From an uncultured Carboxylicivirga sp. (GTDB taxonomy: Bacteria > Bacteroidota > Bacteroidia > Bacteroidales > Marinilabiliaceae), in NCBI GenBank assembly GCA_947503525.1, contig CANNEA010000008.1, forward strand, positions 124,001 through 188,000: 64,000 nt of DNA, written 5' to 3'. A model generated the notes under the pieces. That model was given only the letters and a program-made list of their open reading frames with translations. It was not told the origin of the DNA and did no database searches. The position numbers and the translations under genes are program-made. Of the stretch, positions 1-64,000 are shown piece by piece. The first letter of the stretch is position 1, and every line of letters begins with the position of its first letter.

Positions 1-279
1 GAAGTATATCAAGGTGACGTAAGTAACGACATCTCTTCACCTCTGGGATCATTATCTGAAATCCTTATTTATCCGAATCCAGCATCTAACTTTATTACAA
101 TACAAGGAGTCAATGGTGCTTTATTTGAGCTATATAATAGCCAGGGTGAATTAATGCTGCGCGGTCCTATTGAAAGTAATAAGCATAGAGTGAATATTAA
201 TGATTTTAATGTAGGATTATATTTTGTGAAAATTAATGATGGAGGAGTGATTACAAATCACAAAATAATTAAAAAATAA
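1..279 (+). CDS. 3' end of a T9SS-secreted protein (type A C-terminal sorting domain)
   Basis: Frame 1 is open from the first base and stops at TAA 277-279, giving the last 92 residues of a protein whose start lies outside the window. The visible part is a short linker followed by a typical type A T9SS sorting domain: an IYPNPAS segment near residues 23-29, a LYNSQGE strand, a GLYFVKI strand and a basic tail ending KIIKK. Such domains direct proteins through the type IX secretion system to the cell surface or medium and are then removed. The catalytic part is not visible, so the role is unknown. It is separated by 186 bp from the next gene and may belong to the same polysaccharide-use locus. 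Confidence 0.85.
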   Translation, partial: EVYQGDVSNDISSPLGSLSEILIYPNPASNFITIQGVNGALFELYNSQGELMLRGPIESNKHRVNINDFNVGLYFVKINDGGVITNHKIIKK

Positions 280-453
280 ATAGGACTAGTATTTGATGGT
301 GTGATGCGATTAATAATTTTTTATGCAAATCCAATTGGGCCATTAAAACAGAATATGAGATGTTTATCTGAACTTGAATAGTAATATCACATCTACTTGT
401 TATTACATTTAAACTAATTCCTAGATTAGTATTGTATAAATTTAGCATGATGA

Positions 454-3591
<3,138 letters not shown>

Positions 3592-3597
3592 ATTATA

Positions 3598-3637
3598 GAA
3601 CACCCCTTTGATAAACTTATCAAAGGGGTGTTCTTGT
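3598..3637 (+). terminator. Intrinsic terminator after the GH2 gene
   Basis: A perfect 17-bp inverted repeat (3598-3614 and 3617-3633) with a 2-base loop starts 6 bp after the GH2 stop codon. The arms are GAACACCCCTTTGATAA and its exact reverse complement. The downstream side is T-rich (TTCTTGTTTATT). The symmetry means it could also act on the minus strand. It separates the GH2 gene from the array that begins at 3910. Confidence 0.85.
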
Positions 3638-3909
3638 TTATTGCTTAGTCGTTATAGAAAACTAATTTGAAATAATTGGGAAGATAAATACTTATGTTAC
3701 CATGCATAACTGAAAGGTTTATGCATTATCCTTTAGATTGAATTATTTTTAATACAATTTGAATAATAGTTAATAGATAAATTCACTAAGCCATACGCGG
3801 ATGCGTATTTCGATTCTGGTGAATAATATATAATAGCAAGCGATTTAATGCCCATACTCGATCTTAATCGCCTTTGTTATATTCACGATTTGATCATAAT
3901 AAGTAAAAA
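3638..3909. promoter_or_regulatory. Leader of the 60-kb array, with a 16-bp palindrome
   Basis: This non-coding stretch precedes the first sulfatase and is the most likely site of the main promoter. It contains a perfect 6-4-6 palindrome, ATACGC-GGAT-GCGTAT, at 3793-3808, and a looser inverted pair GCGATTTAA (3840) / TTAATCGC (3864). Either could be an operator. No exact match to the Bacteroidota promoter element TAnnTTTG is seen; near misses such as TAATTTG and TACAATTTG have the wrong spacing. Regulatory function is inferred from position only. Confidence 0.35.
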
Positions 3910-5475
3910 ATGAGAAGTACCTGTTTATTAATTCTTGCAACATTCATTCTTCAAGCCTTTAGTATTTCTACTTCGGCAAAAGGAATAAAGGTAAAATCTG
4001 AAAATCCGAATATCATTTACATCCTGGCAGATGATCTTGGTTATGGAGATGTAAAATGTTTTAATCCTAAAGGAAAGATACCTACTCCCAATATGGATGA
4101 GATGGCCTCCAATGGTATCATGTTTACCGATGCGCATACGTCTTCAGCAGTTTGCACACCAACCCGGTATGGAATATTAACCGGTCGGTATAATTGGCGA
4201 AGTTCGTTAAAGAGTTCTGTTTTAGGTGGATATTCCAAGTCCTTAATTAGGCAGGAGCGTATTACCATAGCCGAAATGCTAAAAGAACAAGGATACACCA
4301 CTGCCTTTATTGGCAAGTGGCACTTGGGGTGGGACTGGAAAATAAAAGAGGGAGCAAATAAACTTAATAACCTGGATAAAGTTCAGGATGTCGATTATGC
4401 AGCGCCAATAAGTAATGGACCATCTTCTCATGGATTTGATTACTCATTTGGTTTTTGCGGATCATTGGACATGCCACCTTATGTATGGGTCGAAAATGAT
4501 AGACCAACTATGGAACCTACAAAAATAACAAGAAACATTGATGCAAAGGGATTTTGGCGCCGAGGTCCAACGGGAGAGGATTTTAATCATACTACAGTAC
4601 TTCAGGATGTTACGGATAAAGCAAAAGGGTATATTGAAGAGCAGGCTAAGCTTAAGCAACCTTTCTTTTTGTACCTTCCTTTACCAGCGCCTCATACACC
4701 CATTTTGCCAACTACCGAATTCATGGGAAAAAGCAATACGAATATGTATGGCGATTTTGTAATGCAGGTTGATGATGTGGTCCGTCAAATAAGGGAAACA
4801 TTAAAGCAACAAGGGATTTCTGAAAACACGCTGCTTGTATTTACCAGTGATAACGGCTGTTCGCCCAGAGCCGATTTTGAAGAATTGGCTAAGGTTAAGC
4901 ATTATCCAAGTTATAATTTAAGAGGTGCAAAAGCAGATATTTTTGAAGGAGGACACCGAGTGCCATTTATTGTGGAATGGCCGGCAAAAGCATTAAAAAA
5001 CTACAGTTCAAATAAAATCATTTGTACCACTGATTTCTTTGCTACTTGTGCTGATTTGACTGACTATAAAATTAAAGATACAGAAGCTGAAGATAGTTAT
5101 AGTATGTTGCCATTATTATTAGGTAAAGATGATACTCCCATTCGTGAGTATACTGTACATCATTCTATCAACGGTTCGTTTGCCATACGACAAGGTGATT
5201 GGAAGTTAAACATATGTCCCGGTTCTGCAGGATGGAGTTACCCAAAACCACACGAAATAAAAAAAGAAAAACTGGATTTACCTGCTATGCAGTTGTATAA
5301 CCTCAAAGAGGATATTGGGGAAACCAAAAACTTAATTGCTGAATACCCGGAAAAAGCATTACAATTGAAGACTGCTCTCAAAAAAATAATTCTTGATGGT
5401 AGAAGTACTCCTGGAAAAGTGCAAGAAAATGAAGGCATGGATGGTTGGAAGCAGATTCAACAGATAATTAATTAA
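3910..5475 (+). CDS. S1-family sulfatase (CTPTR)
   Basis: A 521-residue formylglycine-dependent sulfatase of the arylsulfatase fold that hydrolyses sulfate esters. The N-terminus is a type I signal peptide (ending near residue 23) rather than a lipobox, so it is probably soluble in the periplasm or exported. Metal ligands Asp41-Asp42 are in LADDLGYGD, the formylglycine Cys82 in CTPTR, the conserved Lys and His in GKWHLG, a SDNG metal motif follows, and a later GG-H-R-VPF segment matches the usual C-terminal active-site strand. It opens the array and is followed by the GH29 gene after 124 bp. The mid-region (PPYVWVENDRP) resembles S1 enzymes acting on hexose 6-sulfates, but subfamily needs a profile search. 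Confidence 0.93.
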   Translation: MRSTCLLILATFILQAFSISTSAKGIKVKSENPNIIYILADDLGYGDVKCFNPKGKIPTPNMDEMASNGIMFTDAHTSSAVCTPTRYGILTGRYNWRSSLKSSVLGGYSKSLIRQERITIAEMLKEQGYTTAFIGKWHLGWDWKIKEGANKLNNLDKVQDVDYAAPISNGPSSHGFDYSFGFCGSLDMPPYVWVENDRPTMEPTKITRNIDAKGFWRRGPTGEDFNHTTVLQDVTDKAKGYIEEQAKLKQPFFLYLPLPAPHTPILPTTEFMGKSNTNMYGDFVMQVDDVVRQIRETLKQQGISENTLLVFTSDNGCSPRADFEELAKVKHYPSYNLRGAKADIFEGGHRVPFIVEWPAKALKNYSSNKIICTTDFFATCADLTDYKIKDTEAEDSYSMLPLLLGKDDTPIREYTVHHSINGSFAIRQGDWKLNICPGSAGWSYPKPHEIKKEKLDLPAMQLYNLKEDIGETKNLIAEYPEKALQLKTALKKIILDGRSTPGKVQENEGMDGWKQIQQIIN

Positions 5476-5599
5476 ATTTAAAAACGATCACTCTTACAAT
5501 ACACTTTACTGTGATTGAGGTATCTTATGGAAATCTAAAATATAGCTTTTGTTATAGATGTTCATATGGTTTAACTAGCAACAAGTGAATTTATTTGAT

Positions 5600-7204
5600 A
5601 TGACTACAGGTAAATTATATAGTATTTTGATTAGTATCATTATCATACTAACTTCAAGTAAATGTTCAGATCAACAAAAGACGGAAACCAAACCTTTGTA
5701 TGACGGCACCTGGGAGGACTTGCAAGAAATGCCTGTGCCGGATTGGTTCAATGACGGTAAAATTGGCATTTTCATCCATTGGGGACCTTATAGTGTAATC
5801 GGACACCGAAAAGGGGGCAGAGGTTATGCTGAACATGTACCTAAAATGATCTACGAAGATCCAAATTATTATTACCCATACCTTGAAGAACGTTGGGGAG
5901 CAGCTCCTCCTGAATTCGGTTATAAAGATATTATTCCTGAATTTAAGGCTGAAAATTGGAACCCTGATGAATGGGCTGAATTATTCTCCGAAGTAGGCGC
6001 AAAATATGTAGTTTTTACAGCAGAACATCATGATGGATGGGCCAATTGGGCCTCTGATCTTACCCCTTGGAATGCTTTAGACATGGGGCCTAAGCGTGAC
6101 TTAGTTGGCGACTTGGGTAAAGCTGTTCGTGCCAAAGGTTTAAAATACGCTCCATCTTATCATCGTGAAAGACATACAAGTTTTTTTACTACAAAAAAGT
6201 ATGTGGTTAATGCTACTGCACGTCCGGATATTCTTGAAGAAATAAAACGCGCTCCGAAGGCTGAGTTATTATATGGTCCATTTGGATTCAGCAGTGAAGC
6301 AGTGGATGAGTATGTAGCGCGTTGGAAAGAAATTCAGGATAAGTATCAACCAGATATGTTGTGGATGGATGATTTTCCAATATACACGCGAGATGGTAAC
6401 AATGTACGTAAAGGTATTGCAAAGCCAGTGATCAAATATTTTGATGATCAATTGCGAAAAATGATTACGGAATATATGAATGATGGAGCGGCACGCGGGC
6501 AAACTGTTTATTGCAATAACAAAGGAGGAAATAGGAATTGGCCAGATGGAGTTGGCTGTTTGGAAAAAGATAATTTGAAATTAAAATCAATTGGACCCAA
6601 ATGGCAAAGTTGTACGACTTTTGGAACTTCTTTTGGTTATTTGGAAGGAGATACTTACAAAAGCATTGAAGGTGTTATTCATGAAATGGTTGAAGTGATC
6701 AGCCGAAATGGTAATTTCTTGATTAATATTGGACCCAAAGCAGATGGCACCATTGTTCCTGAGCAAGTTGAGCGGCTACAAGCAATGGGTGATTGGTTAA
6801 AGGTAAATGGAAAAGCCATTTATGGTTCTCGCTATTGGAAAGTAAATCAGCAACAAAACGAAAGTCTATCATTTACGACCAATGGAAACAAACTATATGC
6901 AATTAAGTGTACTCAACCACAAACTTCGTTCTTGGTTGAAGCTACTGCAGGATGGAGTAGTGATTACGTCAAATCCATTAGTCTTCTTGGTTCCAAGGCG
7001 AAGGTTGTATGGGAATTGACCCCTGAGGGATTGAAAATTACTCCGCCCAAAGACCTGGGAGAAAGTAAATATGCCTGGTCTTTTGAAATTGTTACAAAGG
7101 AAGAACAATACCATCCTAAAGCCATACAAGATGATGCTAGCAAAGCTCTAAAAGGAACAAAGAAGGTGGATTTAGATGGAAATGTTAATACTAAGAATAA
7201 ATAA
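5600..7204 (+). CDS. GH29 alpha-L-fucosidase (or alpha-L-galactosidase)
   Basis: About 534 residues from ATG 5600; an in-frame GTG at 5585 would add five residues, but the ATG starts the hydrophobic leader directly. A weak lipobox (TSSKC, Cys22) follows the leader. The (beta/alpha)8 catalytic domain spans about 40-385 with hallmark segments GIFIHWGPYS, TAEHHDGWANW and GDLGKAVRAKGLKY. The likely nucleophile is Asp257 in LWMDD. Residues 390-490 form the usual C-terminal beta-sandwich, and a lysine-rich tail of about 40 residues ends the protein. GH29 enzymes release terminal alpha-L-fucose with retention; some from algal loci act on alpha-L-galactose. It lies 12 bp upstream of a sulfatase, which suggests it works on desulfated fucosyl or L-galactosyl ends. 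Confidence 0.92.
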   Translation: MTTGKLYSILISIIIILTSSKCSDQQKTETKPLYDGTWEDLQEMPVPDWFNDGKIGIFIHWGPYSVIGHRKGGRGYAEHVPKMIYEDPNYYYPYLEERWGAAPPEFGYKDIIPEFKAENWNPDEWAELFSEVGAKYVVFTAEHHDGWANWASDLTPWNALDMGPKRDLVGDLGKAVRAKGLKYAPSYHRERHTSFFTTKKYVVNATARPDILEEIKRAPKAELLYGPFGFSSEAVDEYVARWKEIQDKYQPDMLWMDDFPIYTRDGNNVRKGIAKPVIKYFDDQLRKMITEYMNDGAARGQTVYCNNKGGNRNWPDGVGCLEKDNLKLKSIGPKWQSCTTFGTSFGYLEGDTYKSIEGVIHEMVEVISRNGNFLINIGPKADGTIVPEQVERLQAMGDWLKVNGKAIYGSRYWKVNQQQNESLSFTTNGNKLYAIKCTQPQTSFLVEATAGWSSDYVKSISLLGSKAKVVWELTPEGLKITPPKDLGESKYAWSFEIVTKEEQYHPKAIQDDASKALKGTKKVDLDGNVNTKNK

Positions 7205-7216
7205 TAGAATCGTCTT

Positions 7217-8623
7217 ATGCGGATTGTAAAATCAATATTGTTTGTTAGTATATATCTTATCTCTTTAAGTGCATGTACTAGTCATGGATCAGAGTTTAAT
7301 AAGCCGAATATTATATTTATTGTGGTTGACGATTTAGGTTATTCAGATGTTGCTTATATGCATCAACAAGCACTGATTCAAACTCCAAATATTGATAGCT
7401 TGGCCATGGGAGGAATGGTATTTACGGATGCTTACGCAGCAGCTCCTGTATGTTCTCCTACACGCGCAAGCTTGATGACTGGAAAATATCCGGCAACGTT
7501 AAAATTGACTTGTCATATACCGGGAATGGGTATGGAAAAGTATTTGAAGAAGCTCAGCAAAGGCAAAAAGTTAAAGGAAGCCTACTTTTTGGATCACTTA
7601 CCCACTACTGAAATAACATTTGCTGAAGTATTAAAAAAGGAAGGATATGCTACGGGATATATTGGTAAATGGCACTTGGGAGGCGAAGGTTCTATTTATA
7701 CAAAAGATGGAATTGTAAATGCTGATTATCATCCAGAAAAGCAGGGATTCGATCTCAATATCGGAGGTTGCTCTTATGGCCAGCCAAAAAGTTATTTCGA
7801 TCCGTATAAAAACGGCACTATTCAAGATAGAAAAGAAGGAGAATATCTTACTGATAGACTTGGCGATGAGGCTGTGTCATTTATTGAGCAAAATAGGCAA
7901 AATCCTTTCTTTCTTAATCTTGCTACCTATACCGTTCACACCCCTTTAAGGGCTCCGGAAGAAACAATTACTAAATACAATGGCAACAAATACTTTGCTA
8001 TGATTGAGAAGCTGGATGAGAATGTGGGAAAGGTAATGGCTAAGCTTAAAGAATTGGAGTTACTGGAAAATACAATTGTTGTCTTCTATTCCGATAATGG
8101 TGGATTATGGGGTAATGCACCTTTAAAAGGCAAAAAGGGAACATTACACGAAGGAGGGATTCGAGTACCAATGATTGTTAACTGTCCCGATAGAATAAAA
8201 CCAGGTAGTAAATGTGAGGTTCCTGTTACATCTGTTGATTTCTTTCCAACCTTTTTAGAATTGGCTGGTGTGTCACCCGCAGATTATCCTGAAGTAGAAG
8301 GGGAGAGTTTATTGCCTTTATTAAAAGAGAAAAATGGCTTTCCTGAGAGGGCAATTTATTGGCATTTCCCTCATCATCGTAAAGAAGGACTTTCAATGGG
8401 CGCAGCAATTCGTGAAGGGGAGTGGAAATTAATTAAGGAATTTGAAACAGAAAACATATACCTCTATAATTTAAAAGACGATTTGGGTGAGGAAAACAAC
8501 TTAGTTTCTCAATATCCGGATAAAAAGGTCGAACTTCTAAATAAGCTTGAAAATTGGCAACAAGAAGTGGACGCAGAAATGCCAGAATTAAACGAAAACT
8601 ATAAACAACTAATAACAAAATAA
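7217..8623 (+). CDS. S1-family sulfatase (CSPTR), S1_16-like
   Basis: A 468-residue lipoprotein (SLSAC, Cys20) with complete sulfatase hallmarks: Asp38-Asp39 in VVDDLGYSD, formylglycine Cys79 in CSPTR, GKWHLGG, a YSDNGG metal motif and LHEGGIRVPM. The stretch after the active site (MTGKYPATLKLTCHIPG) resembles S1_16 enzymes, several of which remove 4-O-sulfate from galactose or N-acetylgalactosamine; this is pattern recognition, not a profile result. It sits 12 bp after the GH29 gene and 11 bp before the GH97 gene, so it may unmask galactosyl residues for that enzyme. Confidence 0.93.
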   Translation: MRIVKSILFVSIYLISLSACTSHGSEFNKPNIIFIVVDDLGYSDVAYMHQQALIQTPNIDSLAMGGMVFTDAYAAAPVCSPTRASLMTGKYPATLKLTCHIPGMGMEKYLKKLSKGKKLKEAYFLDHLPTTEITFAEVLKKEGYATGYIGKWHLGGEGSIYTKDGIVNADYHPEKQGFDLNIGGCSYGQPKSYFDPYKNGTIQDRKEGEYLTDRLGDEAVSFIEQNRQNPFFLNLATYTVHTPLRAPEETITKYNGNKYFAMIEKLDENVGKVMAKLKELELLENTIVVFYSDNGGLWGNAPLKGKKGTLHEGGIRVPMIVNCPDRIKPGSKCEVPVTSVDFFPTFLELAGVSPADYPEVEGESLLPLLKEKNGFPERAIYWHFPHHRKEGLSMGAAIREGEWKLIKEFETENIYLYNLKDDLGEENNLVSQYPDKKVELLNKLENWQQEVDAEMPELNENYKQLITK

Positions 8624-8634
8624 AGGAAGCTATT

Positions 8635-10545
8635 ATGATTCAGAAATTCCTGACTATTATATTTATTATTTCTAGTCTTTGGTCCTGCACTAAGCCCTTA
8701 GATCAATTTAATTTAAGTTCACCTCAAGGTAATGTTTCTTTAAAGATTGAGCTTATAGATAATAAACTGAACTATCAAGTAAGTCAAGAGGGGACAAGCA
8801 TGATTGGTGTTTCTGAATTGGAAATATTATGCAATGCCAAAGTAACTATTGTTGATGCTTTAGAGATAGAACAAGATACAATCTGGAGGCCTGTTTGGGG
8901 ACAACAGAGTATAGTACACGACAATTATAAAGAATTACAACTAGATATTGACATAGAAGGAGTAAAAGGAAAACTCCTCGCTAGAGTTTATAATGAAGGT
9001 GTAGCTTTTCGTTTTATCCTCAACGAAGGTGAAAAGCCAAGCGAAACCATCTTCAAGTGTGAATATGCTTTACCTGAACAGGGCAATTTTTATTTTACAA
9101 AAGGTGAAACGGCACCTATTGGACCAATTAGTTTTAAGGAAGTAGGAGAATTTCTGGAACAGGATAAAAATAAGAAGAAAATCAGTCTTCCTTTGCTTGT
9201 TGAGTTGAATGATCAGCCCTTTATTGCTCTTTTGGAATCAGATTTATTTGCTTCAAAAGGTATAGAGTCGATGCAGTTGATTAATTCTGATATGGATGGA
9301 AAGATGGTGTCACTTAACAAAGTTAAATTAAGCAAAGAAAAGTGGACCAGTCCATGGAGGGTTATATTATTTGGCGATAAGGCAGGTGACTTGGTAATGA
9401 ATACTGTTCCTATTAATTTGGCAACGCCATGTAAGATAGAAGACACAGATTGGATAAAGCCGGGGAAGACTTTATGGGATTGGCGTGTTCATGGGTATAC
9501 TGCTCCTGATGGATTTACCTATGGCATTGATAACGAAAGCTATTATCGTTTTATCGATTTTGCAGCAGAAACAGGAATTGAGTATTTCCTTATTGACGAT
9601 GCCTGGTACAAACATGTTACAAAAGGTCATTTTGAATTATCGGATAAGCTAGATCTTGACAAGGTGATTGCTTATGCAGCTGATAAAGAAGTTGATTTAA
9701 TTCTCTATTATGATAGAAGACATGGTGAATATGGTGATGAAGAACTCTTTCCATATTACCAGTCATTAGGAATGAAAGGCATCAAATATGGTTTTATGGG
9801 CAATAAGCCTGACTTTACGAGGGAAGCCATTCAAAAAAGTGCGACCAGTAAGCTACTTATTGATTTCCATGATGGGCCTGTTCCTTTTACAGGTATGCGT
9901 CGCACCTACCCCAACGCCATTACCCGTGAATATTGCCATGCGCAACAAGATTCTCGTCGGGCCTTTACTCCTGAAACATTTATTAATATGGCATTGATAA
10001 ATGCGATAACAGGCCCTCTGGATATGAATAACGGTAATTTTGATTTGATCGGAATTAATGCCGGCCTAAGGCAAAAGGGACCACGTAAACCTAATTCCTA
10101 TTTATCAACAGTAGCATCAGAGGCAGCTCGAACACTGATTATTTTCAGTGGTTTGGTTTGTATACCTGATGCACCTGAAGCTTATGCTGCCAAAGCTGAT
10201 TTATTCGAGTTTATACAAAAGATGCCAGTTGGTAAATGGGATGAAAGCCGAATTCTTCATTCTAAATTAGGTGAATACATTTCTACTGCAAGGCGACATG
10301 ATAAAGAATGGTTTATTGGAAGTGTATACAACCAAAAAGGTGGAACCTTAGGCATTGAGCTTGATTTTCTGGAGGAAGGTCAAGAATATGAGGTCACGTA
10401 TTATGAGGATACAGAAGACACTCATTGTAAAAGTAATCCTGAAGCTTATCAGGTTAAAAATGGAAGTGTAAGAAAAGGAGACATAGTCAATGCTGTCATG
10501 GCTCCCGGAGGAGGCCATTGTATGTGGATAAGACCTAAAAATTAG
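8635..10545 (+). CDS. GH97 glycosidase, retaining (alpha-galactosidase-like) type
   Basis: A 636-residue lipoprotein (SLWSC, Cys18) with the GH97 architecture: N-terminal beta-super-sandwich (about 25-280), (beta/alpha)8 barrel (290-545) and C-terminal beta-domain (550-636). Diagnostic segments are the WDWRVHG strand, EYFLIDDAWY and TGMRRTYPNAITREY. GH97 contains inverting alpha-glucosidases of the SusB type and retaining alpha-galactosidases. Here the strand LLIDFHD carries Asp410, the position used as nucleophile in the retaining branch; SusB-type enzymes instead carry a catalytic Glu on this strand. This favours an alpha-galactosidase or beta-L-arabinopyranosidase activity. It is followed by a GH36-like gene, another alpha-galactosidase-type family. 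Confidence 0.88.
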   Translation: MIQKFLTIIFIISSLWSCTKPLDQFNLSSPQGNVSLKIELIDNKLNYQVSQEGTSMIGVSELEILCNAKVTIVDALEIEQDTIWRPVWGQQSIVHDNYKELQLDIDIEGVKGKLLARVYNEGVAFRFILNEGEKPSETIFKCEYALPEQGNFYFTKGETAPIGPISFKEVGEFLEQDKNKKKISLPLLVELNDQPFIALLESDLFASKGIESMQLINSDMDGKMVSLNKVKLSKEKWTSPWRVILFGDKAGDLVMNTVPINLATPCKIEDTDWIKPGKTLWDWRVHGYTAPDGFTYGIDNESYYRFIDFAAETGIEYFLIDDAWYKHVTKGHFELSDKLDLDKVIAYAADKEVDLILYYDRRHGEYGDEELFPYYQSLGMKGIKYGFMGNKPDFTREAIQKSATSKLLIDFHDGPVPFTGMRRTYPNAITREYCHAQQDSRRAFTPETFINMALINAITGPLDMNNGNFDLIGINAGLRQKGPRKPNSYLSTVASEAARTLIIFSGLVCIPDAPEAYAAKADLFEFIQKMPVGKWDESRILHSKLGEYISTARRHDKEWFIGSVYNQKGGTLGIELDFLEEGQEYEVTYYEDTEDTHCKSNPEAYQVKNGSVRKGDIVNAVMAPGGGHCMWIRPKN

Positions 10546-10587
10546 GTCTGGACTTAATGGTGAATAAACAATCTAATTGATAAATCT

Positions 10588-12690
10588 ATGTCTTATTTAA
10601 GAAAAGAAATCTACATCGTACTCTTATTGATCACTCTATACGCTTGCAATATTAATGAACCAAACAAAAATAACTACGAATTAAATCATATTCCTCAATC
10701 AATTGCATTAGAGCAAGTGTCAACCAAAGGAATCTTTGTATTAAATCAGCAAGAACTTGCTCCCGATTCCAACGGAATTATTGCCGAAATAAAATTGGAA
10801 CTACCTCAATTTGCAAAAGGAATATATTATCGTCCTTTTTCAGCAAAATTAGCGGCAGGTAACCGTGTTGAACCCTTGTGGTTCAGTCAAATTTCAGAGC
10901 TTGGTGCTTATGAAAGAAAGAAGCCAAGGATGGATGACAATACAAGCCTGGGCGCTTTTATGATGCTCAAAAAAGATAATGGTCAATATTTGGCGCTATT
11001 ACCACTCGTTTCAAATCGTGTTGGAAATACCTTTAGTATTCGCGACAATAATATTCACTTAACAGTTGCCACTTATGGAACAAGAACCGAAGATGTTGCA
11101 GTTCCTTTATTAAGCTATGCCCAATCTGAAAATCCTTACGAAGCGGCCAGGATGGTTTGGGAACAGGCCATACAAATAGATGAGATTAAAGGAAATATAA
11201 ATTGGCGCGAAAACAAAATCTACCCAGAGCCATATAAATATTTGGGCTGGTGCTCGTGGGAGCATTACAAGAAAAATATTAATGAAGAAAATATGTTGGA
11301 TGCGATTAAAGAAATGAAATCCAGCGAAATTCCCTTCAGGTGGGCACTTATCGATGATGGTTATTTAGATGCGAAGAAAAGCCAATTGCTATCGTTTGGG
11401 CTAGATAAAAAGAAATTTCCCAATGGCTGGGAACCTATCATCAGCCAAAAAGATGAAAAAATTAAGTGGATGGGTGTTTGGTGCAATTTTAATGGATACT
11501 GGTCGGGTATTTCTCCTGAACATACCATGTCGAATTTGAGCGATTACTTGACTTTGCGTAACAAAAATGCCAAGGGAGAAAAGTACATGCCAATAATTTC
11601 ATCTGAGGCAGCCAATGCTTTTTATAATGAAATGACTGCCACTATGAAAGGTAATGGATTTGATATGATTAAGGTTGATTTTCAGTCGGATAACTTTCGA
11701 TATAATACGGGATCTAAGAATGCTATTCTTGGGGTTCATTATAACAACACGGCTTTAGAAGAAAACTGTAAGGCTAAGGGGTTGCACCTTTTAAACTGTA
11801 TTGCTCAACAAAATTTTAATGTTTTCAATCATCGTTACAGTGCTTTAATCCGCGGAAGCATCGATTATAAAACCACGAAAGACAGACTAGACCTTACTTT
11901 GGTGCAAAATTTCACCAACGCTTTTTGGTTGGGGCATACCCATTGGCTCGATCAAGACATGTTCTTTGCCAATCATGCGGCATCAGCTCGTTTAATGGCC
12001 GTGTCAAGGGCTATTTCTGGAGGTCCAATTTACTTGTCGGATGATCCACAAAATATCGACGATGCTGTTTTAAAACCTTTAACATACAAGGATGGGCGTA
12101 TTTTAGGCACTCTGGCACCTGGTGTTCCTTTGCCCGAGAGTATGATGCAGGATCCATTCTTTGAAGGAAAAGCATTCAGGGTAATTGCTCCGCTTGAAAA
12201 TAATAGTGCCGTAATAATGGCAGTAAATTTAAGTCAAAACAATAATGATGTAAGCACCTCCATTTCCATAAAAGATTATCCTTTTGCCGCAGCAATGATG
12301 CAACCTTATGAGGGACTTTGGAATATTCCTAAAGAGGGAATTTTAATTTATGATCATTATGCAGGTACGGCTAGTATACTTAATAACGAACATCACTTTA
12401 AATTGGAGTCGAGAAAAGAACGGCTTTTTCAGCTAAGTCCTATTCAACAGGGTTGGTCTGTAATAGGCAGAGCTGATAAATACCTGTCGGCAGCAACGTT
12501 TAAAATGCTTGAAATCGATGCCGATTCCATTAAGATCAAACTGTTAGAAGACGGCCCAATAATGTTGTGGACTGAAAACAAAGAACCATTTTCAGATAAT
12601 TTTGAATTCTCCAAACTAGAGAATGGTTTATGGCGTGGAGAGTTAAGCAATTCAAATAAGAATAAAGAATATACAATCGTTCGTAAATAA
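10588..12690 (+). CDS. GH36-like alpha-galactosidase (raffinose-synthase/Sip1 branch)
   Basis: A 700-residue lipoprotein (TLYAC, Cys20). The barrel has the three signatures of the raffinose synthase/seed-imbibition branch of GH36: GWCSWEHY (about 224), ALIDDGY (about 255) and MIKVDFQSD, where Asp364 matches the nucleophile position. An N-terminal beta-sandwich (about 40-200) and a C-terminal beta-domain (about 560-700) complete the fold. Family members hydrolyse or transfer alpha-galactosyl groups; prokaryotic members of this branch are poorly characterised. It lies between GH97 and GH95 genes with gaps of 42 and 9 bp, in a run of exo-acting enzymes for galactose and fucose or L-galactose. 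Confidence 0.82.
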   Translation: MSYLRKEIYIVLLLITLYACNINEPNKNNYELNHIPQSIALEQVSTKGIFVLNQQELAPDSNGIIAEIKLELPQFAKGIYYRPFSAKLAAGNRVEPLWFSQISELGAYERKKPRMDDNTSLGAFMMLKKDNGQYLALLPLVSNRVGNTFSIRDNNIHLTVATYGTRTEDVAVPLLSYAQSENPYEAARMVWEQAIQIDEIKGNINWRENKIYPEPYKYLGWCSWEHYKKNINEENMLDAIKEMKSSEIPFRWALIDDGYLDAKKSQLLSFGLDKKKFPNGWEPIISQKDEKIKWMGVWCNFNGYWSGISPEHTMSNLSDYLTLRNKNAKGEKYMPIISSEAANAFYNEMTATMKGNGFDMIKVDFQSDNFRYNTGSKNAILGVHYNNTALEENCKAKGLHLLNCIAQQNFNVFNHRYSALIRGSIDYKTTKDRLDLTLVQNFTNAFWLGHTHWLDQDMFFANHAASARLMAVSRAISGGPIYLSDDPQNIDDAVLKPLTYKDGRILGTLAPGVPLPESMMQDPFFEGKAFRVIAPLENNSAVIMAVNLSQNNNDVSTSISIKDYPFAAAMMQPYEGLWNIPKEGILIYDHYAGTASILNNEHHFKLESRKERLFQLSPIQQGWSVIGRADKYLSAATFKMLEIDADSIKIKLLEDGPIMLWTENKEPFSDNFEFSKLENGLWRGELSNSNKNKEYTIVRK

Positions 12691-12699
12691 AAAACAATC

Positions 12700-15021
12700 A
12701 TGAATTCAATCTTAAATAAAGTAGGATTAATGCTTATTGTTATTCTGTTTTTTGGATGTGCCAAGACAGATAAGTGTGCTAATGAGCAAGCTCTTAAAAT
12801 ATGGTTCGAACAACCCACCACCAAATGGAACGAAGGATTGCCCATTGGAAATGGAAGCCTGGGCGCCATGATATATGGAACTCCTGCCAAAGAAGTAATC
12901 TGTCTAAATGAAGAAACGATTTGGACTGGCGAGAAAATATTCGATCGCGACAATGAAAAGGCAGGACCTGAAACCATCAAGAAAATTCAGCAAATGATAT
13001 TCGATGGCGAATATGTTGAGGTAGAGAAATTTCTTACTAAGAACCTATTGGCCGAACGATTTCCAACCGGTACCATGACCAACCAAATGCTGTCCAACTT
13101 ATTTGTTGAGCGTATCGGTTTTGATAGCGTTTCTAACTATCGTCGCGAACTGGATTTAAATAATGCTATACAAACCACTCAATTTGAAAACAAAGGAATA
13201 AGCTATACCAGAGAATGTTTCTCAAGTTTTCCAGGTAAGACTATGGTCATTAAGTATTCTGCCAGTGAAAAAGGAGCTGTTAATTTATCTGCCTCAATAA
13301 AGCGCACAAAAAATACCAAGATTAAATTGGGCGAAAACAGCATTCACTTTTCGGAACATGTTGGTAATGGTGTTGGCGTTAAATTTGAATCAACGATTCA
13401 TTTCGAAACTACAGGAGGTACATCTAAAGTTCAAGATGGGAAAATTGTGGTTTCGGATGCTGATGAATTAGTTCTTCGTATCGTAGCAGCAAGTGATTAT
13501 CGAGGCGACGATCCTGTTAAGCTTTGTAATGCGAACTTAAAAAATGCCTTAGCTTCCAATTACGATAAATTGTACAATGAGCATGTTGCCGACTACCGTT
13601 CGTTATTTAAACGATTGGACTTTACGATTTCTGATAATGATGGCAAAGATTTGCCGACAGACCAACGCTTACAAAAAGTAAAAACGGATAGTTTAGTAGA
13701 TAATTACCTAACCCAGTTACAATATCAATTCGGAAGGTATTTGTTAATTAGTAGTTCCCGTCCTGGAACAATGCCAGCTAATCTGCAAGGTATATGGGTA
13801 AACGGTTTTAAACCGCCGTGGAATGCCGATTTTCATATCAATATCAATATTCAAATGAACTATTGGATGGCTGAAATGACCAATCTTGCCGAATGTCACG
13901 AGCCGTTTCTGAAGTACATAGGGGATCTTAGAGAAATGGGGCGTATTACTGCTCGTGAGGTTTATGCTTGTGAAGGGTTTGTTGCCCACCATACCAGCGA
14001 TGCATGGCACGCAACGGCAGCTTTCGGTAGAGCAAGATATGGCATGTGGCCAATGGGTGCAGCATGGTGTTGTCAGCACCTTTATACGCATTATGAATAT
14101 ACCGAAGATAAAGAATACCTGGCTAATCATGCTTACCCTATAATGAAAGAGGCGGCACAGTTTTTTGTCGATTTCATGATTACCGATCCTAAAACAGGGA
14201 TGCTAGTAACTTCGCCTTCAGTTTCACCAGAAAACAATTTCATGACGGCTGATAACGAGGTGGCAACTGTATCCTATGGTTGTACCATGGATAGGGCAAT
14301 CATTCTTGAATTATATCGAAATTGTATTGCATCAGTTGAAATTTTGGGCATTGATAAGACATTCAGCGACACTTTAAAAAGTCAAATGGCTAAAATACAA
14401 CCGCTGCAAATAGGAAGCGATGGGCGCTTATTGGAATGGATGGAAGAATTTAATGAACGTCATGCCGGACATAGACACATTTCCCATTTGTATGCCTTAC
14501 ATCCTTCAAATCAGATCTCGAAGGAGAGAACACCTGAATTGTTCGATGCAGCCAAAAAAACAATAGAATATCGGTTGGCGAATGGAGGAGGTCATACTGG
14601 ATGGAGCCGTGCCTGGATTGTTAATTTTTGGGCACGCTTGTTAGAAGCCGAAAAAGCACATGAAAATATCATTGCCTTGCAACAAAAATCAACGTTGCCA
14701 AACTTATTGGATGTACATCCACCTTTCCAGATTGACGGAAATTTTGGTGTGGTTTCAGGTATTACAGAAATGTTAATGCAAAGTCACGATGGTAAAATTA
14801 ACTTATTACCTGCCTTGCCAGCTGCATGGCCTAATGGAAGTATTAAAGGCATACGTGCACGAGGAAACATGGAGCTTGATATTGAATGGAAAGATGGACA
14901 ACTGGTTAAAGCAACAATACATGCTATTAAAGACGGCGAATTTAGAATGCTTTATAATGGTCACATGAGCGATGTTCTTTCATTAAAAGAAGGAGAGTCG
15001 ATGGTTTGGACAGGAAAATAA
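12700..15021 (+). CDS. GH95 alpha-L-fucosidase/alpha-L-galactosidase
   Basis: A 773-residue lipoprotein (LFFGC, Cys20) of normal GH95 length. It opens with the GH95 signature ALPIGNGSLGAM-like segment (LPIGNGSLGAMIYG) and the LNEETIWTG turn. The (alpha/alpha)6 barrel contains the catalytic set of the inverting family: Asn381 and Asn383 in NADFHININIQMNYW, Glu579 in LLEWMEEF and Asp679 in FQIDGNFG, which match the roles of N421, N423, E566 and D766 in Bifidobacterium AfcA. GH95 removes alpha-1,2-linked L-fucose or, in some members, L-galactose. With GH29 and two GH141-like genes, the locus carries at least three families able to attack such residues. Confidence 0.94.
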   Translation: MNSILNKVGLMLIVILFFGCAKTDKCANEQALKIWFEQPTTKWNEGLPIGNGSLGAMIYGTPAKEVICLNEETIWTGEKIFDRDNEKAGPETIKKIQQMIFDGEYVEVEKFLTKNLLAERFPTGTMTNQMLSNLFVERIGFDSVSNYRRELDLNNAIQTTQFENKGISYTRECFSSFPGKTMVIKYSASEKGAVNLSASIKRTKNTKIKLGENSIHFSEHVGNGVGVKFESTIHFETTGGTSKVQDGKIVVSDADELVLRIVAASDYRGDDPVKLCNANLKNALASNYDKLYNEHVADYRSLFKRLDFTISDNDGKDLPTDQRLQKVKTDSLVDNYLTQLQYQFGRYLLISSSRPGTMPANLQGIWVNGFKPPWNADFHININIQMNYWMAEMTNLAECHEPFLKYIGDLREMGRITAREVYACEGFVAHHTSDAWHATAAFGRARYGMWPMGAAWCCQHLYTHYEYTEDKEYLANHAYPIMKEAAQFFVDFMITDPKTGMLVTSPSVSPENNFMTADNEVATVSYGCTMDRAIILELYRNCIASVEILGIDKTFSDTLKSQMAKIQPLQIGSDGRLLEWMEEFNERHAGHRHISHLYALHPSNQISKERTPELFDAAKKTIEYRLANGGGHTGWSRAWIVNFWARLLEAEKAHENIIALQQKSTLPNLLDVHPPFQIDGNFGVVSGITEMLMQSHDGKINLLPALPAAWPNGSIKGIRARGNMELDIEWKDGQLVKATIHAIKDGEFRMLYNGHMSDVLSLKEGESMVWTGK

Positions 15022-15030
15022 TTAAATAAT

Positions 15031-16443
15031 ATGATAGGGCGGTTTATAATATTGGCAATTGTTTTTTTGTTGTGTTCGTGCAGCTTAAAAAACGAAAGAA
15101 ATTCAAAGCCAAATTTCATCATCATCTTTACCGACGATCAGGGCTATCAGGATTTAGGCTGTTTCGGTTCGCCCGATATAAAATCGCCATACTTGGATCG
15201 TATGGCAAGGGAGGGTGTAAAAATGACCAGCTTTTATATGGCAGCCCCTCATTGTACACCATCACGAGCAGCTTTGATGACGGGTACCTATCCTGTTCGT
15301 AATAATATGGCAACAGGCGATGGATTTGCTGTCCTGTTGGATGGAGACAGAAAAGGGCTTCATCCCAATGAGCTTACCATTGCCGAGGTGCTAAAAACGG
15401 CAGGGTATAAAACCGGTATGTTTGGCAAATGGCACCTGGGCGATCAAGCTGATTTTCTTCCTACTCGTCAGGGTTTTGATGAGTTTTTCGGATTGCCATA
15501 CAGTTACGATATTAGTCCGTATCATCTGAATAATAAGAAATTTGATTTCTCAGCATTACCTTTGTTAGATGGCGAAAGGGTGATAGAAGAAAATCCCGAC
15601 TGCGATCAACTTACCAAGCGCATCACCCAGCGTTCTGTTCATTTTATTGAACAAAATAAGGACGAACCGTTCTTTTTGTATATTCCGCATCCTGCACCTC
15701 ACCGCCCGCTTTATGTATCCGAACAATTCAGGAGTGAAGCAGCTGATACGCTTAAGGAAAAAATAGCTCAAGAAGACGGCTACATCGACTATAAATCTCG
15801 CGACCAATTATATAAATATGTTATAAACGAGATCGACTGGTCGGTTGGACAGATTTTGGCCGCTTTAAAACGTTGCGGAATAGATGATAATACTATTGTT
15901 CTGTTTACATCCGACAACGGTCCAACTAAGGGCAGTGCCTTACCGTTACGTGGGAAGAAGGGAAGCTCTTACGAAGGCGGTGTTCGTGTGCCTGCTATTA
16001 TCCGTTGGCCAGCTGGCATTCCTGCAGGACGAGTAAGCGATGAAATACTGACTGCGATGGATATTCTACCCACCTTTGCAAAGATGGGGGGCGCCACTTT
16101 GCCTAAGGATAGAGTTATTGACGGTAAAGATATTTTGCCCGTTTGGTTAGGTCATGAGGCAAGCCCACATCAAGCGATGTTTTATCATCAGAAAACAGAG
16201 CTGAAAGCAGTACGCTCTGGCGATTGGAAACTTCATGTGCTTGGCGACAGTGCGGTGGCATTATATAATTTACTTGAAGATATTTCTGAACAGAAGAATG
16301 TGCTTGAAGGCAATGAGGAAATAGCCGAAAAACTATTGAAATATATAAAGGAATTTAAAGCAGACCTTAAAGCAAATAATCGTCGTGCAGGATGGGTTGA
16401 GAATCCCATAACCTTGATTGAGAAAAAGGGAACAAACAAGTAA
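15031..16443 (+). CDS. S1-family sulfatase (CTPSR), paralogue of 32051-33460
   Basis: A 470-residue lipoprotein (FLLCSC, Cys15 or Cys17). Hallmarks: Asp35-Asp36 in FTDDQGYQD, formylglycine Cys75 in CTPSR, GKWHLGD, FTSDNGP and YEGGVRVPA. It shares with the sulfatase at 32051-33460 a distinctive central block (FLPTRQGF-E-FFGLPYS-DISP, then ITQR or ITKR before the FFLYI strand) and a matching C-terminal RRAGWVE or RPAGHVE segment, so the two are paralogues. Immediately followed (9 bp) by another, unrelated-subtype sulfatase, forming a tandem pair that likely attacks different sulfate positions. Confidence 0.93.
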   Translation: MIGRFIILAIVFLLCSCSLKNERNSKPNFIIIFTDDQGYQDLGCFGSPDIKSPYLDRMAREGVKMTSFYMAAPHCTPSRAALMTGTYPVRNNMATGDGFAVLLDGDRKGLHPNELTIAEVLKTAGYKTGMFGKWHLGDQADFLPTRQGFDEFFGLPYSYDISPYHLNNKKFDFSALPLLDGERVIEENPDCDQLTKRITQRSVHFIEQNKDEPFFLYIPHPAPHRPLYVSEQFRSEAADTLKEKIAQEDGYIDYKSRDQLYKYVINEIDWSVGQILAALKRCGIDDNTIVLFTSDNGPTKGSALPLRGKKGSSYEGGVRVPAIIRWPAGIPAGRVSDEILTAMDILPTFAKMGGATLPKDRVIDGKDILPVWLGHEASPHQAMFYHQKTELKAVRSGDWKLHVLGDSAVALYNLLEDISEQKNVLEGNEEIAEKLLKYIKEFKADLKANNRRAGWVENPITLIEKKGTNK

Positions 16444-16452
16444 TAAAATATT

Positions 16453-18207
16453 ATGAAACCTGAGTTTAAATCTATTTGTGTTTTTAGTGTATTTGTTTTG
16501 CTTATTGTAGGCTGTGCCAACAAACAGCAAAATATTCAACAGCCAAACGTCATCCTGATTATGACCGATGACCAGGGTTATGGAGATCTTAGTTGTCATG
16601 GAAATCCCATACTGAAAACACCCAATATTGATAAACTGTATGATGACGGGATAAGGTTAACAGATTTTCATGTGAGTCCTTTTTGTACACCAACCCGGGC
16701 GGCGTTAATGACAGGAAATCATCCGGGGTACACTGGAGCATTTCGCACCAGTTCGGGACGCAGCATGATGCACCCTGATGAGAAAACAATGGCGAATCTT
16801 TTTGCTGATGCAGGATATGCTACGGGTATGATCGGGAAATGGCATTTGGGAGATAATGCACCACATCGTCCTCAGGACAGAGGTTTTCACGAGGTGCTTT
16901 GGCACCGCTGTGGTGCTATTGGCCAAGCTTCCGACTATTGGGGCAACGATTATTTTGATGATACATACGAGCGTAACGGTGTTTTCGAAAAGTTTGAGGG
17001 CTACTGTACAGATGTCTGGTTTCGAGAAGCGATGAGTTTTGTTGATAGAAATAAGAAAAAACCATTCTTCTTGTATCTTCCTCTTAATGCACCTCATGGA
17101 CCATATAGAGTGCCAGAGGAGTGGGCAGAACCCTATAAGGGAAATAATCAGGAGCACAATCCGAATTTTTACGGCATGATTGCTAATATAGATTATAATA
17201 TGGGCGTGTTTCGTGCATACCTGGAGGAACAAGGCTTGGGTGAGAATACGATATTTATTTTCATGACCGATAATGGAACGTCGGCAGGAGCTAAGTTTAA
17301 AGGATTGGATTCGGAACCAATCAAAGGTTATAACGCTGGTATGCGTGGAAAAAAATCCTCGGTGTACGATGGTGGTCATCATGTACCATTTTTCATCTAT
17401 TGGCCTCAGGGTGGATTAACAGGCGGAAAAGACATTGAAACATTAGCGGCTCATATTGATGTGTTGCCAACGCTGGCAGACTTATGCAATATTGATGTTC
17501 CTGAAATGTATGATGTGGATGGTGTTTCTTTAAAACCACTGTTAGATGGATCAACTAAAGAACTAGAGCGTAAACATCACGTGGTACAATACCATGGAGG
17601 AGCTTATGGCAAAGCAATGCCTCCAGGTCCATTGGCATACTCGGTAGTTCTAACAGAACAATGGCGTTTGGTTAATTCAGATGGGCAGTTTCTGTACAAT
17701 ATTAAGGAGGATCCGGCTCAGCGCAATGATGTAGCAGAATTGCACCCCGAAGTATTGAAGCAATTAAGGGAAAGATATACCATCTTTTGGGAAAGAGTAT
17801 CCCCTCGATTGAGACCAGTGCGAATTGATCTCGGAAATCCGAATGAAAAAAGAACCGTCTTGTGTTCTCAAGATTGGCGAATGGAAAATGGAAATCCTCC
17901 TTGGAATTTCAATGCTATAAAAAAACTTCCGAAAGTAACTGGCCCTTGGTTGCTAGATGTGAAGCAAGCTGGCAGATATAAGATGACGCTGCGTCAGTGG
18001 CCGGCAGAAGCAGACAAGCCCGTTATTGCAGTGAGAGCTAAAGTCGAGATAGCAGGTCAGGTAAAAGAATGCAAGGTTGAGCCTGGAACCAAAGGCGTAG
18101 TCTTCGAACTTGATTTACCCAAGGGAACTACCGAGTTGGTCACTTATCTTTTTGACCAAGAGGGTAACGCAGGAGGAGCCTATTTTACCGAGGTAGAAGC
18201 TTTGTAA
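16453..18207 (+). CDS. S1-family sulfatase (CTPTR) with C-terminal beta-domain, S1_17-like
   Basis: A 584-residue lipoprotein (LIVGC, Cys21), about 100 residues longer than its neighbours. Hallmarks: Asp39-Asp40 in MTDDQGYGD, formylglycine Cys78 in CTPTR, GKWHLGD, FMTDNGT and YDGGHHVPF. The block RPQDRGFHEVLWH, SDYWGNDYFDD and EKFEGYCTDVWF is characteristic of the S1_17-like group common in marine fucoidan and galactan loci. Residues about 470-584 form an extra region predicted here as beta-rich (repeated aromatic-containing strands such as KMTLRQWPAEADKP), possibly a carbohydrate-binding accessory domain. Substrate position is not readable from sequence. Confidence 0.92.
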   Translation: MKPEFKSICVFSVFVLLIVGCANKQQNIQQPNVILIMTDDQGYGDLSCHGNPILKTPNIDKLYDDGIRLTDFHVSPFCTPTRAALMTGNHPGYTGAFRTSSGRSMMHPDEKTMANLFADAGYATGMIGKWHLGDNAPHRPQDRGFHEVLWHRCGAIGQASDYWGNDYFDDTYERNGVFEKFEGYCTDVWFREAMSFVDRNKKKPFFLYLPLNAPHGPYRVPEEWAEPYKGNNQEHNPNFYGMIANIDYNMGVFRAYLEEQGLGENTIFIFMTDNGTSAGAKFKGLDSEPIKGYNAGMRGKKSSVYDGGHHVPFFIYWPQGGLTGGKDIETLAAHIDVLPTLADLCNIDVPEMYDVDGVSLKPLLDGSTKELERKHHVVQYHGGAYGKAMPPGPLAYSVVLTEQWRLVNSDGQFLYNIKEDPAQRNDVAELHPEVLKQLRERYTIFWERVSPRLRPVRIDLGNPNEKRTVLCSQDWRMENGNPPWNFNAIKKLPKVTGPWLLDVKQAGRYKMTLRQWPAEADKPVIAVRAKVEIAGQVKECKVEPGTKGVVFELDLPKGTTELVTYLFDQEGNAGGAYFTEVEAL

Positions 18208-18248
18208 ATTATATTTTTAGAGTTTAATAATTGAAACTTAATTAGCGT

Positions 18249-20651
18249 ATGAATCTTAGATTTTTGAATATATACATTGTAATACTAGGATTGATGGCAG
18301 TTAATGTTGTCCAGGCTGCCGATTTCTATGTAAGCCCAACAGGTAAGGATAGCAATAAAGGAAATAAAAAGAAACCTTTTGCAACTATTGGCGCAGCGCA
18401 AAAGGCAGCCCGAAAATATACCGGGCAAGAAGCTGTAACTGTGTTTGTGGCAGATGGTATTTATTATCTAGATAAGACTTTGGTTTTTAAACCAGAAGAT
18501 TCGGGATCTGAGCTTTATCCTGTAATCTATAAAGCCATCAACGAAGGAGGAGCCATCATTAGTGGTGGTGCTCGTTTAGATTTAGAATGGAAAGCTTATA
18601 AAGAAGGTATCTATCAAGCTTCAACACCAAATGGTTTAAGTATCGATCAGTTATTTGTTAACGGTCAAAATCAACGTATGGCACGCTATCCGAACTACGA
18701 TGCCAGTAAAAGAACAGAAGCCTACCAAGGCTATGCTGCTGATGCCTTTTCAAAAGAAAGAGCAGCTGGTTGGCAGAATCCCGAAGGTGGCTACATTCAT
18801 GCCATGCATACCAAACGTTGGGGAGGTTATCATTACATTATTACTGGCAAAGATGCCACTGGTGAGGTGACTTACGAAGGCGGTTGGCAAAACAATCGTA
18901 AAATGGGAATGCACCCTGATTTTCGTATGGTGGAAAATATTTTTGAAGAATTAGATGCACCGGGCGAATGGTACCACGATGCAGCAAGTAATATTTTATA
19001 CTATATGCCCGAAACAGCTAATGAGCTTTCTGAAGCGAAGGTTGAAGTAGTGCGCTTGCGTCATTTGATTGAGTTTAAAGGTACGGAAGAAAGTCCTGTA
19101 AAACACATCACTTTCCAAGGCTTTGTGGTAAGGCATGCAGCCCGAACCTTTATGGATTGCAAAGAGCAACTATTGCGTTCCGATTGGGCCATCTACCGTG
19201 GAGGCTCGTTTATGCTTACGGGTACGGAGCATATTCAACTTTTGGACATGGAGTTCGATCAGGTTGGGGGTAATGCCATTTTTGTAAATAAATACAATCG
19301 CAATACATTGGTGAAAGGTTGCCATATTCACGATACAGGAGCTAGTGGTGTTTGTTTTGTGGGTGAACCTAATGCGGTGCGAGATCCTTTATTTGAATAT
19401 CACGAAACGCAGGATTTGTCGAAGATAGACCGTACGCCTGGCCCTAAGACCAATAATTATCCTGGCAACGGAGTAGTTGAAGATTGCCTGATACATGGTA
19501 TCGGACGCGTAGAACGTCAGCCTGCCGGAGTGCAAATTTCCATGGCACAAGGTATCACAATACGCGATGCGTCTATCTACGACTGTGCTCGTGCCGGAAT
19601 TAATATAAGTGAAGGAACCTGGGGCGGACATTTAATAGAGCGTTGCGATGTTTTTGAAACTGTTCAGGAAACACACGATCATGGTTCGTTTAACTCCTGG
19701 GGGCGCGACCGTTTTTGGCATAAAGACCGCGGCTATTCTCAAGAGATGATTGATGAGGATGCAACCCTTCCTTTTCTTGATGCCATGGAAACAACCGTAA
19801 TACGTAATAGTCGTTGGCGTTGTGATCACGGTTGGGATATCGATCTGGATGATGGCTCTACCAACTACGACATCTATAATAACCTGATGCTTTCAGGTGG
19901 ATTGAAATTTCGCGAAGGATTCCGACGCCGTGCCTGGAATAATATCACTGTGAATAATACTTTTCATCCGCACGTGTGGTATGCTAATAGTAGCGATGAG
20001 GTGTTCTCCAATATCTTTATGTTTAAATATAAAGATATAAGGGTGTCAAAAGGGGGAAAAGCAGGTAAACGTGTGGACAGTAACCTAATATTCAACTCTG
20101 AATTAACGCAGAAGTTTGGTTGGGATGAAAACTCTATAGTGGCCGATCCTCTGTTTGTTGATCCTGAAAATGGCGATTATCGTGTGAAGGAGGGATCGCC
20201 GGCTTTCGAAATTGGTTTCAAGAATTTCCCGATGGATCAGTTTGGGGTGAAGAAAGCATCATTAAAAGCCATTGCACGCACACCAGTAATTCCTGTTTTG
20301 GGTGATTTAAGCAGGGTCAAACCGAAGAAAAAGAGCAAACAAATTAAACCAAAACCAGAGCAATGGATGGGAGCTACAATATGTGGTTTGTCGGGGGAAG
20401 AATTTTCTGCGTATGGGGTTTCAAAGGAGGATGGAGGTGTAGCCTTGATAAAAGTGCCGCAAAACTCTCCAGTAGCTGCCAGCGTACTAAAAGAAGGCGA
20501 TTTAATAATGACCGTGAATGGTAGCAAAGTGTCCTCTACATCGCAATTTTTAAACCTCATTAAGCAAAGTGCTTCCGATGAACTTAAGCTAAAGATTGTG
20601 AGAGATCAGACGGAAAAAATGCTCATTATAAATAAAAGATTAGGAAAATAA
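18249..20651 (+). CDS. GH141-like right-handed beta-helix glycosidase with C-terminal PDZ domain
   Basis: An 800-residue protein with a type I signal peptide (cleavage near VVQA-A). Residues about 25-685 look like a right-handed parallel beta-helix of the GH141 kind: FYVSPTGKDSN start, IFEELDAPGEWYHD, YYMPE, and repeated N/G-rich rungs such as HITFQGFVVRHAA. GH141 includes an alpha-L-fucosidase from rhamnogalacturonan-II degradation and a xylanase. A lysine-rich linker (about 689-705) leads to a PDZ-like domain (707-800) with NSPVAASVLKEGDLIMTVNG and a SQFLNLIKQ helix. PDZ domains normally bind peptides in periplasmic proteases, so this fusion is unusual. The next beta-helix gene (21754) has the same layout. 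Confidence 0.8.
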   Translation: MNLRFLNIYIVILGLMAVNVVQAADFYVSPTGKDSNKGNKKKPFATIGAAQKAARKYTGQEAVTVFVADGIYYLDKTLVFKPEDSGSELYPVIYKAINEGGAIISGGARLDLEWKAYKEGIYQASTPNGLSIDQLFVNGQNQRMARYPNYDASKRTEAYQGYAADAFSKERAAGWQNPEGGYIHAMHTKRWGGYHYIITGKDATGEVTYEGGWQNNRKMGMHPDFRMVENIFEELDAPGEWYHDAASNILYYMPETANELSEAKVEVVRLRHLIEFKGTEESPVKHITFQGFVVRHAARTFMDCKEQLLRSDWAIYRGGSFMLTGTEHIQLLDMEFDQVGGNAIFVNKYNRNTLVKGCHIHDTGASGVCFVGEPNAVRDPLFEYHETQDLSKIDRTPGPKTNNYPGNGVVEDCLIHGIGRVERQPAGVQISMAQGITIRDASIYDCARAGINISEGTWGGHLIERCDVFETVQETHDHGSFNSWGRDRFWHKDRGYSQEMIDEDATLPFLDAMETTVIRNSRWRCDHGWDIDLDDGSTNYDIYNNLMLSGGLKFREGFRRRAWNNITVNNTFHPHVWYANSSDEVFSNIFMFKYKDIRVSKGGKAGKRVDSNLIFNSELTQKFGWDENSIVADPLFVDPENGDYRVKEGSPAFEIGFKNFPMDQFGVKKASLKAIARTPVIPVLGDLSRVKPKKKSKQIKPKPEQWMGATICGLSGEEFSAYGVSKEDGGVALIKVPQNSPVAASVLKEGDLIMTVNGSKVSSTSQFLNLIKQSASDELKLKIVRDQTEKMLIINKRLGK

Positions 20652-20664
20652 AAGATTAAACATA

Positions 20665-21654
20665 ATGAACAACCTTAAAAGACAATTAATACTTGGCTTT
20701 TTATTGTTATCGCTTACAGTATTTAGTCAAGATGAAATAAAAACACTTACAGCTAGCAACTTCAATTTGCAAGGAATTGGATTGGAAAAGAATGTGATGC
20801 GTCGTGACCCTAGTGATATTATTAAGGTGGGTGATGTCTTCTACGTTTGGTATTCAAAAGGCCCAAAATCCAGTGGTTATGATGCCACTGTTTGGTATGC
20901 TACCTCGTTGGATAATATTAATTGGACAGAGCAAGGTATGGCGCTTGCTAAAAGTACAGTGGCCGGTGCTTGGGATGAGGCTAGTGTTTTTACACCTAAT
21001 ATATTAATTGCCGAAGGTAAATACTGGCTTTTCTATTCAGGTATTTCTACCAATATGAAAGTGAAACCTGATACTAAAATAGGTATTGCGGTATCAGATT
21101 CGCCCGATGGGCCGTGGGAACGTTTGGCCACCAATCCGGCACTTATGCCTAGCAATAACCCCGATGATTTTGATAGTCACCTCATGGATGATGCCTGTTT
21201 GCTTATTAAGGATGGTAAGTATTGGTTCTACTACAAAGGTCGTCAGTTAGGAAAAACCGCGCGCGAAACTAAAATGGGGCTGGCCATTGCAGATCATCCT
21301 CAAGGTCCATATATCAAGCATAAAGAGAATCCGGTTATTCAAGGAAATCATGAAGTGGTGGTATGGCCCCAAGGATTAGGCGTGGCCGCTATGATTGGTA
21401 CTACGGGTCCAGATAATATAATAAACACCATTCAGTATGCCGAAGATGGCGTTCATTTCTCCAAAATTTACGATCTAAAAAACCCACCACACGCAGCTGG
21501 TGTATACCGCCCTGAAGCTTTTACCGAAAGTGGCGAGGGAGATATCCCATTATGGGGTGTGCAAATAGGTAAGCCTAATAGGAAAAATGGAGACCTGCCC
21601 TTTATTCAAGGCTTTACGTTAGATGTAGAAGAATTAGTAGATAGTGTAGATTAA
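20665..21654 (+). CDS. GH117-like five-bladed beta-propeller glycosidase
   Basis: A 329-residue protein with a type I signal peptide (ending LTVFSQ). It has the GH117 pattern: Asp48 in RRDPSDIIKVGD, the SVFTPNIL strand, Asp175/Asp176 in DSHLMDDAC and a His229-Glu230 pair in NHEVVVWP. In characterised GH117 enzymes equivalent Asp residues and a neighbouring His-Glu pair act in cleaving alpha-1,3-linked 3,6-anhydro-L-galactose from agar oligosaccharides. The protein is shorter than classical GH117 (about 360-400) and lacks the extended N-terminal helix used for dimer swapping, so substrate may differ. A related copy is at 62883-63899. It sits between the two PDZ-bearing beta-helix genes. Confidence 0.75.
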   Translation: MNNLKRQLILGFLLLSLTVFSQDEIKTLTASNFNLQGIGLEKNVMRRDPSDIIKVGDVFYVWYSKGPKSSGYDATVWYATSLDNINWTEQGMALAKSTVAGAWDEASVFTPNILIAEGKYWLFYSGISTNMKVKPDTKIGIAVSDSPDGPWERLATNPALMPSNNPDDFDSHLMDDACLLIKDGKYWFYYKGRQLGKTARETKMGLAIADHPQGPYIKHKENPVIQGNHEVVVWPQGLGVAAMIGTTGPDNIINTIQYAEDGVHFSKIYDLKNPPHAAGVYRPEAFTESGEGDIPLWGVQIGKPNRKNGDLPFIQGFTLDVEELVDSVD

Positions 21655-21753
21655 TCTGCTGGAACGATTTAGAGCTGATGTAGTCTTTTACAAAAAAGTT
21701 TACTCGCGAGATTTATGAACTGGATAAAACCGAATATAGCGTAAAATAGAATT

Positions 21754-24546
21754 ATGAAAATTCAATTGCTTATAAGTTTTTTACTGCTTGCAAATGCTGT
21801 ATTTGCAAAAGATATTTATGTTTCTCCCAATGGGAGTGATGCTAATTCCGGCAGCAAAGCACAGCCATTTTTTTCATTTGAAAGAGTATTATCCGAAGTT
21901 GAAAAGTATTCTGGGAAAGAGAAGCTTACTGTTTGGTTTTTCGATGGAGATTACCATCTGGATGAAACCTTATTATTAGACCAGAAGTATTCTGGTACGG
22001 AATCTTATCCTGTGGTGTTTTCAGCATTACCTGGTGCAAAAGTAACCATGAAAGGTTCAAAAGTTCTGGATCAATTAAAATGGAAAAATTACAAAAAAGG
22101 CATTTATGTTACAGATGTGCCTCAAGGTATCACTTTTGATCAGTTGTTTGTAAATGGAAAAAATCAGATTCGTGCCCGTTTCCCCAACTACGATTACGAC
22201 AATCCTATACGTGGTGGAAAGGGCTATCTGCAAGTGACTGGAGGTAGCAATCACCGTTATGATGAATGGTTCTCTTATATACCTGAAACATTTTCCCAAA
22301 AGAAATGGAAGAATCCTGAAACGGGTATTGTGCATGCTTTCCAAAGTCATAATTGGGGAAATATGCAGTACCGTATAAAAGGTGTTGATCGCTACGCAAA
22401 CAAAGTGCTTCTTGACGAAGGAGGATGGCAGTTGCAACGTAAGCACGGTATAGGGGGTAAAGATGCAAGGTCATCATGGTATTTTATTGACAATATATTT
22501 GAAGAATTGGATGTAGCCGAAGAATGGTTTTTGGATACTGAAAATAAACGACTCTATTATTATCCCAGTGAGGATATTGATATTCATAAGATTACTGTTG
22601 AAGTGCCTGTGGTTAAAGATTTAATTCAATTAATGGGAAGCAAAGAGCATCCTGTTTCTCATATTCATTTAAAAGGAATGACTTTTACACATAGTCGTTT
22701 TACTTTTATGGAGCAATATGAGCCTGTAGCAAGAGGCGATTGGGCTATTCATCGTGGTGGAGCTGTCTTTATGCAAGGTGCTAGCGATTGTTCGATAGAG
22801 GATTGTAACTTTGAGTACTTAGGTGGAAATGGTGTGTTTATGAGCGCATTTAATCGTAATAACGCCGTTAGGAATTGCCGTTTTGTTCATACTGGTGAGA
22901 GTGCTGTATGTTTTGTGGGATCGCCGCAAGCCGTTCGTTTTTATCAGACTTGGGACGATAAAGAAATCCTTGGTAAAGATTGGAATGAAATGCGTGAGAA
23001 TATGGATTTAGAACCTGGTCCTAAAACGCCTGATTATCCTAAAAACTGCGTGGTGGAAAATTGTGTTATGCATGATTTTGGCGATGTGGGAAAACAAGTT
23101 GCTGGTGTTTATATTTCTATGAGTCACAAAATAAGAGTGTCGCACAATACCATTTATAATTGTCCAAGAGCTGGTATTTGTATTAATGATGGTACCTGGG
23201 GTGGGCATATTATTGAACATTGTGATATTTGGGAAACGGTACGTGAAACCGGTGAACACGGTCCGTTCAATTCTTGGGGACGAGAAAGACAATGGTTGAG
23301 TGGCAGTGGTTCTGCTGCCCATTTTAAGAAAGAATTAACCTTGCTCGATGCAATAGACAAGGTAATTGTACGCAACAATAGAATTGCTAATTACCGAAAA
23401 TCAATTAGTGCTGGTAATTGGACTATTGATTTGGATGATGGATCAAGCAATTTTGAAATATACAATAACTTAAATCTGGGTTCGACTATTAAGTTACGCG
23501 ATGGTATGTTACGAAAAGTGTACAACAACATTACCGTTAGTGCAGTACCGCTAGGATGGCATGTTTGGCCAGAAGGATCTGAAGATGAAGTATATCAGAA
23601 TGTATTTGTGATTTCTGGTGCTGTTCCTGGCAAGGGGGAAGCGACCAAGCAGTTTGCTCGCCCTATTCGTTTGCCATCCAATGTAAAATGGAGTAGTAAC
23701 TACGACAATAACCTGTACTGGAATATTAATTATCCGGAATCTCCTGAAATTATTATAGGCAAAACACTCAATAAGTGGCAAGCAGAGGGCTATGATCTCA
23801 ATGCAAAAATTGCAGATCCTATGTTTGTAGATCCACAAAATGGTGACTATACTTTAAGTGAGAACTCTCCAGCATTTGAATTAGGGTTCAAGAATTTTCC
23901 GATGGATGAGTTTGGTCACCAAATGACACGCATTGTGCCTTTTGGAGGTGATTTTACGGATGAAATTACGGTAGCTCTTCAGGCAGATGTGCGAATGAAA
24001 CCCAATGGAACAGTACGATATACTACCGATGGTTCACAGCCTAATATAAACTCTCCAATTTATACCGGGAAAGTACTTTTAAATGCGACTACCCTTCTGA
24101 AGGCGCTGTCGTTCGATGTAGATGGCAATGCGATTGGTTTTGTGTGTGAAGCTCAATTTAACAAGATAGATGTGTTAACATACCCAAGTTGGTTAAAGAC
24201 GCTATTGGATGGTGAGTATATGAGCGAAACACGAGAAGAAACCCTTGTGGCGCATCAAGAAAAAGTGATGGGAGCTTTGTTTGTAAATATTGGCGACGAT
24301 CCTGATTTGATTGATGCTTCGGGAGGATATAATTCGGGTTGTTTTATCCGTGCTATAGATGCTGAGAAAGGCAAGTTGTGGATGGACGCAGGATTGTCCG
24401 AAACATGGATTATTCAGAAAATAAATGGCAATGTTGTGACCAATATTCAAGAACTCAAACAACAGTTGAAAGTCACTGCCGGACAAACTATTATAGTTAC
24501 AGCTGTTCGTAATTATGGAAGTAAAACATTTAAAATTAAATTATAG
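21754..24546 (+). CDS. GH141-like beta-helix glycosidase with chitobiase-C-like and PDZ domains
   Basis: A 930-residue protein with a type I signal peptide (NAVFA-K). The beta-helix region (about 20-725) parallels the gene at 18249 throughout: IYVSPNGSDANSG, IFEELDVAEEWFLD, LYYYPSED, HIHLKGMTFTHSR, and ADPMFVDPQNGDYTLSENSP near the end. Residues about 735-805 resemble the small beta-domain found at chitobiase C-termini (VRYTTDGSQPN segment). Residues about 818-930 look like a divergent PDZ domain (LSETWIIQKINGNVVTNIQELKQQL). Clearly a paralogue of 18249 but diverged and with one more domain. Activity is inferred from GH141 resemblance (alpha-L-fucosidase or related). Confidence 0.78.
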   Translation: MKIQLLISFLLLANAVFAKDIYVSPNGSDANSGSKAQPFFSFERVLSEVEKYSGKEKLTVWFFDGDYHLDETLLLDQKYSGTESYPVVFSALPGAKVTMKGSKVLDQLKWKNYKKGIYVTDVPQGITFDQLFVNGKNQIRARFPNYDYDNPIRGGKGYLQVTGGSNHRYDEWFSYIPETFSQKKWKNPETGIVHAFQSHNWGNMQYRIKGVDRYANKVLLDEGGWQLQRKHGIGGKDARSSWYFIDNIFEELDVAEEWFLDTENKRLYYYPSEDIDIHKITVEVPVVKDLIQLMGSKEHPVSHIHLKGMTFTHSRFTFMEQYEPVARGDWAIHRGGAVFMQGASDCSIEDCNFEYLGGNGVFMSAFNRNNAVRNCRFVHTGESAVCFVGSPQAVRFYQTWDDKEILGKDWNEMRENMDLEPGPKTPDYPKNCVVENCVMHDFGDVGKQVAGVYISMSHKIRVSHNTIYNCPRAGICINDGTWGGHIIEHCDIWETVRETGEHGPFNSWGRERQWLSGSGSAAHFKKELTLLDAIDKVIVRNNRIANYRKSISAGNWTIDLDDGSSNFEIYNNLNLGSTIKLRDGMLRKVYNNITVSAVPLGWHVWPEGSEDEVYQNVFVISGAVPGKGEATKQFARPIRLPSNVKWSSNYDNNLYWNINYPESPEIIIGKTLNKWQAEGYDLNAKIADPMFVDPQNGDYTLSENSPAFELGFKNFPMDEFGHQMTRIVPFGGDFTDEITVALQADVRMKPNGTVRYTTDGSQPNINSPIYTGKVLLNATTLLKALSFDVDGNAIGFVCEAQFNKIDVLTYPSWLKTLLDGEYMSETREETLVAHQEKVMGALFVNIGDDPDLIDASGGYNSGCFIRAIDAEKGKLWMDAGLSETWIIQKINGNVVTNIQELKQQLKVTAGQTIIVTAVRNYGSKTFKIKL

Positions 24547-24561
24547 TAACATATAAGTCTT

Positions 24562-26172
24562 ATGAAACGAACAAGGTTATACCTTATTTTGCTGGCACTA
24601 CTTAGTGTAGGATGTGCGAAAAAAGACACTACATCTTTGCCTAACATTGTGCTAATCTACGCTGACGATTTAGGCTACGGTGACTTGAGCTGTTATGGGG
24701 CTAACAAAGTACAGACTCCAAATATTGATCAATTAGCAGCTGAAGGTCTTTCGTTTACAGATGGACACGCTGCAGCGGCTGTTTGCTCGCCATCGCGCTA
24801 TGGAATTTTAACAGGATTATACCCTTTACGACGTAACTATTGGGGAGCTGTAGGGGGACTCGATGATGGCTTAACAATAGACACATCTCGTATAACTATT
24901 GCTAGTATGTTAAATGATGCCGGGTATTCAACAGCTTGCGTGGGTAAGTGGCATTTAGGCTTAGGTATTGACAAACCTGATTACAATAAAGCTCTAAAAC
25001 CAGGCCCTATTGAACTCGGGTTCGATTATGCCTATTATATTCCTATGGTAAATAGCGGACCTCCTTTTGTGTATGTAGAAAACCATTGGGTAGATGGCTA
25101 CGATCCTGCCGATCCATTTGTTAGAGGCAAAAAATCAATAACACAAAAATGGCCTGAGAAAAGTGGCTATAATGCCATTGGTGGAGCGGAAGCTGCTCAT
25201 AAGTTGTACGAAGACGAAAAAGTAGGCACTACGCTTAAAGATAAAGCTATTGCGTGGATGAAGAAAATGCACGCTACCGATAAGGATACACCCTTTTTCC
25301 TTTATCTGGCCACAACCAATATTCATCACCCTTTCACACCAGCGCCTCAATTTCAAGGAACGAGTGAGTGTGGTCGCTATGGTGATTTTATTCACGAGCT
25401 GGATTGGATTGTAGGAGAAGTGACGGGGGCACTTGAAGAGATGGGAGAGGCCGACAATACATTGGTGATATTTACCAGTGATAACGGTGGAATGCTTAAT
25501 CATGGTGGACAAGATGCCTGGAAAGCTGGTCATAAACTTAATGGCGATTTATTAGGCTTTAAATTTGGTGCGTGGGAAGGCGGACATCGTGTGCCTTTTA
25601 TTGTCAAATGGCCCGGTAATATTAAACCCAACACTACTTCTGATCATATGATTAGTCAAGTGGATCTTTTGGCCACATTTGCTGAGATTACGGGGCAAGA
25701 GCTAGTTAAGGAAGAATGCCCTGATGGTATCAATCAGCTTCCCGAGTTTAGAGGAGAAACTAATCAACCATTACGTGATATATTGATTGTATCTCCTAAC
25801 TGCCCAAGTCACCTTACAGTGCGCAAAGGCAACTGGGGATACATAGCTGCACAGAATGAAGGTGGGTTTCAAAGTACCAATATCGGTTCACATACCTTTG
25901 GTGGTGCGGCTGTTACTAAACTTACTAAACAAGTCAATAGCGACATCGAAAATTATAAGATAAAAGATGATGCACCAGCCAAGCAATTGTACAACATTAA
26001 GGAAGATCCCTACCAAACCGTAAATATCTATGGACAACATCCCGAGGTAGAAAAAGAATTAGACGATATACTTCAAAGTTACAGAGGAGAAATAGGTGAT
26101 TATCCAGAGTTAGGCTGGATTCATAAAAAAGTGCTTGAAGAGCGAAGGAAGAAAAAGATTATTAAAAAATAA
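24562..26172 (+). CDS. S1-family sulfatase (CSPSR), S1_15-like
   Basis: A 536-residue lipoprotein (LSVGC, Cys18). Hallmarks: Asp35-Asp36 in YADDLGYGD, formylglycine Cys75 in CSPSR, GKWHLGL, FTSDNGG and WEGGHRVPF. The segments after the active site (YGILTGLYPLR, PGPIELGFDYAY, PPFVYVENHWVDG) and the HNI-type strand NIHHPFTP resemble S1_15 enzymes, several of which remove 6-O-sulfate from galactose or N-acetylgalactosamine. The sulfatase at 55073-56641 is a paralogue sharing these blocks and the same GGAAV region near residue 450. It ends 5 bp before the SGNH esterase gene. Confidence 0.93.
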   Translation: MKRTRLYLILLALLSVGCAKKDTTSLPNIVLIYADDLGYGDLSCYGANKVQTPNIDQLAAEGLSFTDGHAAAAVCSPSRYGILTGLYPLRRNYWGAVGGLDDGLTIDTSRITIASMLNDAGYSTACVGKWHLGLGIDKPDYNKALKPGPIELGFDYAYYIPMVNSGPPFVYVENHWVDGYDPADPFVRGKKSITQKWPEKSGYNAIGGAEAAHKLYEDEKVGTTLKDKAIAWMKKMHATDKDTPFFLYLATTNIHHPFTPAPQFQGTSECGRYGDFIHELDWIVGEVTGALEEMGEADNTLVIFTSDNGGMLNHGGQDAWKAGHKLNGDLLGFKFGAWEGGHRVPFIVKWPGNIKPNTTSDHMISQVDLLATFAEITGQELVKEECPDGINQLPEFRGETNQPLRDILIVSPNCPSHLTVRKGNWGYIAAQNEGGFQSTNIGSHTFGGAAVTKLTKQVNSDIENYKIKDDAPAKQLYNIKEDPYQTVNIYGQHPEVEKELDDILQSYRGEIGDYPELGWIHKKVLEERRKKKIIKK

Positions 26173-26177
26173 TTTTG

Positions 26178-26855
26178 ATGTTAAAGGTATGTAAATTACG
26201 TAAAATGAGAGATGCTCTATATTTATTAGTAGTAAGCTGTTTGCTTTTTATGTCTTGCACCAAAAAACCAACGATGGTAGCTTGTGTGGGCGATAGTATT
26301 ACTGCCGGTGCCAAACATGAATGGCAAAGTAAAACAGCTTATCCAAAAGTCTTAGGCTATCTTTTAGGTGAAAACTTTGGCGTTGTTAACTGTGGGCGAA
26401 GTGGCGCAACAGCCTTGAAAAGGAGTAATTTTAGCTATTGGAAGTGTAATGAATTTTCTAATGTTTTTGCAGTACATCCCGATATGATTACTATTAAATT
26501 AGGAACCAATGACTCCAAACCGGGAAACTGGAATCCTGAACAATTTAAAAATGATTATCAGGCTTTGATTGATACATTTTTAACGATTCAACCTCAACCC
26601 CAGATATACCTGTGTTACCCTGTGCCGGTATTTGAACATAGTAAGTTTAAAATTAATGGAACTGTAGTTGCTAATGAAGTAATCCCCATCATAAAAAGCC
26701 TGGCAGAGGAAAATAATTTACCGCTTATCGATCTGTATAAACCCTTTATTGGCCAAGATGAAATCGTACCGGATGGAGTGCACCCAGAGGAGGAAGGTGC
26801 GGCTTTAATTGCAGAAATAATAGCTAAACAAATAAAGAATAACAATGAACTTTAA
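26178..26855 (+). CDS. SGNH/GDSL hydrolase lipoprotein (probable carbohydrate esterase)
   Basis: About 225 residues from ATG 26178; a further ATG at 26205 begins the signal peptide itself (MRDALYLLVV) and is an equally good start. Lipobox FMSC gives lipidated Cys27. Catalytic Ser40 is in VACVGDSITAG (block I), a Gly in NCGRSGAT (block II), Asn in LGTNDS (block III) and Asp-His in DGVHP (block V), so all SGNH residues are present. The family contains acetyl-xylan and other sugar esterases. The following gene overlaps by 11 bp, implying translational coupling. A role in removing acetyl groups from the algal polysaccharide is inferred. Confidence 0.85.
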   Translation: MLKVCKLRKMRDALYLLVVSCLLFMSCTKKPTMVACVGDSITAGAKHEWQSKTAYPKVLGYLLGENFGVVNCGRSGATALKRSNFSYWKCNEFSNVFAVHPDMITIKLGTNDSKPGNWNPEQFKNDYQALIDTFLTIQPQPQIYLCYPVPVFEHSKFKINGTVVANEVIPIIKSLAEENNLPLIDLYKPFIGQDEIVPDGVHPEEEGAALIAEIIAKQIKNNNEL

Positions 26856-27897
26856 AATACTCATTCCAATAGCAATGCTTCTGGTTTTATGTATTAATTG
26901 CAGCAAACCAAGTACAAAAATGTCTTTTGAGTACATAGGTATAGCTGCCGAACAAAAAGGGATGCATGTATGGGGATCATCCCCAATTATTGGCCCTGAC
27001 GGTAGAGTGCACCTCTATGCTGCACAGTGGCCCATGTCGACTCAAAAGGATTTTAGTGGGTGGTTCAAGGATTGTGAAATTGGTCATTACGTAAGTGTTA
27101 GTCCGGAAGGGCCTTTTGAATATTTAGGTTTGGCTATTGCCGACAAAGACGGACAGTTTAATTCCCCTCATAATCCAACGATTAAATATATTGATGGGCT
27201 GTATGTACTTAGTTTTATTGTGAATGAAAATAATGATTTAAAAACCCAGCGCATTATTATGATGGTGGCGGACGATTTGAGTGATAATTGGCGCCCGGCT
27301 ACAGGAGCCGAAGCGGATGGAACAATACTTCGTAAATCCTCAGATTCTACGGTATGGAGTTATACCGCAAAATTGGGATGTTCTAATCCAACCTTGATAA
27401 AATTTGGTAATAAGTATCATCTGTACAATAAATCGGTAGTGCGAAAGGAGCCTAAGGGATATGTTTATACTTATGGAGTGGCCATAGCTGATAAATTAGA
27501 AGGGCCATATATTCATCAAAAAGAACGAATCACTTCTCCTTCATTCCCTTTGGAAGATGCCTATGCTTTTACAATGAATGATTCTGTATTTTTCTTTAGT
27601 CGAGACTTTGGAGCGCGAAAAGGAAATCAAGGGGGTGGCCTCTTGTGGAAATCAGCAGATGGAATTCATTTTCCTACTGAAAGAGTTAGCCGTGCCTATG
27701 AGGACTTAGCTCATTATTTAGGAAAGGAGACTTTGGAGAACGCGCACATCTATAGAGGTAAGAAACATGGTCATCTGGAACGAGTTCAGGTTTTGTCTAT
27801 CGATGGCAAGCCCGAGTATGCTTATTTCGCTGTGGGCTTAAATGTAAAAGACGGTTATGGTAGTGGTTCACACGTATTCAAAATAATTCATGAATAG
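26845..27897 (+). CDS. GH43-like beta-propeller lipoprotein
   Basis: A 350-residue lipoprotein (LCINC, Cys19) whose start overlaps the SGNH gene by 11 bp. It has the repeated pattern of a five-bladed propeller glycosidase: HVWGSSPIIGPDGRVHLYAAQW, SPEGPFEYLGLA, SPHNPTIKYIDGLYVLSF, CSNPTLIKFGNKYHLY and a terminal ERVQVLSIDGKPEYAYFA strand. Conserved Asp and Glu residues in these strands are candidates for catalysis, but the exact set cannot be assigned. Similar proteins in sulfatase-rich marine genomes are usually annotated as GH43-like without known activity. Family placement is tentative. Confidence 0.6.
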   Translation: MNFKILIPIAMLLVLCINCSKPSTKMSFEYIGIAAEQKGMHVWGSSPIIGPDGRVHLYAAQWPMSTQKDFSGWFKDCEIGHYVSVSPEGPFEYLGLAIADKDGQFNSPHNPTIKYIDGLYVLSFIVNENNDLKTQRIIMMVADDLSDNWRPATGAEADGTILRKSSDSTVWSYTAKLGCSNPTLIKFGNKYHLYNKSVVRKEPKGYVYTYGVAIADKLEGPYIHQKERITSPSFPLEDAYAFTMNDSVFFFSRDFGARKGNQGGGLLWKSADGIHFPTERVSRAYEDLAHYLGKETLENAHIYRGKKHGHLERVQVLSIDGKPEYAYFAVGLNVKDGYGSGSHVFKIIHE

Positions 27898-27951
27898 CGT
27901 GTACTAAGTGAAGCTAAATAAATAATTATTACACAACAACATTAATTACAG

Positions 27952-29391
27952 ATGTATAGAACAAAGATAATTATCTCCTTACTTACTTATTTGGTTGTAT
28001 TAAATGCCGTTTCGCAAAATACAAAACCGAATGTTATAGTTATTGTTGCTGATGATCATGGCTATGCAGATATGAGCCATTTAGGTATTCATGAGGAAAT
28101 ACAGACTCCTAATTTAGATCAACTGGCATCGGATGGTATATCTTTTTCCAATGCTTATGTCACCAGTCCTATATGTAGTCCATCGCGCTGTGGTTTAATA
28201 ACAGGCCAGCATCAGGCACGTAATAATAACTACTTCTATGGAGGACCTGGTATAGCAGAGGGCACAATGACAATAGCACAAGCTTTTAAAGAGAATGGTT
28301 ATGCTACAGCATACTTCGGTAAATTACACTATGGTAATGACAAGACGCAAGGCTCTTTTAATTATCCACAAAACCATGGTTTCGATGAATCTATAGTAGC
28401 CGGCCACGGAGGGCGTGTGCATTACTTGTATCACAACGATAAAGCAATTGCTTCTCATGGTAAGCCTGCCCATGCTTGGTCGAAGAATGGAGAGAAGCTA
28501 GAAGAGGATGGTTTTTCCACTGAACAACTATCACATTGGGCACAAGAGTTTATTGAAAGGAATCAGAAGCAACCTTTTTTTCTTCAGATTGCTTTCAATG
28601 CAGTGCATAATTTCAATTTTCAACTTCCAGAGAAATATTTAAAGGAGTGGGACCTTCCGTATTATCCGGATTATGAAGAACTGGGAGATTCCATTAAAGA
28701 AAGCGTGTGGTACAATCAATCGATTCTTCCCAATCTTCCCAATGGCAGAGCCTACTATATTGCTCAGCTATACTATCTCGACAAAGAGATTGGTGCTATC
28801 AGAGAACAACTGAAATCACTAGGTATTGATGAAAATACGATCATTGTTTACACCTCTGATAACGGTGGATCAAACTGTAATGGAGGCAATAATAAACCCT
28901 TAAGGAGCACAAAATACTCCTTGTACGAGGGAGGTATACGTGTACCCATGTTGATGTACTGGAAGAATCAGCTGAATGGTCAAACAGTTAATAATACCAT
29001 GGTAAGCACTCTTGATCTAATGCCTACATTATTAGCAGCATCTGATGCCAGCGAGGAACTGTATCAAAGTTGTGATGGTATTAACTTGCTTCCACTTTTA
29101 TTGGATAATAAGACGATAGAACGTGATGAAATGGTATGGGATGTTGGCTTTGCCTGGGCGGTTCGCAAAGGGAATTGGAAACTTAAAGTGGTGACTAAGC
29201 AAGAGAAAACGGATCGTATTTCTAAGAAACAACATACCAATTTGGGTAAAGGTATTGAGCTCTTTAACCTTGAGAGTGATCTTTCGGAGCAAAACAATCA
29301 AGCTAAGGCTTACCCTGAAATAGTTAAAGATCTCACAGCCATTTATAAGGATTGGAAAACTTTGGTAAGCGAGGAAAAAATTAAGAGATGA
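27952..29391 (+). CDS. S1-family sulfatase (CSPSR) with GKLHYG motif
   Basis: A 479-residue protein with a type I signal peptide (LNAVSQN), not a lipoprotein. Hallmarks: Asp34-Asp35 in VADDHGYAD, formylglycine Cys75 in CSPSR, YTSDNGG and YEGGIRVPM. The usual GKWHLG is GKLHYG, keeping the Lys and His. The central block (AGHGGRVHYLYHND, SHGKPAHAWSKNG, FNAVHNFNFQLPEKY) is not shared with any other sulfatase of the window, which suggests a distinct substrate position. Gap to the next gene is 72 bp, the start of the GH116 block. Confidence 0.92.
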   Translation: MYRTKIIISLLTYLVVLNAVSQNTKPNVIVIVADDHGYADMSHLGIHEEIQTPNLDQLASDGISFSNAYVTSPICSPSRCGLITGQHQARNNNYFYGGPGIAEGTMTIAQAFKENGYATAYFGKLHYGNDKTQGSFNYPQNHGFDESIVAGHGGRVHYLYHNDKAIASHGKPAHAWSKNGEKLEEDGFSTEQLSHWAQEFIERNQKQPFFLQIAFNAVHNFNFQLPEKYLKEWDLPYYPDYEELGDSIKESVWYNQSILPNLPNGRAYYIAQLYYLDKEIGAIREQLKSLGIDENTIIVYTSDNGGSNCNGGNNKPLRSTKYSLYEGGIRVPMLMYWKNQLNGQTVNNTMVSTLDLMPTLLAASDASEELYQSCDGINLLPLLLDNKTIERDEMVWDVGFAWAVRKGNWKLKVVTKQEKTDRISKKQHTNLGKGIELFNLESDLSEQNNQAKAYPEIVKDLTAIYKDWKTLVSEEKIKR

Positions 29392-29463
29392 ATTAGCTCT
29401 GCTTCTAGTCTATGACAACCATAGATTGAGAGTAGCATAATACAAAATATTTAGCAACAAACT

Positions 29464-32049
29464 ATGAAACAACTATCAGTATACATATTAGCAATGCTTT
29501 TGTTTATCGCTGGAATTTTAGATGCACAGCAACAAAACTCTGATTGGCCAGTGCTCCTTACCTACGACCAGGAACATATTCAAAAAATTAAAATGCCTGT
29601 GGGAGGTATTGGTACAGGTACAATTTCTCTAACAGGGCGCGGTAGTCTGGAAGATTGGGAAATCATGAACCGTCCGGCTAAAGGCTTTAACCCGACTTTG
29701 GAAAACTGGGGGCCTGTTAAGGAAAAAGGACCCTTCTTTGCCATTTATGTTGAAGATGGCGAGGGTAAGAAGCAAACCAGACTTTTAGAAGGAATGCCTG
29801 ATGAGTCCACTTATGAGGCAGCCAATGGTGCCATTGCTAACCAAATTGGTCTTCCACGTTTTGGTAATACTCAATTTAAAGCGGCTTATCCTTTTGGACA
29901 AGCATTACTTAGTGACGAGTCACTTCCTGTTGAGGTGGTTGTTGGGGCATACAACCCACTTATTCCTGGTGATGTGGACAAGAGTAGTATTCCAATGATG
30001 GTGCTTAATTATAAAGTAAAGAATACTAGTTCAGAAGAAATTACCATTTCCGTTTCGGGAACTATTCAGAATTTTATAGGTTTTGACGGTACGCGTGGTA
30101 AGGCCATTAAGAATGAAAATACGATCCGTGAGGAAGGAGGCCTCAAAGGACTACACTATACCTCAAATGGCGTTGACCCAGCCAGTGAACAATGGGGTAG
30201 CTTTAGTTTGGTGTCTTTGAACGAAGGGCAAACAACATATCGTACTGCTTGGCAAAAGAAAACAGGCCGATGGGATAAGAAACGTCTTGACTTTTGGGAT
30301 GACTTTAGCGCCGATGGTATTTTAGAACCTCGTGAGAACGATGAGGCTAATGCGCCTATGGGTTCTATGGCAGTGAAAACGACTCTAAAGGCAGGAGAGG
30401 AAAAGAATTTCCGCTTTCTGATAGCGTGGCATTTTCCTAACCGCCAAACGTGGGATAAGCCGGGTTTCCAGAAAATGATAAAAGCTAGAATGGGTAACTA
30501 TTACGCCACTCAATACGAAGATTCTTGGGATGTAATAATTAAAACCCTTCCACGCCTTGATGAACTGGAAGCAAAGACAATGGAATTTGTGAATGCTTTA
30601 ATTAATAGTGATGTAGAGGAAGAAATCAAAGAGGCGGCCTTATTTAACTTAGCCCACCTGCGCACACAGCTGGCTTTCCGTATCGAAACTGGTCAGATGT
30701 TAGGTTGGGAAGGTATCTTTGACGATAGAGGTAGTTGTTTTGGATCGTGTACTCACGTTTGGAATTATGAGCAAACAACGCCTTACTTGTTTGGCGAACT
30801 AGCTAAAACAATGCGCGAGGTAGAGTATAAATACGCTACTGATGACGTTGGTATGATGAGCTTTAGAGCTTATTTGCCTTTAGACTCGGCTCAAAAGTGG
30901 AATAAAGCTGCTGCCGATGGGCAGATGGGTTGTGTGATGAAGTTCTACCGCGACTGGCAGTTGTCTGGTGATGATGATTTCTTATTGCAACATTGGCCAA
31001 AAGTGAAAAAGTCACTTGAGTTTTGCTGGATTCCAGGTGGATGGGATGCCGATAAAAATGGGGTGATGGAAGGATCGCAACACAATACGATGGATGTGGA
31101 GTATTTTGGCCCTAACCCTCAGATGGGATTCTGGTACCTAGGTGCGCTAAAGTCTGCTGCTGAGATGGCCGATTATCTAGGCGATAAGAAGTTTGCAAAG
31201 ACCTGTCGTGCGCTTTTTACTGAAGGCTCTGAGTGGATGGATGCTAACTTATTCAATGGTGAGTATTATGTACAGAAAATTAAACCACCTATGTCTGTCG
31301 AAAATGTAGCACCCTCTCTGATTGGTGTTACAACGGGTGCAAAGGCAACCGATTTTACTTCACCTGATTATCAGTTGGGCGAAGGTGTCTTGGTCGATCA
31401 ACTCATCGGTCAGGTATTTGCACATATTGTAGGGCTTGGATATTTGGCTGATAAGGCAAAAATAAAGAAGACCACGGCTTCTATTATGGAATATAACTAT
31501 GTGGACAAGATGTATTCACACGCTAATTTCCACCGCTCTTATGCCATAGGCGACGAGTCGGCCTTGTTGATGGCTGCCTACCCCGGCAAGCGTCCCGAAA
31601 AACCCTTTCCATATTTTACTGAAGTAATGACTGGCTTCGAATACACTGCAGCTATTGGTATGTTACAAGAAGGACAAACTGAAAATGGACTAAAATGTAT
31701 TCGTAATATCCGTGAGCGTTATGATGGCAAAAAACGCAGCCCTTTTAATGAAGCCGAATGTGGTCACCACTATTCACGCAGTATGATAGCCTGGGCGGGT
31801 GTTTTAGTTGCATCTAACTTTCAATATTCAGCGGTAGAAAAATCAATGTCCTTTACGTCACAGCCTGGATCCTATTTTTGGAGTAATGGCTACGCTTGGG
31901 GGACTTGTGATGTGAGAGAGAAGGAAGCTATACTTACGGTACTATCTGGTTCAGTGGAGCTTGATCGTTTTTCGTTGGAAGGTGTTGGAACAAAAAAAAT
32001 GAAGGGTAAATCGATTGAAGCTTCCCAATCTTTTAAAATAGTATTGTAA
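29464..32049 (+). CDS. GH116-like glycosidase, copy A
   Basis: An 861-residue protein with a type I signal peptide (GILDAQ). It matches the GH116/DUF608 architecture: N-terminal beta-sandwich starting with MPVGGIGTGTISL (about 30-340) and an (alpha/alpha)6 barrel (370-800). Candidate nucleophile Glu436 is in HVWNYEQTTPYL and acid/base Asp544 in HNTMDVEYFGPNPQMGFWYL. GH116 contains beta-glucosidases, beta-xylosidases and N-acetylglucosaminidases; marine algal loci carry uncharacterised members. A close paralogue lies at 33486 with a sulfatase between, and the tail of a third copy survives at 38295. Stop codon is one base from the next start, implying coupled translation. Confidence 0.85.
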   Translation: MKQLSVYILAMLLFIAGILDAQQQNSDWPVLLTYDQEHIQKIKMPVGGIGTGTISLTGRGSLEDWEIMNRPAKGFNPTLENWGPVKEKGPFFAIYVEDGEGKKQTRLLEGMPDESTYEAANGAIANQIGLPRFGNTQFKAAYPFGQALLSDESLPVEVVVGAYNPLIPGDVDKSSIPMMVLNYKVKNTSSEEITISVSGTIQNFIGFDGTRGKAIKNENTIREEGGLKGLHYTSNGVDPASEQWGSFSLVSLNEGQTTYRTAWQKKTGRWDKKRLDFWDDFSADGILEPRENDEANAPMGSMAVKTTLKAGEEKNFRFLIAWHFPNRQTWDKPGFQKMIKARMGNYYATQYEDSWDVIIKTLPRLDELEAKTMEFVNALINSDVEEEIKEAALFNLAHLRTQLAFRIETGQMLGWEGIFDDRGSCFGSCTHVWNYEQTTPYLFGELAKTMREVEYKYATDDVGMMSFRAYLPLDSAQKWNKAAADGQMGCVMKFYRDWQLSGDDDFLLQHWPKVKKSLEFCWIPGGWDADKNGVMEGSQHNTMDVEYFGPNPQMGFWYLGALKSAAEMADYLGDKKFAKTCRALFTEGSEWMDANLFNGEYYVQKIKPPMSVENVAPSLIGVTTGAKATDFTSPDYQLGEGVLVDQLIGQVFAHIVGLGYLADKAKIKKTTASIMEYNYVDKMYSHANFHRSYAIGDESALLMAAYPGKRPEKPFPYFTEVMTGFEYTAAIGMLQEGQTENGLKCIRNIRERYDGKKRSPFNEAECGHHYSRSMIAWAGVLVASNFQYSAVEKSMSFTSQPGSYFWSNGYAWGTCDVREKEAILTVLSGSVELDRFSLEGVGTKKMKGKSIEASQSFKIVL

Positions 32050-32050
32050 T

Positions 32051-33460
32051 ATGAGACTTGTTAACATTCTTGTCTGTTTATCATTTTTGTGTTCTTGTAC
32101 CTCTCCAAAAAAAGTAGAAGCTGAGAGGCCAAATCTCATTATCATCTTTACTGATGATCAGGGCTATGACGATCTAAGCTGTTTTGGAGGAGAACATGTT
32201 TATACTCCTAATATAGATAAAATGGCGGAAGAAGGTGCGCGACTAACGAGCTTTTACGTTGCAGCTCCCTTATGCACTCCATCGCGAGCAGCACTAATGA
32301 CTGGATGTTATCCACGGCGCATCGGTATGGAGCCCCCTTCTAGTTTGGTTGTTGACCTTCCTAATGTGCCTAAAGGTAAGCGCTTTCCTGTATGTTTGGC
32401 TGCCGATGGAAATGGATTGAATCCCGATGAAGTAACGATTGCGGAAGTGGCACAGTCAGTAGGATATCGCACTGGTATGTTTGGTAAATGGCATTTGGGA
32501 GATCAGCCTGAGTTTTTACCTACACGACAAGGTTTTGAAGAATATTTCGGATTGCCTTATAGTCACGATATTTCACCAAGACATCCTCGTAATAAGTTTT
32601 TTCAGTTTCCACCTCTACCTATGTTAGAAAAAGAGGAGGTTGTTGAGTTAGATCCAGATGATGACTATCTGACGCAGAGAATAACAAAGCGTGCACTTGG
32701 TTTTATCAAGGATCATAAAGATGAAAACTTCTTCCTCTATATCGCTCATCCTATTCCTCATGGTCCTTTAGCAGCTTCACCAGAGATAAAAGAAGAATAT
32801 AAAAGGGTCATAGCTAGTGGTGTGAATGCATCTTCAAATCTTTATTCTACAGCTATTTACGAAATAGACTGGTCGGTGGGGCAGATAATGAATGCTTTAA
32901 AAGAATACGGCATTGAAGATAATACGATTGTTCTGTTTACCAGTGACAATGGGGCTACACGAAAAGGGGTGACTAAGCCTTTAAGAGGATACAAAGGACA
33001 AACACTTGAGGGGGGCATGCGTATGCCTGCAGTGATACATTGGCCACATAAGATAGCTGCAGGAGGAGAATTAGATCAAGTGCTGACCACCATGGACGTA
33101 CTACCTACATTTGCAAAGCTGATTGGAGCAAAATTGCCAGAAGACCGAATCTTAGATGGAAAGGATATTATGCCTGTGTTGGTGGATGGAGCAGAAAGTC
33201 CATACAAATACTTTTTCTATTCGCATTGGGGTACTTTGGAAGCAGTCAGGTGGAAAGATTGGAAACTCCGCATTGTTAAAAGCGAAGAGGCACTCTACAA
33301 CCTAAAAAACGATATTGCTGAGCAGGCTAACCTTAAAGATCAATATCCGGAGATTGTTGCGCAACTAAAAGACGTCATGCAGAAGTTTAATGCGGAAGTA
33401 ACTCAGAATGCCCGACCAGCTGGGCATGTTGAAAAACCGGTAGCTCTGACTATTAAATAA
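32051..33460 (+). CDS. S1-family sulfatase (CTPSR), paralogue of 15031-16443
   Basis: A 469-residue lipoprotein (FLCSC, Cys14 or Cys16). Hallmarks: Asp35-Asp36 in FTDDQGYDD, formylglycine Cys75 in CTPSR, GKWHLGD, FTSDNGA and LEGGMRMPA (the usual aromatic Tyr or Phe of YEGG is Leu here). A 20-odd-residue insert rich in Pro and Val follows the active site (around residues 87-108), absent from its paralogue at 15031. It is wedged between the two GH116 copies with gaps of 1 and 25 bp, so it probably prepares their substrate. Confidence 0.93.
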   Translation: MRLVNILVCLSFLCSCTSPKKVEAERPNLIIIFTDDQGYDDLSCFGGEHVYTPNIDKMAEEGARLTSFYVAAPLCTPSRAALMTGCYPRRIGMEPPSSLVVDLPNVPKGKRFPVCLAADGNGLNPDEVTIAEVAQSVGYRTGMFGKWHLGDQPEFLPTRQGFEEYFGLPYSHDISPRHPRNKFFQFPPLPMLEKEEVVELDPDDDYLTQRITKRALGFIKDHKDENFFLYIAHPIPHGPLAASPEIKEEYKRVIASGVNASSNLYSTAIYEIDWSVGQIMNALKEYGIEDNTIVLFTSDNGATRKGVTKPLRGYKGQTLEGGMRMPAVIHWPHKIAAGGELDQVLTTMDVLPTFAKLIGAKLPEDRILDGKDIMPVLVDGAESPYKYFFYSHWGTLEAVRWKDWKLRIVKSEEALYNLKNDIAEQANLKDQYPEIVAQLKDVMQKFNAEVTQNARPAGHVEKPVALTIK

Positions 33461-33485
33461 ACTATAAACCTAAAAATACATTTAA

Positions 33486-36023
33486 GTGAAAGCAATTACC
33501 TTAACATCAATATTCATATTATTTATTGGCCTAATACAAGCACAACATTCCGAATGGCCAGTGCTTAAGGTGTATGATCAGGAACATCTCGAGCGTATCG
33601 CTATGCCAATAGGAGGAATAGGAACAGGCACAGTATCATTAAGTGGCTATGGTGCATTAATAGATTGGGAAGTAATGAGCCGTCCAGCCAAAGGATTTAA
33701 CCCACAATATGCCGGTGTAGAGGTGATCAATCGTGCACCTTTTTTCTCAATCTACTACAAGGAGGAAAGCAAAGAGGCTAAAGCCTTGCTTATGGAAGGT
33801 CCAGTACCAAGCTTTTACGATGAAGGTTTTTATGGATCAAAGGCACCTAATCACGGATTGCCTCGCTTTGACGAAGCTACTTTTCAAACTGCTTATCCGT
33901 TCGGACAAGTTTTATTACGTGATAAGGACGTCCCATTGGAAATAACTGTTGGAGCTTTTAATCCTTTAATACCAGGAAATTCTGATGATAGCAGCCTTCC
34001 TGTTGCTGTGTTGACTTATAACGTAAAAAACACTAGCAACAAAGCAATTACTATTTCTTTAGCAGGAAATATCCCTAATTTTATTGGTTTTGATGGCAAA
34101 GAAGGTAAAACATATAAAAATACAAATACCTATCGAGAGGATAATGGCTTAAAAGGTATTCATTTTACAGCCTCTGACGAAGTTGATAAACTAAGTGCAC
34201 AGTGGGGAAGCTTTAGTTTAACCACCAACAGCGATGGCGAAGTATCGTATCGAACATCATGGCAGCCAGGAGAATGGGGGAATAGTACCTTGGAATTCTG
34301 GGATGATTACACAGATGATGGTCTTTTGGAAGAGAGAACATCAAAGCAAAAAAGTAACATGGGTTCTTTAGCTGTTAAAAGCCATTTAGCTCCAGGAGAA
34401 GAAAAAGATATTCGTTTTTTTATAACCTGGAATTTTCCCAATCGCCCTGCTTACAACAAGAAGGAGGATGTGGGAAATTATTATGCAGGACTTAATAATG
34501 ACTCGTGGGAGGCAGCTCAGCAAATTATTCCTAAAATTCCGCAACTCGAAAATGAAACCCGGACTTTTGTTAAGGCTTTTATTGAAAGCGATTTTCCGGA
34601 AATTGTAAAAGAGGCAGCCTTGTTTAATCTGGCTCACTTCCGCACACAATTGGCTTTTAAAACCAGATTTGGCTATTATCATGGTTGGGAAGGCATTAAG
34701 GATAATGACGGAAGTGGCACGGGAACCTGCACCCATGTGTGGAATTACGAACAAACCATCCCCTTTTTATTTGGCGATGTTGCTCAAAATATGCGTGAGG
34801 TAGAGTTTGCTTATGCGATAGATGAGCGTGGTATGATGAATTATCGCATTCATTTACCACTAAAAACTAAAGGAACAGAATTTGGCCTGGCTGCTGCCGA
34901 TGGCCAGATGGGTTGTATTATGAAATATTATCGCGAGTGGCAACTTTCTGGCGATGATGAGTTCTTGAAAAGGAACTGGGCAAATGTAAAAAGAGCCATG
35001 GAATTTTGTTGGATTCCAAATGGATGGGATGCGGATAAAGATGGCGTGATGGAAGGTAGTCAGCATAACACTATGGATGTGGAGTATTATGGGCCTAACC
35101 CGCAAATGGGATTTTGGTACCTAGGAGCACTGCGTGCTACCGAAGAAATGGCCAGTTATTTGGGCGATAAGGACTTTGCTATTACCTGCAGGGACTTATA
35201 TGAAAATGGTTCGGCCTGGATGGATGAGAATTTGTTCAACGGCGAGTATTACGTGCAAGAGATTGTACCACCTATGCACCTCGATAGTATTGCCGATGGA
35301 TTGATTCGTGTAAAACGTCGATTAGTAGCTGACAATCCTCAATACCAGTTAGGCGAAGGCTGTTTAGTTGATCAGTTGGTAGGACAGGTGATGGCTCACA
35401 TTCTGGATTTGGGTTACCTGGCAGATAAGCAAAATATGGTAAAAACCAACGAATCCATCCTAAAGTACAACTACCGCGAAAACTTGATGAAGCACCCCAA
35501 CTTTATGCGTTCCTATGCTTATGGCAATGAGTCGGCCTTATTAATGGCTGATTATCCGGGAGAACGACCAAAACAGCCTTTTCCGTATTTCACCGAGGTC
35601 ATGACAGGTTTTGAGCATACAGCTGCTGTTAGTATGTTGTACGAAGGTCAGGTAAACGAAGGTTTGAGAACCATTCAGGATATACGGAATCGCTACGATG
35701 GTAAAAAGCGTAATCCTTTTAATGAAGCAGAATATGGACACCACTACGCACGAAGTATGATGGCCTGGGGAGCTGTGTTAGCTACATCAGGATTTCATTA
35801 TTCAGGGGTGGAAAAATCTATGCGCTTTACTTCTAAACCCGGTATTTATTTTTGGAGTAACGGTTATAGCTGGGGAACGTGTGAAGTAAAAGAGGGAGAA
35901 GCAATTTTAAAAGTATTGCATGGACAATTAGAACTAAAAACCTTTGCTTTAGAAGGGCAAGGAATGAAGAAATTCAAAAGAAAAATAATCAATTCGTCTG
36001 AAGCGTTAAAAATAACATTGTAA
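33486..36023 (+). CDS. GH116-like glycosidase, copy B (GTG start)
   Basis: An 845-residue paralogue of the protein at 29464, alike along its whole length. GTG at 33486 is the start because the signal peptide begins there (KAITLTSIFILF, ending IQAQ) and no in-frame ATG precedes the mature domain. It keeps MPIGGIGTGTVSL, Glu422 in HVWNYEQTIPFL and Asp531 in HNTMDVEYYGPNP. Differences concentrate in residues about 75-110 and 250-330, so substrate specificity may have shifted. It is 4 bp upstream of another sulfatase. Confidence 0.85.
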   Translation: MKAITLTSIFILFIGLIQAQHSEWPVLKVYDQEHLERIAMPIGGIGTGTVSLSGYGALIDWEVMSRPAKGFNPQYAGVEVINRAPFFSIYYKEESKEAKALLMEGPVPSFYDEGFYGSKAPNHGLPRFDEATFQTAYPFGQVLLRDKDVPLEITVGAFNPLIPGNSDDSSLPVAVLTYNVKNTSNKAITISLAGNIPNFIGFDGKEGKTYKNTNTYREDNGLKGIHFTASDEVDKLSAQWGSFSLTTNSDGEVSYRTSWQPGEWGNSTLEFWDDYTDDGLLEERTSKQKSNMGSLAVKSHLAPGEEKDIRFFITWNFPNRPAYNKKEDVGNYYAGLNNDSWEAAQQIIPKIPQLENETRTFVKAFIESDFPEIVKEAALFNLAHFRTQLAFKTRFGYYHGWEGIKDNDGSGTGTCTHVWNYEQTIPFLFGDVAQNMREVEFAYAIDERGMMNYRIHLPLKTKGTEFGLAAADGQMGCIMKYYREWQLSGDDEFLKRNWANVKRAMEFCWIPNGWDADKDGVMEGSQHNTMDVEYYGPNPQMGFWYLGALRATEEMASYLGDKDFAITCRDLYENGSAWMDENLFNGEYYVQEIVPPMHLDSIADGLIRVKRRLVADNPQYQLGEGCLVDQLVGQVMAHILDLGYLADKQNMVKTNESILKYNYRENLMKHPNFMRSYAYGNESALLMADYPGERPKQPFPYFTEVMTGFEHTAAVSMLYEGQVNEGLRTIQDIRNRYDGKKRNPFNEAEYGHHYARSMMAWGAVLATSGFHYSGVEKSMRFTSKPGIYFWSNGYSWGTCEVKEGEAILKVLHGQLELKTFALEGQGMKKFKRKIINSSEALKITL

Positions 36024-36027
36024 GTAG

Positions 36028-37599
36028 ATGAAACAGTTAGCCATTTTCCTATTAATGTGTACATTATTTGTAGGGTGTTCAGAAGATTCAGAAGACACCC
36101 CTAACGTTGTCTTCATCTACGCCGATGATTTAGGTCGGGGGCTACTATCGAGCGAAGGGCAAGAAATAATAAAAACGCCTAATATCGATAGGTTATCTGA
36201 GAATGGTGTGCGATTCGAAAATGTGTATGGATGTATGTTTTGTGCCCCGGCAAGGGCTAGTTTGCTAAGCGGATATCACGATTTGCAAAGGGATAAATGG
36301 AATTTAACACGAGGTGGATATTATAAAAAACTTAGCACCGACACTACGGTAACAGCCTATATGATTCAAGAAGCCTTGGATAAGCAGTATGGTGAAATTC
36401 CTGAAGACGAGGTGTTTTTGGCAGAGGTGTTTAAGAAAGCAGGATATGTAACCGCTCAGGTAGGAAAGCTCGATTGGGGTTTTTCTACCACGCACAATTT
36501 ACTAAAACGAGGTGGTTGGGATTATTACTATGGCTATTACGATCACGTGCGTTGTCATGGCTTTTATCCTCCTTTCTTATTTGAGAATGGTAAACAGGTA
36601 ATGATTCCAGGAAATGTTGAAGCCAATTGTGCTAAAACGAAGGAGTGGGATGATGAAGGAGGATACGAGCACCGTTGGAAAAAAGAGGGACGGGCCCTAT
36701 ACTCTCAGAATATTTTTAAGGATAAGATTATTGATTTTATCAGGGAACATAAAAATGAAAAGTTCTTTATTTACCATCCCACACAATTACCCCATGGCCC
36801 AACAGCCATACCTGAAATACACCAGGATTTTGTCAATAATCCCGATTTAACGGAGATTGAGAAAGCATATGCTTCTATGGTGAAAATGTTGGATGATCAT
36901 GTGGGATGTATTGTGAAGGAATTGGAAGATCTTAAGCTTATCGATAATACCATCATCATTTTTAGTTCTGATAATGGACATGAAATATACTATCCAAGCA
37001 AAGGTAAACTTAGAAAACCAACGAATAAAAATATCCTAACAGGTGAATCATTTGATAATATTCATACAAAATACTATAGCGAAACTGCGGTTGATGTTTT
37101 TGATGGTAATGATGGTATGGCTGGATTAAAACGTAGTAATTGGGAAGGTGGAGTTCGTGTGCCCTTGTATTATTATTGGAAAGGACACATGGAAGGAGGC
37201 AAAACAATTGACCAGGTGGTTGCCAATTATGATATGATGGCCACATTTGCCGACCTTCTGAATATTGAGCTGCCAGAGGGTAAACACAGTAAATCGTATT
37301 TGCCTGAACTATTTGGAAAAGAAAATAGCAACAAAAGAGAATATACAGTTTATGGATCGAATATGGGAGCCGCATTGGTAAGCAATGATGGTTGGAAGTT
37401 GAGACATTATGCACCTAAAGATGTTTTTCAACTCTATTATCTGCCTAATGATTATAAAGAAGAAAACAATCTAATAAATGAAAAACCTGAAAAGTTTCAG
37501 GAACTAAAGAATAAACTACTGAAGGAGTGTGAGAACGATTTAAGTGTGGGTTATTTTATTGGAAAGGAGAGGGTTTTGCCAGCATTACAATTTAAATAA
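36028..37599 (+). CDS. Divergent S1-family sulfatase (CAPAR, GKLDWG)
   Basis: A 523-residue lipoprotein (FVGC, Cys17). Metal ligands Asp33-Asp34 are in YADDLGRGL and a SSDNGH motif is present, but the active-site motif is Cys72-Ala-Pro-Ala-Arg76, with Ala replacing the usual Ser/Thr, and the GKWHLG motif is GKLDWG, with Asp149 in place of the His. The core CxPxR pattern needed for formylglycine formation is intact. A long insert (about 295-375, KHNEKFF to NWEGGVRVP) separates the SDNG motif from the GGVRVP strand. It lies 4 bp after GH116 copy B. Probably active with altered sulfate recognition; loss of activity cannot be excluded. Confidence 0.88.
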   Translation: MKQLAIFLLMCTLFVGCSEDSEDTPNVVFIYADDLGRGLLSSEGQEIIKTPNIDRLSENGVRFENVYGCMFCAPARASLLSGYHDLQRDKWNLTRGGYYKKLSTDTTVTAYMIQEALDKQYGEIPEDEVFLAEVFKKAGYVTAQVGKLDWGFSTTHNLLKRGGWDYYYGYYDHVRCHGFYPPFLFENGKQVMIPGNVEANCAKTKEWDDEGGYEHRWKKEGRALYSQNIFKDKIIDFIREHKNEKFFIYHPTQLPHGPTAIPEIHQDFVNNPDLTEIEKAYASMVKMLDDHVGCIVKELEDLKLIDNTIIIFSSDNGHEIYYPSKGKLRKPTNKNILTGESFDNIHTKYYSETAVDVFDGNDGMAGLKRSNWEGGVRVPLYYYWKGHMEGGKTIDQVVANYDMMATFADLLNIELPEGKHSKSYLPELFGKENSNKREYTVYGSNMGAALVSNDGWKLRHYAPKDVFQLYYLPNDYKEENNLINEKPEKFQELKNKLLKECENDLSVGYFIGKERVLPALQFK

Positions 37600-37635
37600 A
37601 ACCTAAGTAACACTAACAATTAACAAAAAGAGTAG

Positions 37636-38292
37636 ATGAAAAACTCTAAAGTACTATGTATACTACTTGCTCTGCTTATTGTAACTGCAAGTTTTAAGCA
37701 GGAGAAAACTAAAATAATAATCATCGGAGATTCTATATCTATTGGTTATACGCCTTTTGTAAAGGAAAATCTAAACGATGTGGCAGATGTATTTCATAAT
37801 CCTGGCAATGCCAAGCATACAGGTAATGGGTTGGAACATATAGAAGCTTGGTTGGCGGCGGATGATTGGGATATTATTCACTTTAACTGGGGTTTGTGGG
37901 ATTTATGCTATCGCCATCCCGACTCAAAAACACAAGGTAAAAGAGATAAAACTAATGGAACCATTACTTTTAACCTTGACGATTACGAGATGCAATTAGA
38001 TTCACTGGTGAAAATCATGCGTAAAAAGTCAAACGCTGAATTAATATTTGTAACAACCACCTATGTACCCAAGGCCGAGGCAGGAAGATTTTCGAAGGAT
38101 GCCAAAAAATACAATAAGATTGCCAAACGGGTAATGAAGGAAAACGGCGTGAAAGTGAATGATATCTATAAAGCATCCATTGATATTCATGCCAAGTATG
38201 GTAAAGGTGATGATGATGTCCATTATCATCCCGAGGGAAGTAAAGCCTTGGGGCTTTTCATTTCTGATTTTCTGAAACAAGAGATTAGATAA
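37636..38292 (+). CDS. SGNH hydrolase (second, distinct type)
   Basis: A 218-residue protein with a hydrophobic leader (about 7-20) and no clear lipobox. Ser33 is in IIIIGDSISIGY (block I), Gly in NPGNAKHTGNG (block II), FNWGLWDL takes the block III position and the terminal DVHYHPEG gives the Asp-His pair. The FNWGLWDL form is typical of a group of Bacteroidota and Planctomycetota SGNH proteins often found beside sulfatases. It is only distantly related to the SGNH protein at 26178. Its stop codon is directly followed, in another frame, by the remnant of a GH116 gene. Likely deacylates a sugar, by inference from context. Confidence 0.82.
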   Translation: MKNSKVLCILLALLIVTASFKQEKTKIIIIGDSISIGYTPFVKENLNDVADVFHNPGNAKHTGNGLEHIEAWLAADDWDIIHFNWGLWDLCYRHPDSKTQGKRDKTNGTITFNLDDYEMQLDSLVKIMRKKSNAELIFVTTTYVPKAEAGRFSKDAKKYNKIAKRVMKENGVKVNDIYKASIDIHAKYGKGDDDVHYHPEGSKALGLFISDFLKQEIR

Positions 38293-38294
38293 AA

Positions 38295-38513
38295 TATTTT
38301 TGGTCGAATGGTTATCAGTACGGAACAGTAGAAATAACAACAAATGGGGACGATAAAGCTGTCGAACTAACACTACTTAAGGGAGAACTAGTGTTAAATG
38401 CTTTTTCATTGAATGGGTGTGGAGTAGTTAATTTCAAAAAAGGAAAAGTTCTTAAAGAGGGAAGGAAAACAGAATTTATCTTGTTAAAAAATAATAAACC
38501 TAAAGTTTTATGA
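38295..38513 (+). pseudogene. Remnant of a third GH116-like gene (C-terminal 72 codons)
   Basis: The bases after the SGNH stop encode 72 codons with no start codon. They begin YFWSNGYQYGTVEI and continue LLKGELVLNAFSLNGCG. Both GH116 copies end with the same pattern: YFWSNGYAWGTCDV then LSGSVELDRFSLEGVG in copy A, and YFWSNGYSWGTCEV then LHGQLELKTFALEGQG in copy B. The remnant keeps these, adds a few residues and ends at TGA 38511-38513, overlapping the next ATG by 4 bp (ATGA). It is therefore the 3' end of a lost paralogue, with about 790 codons deleted or replaced. It has no initiation site and is unlikely to make a protein alone. Confidence 0.85.
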
Positions 38514-39751
38514 GAATAATAGTAATAATAAGTTGTGTAATTCTTTTTAATGCATGCAATATGAATTCAAATAAAGAAGGATTAAATACCGGAACTTTTG
38601 CCTCCGATCAGGAGTTTTTGGATAAACATACCAATGCCATAACCTTAGTTCAAGGCGATGCAGCTGTAGTTGTTGTACCTGACTATCAGGGGCGTGTTAT
38701 GACTAGTACCTATGATTATAAATCAGGCCCAAGTTTTGGCTGGATCAATCGTCCGGTTATTGAAAAAGGATTGCTTACTGAAGAAGAGAGAAAGGGCAAG
38801 TTGGAAGAACATATCTATATTTTTGGTGGTGAGGAGCGTTTTTGGCTCGGACCCGAGGGCGGACAATATGCTTTGTATTTTAAACCGGGCGATGAATTTA
38901 CTTTCGAAAACTGGTTTACTCCATCGGTAATTGATACCGAAGCGTTTAGGGTGGTTAAAAGTACCGAATCGTCGGCTATTTTTAGTCATATAGCCAAGCT
39001 AACGAATTATTCGGGTTCAGTTTTGGAAATGGGCATTGAACGAACAGTTCAGCTTTTAAATAAAAGTGACATTGAAGCAGTTGTTGGCAGTAGCTTGAGC
39101 GAAGACATCCGAATGGTGGCTTATGAAACAGATAATCGCATAAAAAATATTGGCGAAAATGCATGGACGCCTGAGGGTGGTTTGCCTTCTATTTGGCTAT
39201 TGGGTATGTATAACCCATCGCCTAAAACTACAATTGTTATTCCGTTTAAGGAAGGCAGCGATGATGAGTTAGGCAAAAAAGTGAATGATACCTATTTTGG
39301 TAAAGTCCCAGCCGAGTATTTAAGTGTTGAAGATGATGTTCTTTTTTTAAAAGGTGATGGTACTTACCGCAGTAAGATTGGGGTAAATGACAAACGATCA
39401 TTAGGTGTGGCTGGTAGTTACGATGCTGCCGGAAATGTGTTGACTATTGTGACTTACAATGTGCAAGATGCCCCCAATGGCTTTGTGAATTCCATGTGGG
39501 AATTACAAGAAGAGCCTTTTAGTGGCGATGTAATCAATGCATACAACGATGGTTCACCAGAACCTGGTGTGGCCCCAATGGGACCGTTTTATGAGATTGA
39601 GTCTTCATCCCCAGCAGCTGCTTTAGCACCTGGAGAAATGATGCAACATGTTCAAAAAACCATTCATCTGCACGGCACAGAAGATGATTTGAATCCCATA
39701 GCGTTGAAGGTATTTGGCGTTTCACTTGAGAAGATAAAAGCTGGAGTATGA
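38510..39751 (+). CDS. Mutarotase-fold-like lipoprotein of unknown function (DUF6786-like)
   Basis: A 413-residue lipoprotein (LFNAC, near Cys16). The sequence looks all-beta, with strands such as AVVVVPDYQGRVMTSTY, HIYIFGGEERFWLGPEGGQYALYF and NALTIVTYN-like segments, as in the galactose-mutarotase/beta-sandwich superfamily. It resembles Bacteroidota proteins labelled DUF6786, but no catalytic residues can be assigned. It starts within the stop of the GH116 remnant and overlaps the next sulfatase by 4 bp (ATGA at 39748), so it is translated with that sulfatase. A sugar-binding or epimerase role is only a guess. Confidence 0.6.
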   Translation: MRIIVIISCVILFNACNMNSNKEGLNTGTFASDQEFLDKHTNAITLVQGDAAVVVVPDYQGRVMTSTYDYKSGPSFGWINRPVIEKGLLTEEERKGKLEEHIYIFGGEERFWLGPEGGQYALYFKPGDEFTFENWFTPSVIDTEAFRVVKSTESSAIFSHIAKLTNYSGSVLEMGIERTVQLLNKSDIEAVVGSSLSEDIRMVAYETDNRIKNIGENAWTPEGGLPSIWLLGMYNPSPKTTIVIPFKEGSDDELGKKVNDTYFGKVPAEYLSVEDDVLFLKGDGTYRSKIGVNDKRSLGVAGSYDAAGNVLTIVTYNVQDAPNGFVNSMWELQEEPFSGDVINAYNDGSPEPGVAPMGPFYEIESSSPAAALAPGEMMQHVQKTIHLHGTEDDLNPIALKVFGVSLEKIKAGV

Positions 39752-41166
39752 AATTGAATTGGATAGCTTTAATAGTGCTTATGTTATTGGTTTCTGCATG
39801 TACTACTAACAATACAAAACAGCCCAACTTTATTATCATTTTTACCGATGATCAGGGGTATCAGGATTTAGGTTGTTTTGGCTCGCCAAATATTAAAACC
39901 CCCAACATCGATAAAATGGCCGATGAGGGGATGAAGTTTACCAGCTTTTATGCTCAAACGGTGTGTGGTCCTTCCAGAGCTGCTTTAATGACTGGTTGTT
40001 ATCCCATGCGTAACGCACGTAACGATAATGGTAATAGTCCGCATCCTAAATTAGCCTTGAGCGAAATTACCATTGCCGAAGTGTTAAAGCCAGCAGGATA
40101 TAGTACTTGTATGATTGGGAAATGGGATTTGGCAGGGCACAATCCTGAGAAGTTTAATCCAGACCTTTTACCAATTCATCAGGGTTTTGACTACTCATTT
40201 TTAACACCTGCGAGCAATGATAACCGGGTTCATCTTGTTCGAAATAAAGAGCTTGTTGAGCGAAATGCCGATATGTCGAAACTTACCAGACTCTATACAG
40301 ATGAGGCCATTGGTTTTATAGAGAAAAACAAAGAACAACCTTTCTTTCTGTATTTGGCGCATACTATGCCACACACCAAATTAGCCGTTTCCGATGAATT
40401 TAAGGGAAAGTCGGAAGGTGGTTTATATGGCGATGTGATTGAAGAAATTGATTATAATGTGGGTCGTATTATGGCCAAGCTTAAAGAAATGGACTTGGAT
40501 GAAAACACCTATGTGATATTTACCAGTGATAATGGTCCATGGTGGATTAAAAAGGTCCATGGTGGACATGCTGATCCCTTACGAGGTGCCAAAACCTCAG
40601 CCTGGGAAGGAGGTTTACGTGTCCCATTTATTATAAGGGCTCCTGGGAAAATACCAGAAGGAGTTAGCTCCGATCAGGTGATGGCCACCATCGATTTGCT
40701 TCCTACCATTGCTCAAATTGCTGGTGCGGAAATTCCTTCAGACAGAGTAATTGATGGTTTGGATTTTTCTGACATGATGCATAGAGAATCTGTTACCTTT
40801 GATCGTCCATATTTTTATTATCAACATCAGGAGTTACGTGCAGTGCGACTAGGTAAATGGAAATTGCACTTACCTCATAATCCAAATTCCAAATCCATAG
40901 TTTACAGAAAATGGCCAATCCATATAGCACCTGAAGACAGGATAATGTTTGATGACTATGTATTGTATGATTTGGATAGTGATATAGCAGAATCGACAAA
41001 TGTAGCCAATGAGCATCCCGCAGTTGTTAAAGAATTGAGCCAACTCTTAGATTGGGCAAAGAAGAATATTGGTGATTTTGAAAAGCGGGGAGAAAATGCG
41101 CGTCCGCTTGGTAATGAGCCATATTTAACGCCTAATAATCTGATTCCTTTAAAAGAAAATAAATAA
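39748..41166 (+). CDS. S1-family sulfatase (CGPSR, GKWDLA)
   Basis: A 472-residue lipoprotein (LLVSAC, Cys18) starting in a 4-bp overlap with the preceding gene. Hallmarks: Asp34-Asp35 in FTDDQGYQD, formylglycine Cys73 in CGPSR, FTSDNGP and WEGGLRVPF. The GKWHLG motif is GKWDLA, with Asp127 in place of the active-site His. The N-terminal 70 residues are very close to the sulfatase at 15031 (QPNFIIIFTDDQGYQDLGCFGSP block), but the central substrate region differs (LLPIHQGFDYSFLTPASNDN). It likely arose from the same ancestor and shifted specificity. Confidence 0.92.
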   Translation: MKLNWIALIVLMLLVSACTTNNTKQPNFIIIFTDDQGYQDLGCFGSPNIKTPNIDKMADEGMKFTSFYAQTVCGPSRAALMTGCYPMRNARNDNGNSPHPKLALSEITIAEVLKPAGYSTCMIGKWDLAGHNPEKFNPDLLPIHQGFDYSFLTPASNDNRVHLVRNKELVERNADMSKLTRLYTDEAIGFIEKNKEQPFFLYLAHTMPHTKLAVSDEFKGKSEGGLYGDVIEEIDYNVGRIMAKLKEMDLDENTYVIFTSDNGPWWIKKVHGGHADPLRGAKTSAWEGGLRVPFIIRAPGKIPEGVSSDQVMATIDLLPTIAQIAGAEIPSDRVIDGLDFSDMMHRESVTFDRPYFYYQHQELRAVRLGKWKLHLPHNPNSKSIVYRKWPIHIAPEDRIMFDDYVLYDLDSDIAESTNVANEHPAVVKELSQLLDWAKKNIGDFEKRGENARPLGNEPYLTPNNLIPLKENK

Positions 41167-41187
41167 CAATTATTAAAAGTACAATTG

Positions 41188-42708
41188 ATGCGAAAACTTT
41201 CAAACACAATTCAAGTAGTTATTCTGTTACTTATTGTTAGTAGTTCAATGACTTTTTCTCAAACTCTAAAACCTGCTAGTATTTTTACGGATCATATGGT
41301 GTTGCAAAGAGAAAAAGTGGTTCCGGTATGGGGACAAGCGTCACCTGAGGAAAGAATTAAAGTTGTATTTGCCGGGCAGAAAAAAGTGACAAAAGCTGGG
41401 TCAGACGGTAGGTGGAAGGTGGTTTTAAACGCTCTTGAGGCTTCATCAATTGGACGGGATATGATTATCTCGGGAGACAGTAAAGTTGTTATTCAAGATG
41501 TTTTGGTAGGCGAAGTTTGGATTTGTTCAGGTCAGTCGAATATGTTTTGGCCAGCTAACAATATCACCGACATTAAACGTTTGAAACCACTAGTTAAAAA
41601 CACAAGAAGTTTTTACGTACAAAACGTCGTAGCTTTAGATGAGAAAGAGGAAGTAGCAGGGCAATGGAAAGTTGGCCCTCCCGTGAGTGCAGTTGCTTTT
41701 TCTTATGCTTATTTCTTAAACAGTTTGGCAGAGGTTCCGATTGGTATCATACAAGCAGCTTGGGGGAGTTCTTCAATTGAAGCCTGGATGCCAAGAAGTT
41801 TAACACAAGAATTGCCGCTTTTTGATACCATAATGAATGAGTTTGATTCGGATAATCAGAGGGTGGGAGAAATCAAAAAGCTGATTAATAAGTCTAAGTG
41901 GACCAATAAAGAGAATATCTTCTTAAGACGTCAGCCCAATATCTTATATAATGCTATGATACATCCATTAATCCCTTTTGCTTGCAGAGGAGTACTCTGG
42001 TATCAGGGAGAACGCAATACACGCTACATGTCAGGAATGCCCGACAATAATGGAGATAATTGGTTTCATCGGGTATGCGGGATTAAAGATTATGACGAAG
42101 CACTACAAAAATGGATATTGAATTACCGCCAGCAGTGGAATGATGATGAAATGCATTTTATGGTGGTCATGCTTCCCGGGTATGGCAAAGGAACTGTAGA
42201 AAAGCCAGTCATAGATCCGGAAAGCCCAACAGAGCCATCATGGGCCTGGATGCGAGAGTCACAAATGGCAGTACTTGACTTGCCACACACCTCCGTTGTG
42301 AATACCATCGATTTAGGGGAATTGAAAAACATTCATCCTAGCGATAAATTACCTGTCGGTCAACGCGCAGCTCTTTTAGCAGCTAAAAATACGCTTAAGA
42401 AAGATGTTTCAGCAAGTGGGCCGATCATAAAAAATGTCGATTTGCAAGGTGAAAAAATGATTGTTAATTTTAATAACGCTAAGGGATTAAAAACGACAGA
42501 TAATAAGGCCCCAACTGGTTTTTGGGTTTCTGATGATTCTGGTGAATGGGTAATGGCAAACGCTAGGATTGTAGGTGAGTCTGTAATATTGACTTCTTCA
42601 AAAATTAAAGCGCCTAAATATATACGTTATGCCTTTGCAGGAAAACCAACGGTAAATTTAGTTAATGAAAGTGAACTGCCGGCATATCCTTTTAGAACTG
42701 ATCTATAG
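41188..42708 (+). CDS. Sialate O-acetylesterase-like carbohydrate esterase (SASA)
   Basis: About 506 residues from ATG 41188 (a TTG lies one codon upstream). A type I signal peptide ends near MTFSQ. The N-terminal beta-domain carries the family's FTDHMVLQRE and VPVWGQA segments, the catalytic Ser117 is in CSGQSNM, a GVLWYQGERNT strand follows, and the His of the catalytic pair is in LKNIHPSDKLPVG. Members remove O-acetyl groups from sialic acids or other sugars; in algal loci the likely target is an acetylated sulfated polysaccharide. It is the third esterase-type protein of the array. Confidence 0.88.
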   Translation: MRKLSNTIQVVILLLIVSSSMTFSQTLKPASIFTDHMVLQREKVVPVWGQASPEERIKVVFAGQKKVTKAGSDGRWKVVLNALEASSIGRDMIISGDSKVVIQDVLVGEVWICSGQSNMFWPANNITDIKRLKPLVKNTRSFYVQNVVALDEKEEVAGQWKVGPPVSAVAFSYAYFLNSLAEVPIGIIQAAWGSSSIEAWMPRSLTQELPLFDTIMNEFDSDNQRVGEIKKLINKSKWTNKENIFLRRQPNILYNAMIHPLIPFACRGVLWYQGERNTRYMSGMPDNNGDNWFHRVCGIKDYDEALQKWILNYRQQWNDDEMHFMVVMLPGYGKGTVEKPVIDPESPTEPSWAWMRESQMAVLDLPHTSVVNTIDLGELKNIHPSDKLPVGQRAALLAAKNTLKKDVSASGPIIKNVDLQGEKMIVNFNNAKGLKTTDNKAPTGFWVSDDSGEWVMANARIVGESVILTSSKIKAPKYIRYAFAGKPTVNLVNESELPAYPFRTDL

Positions 42709-42754
42709 CTTAAAAAGGTAAACCTGAACTAGGAATTGAATTAAATCCTTGTGG

Positions 42755-44296
42755 ATGAATAAATGTAAAAAATCATATTTTCTAAGCATCTTGCTTTTAA
42801 TGGTGTTTGTTGCTTGTAAGCAGGGAAATGAGAAGAGTGTTCAACCTAATATAATATTGATATGTGCTGATGACTTGGGTTGGTCGGATATTGGTTGCTA
42901 TGGAAGCGAGATTAAAACACCTAATCTTGATAGATTAGCAAATGAAGGTATACGCTTTACGCAATTTCATAATACAGCCAAATGTTTTCCTTCGAGAGCA
43001 AGTTTACTAACGGGTGTATATGCTCACGATTGCGGCTATAATAAAATACATACAAATTCTATTACCAATGCAGTAACCATAGGAGAGGTATTGCAAGAAG
43101 CCGGGTATTTAACGTATTGGAGTGGAAAGCATCATGGTAAAGATAATCCTTATCATCTTGGATTTAATCACTATTATGGATTAAAGGATGGATGTTGTAA
43201 TTACTTTAATCCGGGTAAGCCAAGAGATAACGAAGAAAAGCCAGCCCAGAAACATAAAAGGCATTGGTGTATTGATAGCACAGAATATCATCCATTTACT
43301 CCTCAGGAAAAAGATTTCTATACAACAGATTATTTTACTAAATATGCCATTGACTATATCAATGAGGCAAAGGATAAAGAAAGTCCTTTTTTCCTTTACC
43401 TGGCCTATACAGCTCCACACGATCCATTAATGGCATGGCCAGAGGATATTAAGAAATATGAAGGGATGTACGATGTAGGTTATGATAAAATACGTAAAGA
43501 TAGATTCAATCGGCAGCTTGCAAGTGGGCTTGTCGATTCCGACTTAAAGCTATCAGAAGCTAGCTATGTGCCATGGCAAAGTCTTTCAGAAGAGGAGAAA
43601 ATTTTTGAGTCTGATAAAATGGAGGTTTATGCTGCGATGATTGATCGGATGGATCAAAATATTGGATTGTTATTGAGTAATCTCAAAAGGCTTAGTATGA
43701 TGGATAATACTATTATACTATTTATGTCTGATAATGGTGCATCGGCTGAGCTTGTCAATTTAAAGAATGATAATGATTTGGCAACAGTTGGCAGTCTTAA
43801 TCGATGGATTTCTTTGGGTAAAAGTTGGGCTAACGTATGCAATACTCCATATCGCTTTTACAAAAACTATAGCTTTGAGGGAGGAATAAATACTCCCTTA
43901 ATAGTTTGGTGGCCTGAAACAGTAAAAGCTAATTCTTTTTCACAGTTTCAAGGGCATTTTATTGACATTATGCCTACCATACTTGAAATTTCTGGAGCAG
44001 AATATCCTAAACAACACAAAGGAAATGAAATTACACCTTTGCGAGGAATGAGTTTGCTATCCGTATTGCGAGGGGAAGAACAGCAGCGGAATTCGCCATT
44101 GTTTTGGCAGTGGAACAAAGGTGCAGCAATGTCATTAGAGCAATGGAAAATTGTGAAACATGGAATTGATTCGGATTGGGAGTTATATAATTTAGAAAAT
44201 GATCCTACCGAGATCAATAATTTGGCCAGTGAATTTTCCGAAAAGGTAGTGCAAATGGATGCACTCTATAAGAAATGGATTTCAACATATGAGTGA
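42755..44296 (+). CDS. S1-family sulfatase (CFPSR), S1_4-like
   Basis: About 513 residues from ATG 42755; an upstream TTG at 42749 would add two residues but the ATG starts the leader. Lipobox FVAC, Cys21. Hallmarks: Asp39-Asp40 in CADDLGWSD, formylglycine Cys77 in CFPSR, and MSDNGAS; the GKWHLG position is GKHHGK. A long insert between about 240 and 285 (YDVGYDKIRKDRF to PWQSLSEEEK) and the TAK-CFPSR-ASLLTG start are typical of the S1_4-like group, known from diverse bacteria. It is the last gene before the largest intergenic gap of the array. Confidence 0.92.
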   Translation: MNKCKKSYFLSILLLMVFVACKQGNEKSVQPNIILICADDLGWSDIGCYGSEIKTPNLDRLANEGIRFTQFHNTAKCFPSRASLLTGVYAHDCGYNKIHTNSITNAVTIGEVLQEAGYLTYWSGKHHGKDNPYHLGFNHYYGLKDGCCNYFNPGKPRDNEEKPAQKHKRHWCIDSTEYHPFTPQEKDFYTTDYFTKYAIDYINEAKDKESPFFLYLAYTAPHDPLMAWPEDIKKYEGMYDVGYDKIRKDRFNRQLASGLVDSDLKLSEASYVPWQSLSEEEKIFESDKMEVYAAMIDRMDQNIGLLLSNLKRLSMMDNTIILFMSDNGASAELVNLKNDNDLATVGSLNRWISLGKSWANVCNTPYRFYKNYSFEGGINTPLIVWWPETVKANSFSQFQGHFIDIMPTILEISGAEYPKQHKGNEITPLRGMSLLSVLRGEEQQRNSPLFWQWNKGAAMSLEQWKIVKHGIDSDWELYNLENDPTEINNLASEFSEKVVQMDALYKKWISTYE

Positions 44297-44584
44297 TCCG
44301 ATTATGTAAATAGTGTTTAAATCAATTTTATCAAAGTTCAAATTATCTTGTAGGGACTAGACTTGGCCTGTGAACCCCAAAAAACAGTATTCAAAATAAT
44401 TAGTGTAATATCATATTGGTCTGATTTGAAATTCGGTTTACAATAAGAATGAATTTGGATGTCATTCACGCCATTCAAGGGCTGTCAGTGTGTATTGGTT
44501 GATGTTTTATAGTATTTGAATTGTCCTTTATAGTTGGGCAGATCATAAATTAATTTCTTTGTTGTAGCATCAACTATCTAAATC
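44297..44584. promoter_or_regulatory. 288-bp gap inside the array; possible internal promoter region
   Basis: This is the largest gene-free gap within 3910-63899. No coding remnant, strong hairpin or T-tract is visible. A TAGTATTTG sequence near 44511 resembles the Bacteroidota -7 element TAnnTTTG but carries one extra base, and no convincing -33 TTG partner is placed. A promoter for the T9SS-type sulfatase downstream is plausible from position only. Confidence 0.25.
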
Positions 44585-46753
44585 ATGAAACAAATTCTAC
44601 TTCTATTATTATTGGTTGTTTTGGCGCAATACACACAAGCCAATGATAAACCCAATATCTTGGTATTAATGTTTGAAGATACTTCAGATGACTACCTGTC
44701 GGTTTTTGGGAATACAACGATTTCAACACCTAATTTTGACAAACTGGCCGAAGAAGGCATTCTTTTTACCAATGCTTATTCCAACGGACCACAGTGCTCG
44801 CCAGCTCGCTCAACATTTATAAGAGGCATGTATGCAACTTCAGTTGGAGCCGAATGGCATCGAATGGATGTGGCTACCCCAGATGATTTTTTCTTTCCGC
44901 GCCTGCTTCAACGAGAAGGATATAAGACCTATCTGAGTGGTAAGCATGATTTCAACACTTCAAAAGAACACTGGAACGATGAGTTGAAGATTTTTGATGG
45001 TACCGACTATACAAAGTGTCCGGATGATGTGCCTTTTTATGGGCAATATAATTTCTTTGATACGCACATGAGTCGCATTACCAATACACGTAAGGAAGGT
45101 CAACGTGAGGATCGTACGGTGTATGTAGCTGATGTTGATTCGCTGGATGCTTACCTGCCGCATACGGAATGGGTGATGGATGATCATGCCTACCATTTAC
45201 ACAAAATCACCTTGTTTGATAATTGGTTAAAAGAGCAGCTAGATAAATTGGAGGCTACAGGTAGGGCTGATAATACTATCATATTTGTGACCTCTGATCA
45301 TGGTGGTTGTTTACCTGGGTCCAAAGCTTACATTCGGGAAGCAGGGGTTGAAGTGCCCATGATTGCCTATTTTCCACCTAAATGGGCTCATATGGTGCCG
45401 GAGAATACCGATGGCATATGTACCGAAATTGTGGACTTTGCAGACATGGCACCTACTTTCTTTAGTTTGGCAGGCTTGGATAAGCCTAATCATATGCAAG
45501 GGCGTGCCTTCTGTGGAGAAAATCGTGAAGAGCCTAAGGAGTTTACTTATCTCTACAAAGCCAATCAGGCACCTAACTTTATTCCGGCTCGCGCCATTAG
45601 CGATACCAAATATAAGATTATTTGGAACTACAATACGATATTTCCAAGTGGTGCTCGCCAAGGGTTTCAGTGGTTGATGCCGGGCTACCGCGATTGGGAA
45701 GCACATTGGCGAAATGGTGAGTATACTGGTATGCATAGTTATTTCTTTGAGCCAATGCAAACCATTGAATTTTATGACTTACAAAACGACAAGGGAGAAA
45801 CAGTTAACCTGGCTAATGATCTGGCCTATGCAACTTTAGTAGAAGAATATAAGATTCACTTAAAAGCGATGGTTCGAGAAACAGGTGATTTAGGCTTCTT
45901 TCCACAGTCTATTCGCAGTCAGGAATTTACAACTAAGGCAGTTTATGATTTCGTAGTAGAAACAGGGTATGATATGGAAGCTGTATATGAAGCAGCTGAA
46001 TTGGCAAGTTTGGCAGAGGCAAAAGATGTCAATAAGTTGATTGAATTGATGCAAAGTCCTGAAGCTGTTATTCGGTATTGGGGCTCAGTAGGAATGCTGC
46101 GTTTATGTTTTCACAATAAGATAAATGAGTTGCAAAGGATCGTCAAAGACTTAGCTCATAATGATGCTGAAAATATCGAAGTGCGTTGTATCAACCATTG
46201 TTCACTTCTTTGCGACGAACAGTATTGCGAAGTGCTAGATTTCTTTAAGGAAAATATGACGAATGATTATTGCCAAGGCATTATTCATAATATGGGCGAT
46301 AAATTACGTCCTATAGCTGCAGAGTTGTATAAAGGTTTCGAAACTCAAAATTTTTATACCAAGTCCTTGCTGATTAATGCAGGGGTAGTTCCTTATCAAG
46401 AGCTTATCGACCATCAAACCTTGACCATTGATATGGATGTAATTCAAGCATCGGATACTTTGGACTGTCAGATGCATAATAGCATTGAATCAACGGAGGC
46501 GACTGGGTTTGTAATTCCGTCAACATTTTATGTTGGCGATGGCTTTTTTCAACCTAAATTCATAGATGTGCCAGATCGCTATTCTTTTCAAATATACTCA
46601 CTAAACGGGAAAAAATTATTTGCTTCAACACGGCCTGAACGGGGTTGGGAAGGTGAGCTTAATGAATCGATTTACATATGGCAATTAAACTACCAGCTTC
46701 CAGGTCAAGTCATTCAGAGTGCTACAGGTAAGGTAATGGTGTTTGTAGATTAA
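44585..46753 (+). CDS. S1-family sulfatase (CSPAR) with helical domain and T9SS type B-like sorting domain
   Basis: A 722-residue protein, the longest sulfatase here. Type I signal peptide (YTQA-N). The sulfatase domain (about 22-445) has Glu31-Asp32 at the first metal site, formylglycine Cys71 in CSPAR, SGKHDF instead of GKWHLG, and TSDHGG; it resembles N-sulfoglucosamine sulfohydrolase/S1_8-like enzymes. Residues about 465-610 are alpha-helical and HEAT-like (ELASLAEAKDVNKLIELMQSP, RYWGSVGMLRL). The last 75 residues (FQIYSLNGKKLFASTRPERGW, then YIWQLNY) match a type B T9SS sorting domain. It is the only complete gene in the window with such a signal, so this sulfatase is probably surface-exposed or released. 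Confidence 0.87.
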   Translation: MKQILLLLLLVVLAQYTQANDKPNILVLMFEDTSDDYLSVFGNTTISTPNFDKLAEEGILFTNAYSNGPQCSPARSTFIRGMYATSVGAEWHRMDVATPDDFFFPRLLQREGYKTYLSGKHDFNTSKEHWNDELKIFDGTDYTKCPDDVPFYGQYNFFDTHMSRITNTRKEGQREDRTVYVADVDSLDAYLPHTEWVMDDHAYHLHKITLFDNWLKEQLDKLEATGRADNTIIFVTSDHGGCLPGSKAYIREAGVEVPMIAYFPPKWAHMVPENTDGICTEIVDFADMAPTFFSLAGLDKPNHMQGRAFCGENREEPKEFTYLYKANQAPNFIPARAISDTKYKIIWNYNTIFPSGARQGFQWLMPGYRDWEAHWRNGEYTGMHSYFFEPMQTIEFYDLQNDKGETVNLANDLAYATLVEEYKIHLKAMVRETGDLGFFPQSIRSQEFTTKAVYDFVVETGYDMEAVYEAAELASLAEAKDVNKLIELMQSPEAVIRYWGSVGMLRLCFHNKINELQRIVKDLAHNDAENIEVRCINHCSLLCDEQYCEVLDFFKENMTNDYCQGIIHNMGDKLRPIAAELYKGFETQNFYTKSLLINAGVVPYQELIDHQTLTIDMDVIQASDTLDCQMHNSIESTEATGFVIPSTFYVGDGFFQPKFIDVPDRYSFQIYSLNGKKLFASTRPERGWEGELNESIYIWQLNYQLPGQVIQSATGKVMVFVD

Positions 46754-46885
46754 TCCAGTACTATTGAATAGTAGGGAAATAAGTATAATGACAAAATTAG
46801 ATGATTAAACAGATAAAGGACGGCCTTAAGTGGCGTATCACATATCAGCGTCCATTTTGGTTAATCAGGCAAAAATAAAATTCAG

Positions 46886-49345
46886 ATGACACACAGAATG
46901 AATAACTTAAATTTAAAAAGAAATAGTATCAACCTTCTACTGGGGTTTGTCTTGTTTATTTCTATTAACCATAATACTCACGCCCAGGTATCATTTGGTA
47001 AAAGTGAGTTGATCAATGATAGTTGGTGTTTTACTTTAAATAATCCTGAAAATGCTCAAGAATCTGAATTCAATCATGATAATTGGCGCGTACTGGATTT
47101 GCCTCACGATTGGAGTATTGAAGCACCACTTAGTCCTACATTGTCGAGCTGTACAGGATATTTACCTGGTGGTATAGCTTGGTATCGTAAGGTACTCGAT
47201 TTGTCATCACTTCATTTGGAACAAAAGGCATTTTTATATTTCGAAGGTGTTTATAACCGCAGTGAAGTATATGTTAATGGACACCTGCTTGGTAATCGTC
47301 CCAATGGGTATATCTCTTTTTGCTATGATATTACTCCGTTTATTAATCGCTCGAGAGATAATGTAATTGCTGTCAAGGTCGATCATAGTCGCGAAGCTGA
47401 TTCACGATGGTATACGGGTTCGGGTATATATCGGGATGTGTATTTAATTACTTCAGGCAAGGTGCATTTCGACCAATGGGGAGTACGCTATACTACACCT
47501 GAAGTCAGTACTAAAAAAGCCAGTTTGGAAGTGATAATGGATGTAAAAAATGAGAGTGCTCAAGGTAAGAATCTCACTCTTGTAAATGTTTTATTGGATG
47601 CCGAGGGTAAAAAAGTGGCACATTCAAGCGAGTCTCTAATGGCAGCAGCAGGGGCATTACAACAAGGATCAGCTATGCTAAAAGTAAAAAATCCGAACTT
47701 GTGGGATTTGGATCATCCTTACCTCTACACCTTGCAAACACGAATTGAATCAGATGGAAAAATATTAGATAATACGGAAACTAAAGTGGGTATCCGAAGC
47801 ATTCGTTTTGATGCCAATACCGGTTTTTATCTGAATGAGAAAAATATGAAAATAAAAGGGGTTTGTATTCATCACGATGCAGGCTGCCTTGGAAGTGCTG
47901 TTCCAAAAGAGGTATGGAAACGACGTCTACAAACCTTAAAAGGCTTAGGTTGTAATGCCATACGAATGAGTCATAATCCACAAGCACCAGATGTGTACAA
48001 TATCTGTGATGAAATTGGTCTGTTGGTGAAGGATGAGGCTTTTGATGAGTGGGAATTCCCTAAGCGCAAATGGTTGAAGGGCTGGAACAAAGGTAAACCA
48101 GGTTATGAAGGTTCTTATGACTTTTTTGAGGAGTGGAGTAGCCGTGATGCAGCTGATATGGTGCGTCGCGATCGCAATCATCCATCCATCATTATGTGGA
48201 GCATTGGTAATGAGGTTGATTACCCCAACGATCCTTATTCACACGCAGTTCTGGATCACGGTAAGATAAAACAGAAAGTGTATGGTGGGTATTTGCCGGA
48301 TGCTCCTCAGGCCGAACGATTAGGTGAGATAGCTATACGTTTATCGTCTGAAGTGCGAATGCATGATGCCTCGCGTCCTGTAACCGGTGCATTGGCTGGT
48401 GTTATTATGTCAAACCATACCGAATACCCTGGTGCACTCGATGTTTGTGGCTATAACTATACCGAAAATCGTTATGACGAAGATCATCAGCTCTATCCTA
48501 AGCGCGTGATATATGGCAGCGAAAACGGACACACAATGTCTGCTTGGAACGATGTGATGAGTCGTGATTTTATATCAGGACAGTTTTTATGGACAGGTAT
48601 TGATTACCTGGGCGAATCAGGACGCTGGCCTGCACGAGGTGGCAATGGAGGATTATTAAACTATGCGGGATTTGTGAAGCCTCGTGGTGAGTTTCGTAGA
48701 GCTTTATGGAGCAATAAACCGGTCGCCTATGTTGGAACAACAAAGCATAAGGGTAAGGTCAAGAACCTTATTCGTCAGGCTTGGCCTTTGTGGAACTATG
48801 AACAAGGAGAACAGGTAAAAGTGCTTGGGTTTACAAATTCGCCTAAAGCTAAATTATTGCTCAACGGGCAACAGGTAGGAGAGACTAAGTATTACGATAA
48901 AGAGACTGGAGTTTTCTTTTGGGATGTGCCTTTTGAAAGCGGACAATTAGAACTGATTGCATTAGATGATAAAGGGGATGAAATGACACGTTCTACAATT
49001 GCAACATCCAAACGTTCGCATGCTATTGTTGCACTATCTGATAAAAATCAAATAGCTAGCAATAGAGGTATTGCTCAAATTGAAATCAGTATAGTGGATG
49101 AAGATGGTGTTCCTGTAATTATTGCCGATGATGAAATTATGTGTAAAATTAAAGGCCCTGCTAAGTTACTTGGTTTAGAGGCTGGAAACGATCAGGATAT
49201 GAGCAATTATCGCGATAGTAAGCATCGCGTACACAAAGGAAAAATGATCGCCTATATACAAGCCACAGGAGAGAAAGGCGAGCTTGTAGTTGAGTTTACA
49301 TCACCTTGGTTGATTGATGCTAAGTGTATAATTAATGTTCAGTAG
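46886..49345 (+). CDS. GH2 beta-galactosidase-like enzyme with DUF4982 domain
   Basis: An 819-residue protein with a type I signal peptide (about 15-34, ending HAQ); ATG 46898 is an alternative start. Domains: sugar-binding jelly roll (about 40-200), Ig-like (205-310), TIM barrel (315-625), DUF4982 (about 640-710, KLLLNGQQVGET) and a C-terminal Ig-like domain (715-815). Acid/base Glu443 is in MWSIGNEVD and the nucleophile Glu546 in YGSENGH. This is the compact GH2 type common in algal galactan loci, different from the LacZ-type gene at 466. Likely removes beta-linked galactose or a related sugar after desulfation by its sulfatase neighbours. Confidence 0.9.
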   Translation: MTHRMNNLNLKRNSINLLLGFVLFISINHNTHAQVSFGKSELINDSWCFTLNNPENAQESEFNHDNWRVLDLPHDWSIEAPLSPTLSSCTGYLPGGIAWYRKVLDLSSLHLEQKAFLYFEGVYNRSEVYVNGHLLGNRPNGYISFCYDITPFINRSRDNVIAVKVDHSREADSRWYTGSGIYRDVYLITSGKVHFDQWGVRYTTPEVSTKKASLEVIMDVKNESAQGKNLTLVNVLLDAEGKKVAHSSESLMAAAGALQQGSAMLKVKNPNLWDLDHPYLYTLQTRIESDGKILDNTETKVGIRSIRFDANTGFYLNEKNMKIKGVCIHHDAGCLGSAVPKEVWKRRLQTLKGLGCNAIRMSHNPQAPDVYNICDEIGLLVKDEAFDEWEFPKRKWLKGWNKGKPGYEGSYDFFEEWSSRDAADMVRRDRNHPSIIMWSIGNEVDYPNDPYSHAVLDHGKIKQKVYGGYLPDAPQAERLGEIAIRLSSEVRMHDASRPVTGALAGVIMSNHTEYPGALDVCGYNYTENRYDEDHQLYPKRVIYGSENGHTMSAWNDVMSRDFISGQFLWTGIDYLGESGRWPARGGNGGLLNYAGFVKPRGEFRRALWSNKPVAYVGTTKHKGKVKNLIRQAWPLWNYEQGEQVKVLGFTNSPKAKLLLNGQQVGETKYYDKETGVFFWDVPFESGQLELIALDDKGDEMTRSTIATSKRSHAIVALSDKNQIASNRGIAQIEISIVDEDGVPVIIADDEIMCKIKGPAKLLGLEAGNDQDMSNYRDSKHRVHKGKMIAYIQATGEKGELVVEFTSPWLIDAKCIINVQ

Positions 49346-49378
49346 TCCCAAGTTATCAGGCCTTAAAGAAAATATACA

Positions 49379-50818
49379 ATGAAAATATTTAGACTAATTA
49401 TACTAGCTTTGGCAGGAGCAGCAATTCTCTCTTCCTGTTCAAACAAGAAAGAAGAGGCGACTAAACCAAACATCATCTACATTCTTGCCGATGATATGGG
49501 GTATGGTGATTTGAGTTGTTATGGTCAAGAAAAATTCAGCACTCCTAATATTGATCGTTTAGCGACTGAGGGTATCCGTTTTGTTCATCACTATTCGGGA
49601 AGTACCGTTTGTGCGCCATCGCGTGGAAGCCTGATGACTGGCAAGCACACTGGACATTCATACAATAGAGGTAATAAGGGAGATAAAAAAGGGGATTTTC
49701 CAGTGGCCAAAGAAGAAGTAACCGTGGCCGAAGTGCTGAAAGACGCAGGCTATGTGACAGGAATGTTTGGTAAGTGGGGCTTAGGATACGTTGGTTCTGA
49801 AGGCGATCCGAATAAACAGGGTTTCGACGAGTTTTATGGCTATCTTCATCAAGCTCTAGCACATAATTATTACCCTTATTACTTGTGGCACAATAGTGAC
49901 AGTATAGCATTAGAAGGTAACTTCGGTCGTGGGCAAGAGCAGTATTCACCAACTCTGATTCATGACAAGGCAATGCATTTCTTAGAAGCAAACAAAGACA
50001 CCGCATTTTTCATGTATTATCCTTCTATTATTCCTCATGCAGAGCTTTTTGTTCCCGAGACTTACATGGATAAACACCGCGGTAAATACCTTCCAGAAAA
50101 GGAATATAAAGGAATTGACGATGGGAAAAGGTACCGAAAAGGCCCATATGGCTCACAGAAAGAAAGTCACGCTGCTTTTGCTGCGATGATTAATCTATTG
50201 GACGATCAAGTAGGTGAGATTGTGGATAAAGTGACAGAATTAGGCATTGCTGATAATACAATTATTATCTTTTCGTCTGACAATGGAGCTCACGCCGAAG
50301 GAGGAGCCGATCCTGAGTATTTTAATAGTACGGGTGGATTGAGAGGTATCAAGAGAGATCTTTACGAAGGAGGAGTGCGTGTGCCTATGATTGTAAAATG
50401 GCCGGGCAAGATAGAAGCCGGGCGTGAGTCTGCGCATATATCTGCCTTTTGGGATGTCTTGCCTACGGTAGCTGATATCGTTGAGGTAGCTGCTCCCGAT
50501 TGTATTGATGGGCTTTCGTTCCTACCCGAATTACTAGGGCAAAAGCAAGAGGCACATAGTCATCTGTATTGGGAATTTTATGAACGCAATGGTCGTCAGG
50601 CGGTGCGCCAAGGAAAATGGAAAGCGGTACGTTATGAAGTAGCTTATGACTATGAGGCTACACCTGTAGAGCTTTACAACCTGGAAGAAGATCCTTATGA
50701 AGAGCATAATGTAGTGCGACAATATCCAGAAAAAGCCGCTGCAATGCTGGCATTGATCAAAGAAAGTCATGTACCTTCAGATCATTTTAAGTTTAAAGTG
50801 AAGAAAAAGAGAAAGTAA
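49379..50818 (+). CDS. S1-family sulfatase (CAPSR), S1_20-like
   Basis: A 479-residue lipoprotein (ILSSC, Cys20). Hallmarks: Asp38-Asp39 in LADDMGYGD, formylglycine Cys78 in CAPSR, FSSDNGA and YEGGVRVPM. GKWGLG replaces GKWHLG. The block GSEGDPNKQGFDEFYGY followed by QALAHNYYP is characteristic of S1_20-like enzymes; gut homologues remove 3-O-sulfate from galactose. The GKWGLG variant is normal for that group. It lies 33 bp after the GH2 gene, a pairing that fits desulfation of a galactosyl end followed by beta-galactoside cleavage. Confidence 0.92.
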   Translation: MKIFRLIILALAGAAILSSCSNKKEEATKPNIIYILADDMGYGDLSCYGQEKFSTPNIDRLATEGIRFVHHYSGSTVCAPSRGSLMTGKHTGHSYNRGNKGDKKGDFPVAKEEVTVAEVLKDAGYVTGMFGKWGLGYVGSEGDPNKQGFDEFYGYLHQALAHNYYPYYLWHNSDSIALEGNFGRGQEQYSPTLIHDKAMHFLEANKDTAFFMYYPSIIPHAELFVPETYMDKHRGKYLPEKEYKGIDDGKRYRKGPYGSQKESHAAFAAMINLLDDQVGEIVDKVTELGIADNTIIIFSSDNGAHAEGGADPEYFNSTGGLRGIKRDLYEGGVRVPMIVKWPGKIEAGRESAHISAFWDVLPTVADIVEVAAPDCIDGLSFLPELLGQKQEAHSHLYWEFYERNGRQAVRQGKWKAVRYEVAYDYEATPVELYNLEEDPYEEHNVVRQYPEKAAAMLALIKESHVPSDHFKFKVKKKRK

Positions 50819-50825
50819 TTCGGTT

Positions 50826-52262
50826 ATGAAGATGATAAGAAAAATAAAACTAGCATCAATAGTAAGTTTAATGCTAGTATTTGTAAACTGTTCGTTTGCA
50901 CAATCAACACAGGAAAGCCCTAACGTCCTGCTCATTTTCGTAGATGATATGGGTTATGGAGATTTGAGTTGTTATGGAGCACAGGATGTTGAAACACCTG
51001 CTCTTGACAAATTGGCTAGCGAAGGACTAAGATGTACTGACTTTCTTGTAGCAGCACCAGTTTGTGGTCCATCACGGGCTTCATTGATGACAGGACGCTA
51101 TCCTATGCGATGTGGACAGCCAGGTTTTCCAGGCTCGCAGAGTAAGACATTGAAATATGATTTTAGAGGTCTTCATCCTGATGAGCTAACCCTATCCACT
51201 TTGGTGCAAGAACAAGGTTACTCTACCATGTGCATCGGAAAGTGGCATTTGGACCTGGAAGATGGATTTCATCCTTTAGATCGAGGCTTTGATGAGTTTT
51301 ATGGTATTAAATCCAATTGGGTAAAAACAGCACCTGAACTTCATGGCCTTTATGAAGGAAAAGAAGTTGTTAATGCGAATGTGCCTTTTGAATCTTTATG
51401 CGAATTATATACGCGAAGGGCTATTGAGTTTATGAAAGAAAACAAGGACAAGCCTTTCTTTCTATATCTGGCTCACAATGCCGTGCACTCACCAATTTTA
51501 CCCAGTGATAAATTCAAAGGCACTTCAAAGGGAAGTCTTTATGGTGACTTTGTGCAGGAACTTGACCATTATATAGGTCAAGTGTTGGATGAGCTTTCTA
51601 ATTTGGGATTGGATGAGAATACAATGGTAATTTTCCTTTCGGATAATGGGCCGGCTGTATGTCATTTTGGTGGCTCTGCAGGACCGCTTAATGCAGGGAA
51701 ATATTGTACGATGGAGGGTGGCTTTCGTGTTCCCGCTATCTTTCGTTGGCCAGGAAAAGTGGCTACAGGAGACTGTAATACGCTCTTGTCGTCTATGGAT
51801 TTGTTGCCTACTATAGCTGCTTTAGCTGGGGCTAAATTACCCGAAGATAGAAGCTATGATGGGGCAGATATTCTACCCATACTAGAGGCTGGCAATGGTG
51901 TATCGCCCCACGACTTTTATTACTACTACAATGGAATGAATCTGCAAGCAGTGCGCAAAGGTGCTTGGAAGCTTCATCTGCCGCGTTCTTTGGAAGATCA
52001 GCCCTTTTGGTCTCAAAAAGGTAAAGCCAAACCATTTAGTGGTAAGAATCTTAAGAATATTTCGTGCAAAGGCTTGGAGGCACTTTCTAGACCACTATTG
52101 TTTAACCTCGATACAGATATGGGTGAGTTAACTGATATCTCCGATAAACATCCTGAAATAGTGAAAGAATTATCGGATGAGGCTGAAAGAATAAAAGCTG
52201 AATTGGGCGATGTCAACATCGTGGGGAGTGATCAAAGATTGCCTCCCTTTAAGAATAATTAG
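50826..52262 (+). CDS. S1-family sulfatase (CGPSR)
   Basis: A 478-residue protein. The leader contains VNCSFAQ, which allows either lipidation at Cys22 or type I cleavage after Ala25. Hallmarks: Asp40-Asp41 in FVDDMGYGD, formylglycine Cys80 in CGPSR, GKWHLD (the final Gly is Asp), LSDNGP and MEGGFRVPA. It follows the S1_20-like gene by 7 bp. The segment PLDRGFDEFYGIKSNW and the C-terminal cysteine-containing stretch (KNLKNISCKGLEAL) are not shared with other sulfatases of the window. Confidence 0.92.
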   Translation: MKMIRKIKLASIVSLMLVFVNCSFAQSTQESPNVLLIFVDDMGYGDLSCYGAQDVETPALDKLASEGLRCTDFLVAAPVCGPSRASLMTGRYPMRCGQPGFPGSQSKTLKYDFRGLHPDELTLSTLVQEQGYSTMCIGKWHLDLEDGFHPLDRGFDEFYGIKSNWVKTAPELHGLYEGKEVVNANVPFESLCELYTRRAIEFMKENKDKPFFLYLAHNAVHSPILPSDKFKGTSKGSLYGDFVQELDHYIGQVLDELSNLGLDENTMVIFLSDNGPAVCHFGGSAGPLNAGKYCTMEGGFRVPAIFRWPGKVATGDCNTLLSSMDLLPTIAALAGAKLPEDRSYDGADILPILEAGNGVSPHDFYYYYNGMNLQAVRKGAWKLHLPRSLEDQPFWSQKGKAKPFSGKNLKNISCKGLEALSRPLLFNLDTDMGELTDISDKHPEIVKELSDEAERIKAELGDVNIVGSDQRLPPFKNN

Positions 52263-52311
52263 GATAACAGTAGAATATCACATAAGAACAGAACTCGAAT
52301 GAAGAAATAAT

Positions 52312-55089
52312 ATGCAGCTATTTTGTTCCAGATATAAATCACTTATCACACTATATGTGTTTTTCCTTTTCCTTCTGCCGGAAAGTTCAAAATCACAGGA
52401 GAATAGTCTGGTTAATTCAAATGCTGCATTAGCTGAAAAAGTTTACTTACAGTTAGATGCAACGATATATTCAACGGGCAATATTATTTGGTTTAAATCC
52501 ATTGTTTCAAGTGCATATAATCATGCATTAACATCGCCAAGTGCAGTGTTATATGTTGAGCTGATAGATTCGGAGAAAACCATACTTAAGAAGAAGTTGA
52601 TAAAAATAGAGCAAGGGATTGGGCAGGGATTTTTCCATTTGCATAAATCATATCAAACAGGAACTTATTTGATTAGAGCGTACACGAATTGGAATAGGAA
52701 TTTCGATAATGATTTTGTCTTTGAAGAATATATTCAAGTATATAATAACAAGGAGTTAGGCAATAAGGAAAAACCAATTAGAGATGTAAAACTTATTGAA
52801 GACCGCACAGAGAATAGACAATTAGAGGCGTGTCTTTATCCAAATGAAATTGACACACTTCAAAAAAATATACTCAAGCTTTATATTACGATTGATGATA
52901 AGAAAGATTCACTTATTATAAAAAAAGGGAAAGATAATAGATACGAACTTGTATACAACATACCCAATGAAGGCAAATTTGCCACCTTGCAAATGTTTAC
53001 ACAAAACGGTAAAATGTATTCCACGGTTATTGCTTTGGATAATGAGAGAATTGATTTGCAATTTTTTCCTGAAAGCGGAGAACTGGTGCATGGCTTAAGG
53101 AGTAAAGTAGGGTTTAAAGCATTGGGTGTAAATGGTAAGGGTCTGAAGGTAGAAGGTGATATTGTTGATGAAAAGGATTCGCTGGTTGCATCTTTTATTG
53201 GCAACAGTCTTGGGATGGGTAGTTTTACTATAAATGAAGCGGATAGCACAAAACACTACTTTGCTAAAATAAAAGTTGATGCTCAAGTAAATCAGACCTT
53301 ATTATACCCTTTACCTGATGTTGCCACTAAAGGTATTGTTCTGGCTGTAAAGAGAAAAGACAAAAACATTCACATAGAAGCCTTATTTAATTATTCTAGA
53401 AAAGATAGTATTTACTTAAACGTATCATCGAGGGGAGTCAACTATTATTCTTTAAAAATTGAATTGAACCAGGGCAAATTCAATTGGGTTCTACCTTATT
53501 ATAAACTTCCTGAAGGTATAATCTCCTTTATCATAACAGATGAATATAAACAACCCTTGGCTGAGCGACTTTATTTTAATGAAAGATCAGATTCAAGAAT
53601 TAATATTGATATTACAGCAGATAAAGAAAGTTATAAAAAACGCGAATTGACAGACCTTACAATTTCAACTTCTAATTCATTAGGCGAGCAATTAGATGCT
53701 AATTGTTCACTTCTTGTTATTAATAAAGAGGAACTTGGAGAAATGCAGAGTCAAGGTCAAAACATTTTATCCTATTTTTTGCTGGATTCTGAGTTAAGAG
53801 GATCAATAGAAAATCCAGCTTATTATTTCAGTAATGATACTTGTGCGTTTCATCATCTTGATGCTTTAATGCTCACCCAAGGCTGGAGGAAATACAATTA
53901 TTCCAAAGCTAATTCAGAGCTCTTATTTATGCCCGAGACACATCTATCTGTATCAGGTAATGTCAGTGGTTTATTTTCTAAAAGAAAGAAAAAGAGTGCA
54001 GAACTGATTTTAATGACTTTTGGTCAAAATAAAGGGATATATAGTCTGGCTGCTGATAGTCTAGGAGATTTTAGTTTTAATCTACAAGATGAATATGGTG
54101 AGAATATAAATGTCTTGCTTCAAACTGAAAAACGCCCTGGTAAAAAAAAGAATTACACTGTTGTTCTGGATAAGAAAGAGTCGCCAAGAGTGGCTTTTAA
54201 ACAGGAGTATGCTATTGAAAAAGTTGATAGTGTGGTGAAGGTTATAATTAAAAATAACGAAGAGAGGCAAAAGATTGAAGAGGCATTTCCATTGCAGTCC
54301 GGTAACATAATTATCGATGAAGTGGAGGTTACTGCCTACAAGCTCACACCTAATCGTAAAAAAGTAATGGAAGAGTATGGTAAGCCTGATGAGGTAATTG
54401 AAGGAAAAGCCATTCTTGAAAAAGAGGAAAAGTGGTCATATGGCTTATACAGTGTTTTAATGTTTAATTTTCCTGACAAAGTAAATATCATTCGTTTAGG
54501 TGATGGAAGCTTATATGCAACTTTATATAATAGAGAAGTGACTCTTGTGGTTATAGATGGAGTTCCTGTAAAAGTTTATGAATATCCATTTTTAGAGAGT
54601 ATTCCTCCAAGTGAAGTGAGTAGTTTCGAGATAATAGAGTATGCTAAGGACTTTACCAAAATATTCTGCGAGGTATTTCCTGATGGTTGTGCATTTGCAC
54701 CAGCAAGTGGCAATGTAATTGCTATTTATACACATGCAGGTAAGGGTATTTATGGCGTAGATAGACCTGTTGGTATCACCCAGGCTACCACGCCTGTATT
54801 TGCAGCGCCACGCGAGTTTTATAAACCCAAATACGAGATTCAGCAATCGAATGAGCAGAATAAACCTGATATGAGGGCATTGATTCATTGGGAACCAATA
54901 CTTCAAGCTGATAGTCTTGGTAAAATATCCACATCGTTTTATAATGCTGATAAGGTTGGGGAAATGAGAATTATTGTTGAAGCCATCTCAGAAAGTGGAG
55001 CAATTGGATATCAGGAGTTAGAGTACGAAATTGTAGGGCCAGATAATGAGATAATATTAATTAATAAAGAATATGAGAGGGATAATTAA
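52312..55089 (+). CDS. MG2/plug-domain protein of unknown function
   Basis: A 925-residue protein with a signal-peptide-like leader (about 8-28). Residues about 38-145 resemble an alpha-2-macroglobulin MG2 strand domain (EKVYLQLDATIYSTGNIIWFKSI start, split here for length); further Ig-like repeats follow. Residues about 660-805 look like a TonB-receptor plug (VTLVVIDGVPVKVYE, IPPSEVSSFEII) but no outer-membrane barrel follows; instead the protein ends with a macroglobulin-like strand block (LQADSLGKISTSFYNAD). Such barrel-less proteins are widespread in Bacteroidota with no established role. The next sulfatase starts 17 bp before this gene ends, so the two are translationally linked. Confidence 0.75.
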   Translation: MQLFCSRYKSLITLYVFFLFLLPESSKSQENSLVNSNAALAEKVYLQLDATIYSTGNIIWFKSIVSSAYNHALTSPSAVLYVELIDSEKTILKKKLIKIEQGIGQGFFHLHKSYQTGTYLIRAYTNWNRNFDNDFVFEEYIQVYNNKELGNKEKPIRDVKLIEDRTENRQLEACLYPNEIDTLQKNILKLYITIDDKKDSLIIKKGKDNRYELVYNIPNEGKFATLQMFTQNGKMYSTVIALDNERIDLQFFPESGELVHGLRSKVGFKALGVNGKGLKVEGDIVDEKDSLVASFIGNSLGMGSFTINEADSTKHYFAKIKVDAQVNQTLLYPLPDVATKGIVLAVKRKDKNIHIEALFNYSRKDSIYLNVSSRGVNYYSLKIELNQGKFNWVLPYYKLPEGIISFIITDEYKQPLAERLYFNERSDSRINIDITADKESYKKRELTDLTISTSNSLGEQLDANCSLLVINKEELGEMQSQGQNILSYFLLDSELRGSIENPAYYFSNDTCAFHHLDALMLTQGWRKYNYSKANSELLFMPETHLSVSGNVSGLFSKRKKKSAELILMTFGQNKGIYSLAADSLGDFSFNLQDEYGENINVLLQTEKRPGKKKNYTVVLDKKESPRVAFKQEYAIEKVDSVVKVIIKNNEERQKIEEAFPLQSGNIIIDEVEVTAYKLTPNRKKVMEEYGKPDEVIEGKAILEKEEKWSYGLYSVLMFNFPDKVNIIRLGDGSLYATLYNREVTLVVIDGVPVKVYEYPFLESIPPSEVSSFEIIEYAKDFTKIFCEVFPDGCAFAPASGNVIAIYTHAGKGIYGVDRPVGITQATTPVFAAPREFYKPKYEIQQSNEQNKPDMRALIHWEPILQADSLGKISTSFYNADKVGEMRIIVEAISESGAIGYQELEYEIVGPDNEIILINKEYERDN

Positions 55090-56641
55090 GGTTGTAATAA
55101 TTTGTACAGTAATTATTGTGTTGTGTTCGTGCAGTAGTTCTTCAAACCAAGAGCAGCAAACACCCAATGTGGTATTAATCTTTACCGATGACTTGGGCTA
55201 TGGCGACTTGGGGTGTTATGGTGCCACTAAAGTGAAAACACCCAATATTGATCGATTAGCGAATGAAGGACGTCTGTTCACGGATGCTCATTCGGCTTCT
55301 GCCGTGTGTACGCCATCGCGCTATGCACTGATGACGGGTGACTATCCTTTCAGAGGCAATAAGGGAAAAGGAATATGGGGTCCTGCAGGTATCACCGCTG
55401 GATTGCTTATTGACACTGCTCACATCACTATTGCCGATGTGTTTAAAAACAAAGGTTATCAAACTGCAGCAATTGGTAAGTGGCATCTGGGTTTTAAAGA
55501 TGGTGAAAATGACTGGCAAATGCCATTGAGCCCTGGTCCACAAGATTTGGGCTTTGATTACTACTTTGGAATACCTCTTGTGAACAGTGCGCCACCATAC
55601 GTTTACGTGGAAAATACGCGTGTAGTTGGCGGCGATCCCAACGACCCTTTGGTTTATTTAGGACGAAAGACAAAAGAAGCTGTTACACCGATAACGCCCA
55701 TTCCTCCGGAAGCTTCGCAGCGTACTCAAAATTTCTTTAAAGGTGCGACTGAAGCTCATAAGTTATATAACGACTATACCGTTGGACAAACCTTGGCTTC
55801 TAAGGCTGTACAATACATTGAAGAAAACAAGGATAATCCTTTCTTCCTTTACCTTGCTACCACGCATATCCATCATCCTTTTACGCCTGGTACAAACTTT
55901 CAAGGCAGTAGTGATGCTGATCTTTATGGTGACTTTATACAGGAACTAGACTGGATGGTTGGAGAAGTTTTAGGTAGCTTGAAAGAACAAGGTTTAAGCG
56001 AGAATACCCTGGTTATTTTTACAAGTGACAATGGAGCTATGCTCAATCTTGGCGGACGAAATGCCACAAAAGCAGGGCATAAAATCAATGGTGAATTACT
56101 CGGTTTTAAGTTTGGTGTGTGGGAAGGTGGGCACCGTGTTCCTTTTATTGCTAAATGGCCTGGTAAGATAAAACCAGCAACAACATCGGATCAATTGATT
56201 TGTAATGTGGATATGCTTGCCACCTTTATGACTGTTACGGGGCAAGATCTTAATACTTTAAGTCAAACTGATAGTAAAAATATACTGCCTGCTTTATTAG
56301 GTACGCCTAAGGAAGCCATACGTGAGGAACTGATTCTTTCTCCTAAGAGTCAAAAGCACTTATCACTGCGTAAAGGTGATTGGGTGTACATTCCTGCTAA
56401 AGGGAGTGGTGGTTTTTGGGGCTCTAAGCCTCATCACCATGCTTGGGGAGGTGCTGCAGCCGTTAATTTCGTAGGCGGTGTCAATAGTGATATGGAGAAT
56501 GGTAAGATTAAGAAAGAGGCACCTAAAGCACAGCTTTATAATTTGAAGGATGATGTGAATCAAAGCACCAACTTGTATGAACAGTACCCTGAGGTAGTGG
56601 CAGAGATGGACGCTATCTTAAAATCATATAGAAATAAATAG
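55073..56641 (+). CDS. S1-family sulfatase (CTPSR), S1_15-like
   Basis: A 522-residue lipoprotein (VLCSC, Cys18 or Cys20) starting 17 bp inside the preceding gene. Hallmarks: Asp39-Asp40 in FTDDLGYGD, formylglycine Cys79 in CTPSR, GKWHLGF, FTSDNGA and WEGGHRVPF. It shares with 24562-26172 the PGPQDLGFDYYFG, PPYVYVENTRVVGGDPNDP and THIHHPFTPG blocks, which point to S1_15-like enzymes; characterised members remove 6-O-sulfate from galactose or N-acetylgalactosamine. Two copies in one array suggest two sugar contexts. Confidence 0.93.
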   Translation: MRGIIKVVIICTVIIVLCSCSSSSNQEQQTPNVVLIFTDDLGYGDLGCYGATKVKTPNIDRLANEGRLFTDAHSASAVCTPSRYALMTGDYPFRGNKGKGIWGPAGITAGLLIDTAHITIADVFKNKGYQTAAIGKWHLGFKDGENDWQMPLSPGPQDLGFDYYFGIPLVNSAPPYVYVENTRVVGGDPNDPLVYLGRKTKEAVTPITPIPPEASQRTQNFFKGATEAHKLYNDYTVGQTLASKAVQYIEENKDNPFFLYLATTHIHHPFTPGTNFQGSSDADLYGDFIQELDWMVGEVLGSLKEQGLSENTLVIFTSDNGAMLNLGGRNATKAGHKINGELLGFKFGVWEGGHRVPFIAKWPGKIKPATTSDQLICNVDMLATFMTVTGQDLNTLSQTDSKNILPALLGTPKEAIREELILSPKSQKHLSLRKGDWVYIPAKGSGGFWGSKPHHHAWGGAAAVNFVGGVNSDMENGKIKKEAPKAQLYNLKDDVNQSTNLYEQYPEVVAEMDAILKSYRNK

Positions 56642-56650
56642 TAATATAAT

Positions 56651-58258
56651 ATGAAAACTAAAATCCAATTTTTGCTAGTGAGTATTCTAGCCGTTATAGC
56701 CTCCTGTACTTCACCAGATGAAGTTAGTGTTGCCACACTCCTTAGAGAAATGGTTGATCGTGATGCTGTAACTAACTTTCCGCAAGCTGATTTTCGCTTA
56801 AAACAATCGAGCAGTTACAACCGAGCTTCGGTAAGTCCTGAAGATAGTGTGGGTTGGTTTACCAATCATGATTTTAACTCAAATGATAAAGACCAAAATT
56901 TTATCCGTATAGAAGAGAATAATGGAAAGAAAGAATGGGTGCTGATGGATCACGAAGGCCCAGGAGCTATTGTACGCACTTGGATGCCACTGAAAAATGC
57001 GAAAAAGCCAGGAACAGATATTATCATCAAATTTTATCTGGATGGAGATACAGTACCTGCGCTTGAAGGTAATATGTTGGGGCTATTGGATGGCACTGAT
57101 TTGTTCCCTTTCCCTTTAGCACATAAGTCCTTGCGTTCTGCGGTATCATTCTTTCCTATCCCTTATGCTAGAAGCTGTAAGGTGACTGTGACAAAGCGTC
57201 CCTTCTTCTTTATCTTTACCTATAGAGAATATGCCGAAGGCACAGCGGTGAAAACTTTCACAATGGAAGATTATAACAAGGCCCAACCACAGATAGAACA
57301 AGTGTGTGAAGACTTATTGAATTCAGAAAAGGCAGTAGAAGGCAATGTGCTTAAGCTCAATGAAACTCTAGTTACGAACGAAGAAAAAGCCATTGTTTTG
57401 CCACAAGGCACAGCTGCTGTGCGTGAGCTTTCGTTAAAGCTAGCTGACTATACGGATTCATTGCTTATGCGCTCGGTAATTCTTAAGATGGAATGCGATG
57501 GGAAGCCTACCATTTGGTGTCCTATTGGCGAGTTCTTTGGTTCGGGTATTGGTCTCAATCCTTATCAGGGTTGGTACCGCACGGTGGCCGAAGATGGTAC
57601 TTTGTCTTGCCGCTGGGTAATGCCTTATCAGGAATCGGCTAAGGTGTCTGTGCTTAATCTGGGTGTTGAAAGCATTGATATTGAGTTGAAAGCCATTGTT
57701 GGAGATTATATATGGACGGAGAATAGTATGTATTTTAATGCTGCCTGGCGAGGAGAAAACCCTGTACCTACGCGTCCGTTTTCGGATTGGAATTATGTTA
57801 CTCTGAAAGGTCGTGGTGTATATGTGGGTGATGCCTTAACGGTTTACAACCCGGTGAAGAAATGGTGGGGCGAAGGTGATGAAAAAATATGGGTCGATGG
57901 CGAAGATTTTCCATCTCTATTTGGTACCGGAACAGAGGACTATTATGGCTACTCTTGGGGTGGTATGAGCAACGACTTTTACGAGCACCCGTTCCACGCT
58001 CAGCCACGTAGTAATGTCTACAATAAACTCAATAGAAAAAAGGAGAAATTTGTAAGAAACACCCAAGGTTATAGCACCGAAACCCGAACTCGCTCTTTAG
58101 ATGGTATGCCTTTCGGTACTTCGCTGCAGCTGGATATGGAAGTATGGAGCTGGACCGATTGTGATATGGCTTATGGCGTAGGAGCGTATTGGTATGGTGA
58201 TGCTGCTACCACTTCTAACCGAGTACCTGACCCACAAGGGGTGTTAAGGGCACATTAA
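56651..58258 (+). CDS. GH172-like (DUF2961) glycosidase
   Basis: A 535-residue lipoprotein (VIASC, Cys19) of the DUF2961 family, now classed as GH172, whose known members include a difructose-anhydride synthase/hydrolase and D-arabinofuranosidases. Recognisable segments: a DHEGPGAIVRTWM strand (residues about 98-110), FFGSGIGLNPYQ, YFNAAWRGENP and GTGTEDYYGYSWGGM. The family fold is a double beta-jelly roll that oligomerises. The Glu residues in GTGTED and upstream strands are candidate catalytic groups. A fucose- or pentofuranose-type target in an algal polysaccharide is possible but not shown. It sits 9 bp after the S1_15-like sulfatase. Confidence 0.83.
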   Translation: MKTKIQFLLVSILAVIASCTSPDEVSVATLLREMVDRDAVTNFPQADFRLKQSSSYNRASVSPEDSVGWFTNHDFNSNDKDQNFIRIEENNGKKEWVLMDHEGPGAIVRTWMPLKNAKKPGTDIIIKFYLDGDTVPALEGNMLGLLDGTDLFPFPLAHKSLRSAVSFFPIPYARSCKVTVTKRPFFFIFTYREYAEGTAVKTFTMEDYNKAQPQIEQVCEDLLNSEKAVEGNVLKLNETLVTNEEKAIVLPQGTAAVRELSLKLADYTDSLLMRSVILKMECDGKPTIWCPIGEFFGSGIGLNPYQGWYRTVAEDGTLSCRWVMPYQESAKVSVLNLGVESIDIELKAIVGDYIWTENSMYFNAAWRGENPVPTRPFSDWNYVTLKGRGVYVGDALTVYNPVKKWWGEGDEKIWVDGEDFPSLFGTGTEDYYGYSWGGMSNDFYEHPFHAQPRSNVYNKLNRKKEKFVRNTQGYSTETRTRSLDGMPFGTSLQLDMEVWSWTDCDMAYGVGAYWYGDAATTSNRVPDPQGVLRAH

Positions 58259-58344
58259 TACAAAGCGCATCATTAACATTCTGTATTTGTAAAAACTCAT
58301 AAAACAGGATAGAAGAAAGCTCTTAATCACTAGTATAATTAGCA

Positions 58345-59745
58345 ATGAGAATACGTATAAAAAAACGACATCTGTTTACACTATTGCTGGCAACATTATG
58401 TATCCAGCTATGCTTTGCTCAAAACACAAAGCCCAACTTTGTGATTCTTCTTGGGGATGATATTTCGGCCAGCAGCCTCGGTTGTTACGGTTCTGAAAAT
58501 CCTCATACGAGCCCGAATATTGATCGCTTGGCTGAGGAAGGATTGCGATTTACCAATATGTTTGTGGCAGAAGCAATGTGTGCTACGACTCGTGCAGAAC
58601 TATACACAGGATTGATGCCATATAGAAATGGCTGCACAATTAACCATGCTGCTACTAAGAAAGGAACCTTAAGCATAGTGCAACATCTTGAAAAATTGGG
58701 CTATAGGGTGGGACTTACTGGGAAACGCCATTTCAGGCCTCAATCAGTTTATCCGTTCGAGTTTATCAAAGGTTTTCCGCAAAACTGCAACTATAGCGGT
58801 ACGGCCCCAGAAAGTTGGGATGGTGTTGAAGAATTTATGACCCGTGATAGTCAACAGCCTTTTTGTTTGATTATCTGCTCTATTCATGCACATTCTCCAT
58901 GGAATGCTGGAGATGCCAGCCTATGGTCTTTGGATGAATTAAAGTTGCCTAAGAATTTGGTGGATAATAAAGTTACTCGTGAGTATTATAGAGAGCATTT
59001 AGCTGAAATTCGCCTGTTTGATGAACAGGTGGGAAAAGCCCAAAAGTTGATTGAAGCTAAAGGCTTAGACGAAAATACAGCGCTTATTGTATTGGATGAA
59101 AATGGGGCAGGAATGCCTGGTGGAAAATGGACAACATACGATTGGGGTGTGCGCTCTGCCTGTGTAATGAAATGGCCGAAATCTAAGCAAGGCTCAACAA
59201 CTGCTGCCATAGCTCAATATTGTGATGTGTTACCGACGTTGATTGATGCGGCTGGTGGTGAAGTGCCAAAAGATATGGATGGCAAAAGCCTTTTGCCTGT
59301 AATAAAAGGAAAAACTGAAGATCATCGTGATCATGCTTTCTTTTTGTACAATAGCGGTAAGGAAGGCCCTGAATTTGCTAGCCGTGCCGTGACTGATGGC
59401 CGCTATAAATTGATATGGACTTTAACACCCGAAAACTTATATGCTGTGCGTACCATTAATGGTTTTGATTACGGACATACTGATAAGATGGAAGATCGTC
59501 ATGTAAGGAAACTCTATTTATCATGGTTGGCATATGCCGGTTATGATAAAACAGCCACCGAATTGGTCTGGCGCTATAGAAAGCGTCCGGAATTTCAACT
59601 GTTTGATTTGGATGTTGATCCTGAAGAAATGACTAATTTGGCTGAAGTTGAACTGTATGCTTCTAAAATTAGTGAACTTACAGCTCTGATCGAAAACTGG
59701 ATGCTAGATCAAAATGATAAATCAAGAAAACCCTCTACTTTTTAG
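58345..59745 (+). CDS. Atypical S1-family sulfatase-like protein (CATTR motif)
   Basis: A 466-residue protein with a type I leader (LCFAQ). The alkaline-phosphatase-type fold is clear: Asp38-Asp39 in LLGDDISASS, a GKWTTYDWGVR strand, and a C-terminal LFDLDVDPEEMTNLA segment. The active site is unusual: Cys79-Ala-Thr-Thr-Arg83 has Thr where CxPxR requires Pro (or Ala); the SDNG metal motif is DENG (Asp251, Glu252, Asn253), placing Glu at the usual Asp ligand; and GKWH is GKRH (Lys127, His129 kept). It could be a sulfatase with unusual maturation, or a non-sulfatase member of the superfamily. The next gene begins one base after its stop. Confidence 0.85.
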   Translation: MRIRIKKRHLFTLLLATLCIQLCFAQNTKPNFVILLGDDISASSLGCYGSENPHTSPNIDRLAEEGLRFTNMFVAEAMCATTRAELYTGLMPYRNGCTINHAATKKGTLSIVQHLEKLGYRVGLTGKRHFRPQSVYPFEFIKGFPQNCNYSGTAPESWDGVEEFMTRDSQQPFCLIICSIHAHSPWNAGDASLWSLDELKLPKNLVDNKVTREYYREHLAEIRLFDEQVGKAQKLIEAKGLDENTALIVLDENGAGMPGGKWTTYDWGVRSACVMKWPKSKQGSTTAAIAQYCDVLPTLIDAAGGEVPKDMDGKSLLPVIKGKTEDHRDHAFFLYNSGKEGPEFASRAVTDGRYKLIWTLTPENLYAVRTINGFDYGHTDKMEDRHVRKLYLSWLAYAGYDKTATELVWRYRKRPEFQLFDLDVDPEEMTNLAEVELYASKISELTALIENWMLDQNDKSRKPSTF

Positions 59746-59746
59746 T

Positions 59747-61267
59747 ATGCTAGTTGTGAATTATAAAAAAAAACAAATTAAAAATCTAGTCTTTTTATTA
59801 ATAGGCTTTTTTGCTCTAAGTTCTTGTCAGAAAGAGATAAAGGTGCAGCAACCTAATATCATCTTTATTATGGCCGATGATTTGGGTTGGCAGGATGTTG
59901 GTTTTATGGGAAGTCAATGGTTCGAAACACCTAATTTGGATGCTTTGGCTGAGGAAAGTAAAGTCTTCACCGATGCATACATGTATCCTACTTGTTCACC
60001 TTCCAGGACTGCTTTGCTTACCGGGCGTCAATCGTTTCGCACAGGAGTGTATAATGTTCCTGTATTGGAGCGAGGGAATAGCCAAACAAATATTTTTTCG
60101 CGTTGGACAGTTGGAGCGGAACACCCTGTTTATGCTGAACCATTGAATGAAATTGGCTATAAGCTTATTCACTTGGGAAAATGGCACATTGTAGGACCTA
60201 GTCCTGAAAAAGAAATTGTATATCCTTTTGAGACAAAACTCAATCAGCACCCCAACGGTGATTTGTCTTGGCTAAAAAAACATCAGGAAGAATATCAACA
60301 ATACTACCCCGTTGGGCGCGGTTTTCACGAAAATGTAGGTGGCTCATGGTGGGGCGACCCTGCTCGTGGCTATAGGGATGGCTATAAGTCAGAAAGTGGT
60401 GGCTACAAAGCGCCCTTCAAAAACCCTTTTATAGAAGACAAAGAAAATGACGAGTGGTTAACGGATCGTCTAACGGATGATGCTATTGATTTTATGCGAC
60501 ACAACAAGAATGAATCCTTCTTCGTAAATTTACATTATTATGCGCCACATCGACCTACTGTACCTAGAGATATGGAGAATTATCAGAGGTTTTTAGAAAA
60601 AACACCGGATAGCATAACTGGGCAAGGCACTAAAAGGCTGGAAGAAATAGCCGGCTATGCAACCATGATTACTTCAATTGATCAGAATGTTCAACGCATA
60701 ATCGATTATTTGGATGAGGAGGGCTTGCGAGAAAATACTATCGTAGTATTTACTTCGGACAATGGCTTTAACGGCTTACAAAGTAGTACTAATGCCTTGC
60801 GTGGAGCCAAAGGCTCAGTATATGAAGGCGGCATACGAGTGCCTGCTTTTGTCAATTGGAAAGGCAGGATAGAGACCGGTATTTCGCATGTTCCAATCTC
60901 TGGAATGGATTATTTTCCAACATTTTTAGAGCTTGCAGGTGTTACGGATTATGAAGAAGTACTCGATGGTCAAAGCTTGCTACCATTGTGGACGGGTGAA
61001 GAAGAAATGGAACGTCCATTATTTTGGCACTTGGCTAGTGCATACAAAAATCCACCGTGCTCTATTATTCGCAAAGGGAAATGGAAACTGATTCAATTCT
61101 TAAATAGTGGAAAGCTTGAGCTCTATAATCTTGAAGAGGACTTAAAAGAGAGTAAAAATTTAGCAGAACAAGAAACACAAACAAGTCAAGCCTTATTAAC
61201 AGAATTACTTGCTTGGCGCAAAGAAAACAATGTGCCTTTGCCACCGGCTTCGGTGTTGGAGTACTAA
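59747..61267 (+). CDS. S1-family sulfatase (CSPSR)
   Basis: About 506 residues from ATG 59747, chosen because it begins directly after the preceding stop and runs straight into the lipoprotein leader (ALSSC, Cys27); an upstream ATG at 59714 would overlap the previous gene by 32 bp. Hallmarks: Asp44-Asp45 in MADDLGWQD, formylglycine Cys83 in CSPSR, GKWHIV, FTSDNGF and YEGGIRVPA. The central insert (WWGDPARGYRDGYKS) and the FVNLHYYAPHRP strand set it apart from the other sulfatases of the array. It is followed after 6 bp by the propeller-type gene. Confidence 0.92.
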   Translation: MLVVNYKKKQIKNLVFLLIGFFALSSCQKEIKVQQPNIIFIMADDLGWQDVGFMGSQWFETPNLDALAEESKVFTDAYMYPTCSPSRTALLTGRQSFRTGVYNVPVLERGNSQTNIFSRWTVGAEHPVYAEPLNEIGYKLIHLGKWHIVGPSPEKEIVYPFETKLNQHPNGDLSWLKKHQEEYQQYYPVGRGFHENVGGSWWGDPARGYRDGYKSESGGYKAPFKNPFIEDKENDEWLTDRLTDDAIDFMRHNKNESFFVNLHYYAPHRPTVPRDMENYQRFLEKTPDSITGQGTKRLEEIAGYATMITSIDQNVQRIIDYLDEEGLRENTIVVFTSDNGFNGLQSSTNALRGAKGSVYEGGIRVPAFVNWKGRIETGISHVPISGMDYFPTFLELAGVTDYEEVLDGQSLLPLWTGEEEMERPLFWHLASAYKNPPCSIIRKGKWKLIQFLNSGKLELYNLEEDLKESKNLAEQETQTSQALLTELLAWRKENNVPLPPASVLEY

Positions 61268-61273
61268 ACCTTA

Positions 61274-62857
61274 ATGAAAATGAATATTATTATGAAGATC
61301 ACTAAAACAGTTTTACTGGGGCTAATGGCTGGAGTTATAGCAGCTTGTTCGTCATCTACTCAGGAAACTACTTGGAGTATTGATAATCAGTCGGATTGGC
61401 GGAATAATGTAACTGAGAAATCAAATATTAAAATTATTGATGGGAAAATTACACCAACAACAAATGAGGCTACCTATCTTAGTTCGATAAAAAAATACAA
61501 AACCAAGCGTACATTAAAGTCCATCACTCTTTCGCAATCCCCTGAATGGATGAACTGGAATCCCATAAATAATGTAGGTCCTTCTAACCTTGGTGATGCT
61601 CCGGTAGCCTTACAAATGGGCATCGGTAACTATTGGATGTTTGGGCGATATAATGGAGAGGATAGATGGAAGGGTTTTGAGAGTGAGACTGTCGCGTTAC
61701 AAGGCTTTCAAGAGGATCTGTGGACAACACCTTTCAAAAATCAATTCAATGCTTCTGGTGGATTAAAGCCAAGTAAAGGAGGCTACCATGCATGGCAAAG
61801 TAAGGATATGGTCACCTGGGTACATTACGGACCCGTATCTGAATATTTTTCTCGTTGGATGACAACAGCGGAGATGGTGGATGATAAAGTTTATCTCTAT
61901 TATGATTTCCCTAACGATCAGGATCCACATCTTTATATTGATGAGGATTTGACTGATGGCGAACCGGGAAAGAATATGGGAATGGCATTCAAAGATCCTT
62001 CGCACGGTTCGGATTGTGCAGTGATTCGCGATCTGGAAGGCCAGTTTCATATTATTGCCGAAGATTGGTCACCCATCAATGCTTCTACCCACGCCTGGGA
62101 TTCGCCATTGGCAACGCGTGCCGTAAGTCCTGATGGTTTTAATGATTTTGAAATACAAGCCCCACCAGTTGATGAGCGTACAGAGCCTACAGGCGAGTTC
62201 GCAGAGTATGTACATCCCCATTGGCACAAAGAAGACCCTAAAAACTACCCTGGAAAAACGGCTACCGAAGATGTGCCTCAGCACCGAGTGAAAGCTGGTG
62301 AAACGCGTGCTTACGGGAGATATGAAATACACACACCGGAGCAAAATGCTTTTGGTGATTGGTCTTCCATTGCCATTGGCGAACAGTATTATCTTTTTGC
62401 AGATTACGACCCAGCAGGCAAACATGGCCGACAAAATATGAGTGTTGCCTGGTTTACCTCTGATGATATTAATAAGCAGTTTACCTTTTGTGGAAATATT
62501 GGACAAGGGCATCCCGATCCTGATGTGATGTTTGCAGAAGGTCAGTTTTATCTTCTAACCCAAACTAAATATGACTATATAAGTGATGGACCATGGGTAG
62601 AAACAGTTGAAGTACGGGTTGGTGTAGATACTTCGAATGATGGGGCGATTGATCAATGGGGCAACTGGCAAGTAGTTAAAGAGCAATATGATTATGTAGA
62701 AGGTTTTGCCAAGCAAGTGGAAAGAATTCCTGCCCAAATAGATCTATCTGAATTACCGGAAGCTTATGGTTTTCAGTTTGAAATTAAAATGATTGATGAA
62801 ACAGATAATGATTCGAAGCCAATTATTGATAAGGTTCAAATAGCCTTTAACGATTAG
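61274..62857 (+). CDS. Beta-propeller glycosidase-like lipoprotein of unassigned family
   Basis: A 527-residue lipoprotein (VIAAC, near Cys21). Repeated strand-turn blocks look like a five-bladed propeller of the GH32/43/117 kind: YHAWQSKDMVTWVHYGPV, RWMTTAEMVDDKVYLYYDF, GSDCAVIRDLEGQFHIIAEDW, FGDWSSIAIGEQYYLFADYD and HPDPDVMFAEGQFYLLTQ. Conserved-looking acidic residues in these blocks (for example TTAEM, GSDC, DPDV) are candidates for catalysis. The length exceeds a bare propeller, with extra N-terminal (about 22-100) and C-terminal (about 460-527) regions. I do not recognise an established family. It is 25 bp upstream of the GH117-like gene and may act with it. Confidence 0.6.
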   Translation: MKMNIIMKITKTVLLGLMAGVIAACSSSTQETTWSIDNQSDWRNNVTEKSNIKIIDGKITPTTNEATYLSSIKKYKTKRTLKSITLSQSPEWMNWNPINNVGPSNLGDAPVALQMGIGNYWMFGRYNGEDRWKGFESETVALQGFQEDLWTTPFKNQFNASGGLKPSKGGYHAWQSKDMVTWVHYGPVSEYFSRWMTTAEMVDDKVYLYYDFPNDQDPHLYIDEDLTDGEPGKNMGMAFKDPSHGSDCAVIRDLEGQFHIIAEDWSPINASTHAWDSPLATRAVSPDGFNDFEIQAPPVDERTEPTGEFAEYVHPHWHKEDPKNYPGKTATEDVPQHRVKAGETRAYGRYEIHTPEQNAFGDWSSIAIGEQYYLFADYDPAGKHGRQNMSVAWFTSDDINKQFTFCGNIGQGHPDPDVMFAEGQFYLLTQTKYDYISDGPWVETVEVRVGVDTSNDGAIDQWGNWQVVKEQYDYVEGFAKQVERIPAQIDLSELPEAYGFQFEIKMIDETDNDSKPIIDKVQIAFND

Positions 62858-62882
62858 AAATTATTAAAAACTATATACAAAA

Positions 62883-63899
62883 ATGGGAAACAAGTATTTC
62901 TTAAGTATTGCAATTGTGTTATTATTTTCAATACACATTAGCTCTTGTGGTTTAAAAAAAGGAGCAACTGAAGGTGATGTATCTACGGAAAATGATACAA
63001 TTGAATTTACCTATTCTGAAGCGAAAGGAATAGGTATTGATTCTTTATATAATCGTCGTGATCCAAGTGATATCATCAAAGTTGGCGACACCTATTATAT
63101 CTGGTATACTCGAATGATTAGTCCTCAGCGATCGGGCTATTGGGGAGATATTTGGTATGCTACTTCAAGCGATGAAGGACATACCTGGAATGAACAGGGT
63201 TTAGCCTTGGCTGTTGGCGAAAAAGGGGCTTTTGATAGCCACTCAGTATTTACACCTAATATACTCACTTACGAAGGGAAGTATTATATGTATTACACGG
63301 CTGTACAACCAACACCGGGAAATACTATGGGTAAGTTTGAAAATAATAGTGTAAATGATTTTACGGCGATAGGATTAGCCGTTGCTGATCAACCTGAAGG
63401 ACCATTTGTTAGAGTAAAAAACAATCCGATTTTAGAAATTTCACCTGACTCTGTCGATTTCGATAGTTATCGGATTGACGATGCGGCCATGTTGGTTAAA
63501 GATAATCAGATATGGATGTACTATAAGGGACGTTCAAAGGTACATGGTAAAAAGGGTGCGCATTTTACTCAAATGGGGGTAGCTTTTGCAGCACAACCAG
63601 AAGGTCCATTTAAGAAGCATCCAGAACCTTTAATTGAAAAAGGACATGAGGTGTTAATTTGGCAAGAAAAAGGTGGTGTATCTTCATTAGCATCAATTAG
63701 TCAGGCCATACATTTTGCCAAGGATGGTGTTAATTTCTCTGTGAAGCAAGAAAACCTTACAGATATTCCTAAAGCTCCGGGTTTATATCGCCCACATCTA
63801 GAAAATGGTAATCAGGCGAAGGAAATTCCTGGTTGGGGGATTTCTATGATTCAAAAAAAGGGTCTAGCTTACCTTTTAAGGTATGAAATAAGAAAATAA
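62883..63899 (+). CDS. GH117-like five-bladed beta-propeller lipoprotein
   Basis: A 338-residue lipoprotein (HISSC, Cys22), paralogous to 20665-21654. It shows Asp60 in RRDPSDIIKVGDTYYIWYTR, SVFTPNIL, Asp199/Asp200 in DSYRIDDAAM and His255-Glu256 in GHEVLIWQ, matching the GH117 catalytic pattern (two Asp, His-Glu pair). It is closer to classical GH117 than the first copy in carrying the AFDSHSVFTP segment. GH117 enzymes release 3,6-anhydro-L-galactose from agar oligosaccharides, but divergent members occur in fucoidan loci. It is the last gene of the array, followed after 32 bp by the terminator. Confidence 0.78.
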   Translation: MGNKYFLSIAIVLLFSIHISSCGLKKGATEGDVSTENDTIEFTYSEAKGIGIDSLYNRRDPSDIIKVGDTYYIWYTRMISPQRSGYWGDIWYATSSDEGHTWNEQGLALAVGEKGAFDSHSVFTPNILTYEGKYYMYYTAVQPTPGNTMGKFENNSVNDFTAIGLAVADQPEGPFVRVKNNPILEISPDSVDFDSYRIDDAAMLVKDNQIWMYYKGRSKVHGKKGAHFTQMGVAFAAQPEGPFKKHPEPLIEKGHEVLIWQEKGGVSSLASISQAIHFAKDGVNFSVKQENLTDIPKAPGLYRPHLENGNQAKEIPGWGISMIQKKGLAYLLRYEIRK

Positions 63900-63931
63900 A
63901 TGATTATTTGAATAATAATCTTATAATTCAT

Positions 63932-63974
63932 AAGAAAGGGGATATAAAGCACAGCTTTATATCCCCTTTCTTTT
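63932..63974 (+). terminator. Intrinsic terminator closing the array
   Basis: A perfect 19-bp inverted repeat (63932-63950 and 63954-63972) with loop ACA, followed by TTTT. Arms read AAGAAAGGGGATATAAAGC and its exact reverse complement. It is the first strong terminator seen after the one at 3598, which supports treating 3910-63899 as one long transcriptional block or several read-through units. The A-rich left arm and T-rich right end allow function in both directions. Confidence 0.88.
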
Positions 63975-64000
63975 AGTTCACTTTATTACCTATTGAACAA

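Follow-up and report, generated by a model that had tools for sequence, protein, structure and literature searches.

The persistence of fucoidan, which is degraded slowly, stores ocean carbon (PMC12786026 and PMC12872454). Wenyingzhuangia fucanilytica and other marine bacteria have clusters for fucoidan degradation in which GH29, GH95 and GH141 genes accompany S1 sulfatases, and the set named for fucoidan degraders in PMC12786026 takes in these three families together with S1_15 and S1_16. Further systems for comparison are sulfatase-rich Pontiella (PMC6388578) and the contexts of GH29 genes in Verrucomicrobiota (PMC8857213). In the carrageenan regulon of Zobellia galactanivorans (PMC5698469), the main locus lacks a SusCD pair and is presumed to depend on a distal one.

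We analyzed a 64,000-nucleotide stretch (the window) of a contig (C8) from an uncultured Carboxylicivirga sp., in which positions 3910-63899 hold a block of sulfatase and glycosidase genes, named below by their first nucleotide. Like the fucoidan clusters, the block has GH29, GH95 and GH141 genes beside S1 sulfatases, but it differs from them in having 16 sulfatases among 35 genes, all in one direction and with two hairpins around them. It shares with the Zobellia regulon the grouping of sulfatases and glycosidases without a SusCD pair of its own, with dau-like genes on the same contig, and departs from it in its GH29, GH95 and GH141 types and in the absence of a GH127-type Pfam match among the 35 genes. 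As in a canonical polysaccharide utilization locus (PUL) of the Bacteroidota, exported CAZymes and sulfatases are co-located and SusCD pairs and a hybrid two-component (HTCS) gene lie on the same contig; unlike such a locus, the 60-kb block itself contains neither SusCD nor a regulator. The block is an unusually large example of an already known kind of gene cluster, and two of its genes add new details, 61274, which belongs to a rare, predicted propeller family of the GH43 clan, and the gene of a GH141-like enzyme whose PDZ-like tail is conserved.

Layout, boundaries and surroundings of the block

The block consists of 35 plus-strand open reading frames (ORFs) of at least 150 aa, and the three minus-strand ORFs of that size lie inside or largely across plus-strand genes. 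The one-strand array with mostly short gaps and several overlaps described in the initial annotation was borne out, with 27 of 34 intergenic gaps under 60 bp (median, 16.5 bp), 4 overlaps, and five gaps of at least 99 bp (109, 99, 217, 288 and 132 bp). Since 51 of 91 same-strand gaps in the rest of the contig are also under 60 bp (median, 47 bp), this packing is tight but not unique. Mean gene GC is 39.9% in the block versus 38.0% in the other plus-strand genes of the contig, and no Rfam or tRNA matches were found in the 64-kb window.

Two perfect hairpins flank the block, one of 17 bp at 3597-3634, terminator-like in both orientations, and one of 19 bp at 63932-63972, between convergent genes. 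They are the sole perfect Watson-Crick stems of at least 9 bp (loop of 3 to 10) in the gaps of the window, in keeping with the earlier statement that no strong hairpin lies inside the block. The same annotation had called them two bounding perfect terminators; the perfect stems exist, but both T-tails are weak and a terminator scan covering 1-20000 and 24001-64000 picks up the 3597-3634 hairpin only. Counts from that scan were within about one standard deviation of shuffled sequence (18 versus 14.6, 10 versus 14.4 and 16 versus 13.5). A third perfect stem by the same definition lies in coding DNA of the window and has one GC pair.

Sigma-70 promoter scans were likewise near shuffled counts (58 versus 64.3, 62 versus 58.8 and 70 versus 57.2; standard deviation, 7.4). 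The Bacteroidetes TTTG...TAnnTTTG motif turned up twice, each time in coding DNA (expected, 1.8), and TAnnTTTG turned up once in gaps of at least 40 bp (expected, 0.8); because nothing rose above chance, the region upstream of 3910 included, the Bacteroidetes promoter scan is uninformative. One long transcript, or a small number of them, probably covers the block.

The one-strand run starts well before the first hairpin, because a GH2 beta-galactosidase-type gene (466-3591, plus strand), whose homologue adjoins the 3910 homologue in the congener G013, and 19 further ORFs precede it in the same direction. The run comprises 55 ORFs over 107 kb (C8 81-188 kb, back to C8:81334), and Pfam matches among the 35 block genes include no SusC/SusD pair and no regulator (HTCS, ECF-sigma or AraC), so a self-contained unit is not supported. 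On each side, about 29-30 kb separates the block from the nearest SusCD pair (C8:93211-97707 and from C8:216549 onward), and an HTCS gene is found at C8:210974. The sulfatase island to which the block belongs accounts, within 160 kb, for 30 of the 133 Sulfatase matches in the genome.

Enzyme content

By product, the 35 genes divide into 16 S1 sulfatases, 14 glycosidases (assigned or predicted), 3 esterases and 2 other proteins. The sulfatase count agrees with the earlier one, as 16 of the 35 proteins match Pfam Sulfatase PF00884 (E values, 5e-64 to 7e-31), and 15 of the 16 carry the C-x-P-x-R active-site motif, while the sulfatase-like protein at 58345-59745 has CATTR in that alignment column. 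The sulfatases are diverse, with pairwise identities of 21 to 56% (median, 30%), and in view of this median recent internal duplication was rejected as their sole origin. Two sets are likely paralogues, one of 3910-5475, 24562-26172 and 55073-56641 (36 to 55% identical; the first and second are 41% and 55% identical, respectively, to the S1_15-like third) and one of 15031-16443, 32051-33460 and 39748-41166 (42 to 55% identical). The number of sulfate positions addressed, proposed in the initial annotation to be large, need therefore not be as high as 16. The others lie at 7217-8623, 16453-18207 (up to 80% identical in Pontiellaceae), 27952-29391, 36028-37599, 42749-44296, 44585-46753 (closest solved structures named S1_8), 49379-50818, 50826-52262 and 59714-61267 (S1_16-like). 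Subfamily was called from the nearest named PDB chain for 6 of the 16 sulfatases, 3 of which had broad matches only, and on this basis S1_15-like and S1_16-like members were found, compared with the fucoidan-cluster list of S1_15, S1_16, S1_17, S1_22 and S1_25.

Where about 15 glycosidase-like genes had been proposed, we counted 14 with support from Pfam, PDB or a family profile. They encode a GH29 alpha-L-fucosidase-type enzyme (5585-7204), GH97 (8635-10545), a raffinose-synthase/GH36-type glycosidase (10588-12690), GH95 (12700-15021), a GH141-like beta-helix protein with a C-terminal PDZ domain (18249-20651), a GH141-type beta-helix protein (21754-24546), two GH116 enzymes (29464-32049 and 33486-36023, 58% identical), GH2 (46886-49345), a weak GH43-like protein below the Pfam cutoff (26845-27897), and two GH117-like glycosidases, at 20665-21654 (Pfam GH43) and 62883-63899 (anhydro-galactosidase family), that are 43% identical. 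The remaining two are a DUF2961 protein (56651-58258), which we take to be GH172-type, and the protein at 61274-62857, a distant, propeller-like member of the GH43 clan that we call X527. The esterases are two of GDSL type (26175-26855 and 37636-38292) and a SASA-type acetylesterase (41185-42708), and the other proteins are a DUF6786 protein (38510-39751) and an MG2-domain protein below the Pfam cutoff (52312-55089; GC, 34%) without a glycosidase match. CAZymes and sulfatases alike have export-type N termini, as judged by pattern and eye; a T9SS tail was seen in 0 of the 35 block proteins, versus five in the upstream proteins scanned. The best-matching papers of our literature search made no mention of a PDZ domain.

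The X527 family and related loci

Relatives of 61274 occur in Mariniflexile fucanivorans, Arenibacter, Maribacter, a Wenyingzhuangia sp., Pontiellaceae and Rhodopirellula. The view that this protein has no known relatives was rejected, since Pfam GH43 has matches in 31 of the 39 members of the family (E values of 0.01 or lower, with 3.2e-7 as the best); the member in the window is not among them. GH43-type propellers lead the fold search, with GH32 and GH62 also within the top 50, and because TM scores in that top 50 are low (0.19 to 0.35 on the query) and rmsd is high, we claim only the fold class. A paralogous relationship between 56651 and 61274 was also rejected, as the two gave no significant alignment; in G013 their homologues are fused.

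We surveyed the neighborhoods of 80 loci with a 61274 relative, using a 10-kb reach, at least 50% identity and 36 queries (the block genes and the GH2 gene at 466). For 23 of the 36 genes, a homologue was present in at least one locus, with GH29 (5585) represented in 19 of 80. An S1-like neighbor was found in 69 of the 80 loci and a fucosidase-type neighbor in 49; in the other 31, some on short contigs, no fucosidase-type neighbor was detected. Arenibacter, Pontiellaceae and Planctomycetota have clusters of homologues, about 55 to 80% identical, of several block genes; in M. fucanivorans two block genes only have homologues above 60% near the marker (64 to 66%). The congener G013 has a largely collinear mini-version of the block, in which the HTCS gene (75% over 1,363 aa) directly precedes GH2-S1. 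Growth of the block by insertion was considered and dropped, because the 59714-61274-62883 module recurs in other families, which makes loss in G013 as likely as insertion.

We tentatively propose, at somewhat less than even confidence, that X527 is an uncharacterized, strongly conserved family of propeller glycosidases distant from GH43 that is distributed over Bacteroidota, Verrucomicrobiota/Kiritimatiellae and Planctomycetota, in most cases with sulfatase genes and in many with fucosidase-type genes as neighbors, and that it might fill a missing exo-step of fucoidan breakdown with its DUF2961 partner.

Probable substrate and proposed pathway

The block likely encodes one half of a pathway for the breakdown of fucose-containing sulfated polysaccharides, the half in which exo-acting enzymes remove sulfate, acetyl groups and branches. 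Such a polysaccharide would be fucoidan or galactofucan, from brown algae or from diatoms. This reading is preferred because of the gene content, with GH29, GH95 and GH141 together, the export-type N termini, the lack of T9SS tails and SusCD among the 35 genes, and the clustering of homologues, some of it in fucoidan-degrading groups (two genes in M. fucanivorans, more in Pontiellaceae). The initial annotation had proposed a glycan with fucose or L-galactose plus galactose; the multisulfatase block and these homologue clusters are consistent with one such complex glycan, and we refine, but do not prove, the target as fucose-containing rather than red algal. Against a fucoidan target counts GH117, known for 3,6-anhydro-galactose from the names of PDB matches. 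The putative anhydrogalactose-type operon 48-60 kb downstream, the 31 loci lacking a detected fucosidase-type neighbor and the yield of two M. fucanivorans homologues were also counted on that side, as was the lack of an endo-fucanase family (GH107 or GH168) among the families assigned here.

The main rival, which we consider distinctly unlikely, is that the block degrades a red algal galactan (porphyran, agaran or carrageenan), in which alpha-L-galactose would be the target of GH29/GH95, anhydro-galactose that of GH117 and galactose that of GH2/GH36/GH97. The GH117 matches would fit, as would the downstream operon (C8:235832-247933; AraC, aldehyde dehydrogenase, RhaT-like symporter, enolase-superfamily, KDPG aldolase and PfkB genes), which resembles the dau gene set in the carrageenan regulon of Zobellia; that regulon itself includes one GH29 (PMC5698469). 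However, the 13 GH16 matches in the genome all lie on other contigs, no GH127-type Pfam match occurs among the 35 genes (PMC5698469 ties GH127/GH129 to carrageenan), and GH29 and GH141 genes are frequent neighbors of the closest homologues in brown algal or fucoidan-linked taxa.

Two other readings concern organization. That the block comprises several independent transcription units on one strand, perhaps for different glycans, is compatible with the fucose-containing target and somewhat unlikely; the five longer gaps and the occurrence of block genes elsewhere in small, differently ordered modules (such as 59714-61274-62883) speak for it, while the 27 short gaps, the 4 overlaps and the absence of a perfect stem of at least 9 bp in internal gaps speak against it. 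That mobile sulfatase and glycosidase genes built up here as an island, with no single substrate in common, is very improbable. In favor of such a buildup, strong DNA matches across 13 congeners concern one gene at a time, apart from those in G013 (among the matches listed, with at most 21 candidate places scored per genome), and individual proteins are up to 65 to 80% identical to proteins of other families and phyla, but the gene set around the 61274 marker recurs in distant genomes, GC in the block is close to that of its surroundings, and no mobile-element Pfam match occurs among the 35 genes.

For the fucose-containing target, we envisage that oligosaccharides produced outside the cell would be imported via the distal SusCD transporters and that sulfatases and esterases, in the periplasm or at the membrane, would expose sugars one by one. 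The GH29/GH95/GH141, GH36/GH97, GH2, GH116, GH117-like and GH43-clan enzymes could then release the exposed sugars, with fucose entering the fucose isomerase route (an L-fucose isomerase gene is present in the genome). Control of the block probably lies with a hybrid two-component sensor, for example the one encoded at C8:210974. Together with its short version in G013, the block provides an ordered parts list of exo-enzymes and sulfatases for matching sulfatase to sulfate, and it points to two uncharacterized enzyme types.

Gene content and limits of the block

ORF calling placed all 35 genes of the block (3910-63899) on the plus strand, and 16 of them contain a Pfam sulfatase domain. The 19 non-sulfatase genes comprise one each of GH29, GH97, GH36-type and GH95; two beta-helix GH141-type, two GH117-like and two GH116 genes; one weak GH43-like gene; single GH2 and DUF2961 genes; the GH43-clan protein 61274 (genes are named by their start in the window); two GDSL esterases and one SASA esterase; one DUF6786; and one MG2-domain protein. 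The gene counts in the initial annotation were correct or almost so. The MG2-domain protein (52312-55089) lies in mid-block, has low GC (34%) and no glycosidase match, and has distant, often merely partial homologues in 20 of 39 relatives. We also found that a GH141-like beta-helix protein (18249-20651) has a Pfam PDZ domain at its C terminus, which is, to our knowledge, unusual on a glycosidase. Alignments of the 12 collected homologues (best match at least 45% identity) cover this PDZ region in every case; the homologues come from Bacteroidota, Verrucomicrobiota/Kiritimatiellae, Planctomycetota and Pseudomonadota.

The block had been described as a single 60-kb array bounded by hairpins. Both hairpins are real, with perfect stems of 17 bp (3597-3634) and 19 bp (63932-63972), but the array is a portion of a larger island. 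The one-strand run extends upstream past the first hairpin, through a GH2 gene (466-3591) and then 19 more ORFs as far as C8:81334 (C8 is contig CANNEA010000008.1, of which the window is 124001-188000), and comprises 55 ORFs in total up to C8:187899. The gaps of the window contain no other perfect stem of at least 9 bp, and terminator-like counts were close to those of shuffles in a scan of positions 1-20000 and 24001-64000. The second hairpin separates the block from a convergent minus-strand gene from 63990 (L019:1990-5136; 1048 aa). This gene has no Pfam or PDB sequence match, and the mini-locus of the congener genome G013 contains a pair of its homologues, at 66% and 40%.

Besides SusC/SusD (C8:93211-97707), the upstream part of the run encodes a second GH29, an esterase, two sulfatases, T9SS-tailed proteins, and a chemoreceptor. 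The chemoreceptor, of the methyl-accepting type (L006:5412-7229; C8:109412-111229), lies between the T9SS proteins and the sulfatases and perhaps couples glycan sensing to movement. Three closely spaced giant ORFs of ~2550 aa each were also seen upstream (L015:4531-12201 and L016:5334-13049; C8:64531-89049); a scan of two of them identified subtilases that have Ig-like domains and a T9SS tail. Of the 133 Sulfatase matches in the genome, 30 fall in C8:113-273 kb, and two on a different contig belong to a single reading frame. The largest same-strand cluster in this 6.56-Mb, 39-contig genome is the one that spans the block (18 matches, spacing at most 15 kb); a cluster on contig C4 has 15. The block is real, correctly observed and large, and of a kind already known.

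Sulfatases, probable export and the marker protein

At the active site, 15 of the 16 sulfatases have C-x-P-x-R. The sulfatase-like protein at 58345-59745 has CATTR in this column instead, and its maturation or activity may differ. In a PDB-sequence search covering 6 of the 16, the nearest named structures suggest that 55073 belongs to S1_15, 59714 to S1_16, and 44585 to S1_8; the matches of 39748, 15031, and 16453 were too broad for S1 naming. Identity to 55073 is 41% for 3910 and 55% for 24562.

A T9SS tail (Pfam Por_Secre_tail, E ≤ 0.001) was found in none of the 35 proteins. A lipobox pattern occurs in 14 of the 35 N termini, that of 38510 at an implausible position; six pattern-negative proteins (8635, 10588, 15031, 24562, 32051, and 55073) have N termini judged lipoprotein-like by eye, and the others have signal-peptide-like stretches. 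These N termini, by pattern and by eye, fit a set of exo-enzymes that would be periplasmic or membrane anchored.

Searches of Pfam, NCBIfam, and PDB sequences gave no match for protein 61274 itself, but 31 of 39 members of its family weakly match Pfam GH43. Its structure model is confident (pLDDT 90.8), and Foldseek placed GH43-type propellers at the top, with GH32 and GH62 enzymes within the top 50 and low TM scores. We class it as a distant member of the GH43 clan and probably a glycosidase.

Relatives of the block in other genomes

Protein 61274 served as a specific marker. It is rare, occurring in 2 of the 295 other genomes sampled from the phylum, in 1 of 39 relatives, and in 1 of 13 congeners (G013). 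We confirmed 188 relatives in GTDB genomes and analyzed the best 80, which a coarse tally by record title assigned to Bacteroidota (24), Pontiellaceae/Kiritimatiellae (9), other Verrucomicrobiota (27), Lentisphaerota (2), Planctomycetota (17), and Pseudomonadota (1). Hosts include Mariniflexile fucanivorans, Arenibacter, Maribacter, Wenyingzhuangia sp., Winogradskyella, and Rhodopirellula, and some are freshwater-lake or other MAGs. Among these 80 loci, one of which is G013's own contig, an S1-like neighbor (best match to a C8 sulfatase, at least 25% identity) was found in 69 and a fucosidase-type neighbor (GH29, GH95, or GH141 type, at least 28% identity) in 49. For 23 of 36 genes (the block plus the GH2 at 466; best-hit method, blast E ≤ 1e-25), a homologue at least 50% identical lies within 10 kb of the 61274 relative in at least one locus. 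Arenibacter (two loci) has the densest set, with homologues of 5585, 15031, 39748, 50826, 55073, 59714, 61274, and 62883 in one stretch at 61-75% identity; M. fucanivorans has close homologues of 61274 (66%) and 21754 (64%) only. The order 59714-61274-62883 is partly recurrent: among the 74 loci where 61274 was called as a separate ORF, a 59714 homologue is directly upstream in 5 and a 62883 homologue directly downstream in 4.

In G013, contigs C653 and C14 are probably adjacent, since their ends overlap exactly by 57 bases. The end of C653 encodes an HTCS (75% to C8:210974), GH2 (72%), the S1 sulfatase 3910 (71%), an esterase-like ORF (32% to 41185), and GH29 (77%). C14 goes on with a short ORF, an S1 sulfatase (61% to the C8:119701 gene), and short pieces, one matching 39748, followed by 41185 (71%), 44585 (79%), and a single 1052-aa ORF (L024:6544-9702) that fuses 56651 (DUF2961; 72%) to 61274 (70%); in the window, two sulfatase genes lie between these. 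Farther on are homologues of 37636 (54%), 63990, and 67621. Window order is kept by the best-matching genes but not by the HTCS, the C8:119701-type sulfatase, or the 37636 homologue, and the G013 locus has additional ORFs. The two loci have a common skeleton, and the other block genes may have been gained in the window genome or lost in G013. In the other congeners, strong DNA matches to 5585-63899 (E ≤ 1e-30; at most 21 candidate places scored per genome) are to single genes only.

Proposed substrate and role

The substrate that we infer is a fucose-containing sulfated polysaccharide, which the block would desulfate and debranch by exo-action. A red-algal galactan is a possible target of the block or the adjacent island, because a putative 3,6-anhydrogalactose-type operon lies 48-60 kb downstream of the block, the block's GH117 matches carry anhydro-galactose names, and GH29 also occurs in the Zobellia carrageenan regulon as described in PMC5698469; however, C8 has no GH16, though the family is present elsewhere in the genome. 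The putative operon (L009:7832-19933; C8:235832-247933) encodes AraC, an aldehyde dehydrogenase, a RhaT-like symporter, an enolase-superfamily protein, GH2, a GH78-like protein, KDPG aldolase, and PfkB.

The HTCS C8:210974 is a likely regulator of the block, since its counterpart adjoins the mini-locus in G013. Oligosaccharides would probably enter through SusCD pairs elsewhere; by the account in PMC5698469, the Zobellia carrageenan locus is without SusCD and a distal pair is proposed, and we propose the same for the block. A fucose isomerase gene is present at C1:673386. In the scheme outlined in PMC12786026, exo-fucosidases and S1 sulfatases degrade oligosaccharides that have reached the periplasm. 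The same paper counts GH29, GH95, and GH141 among the families with known fucosidase activity and says that members of GH141 can be endo-fucanases as well. The block matches the periplasmic stage of this scheme.
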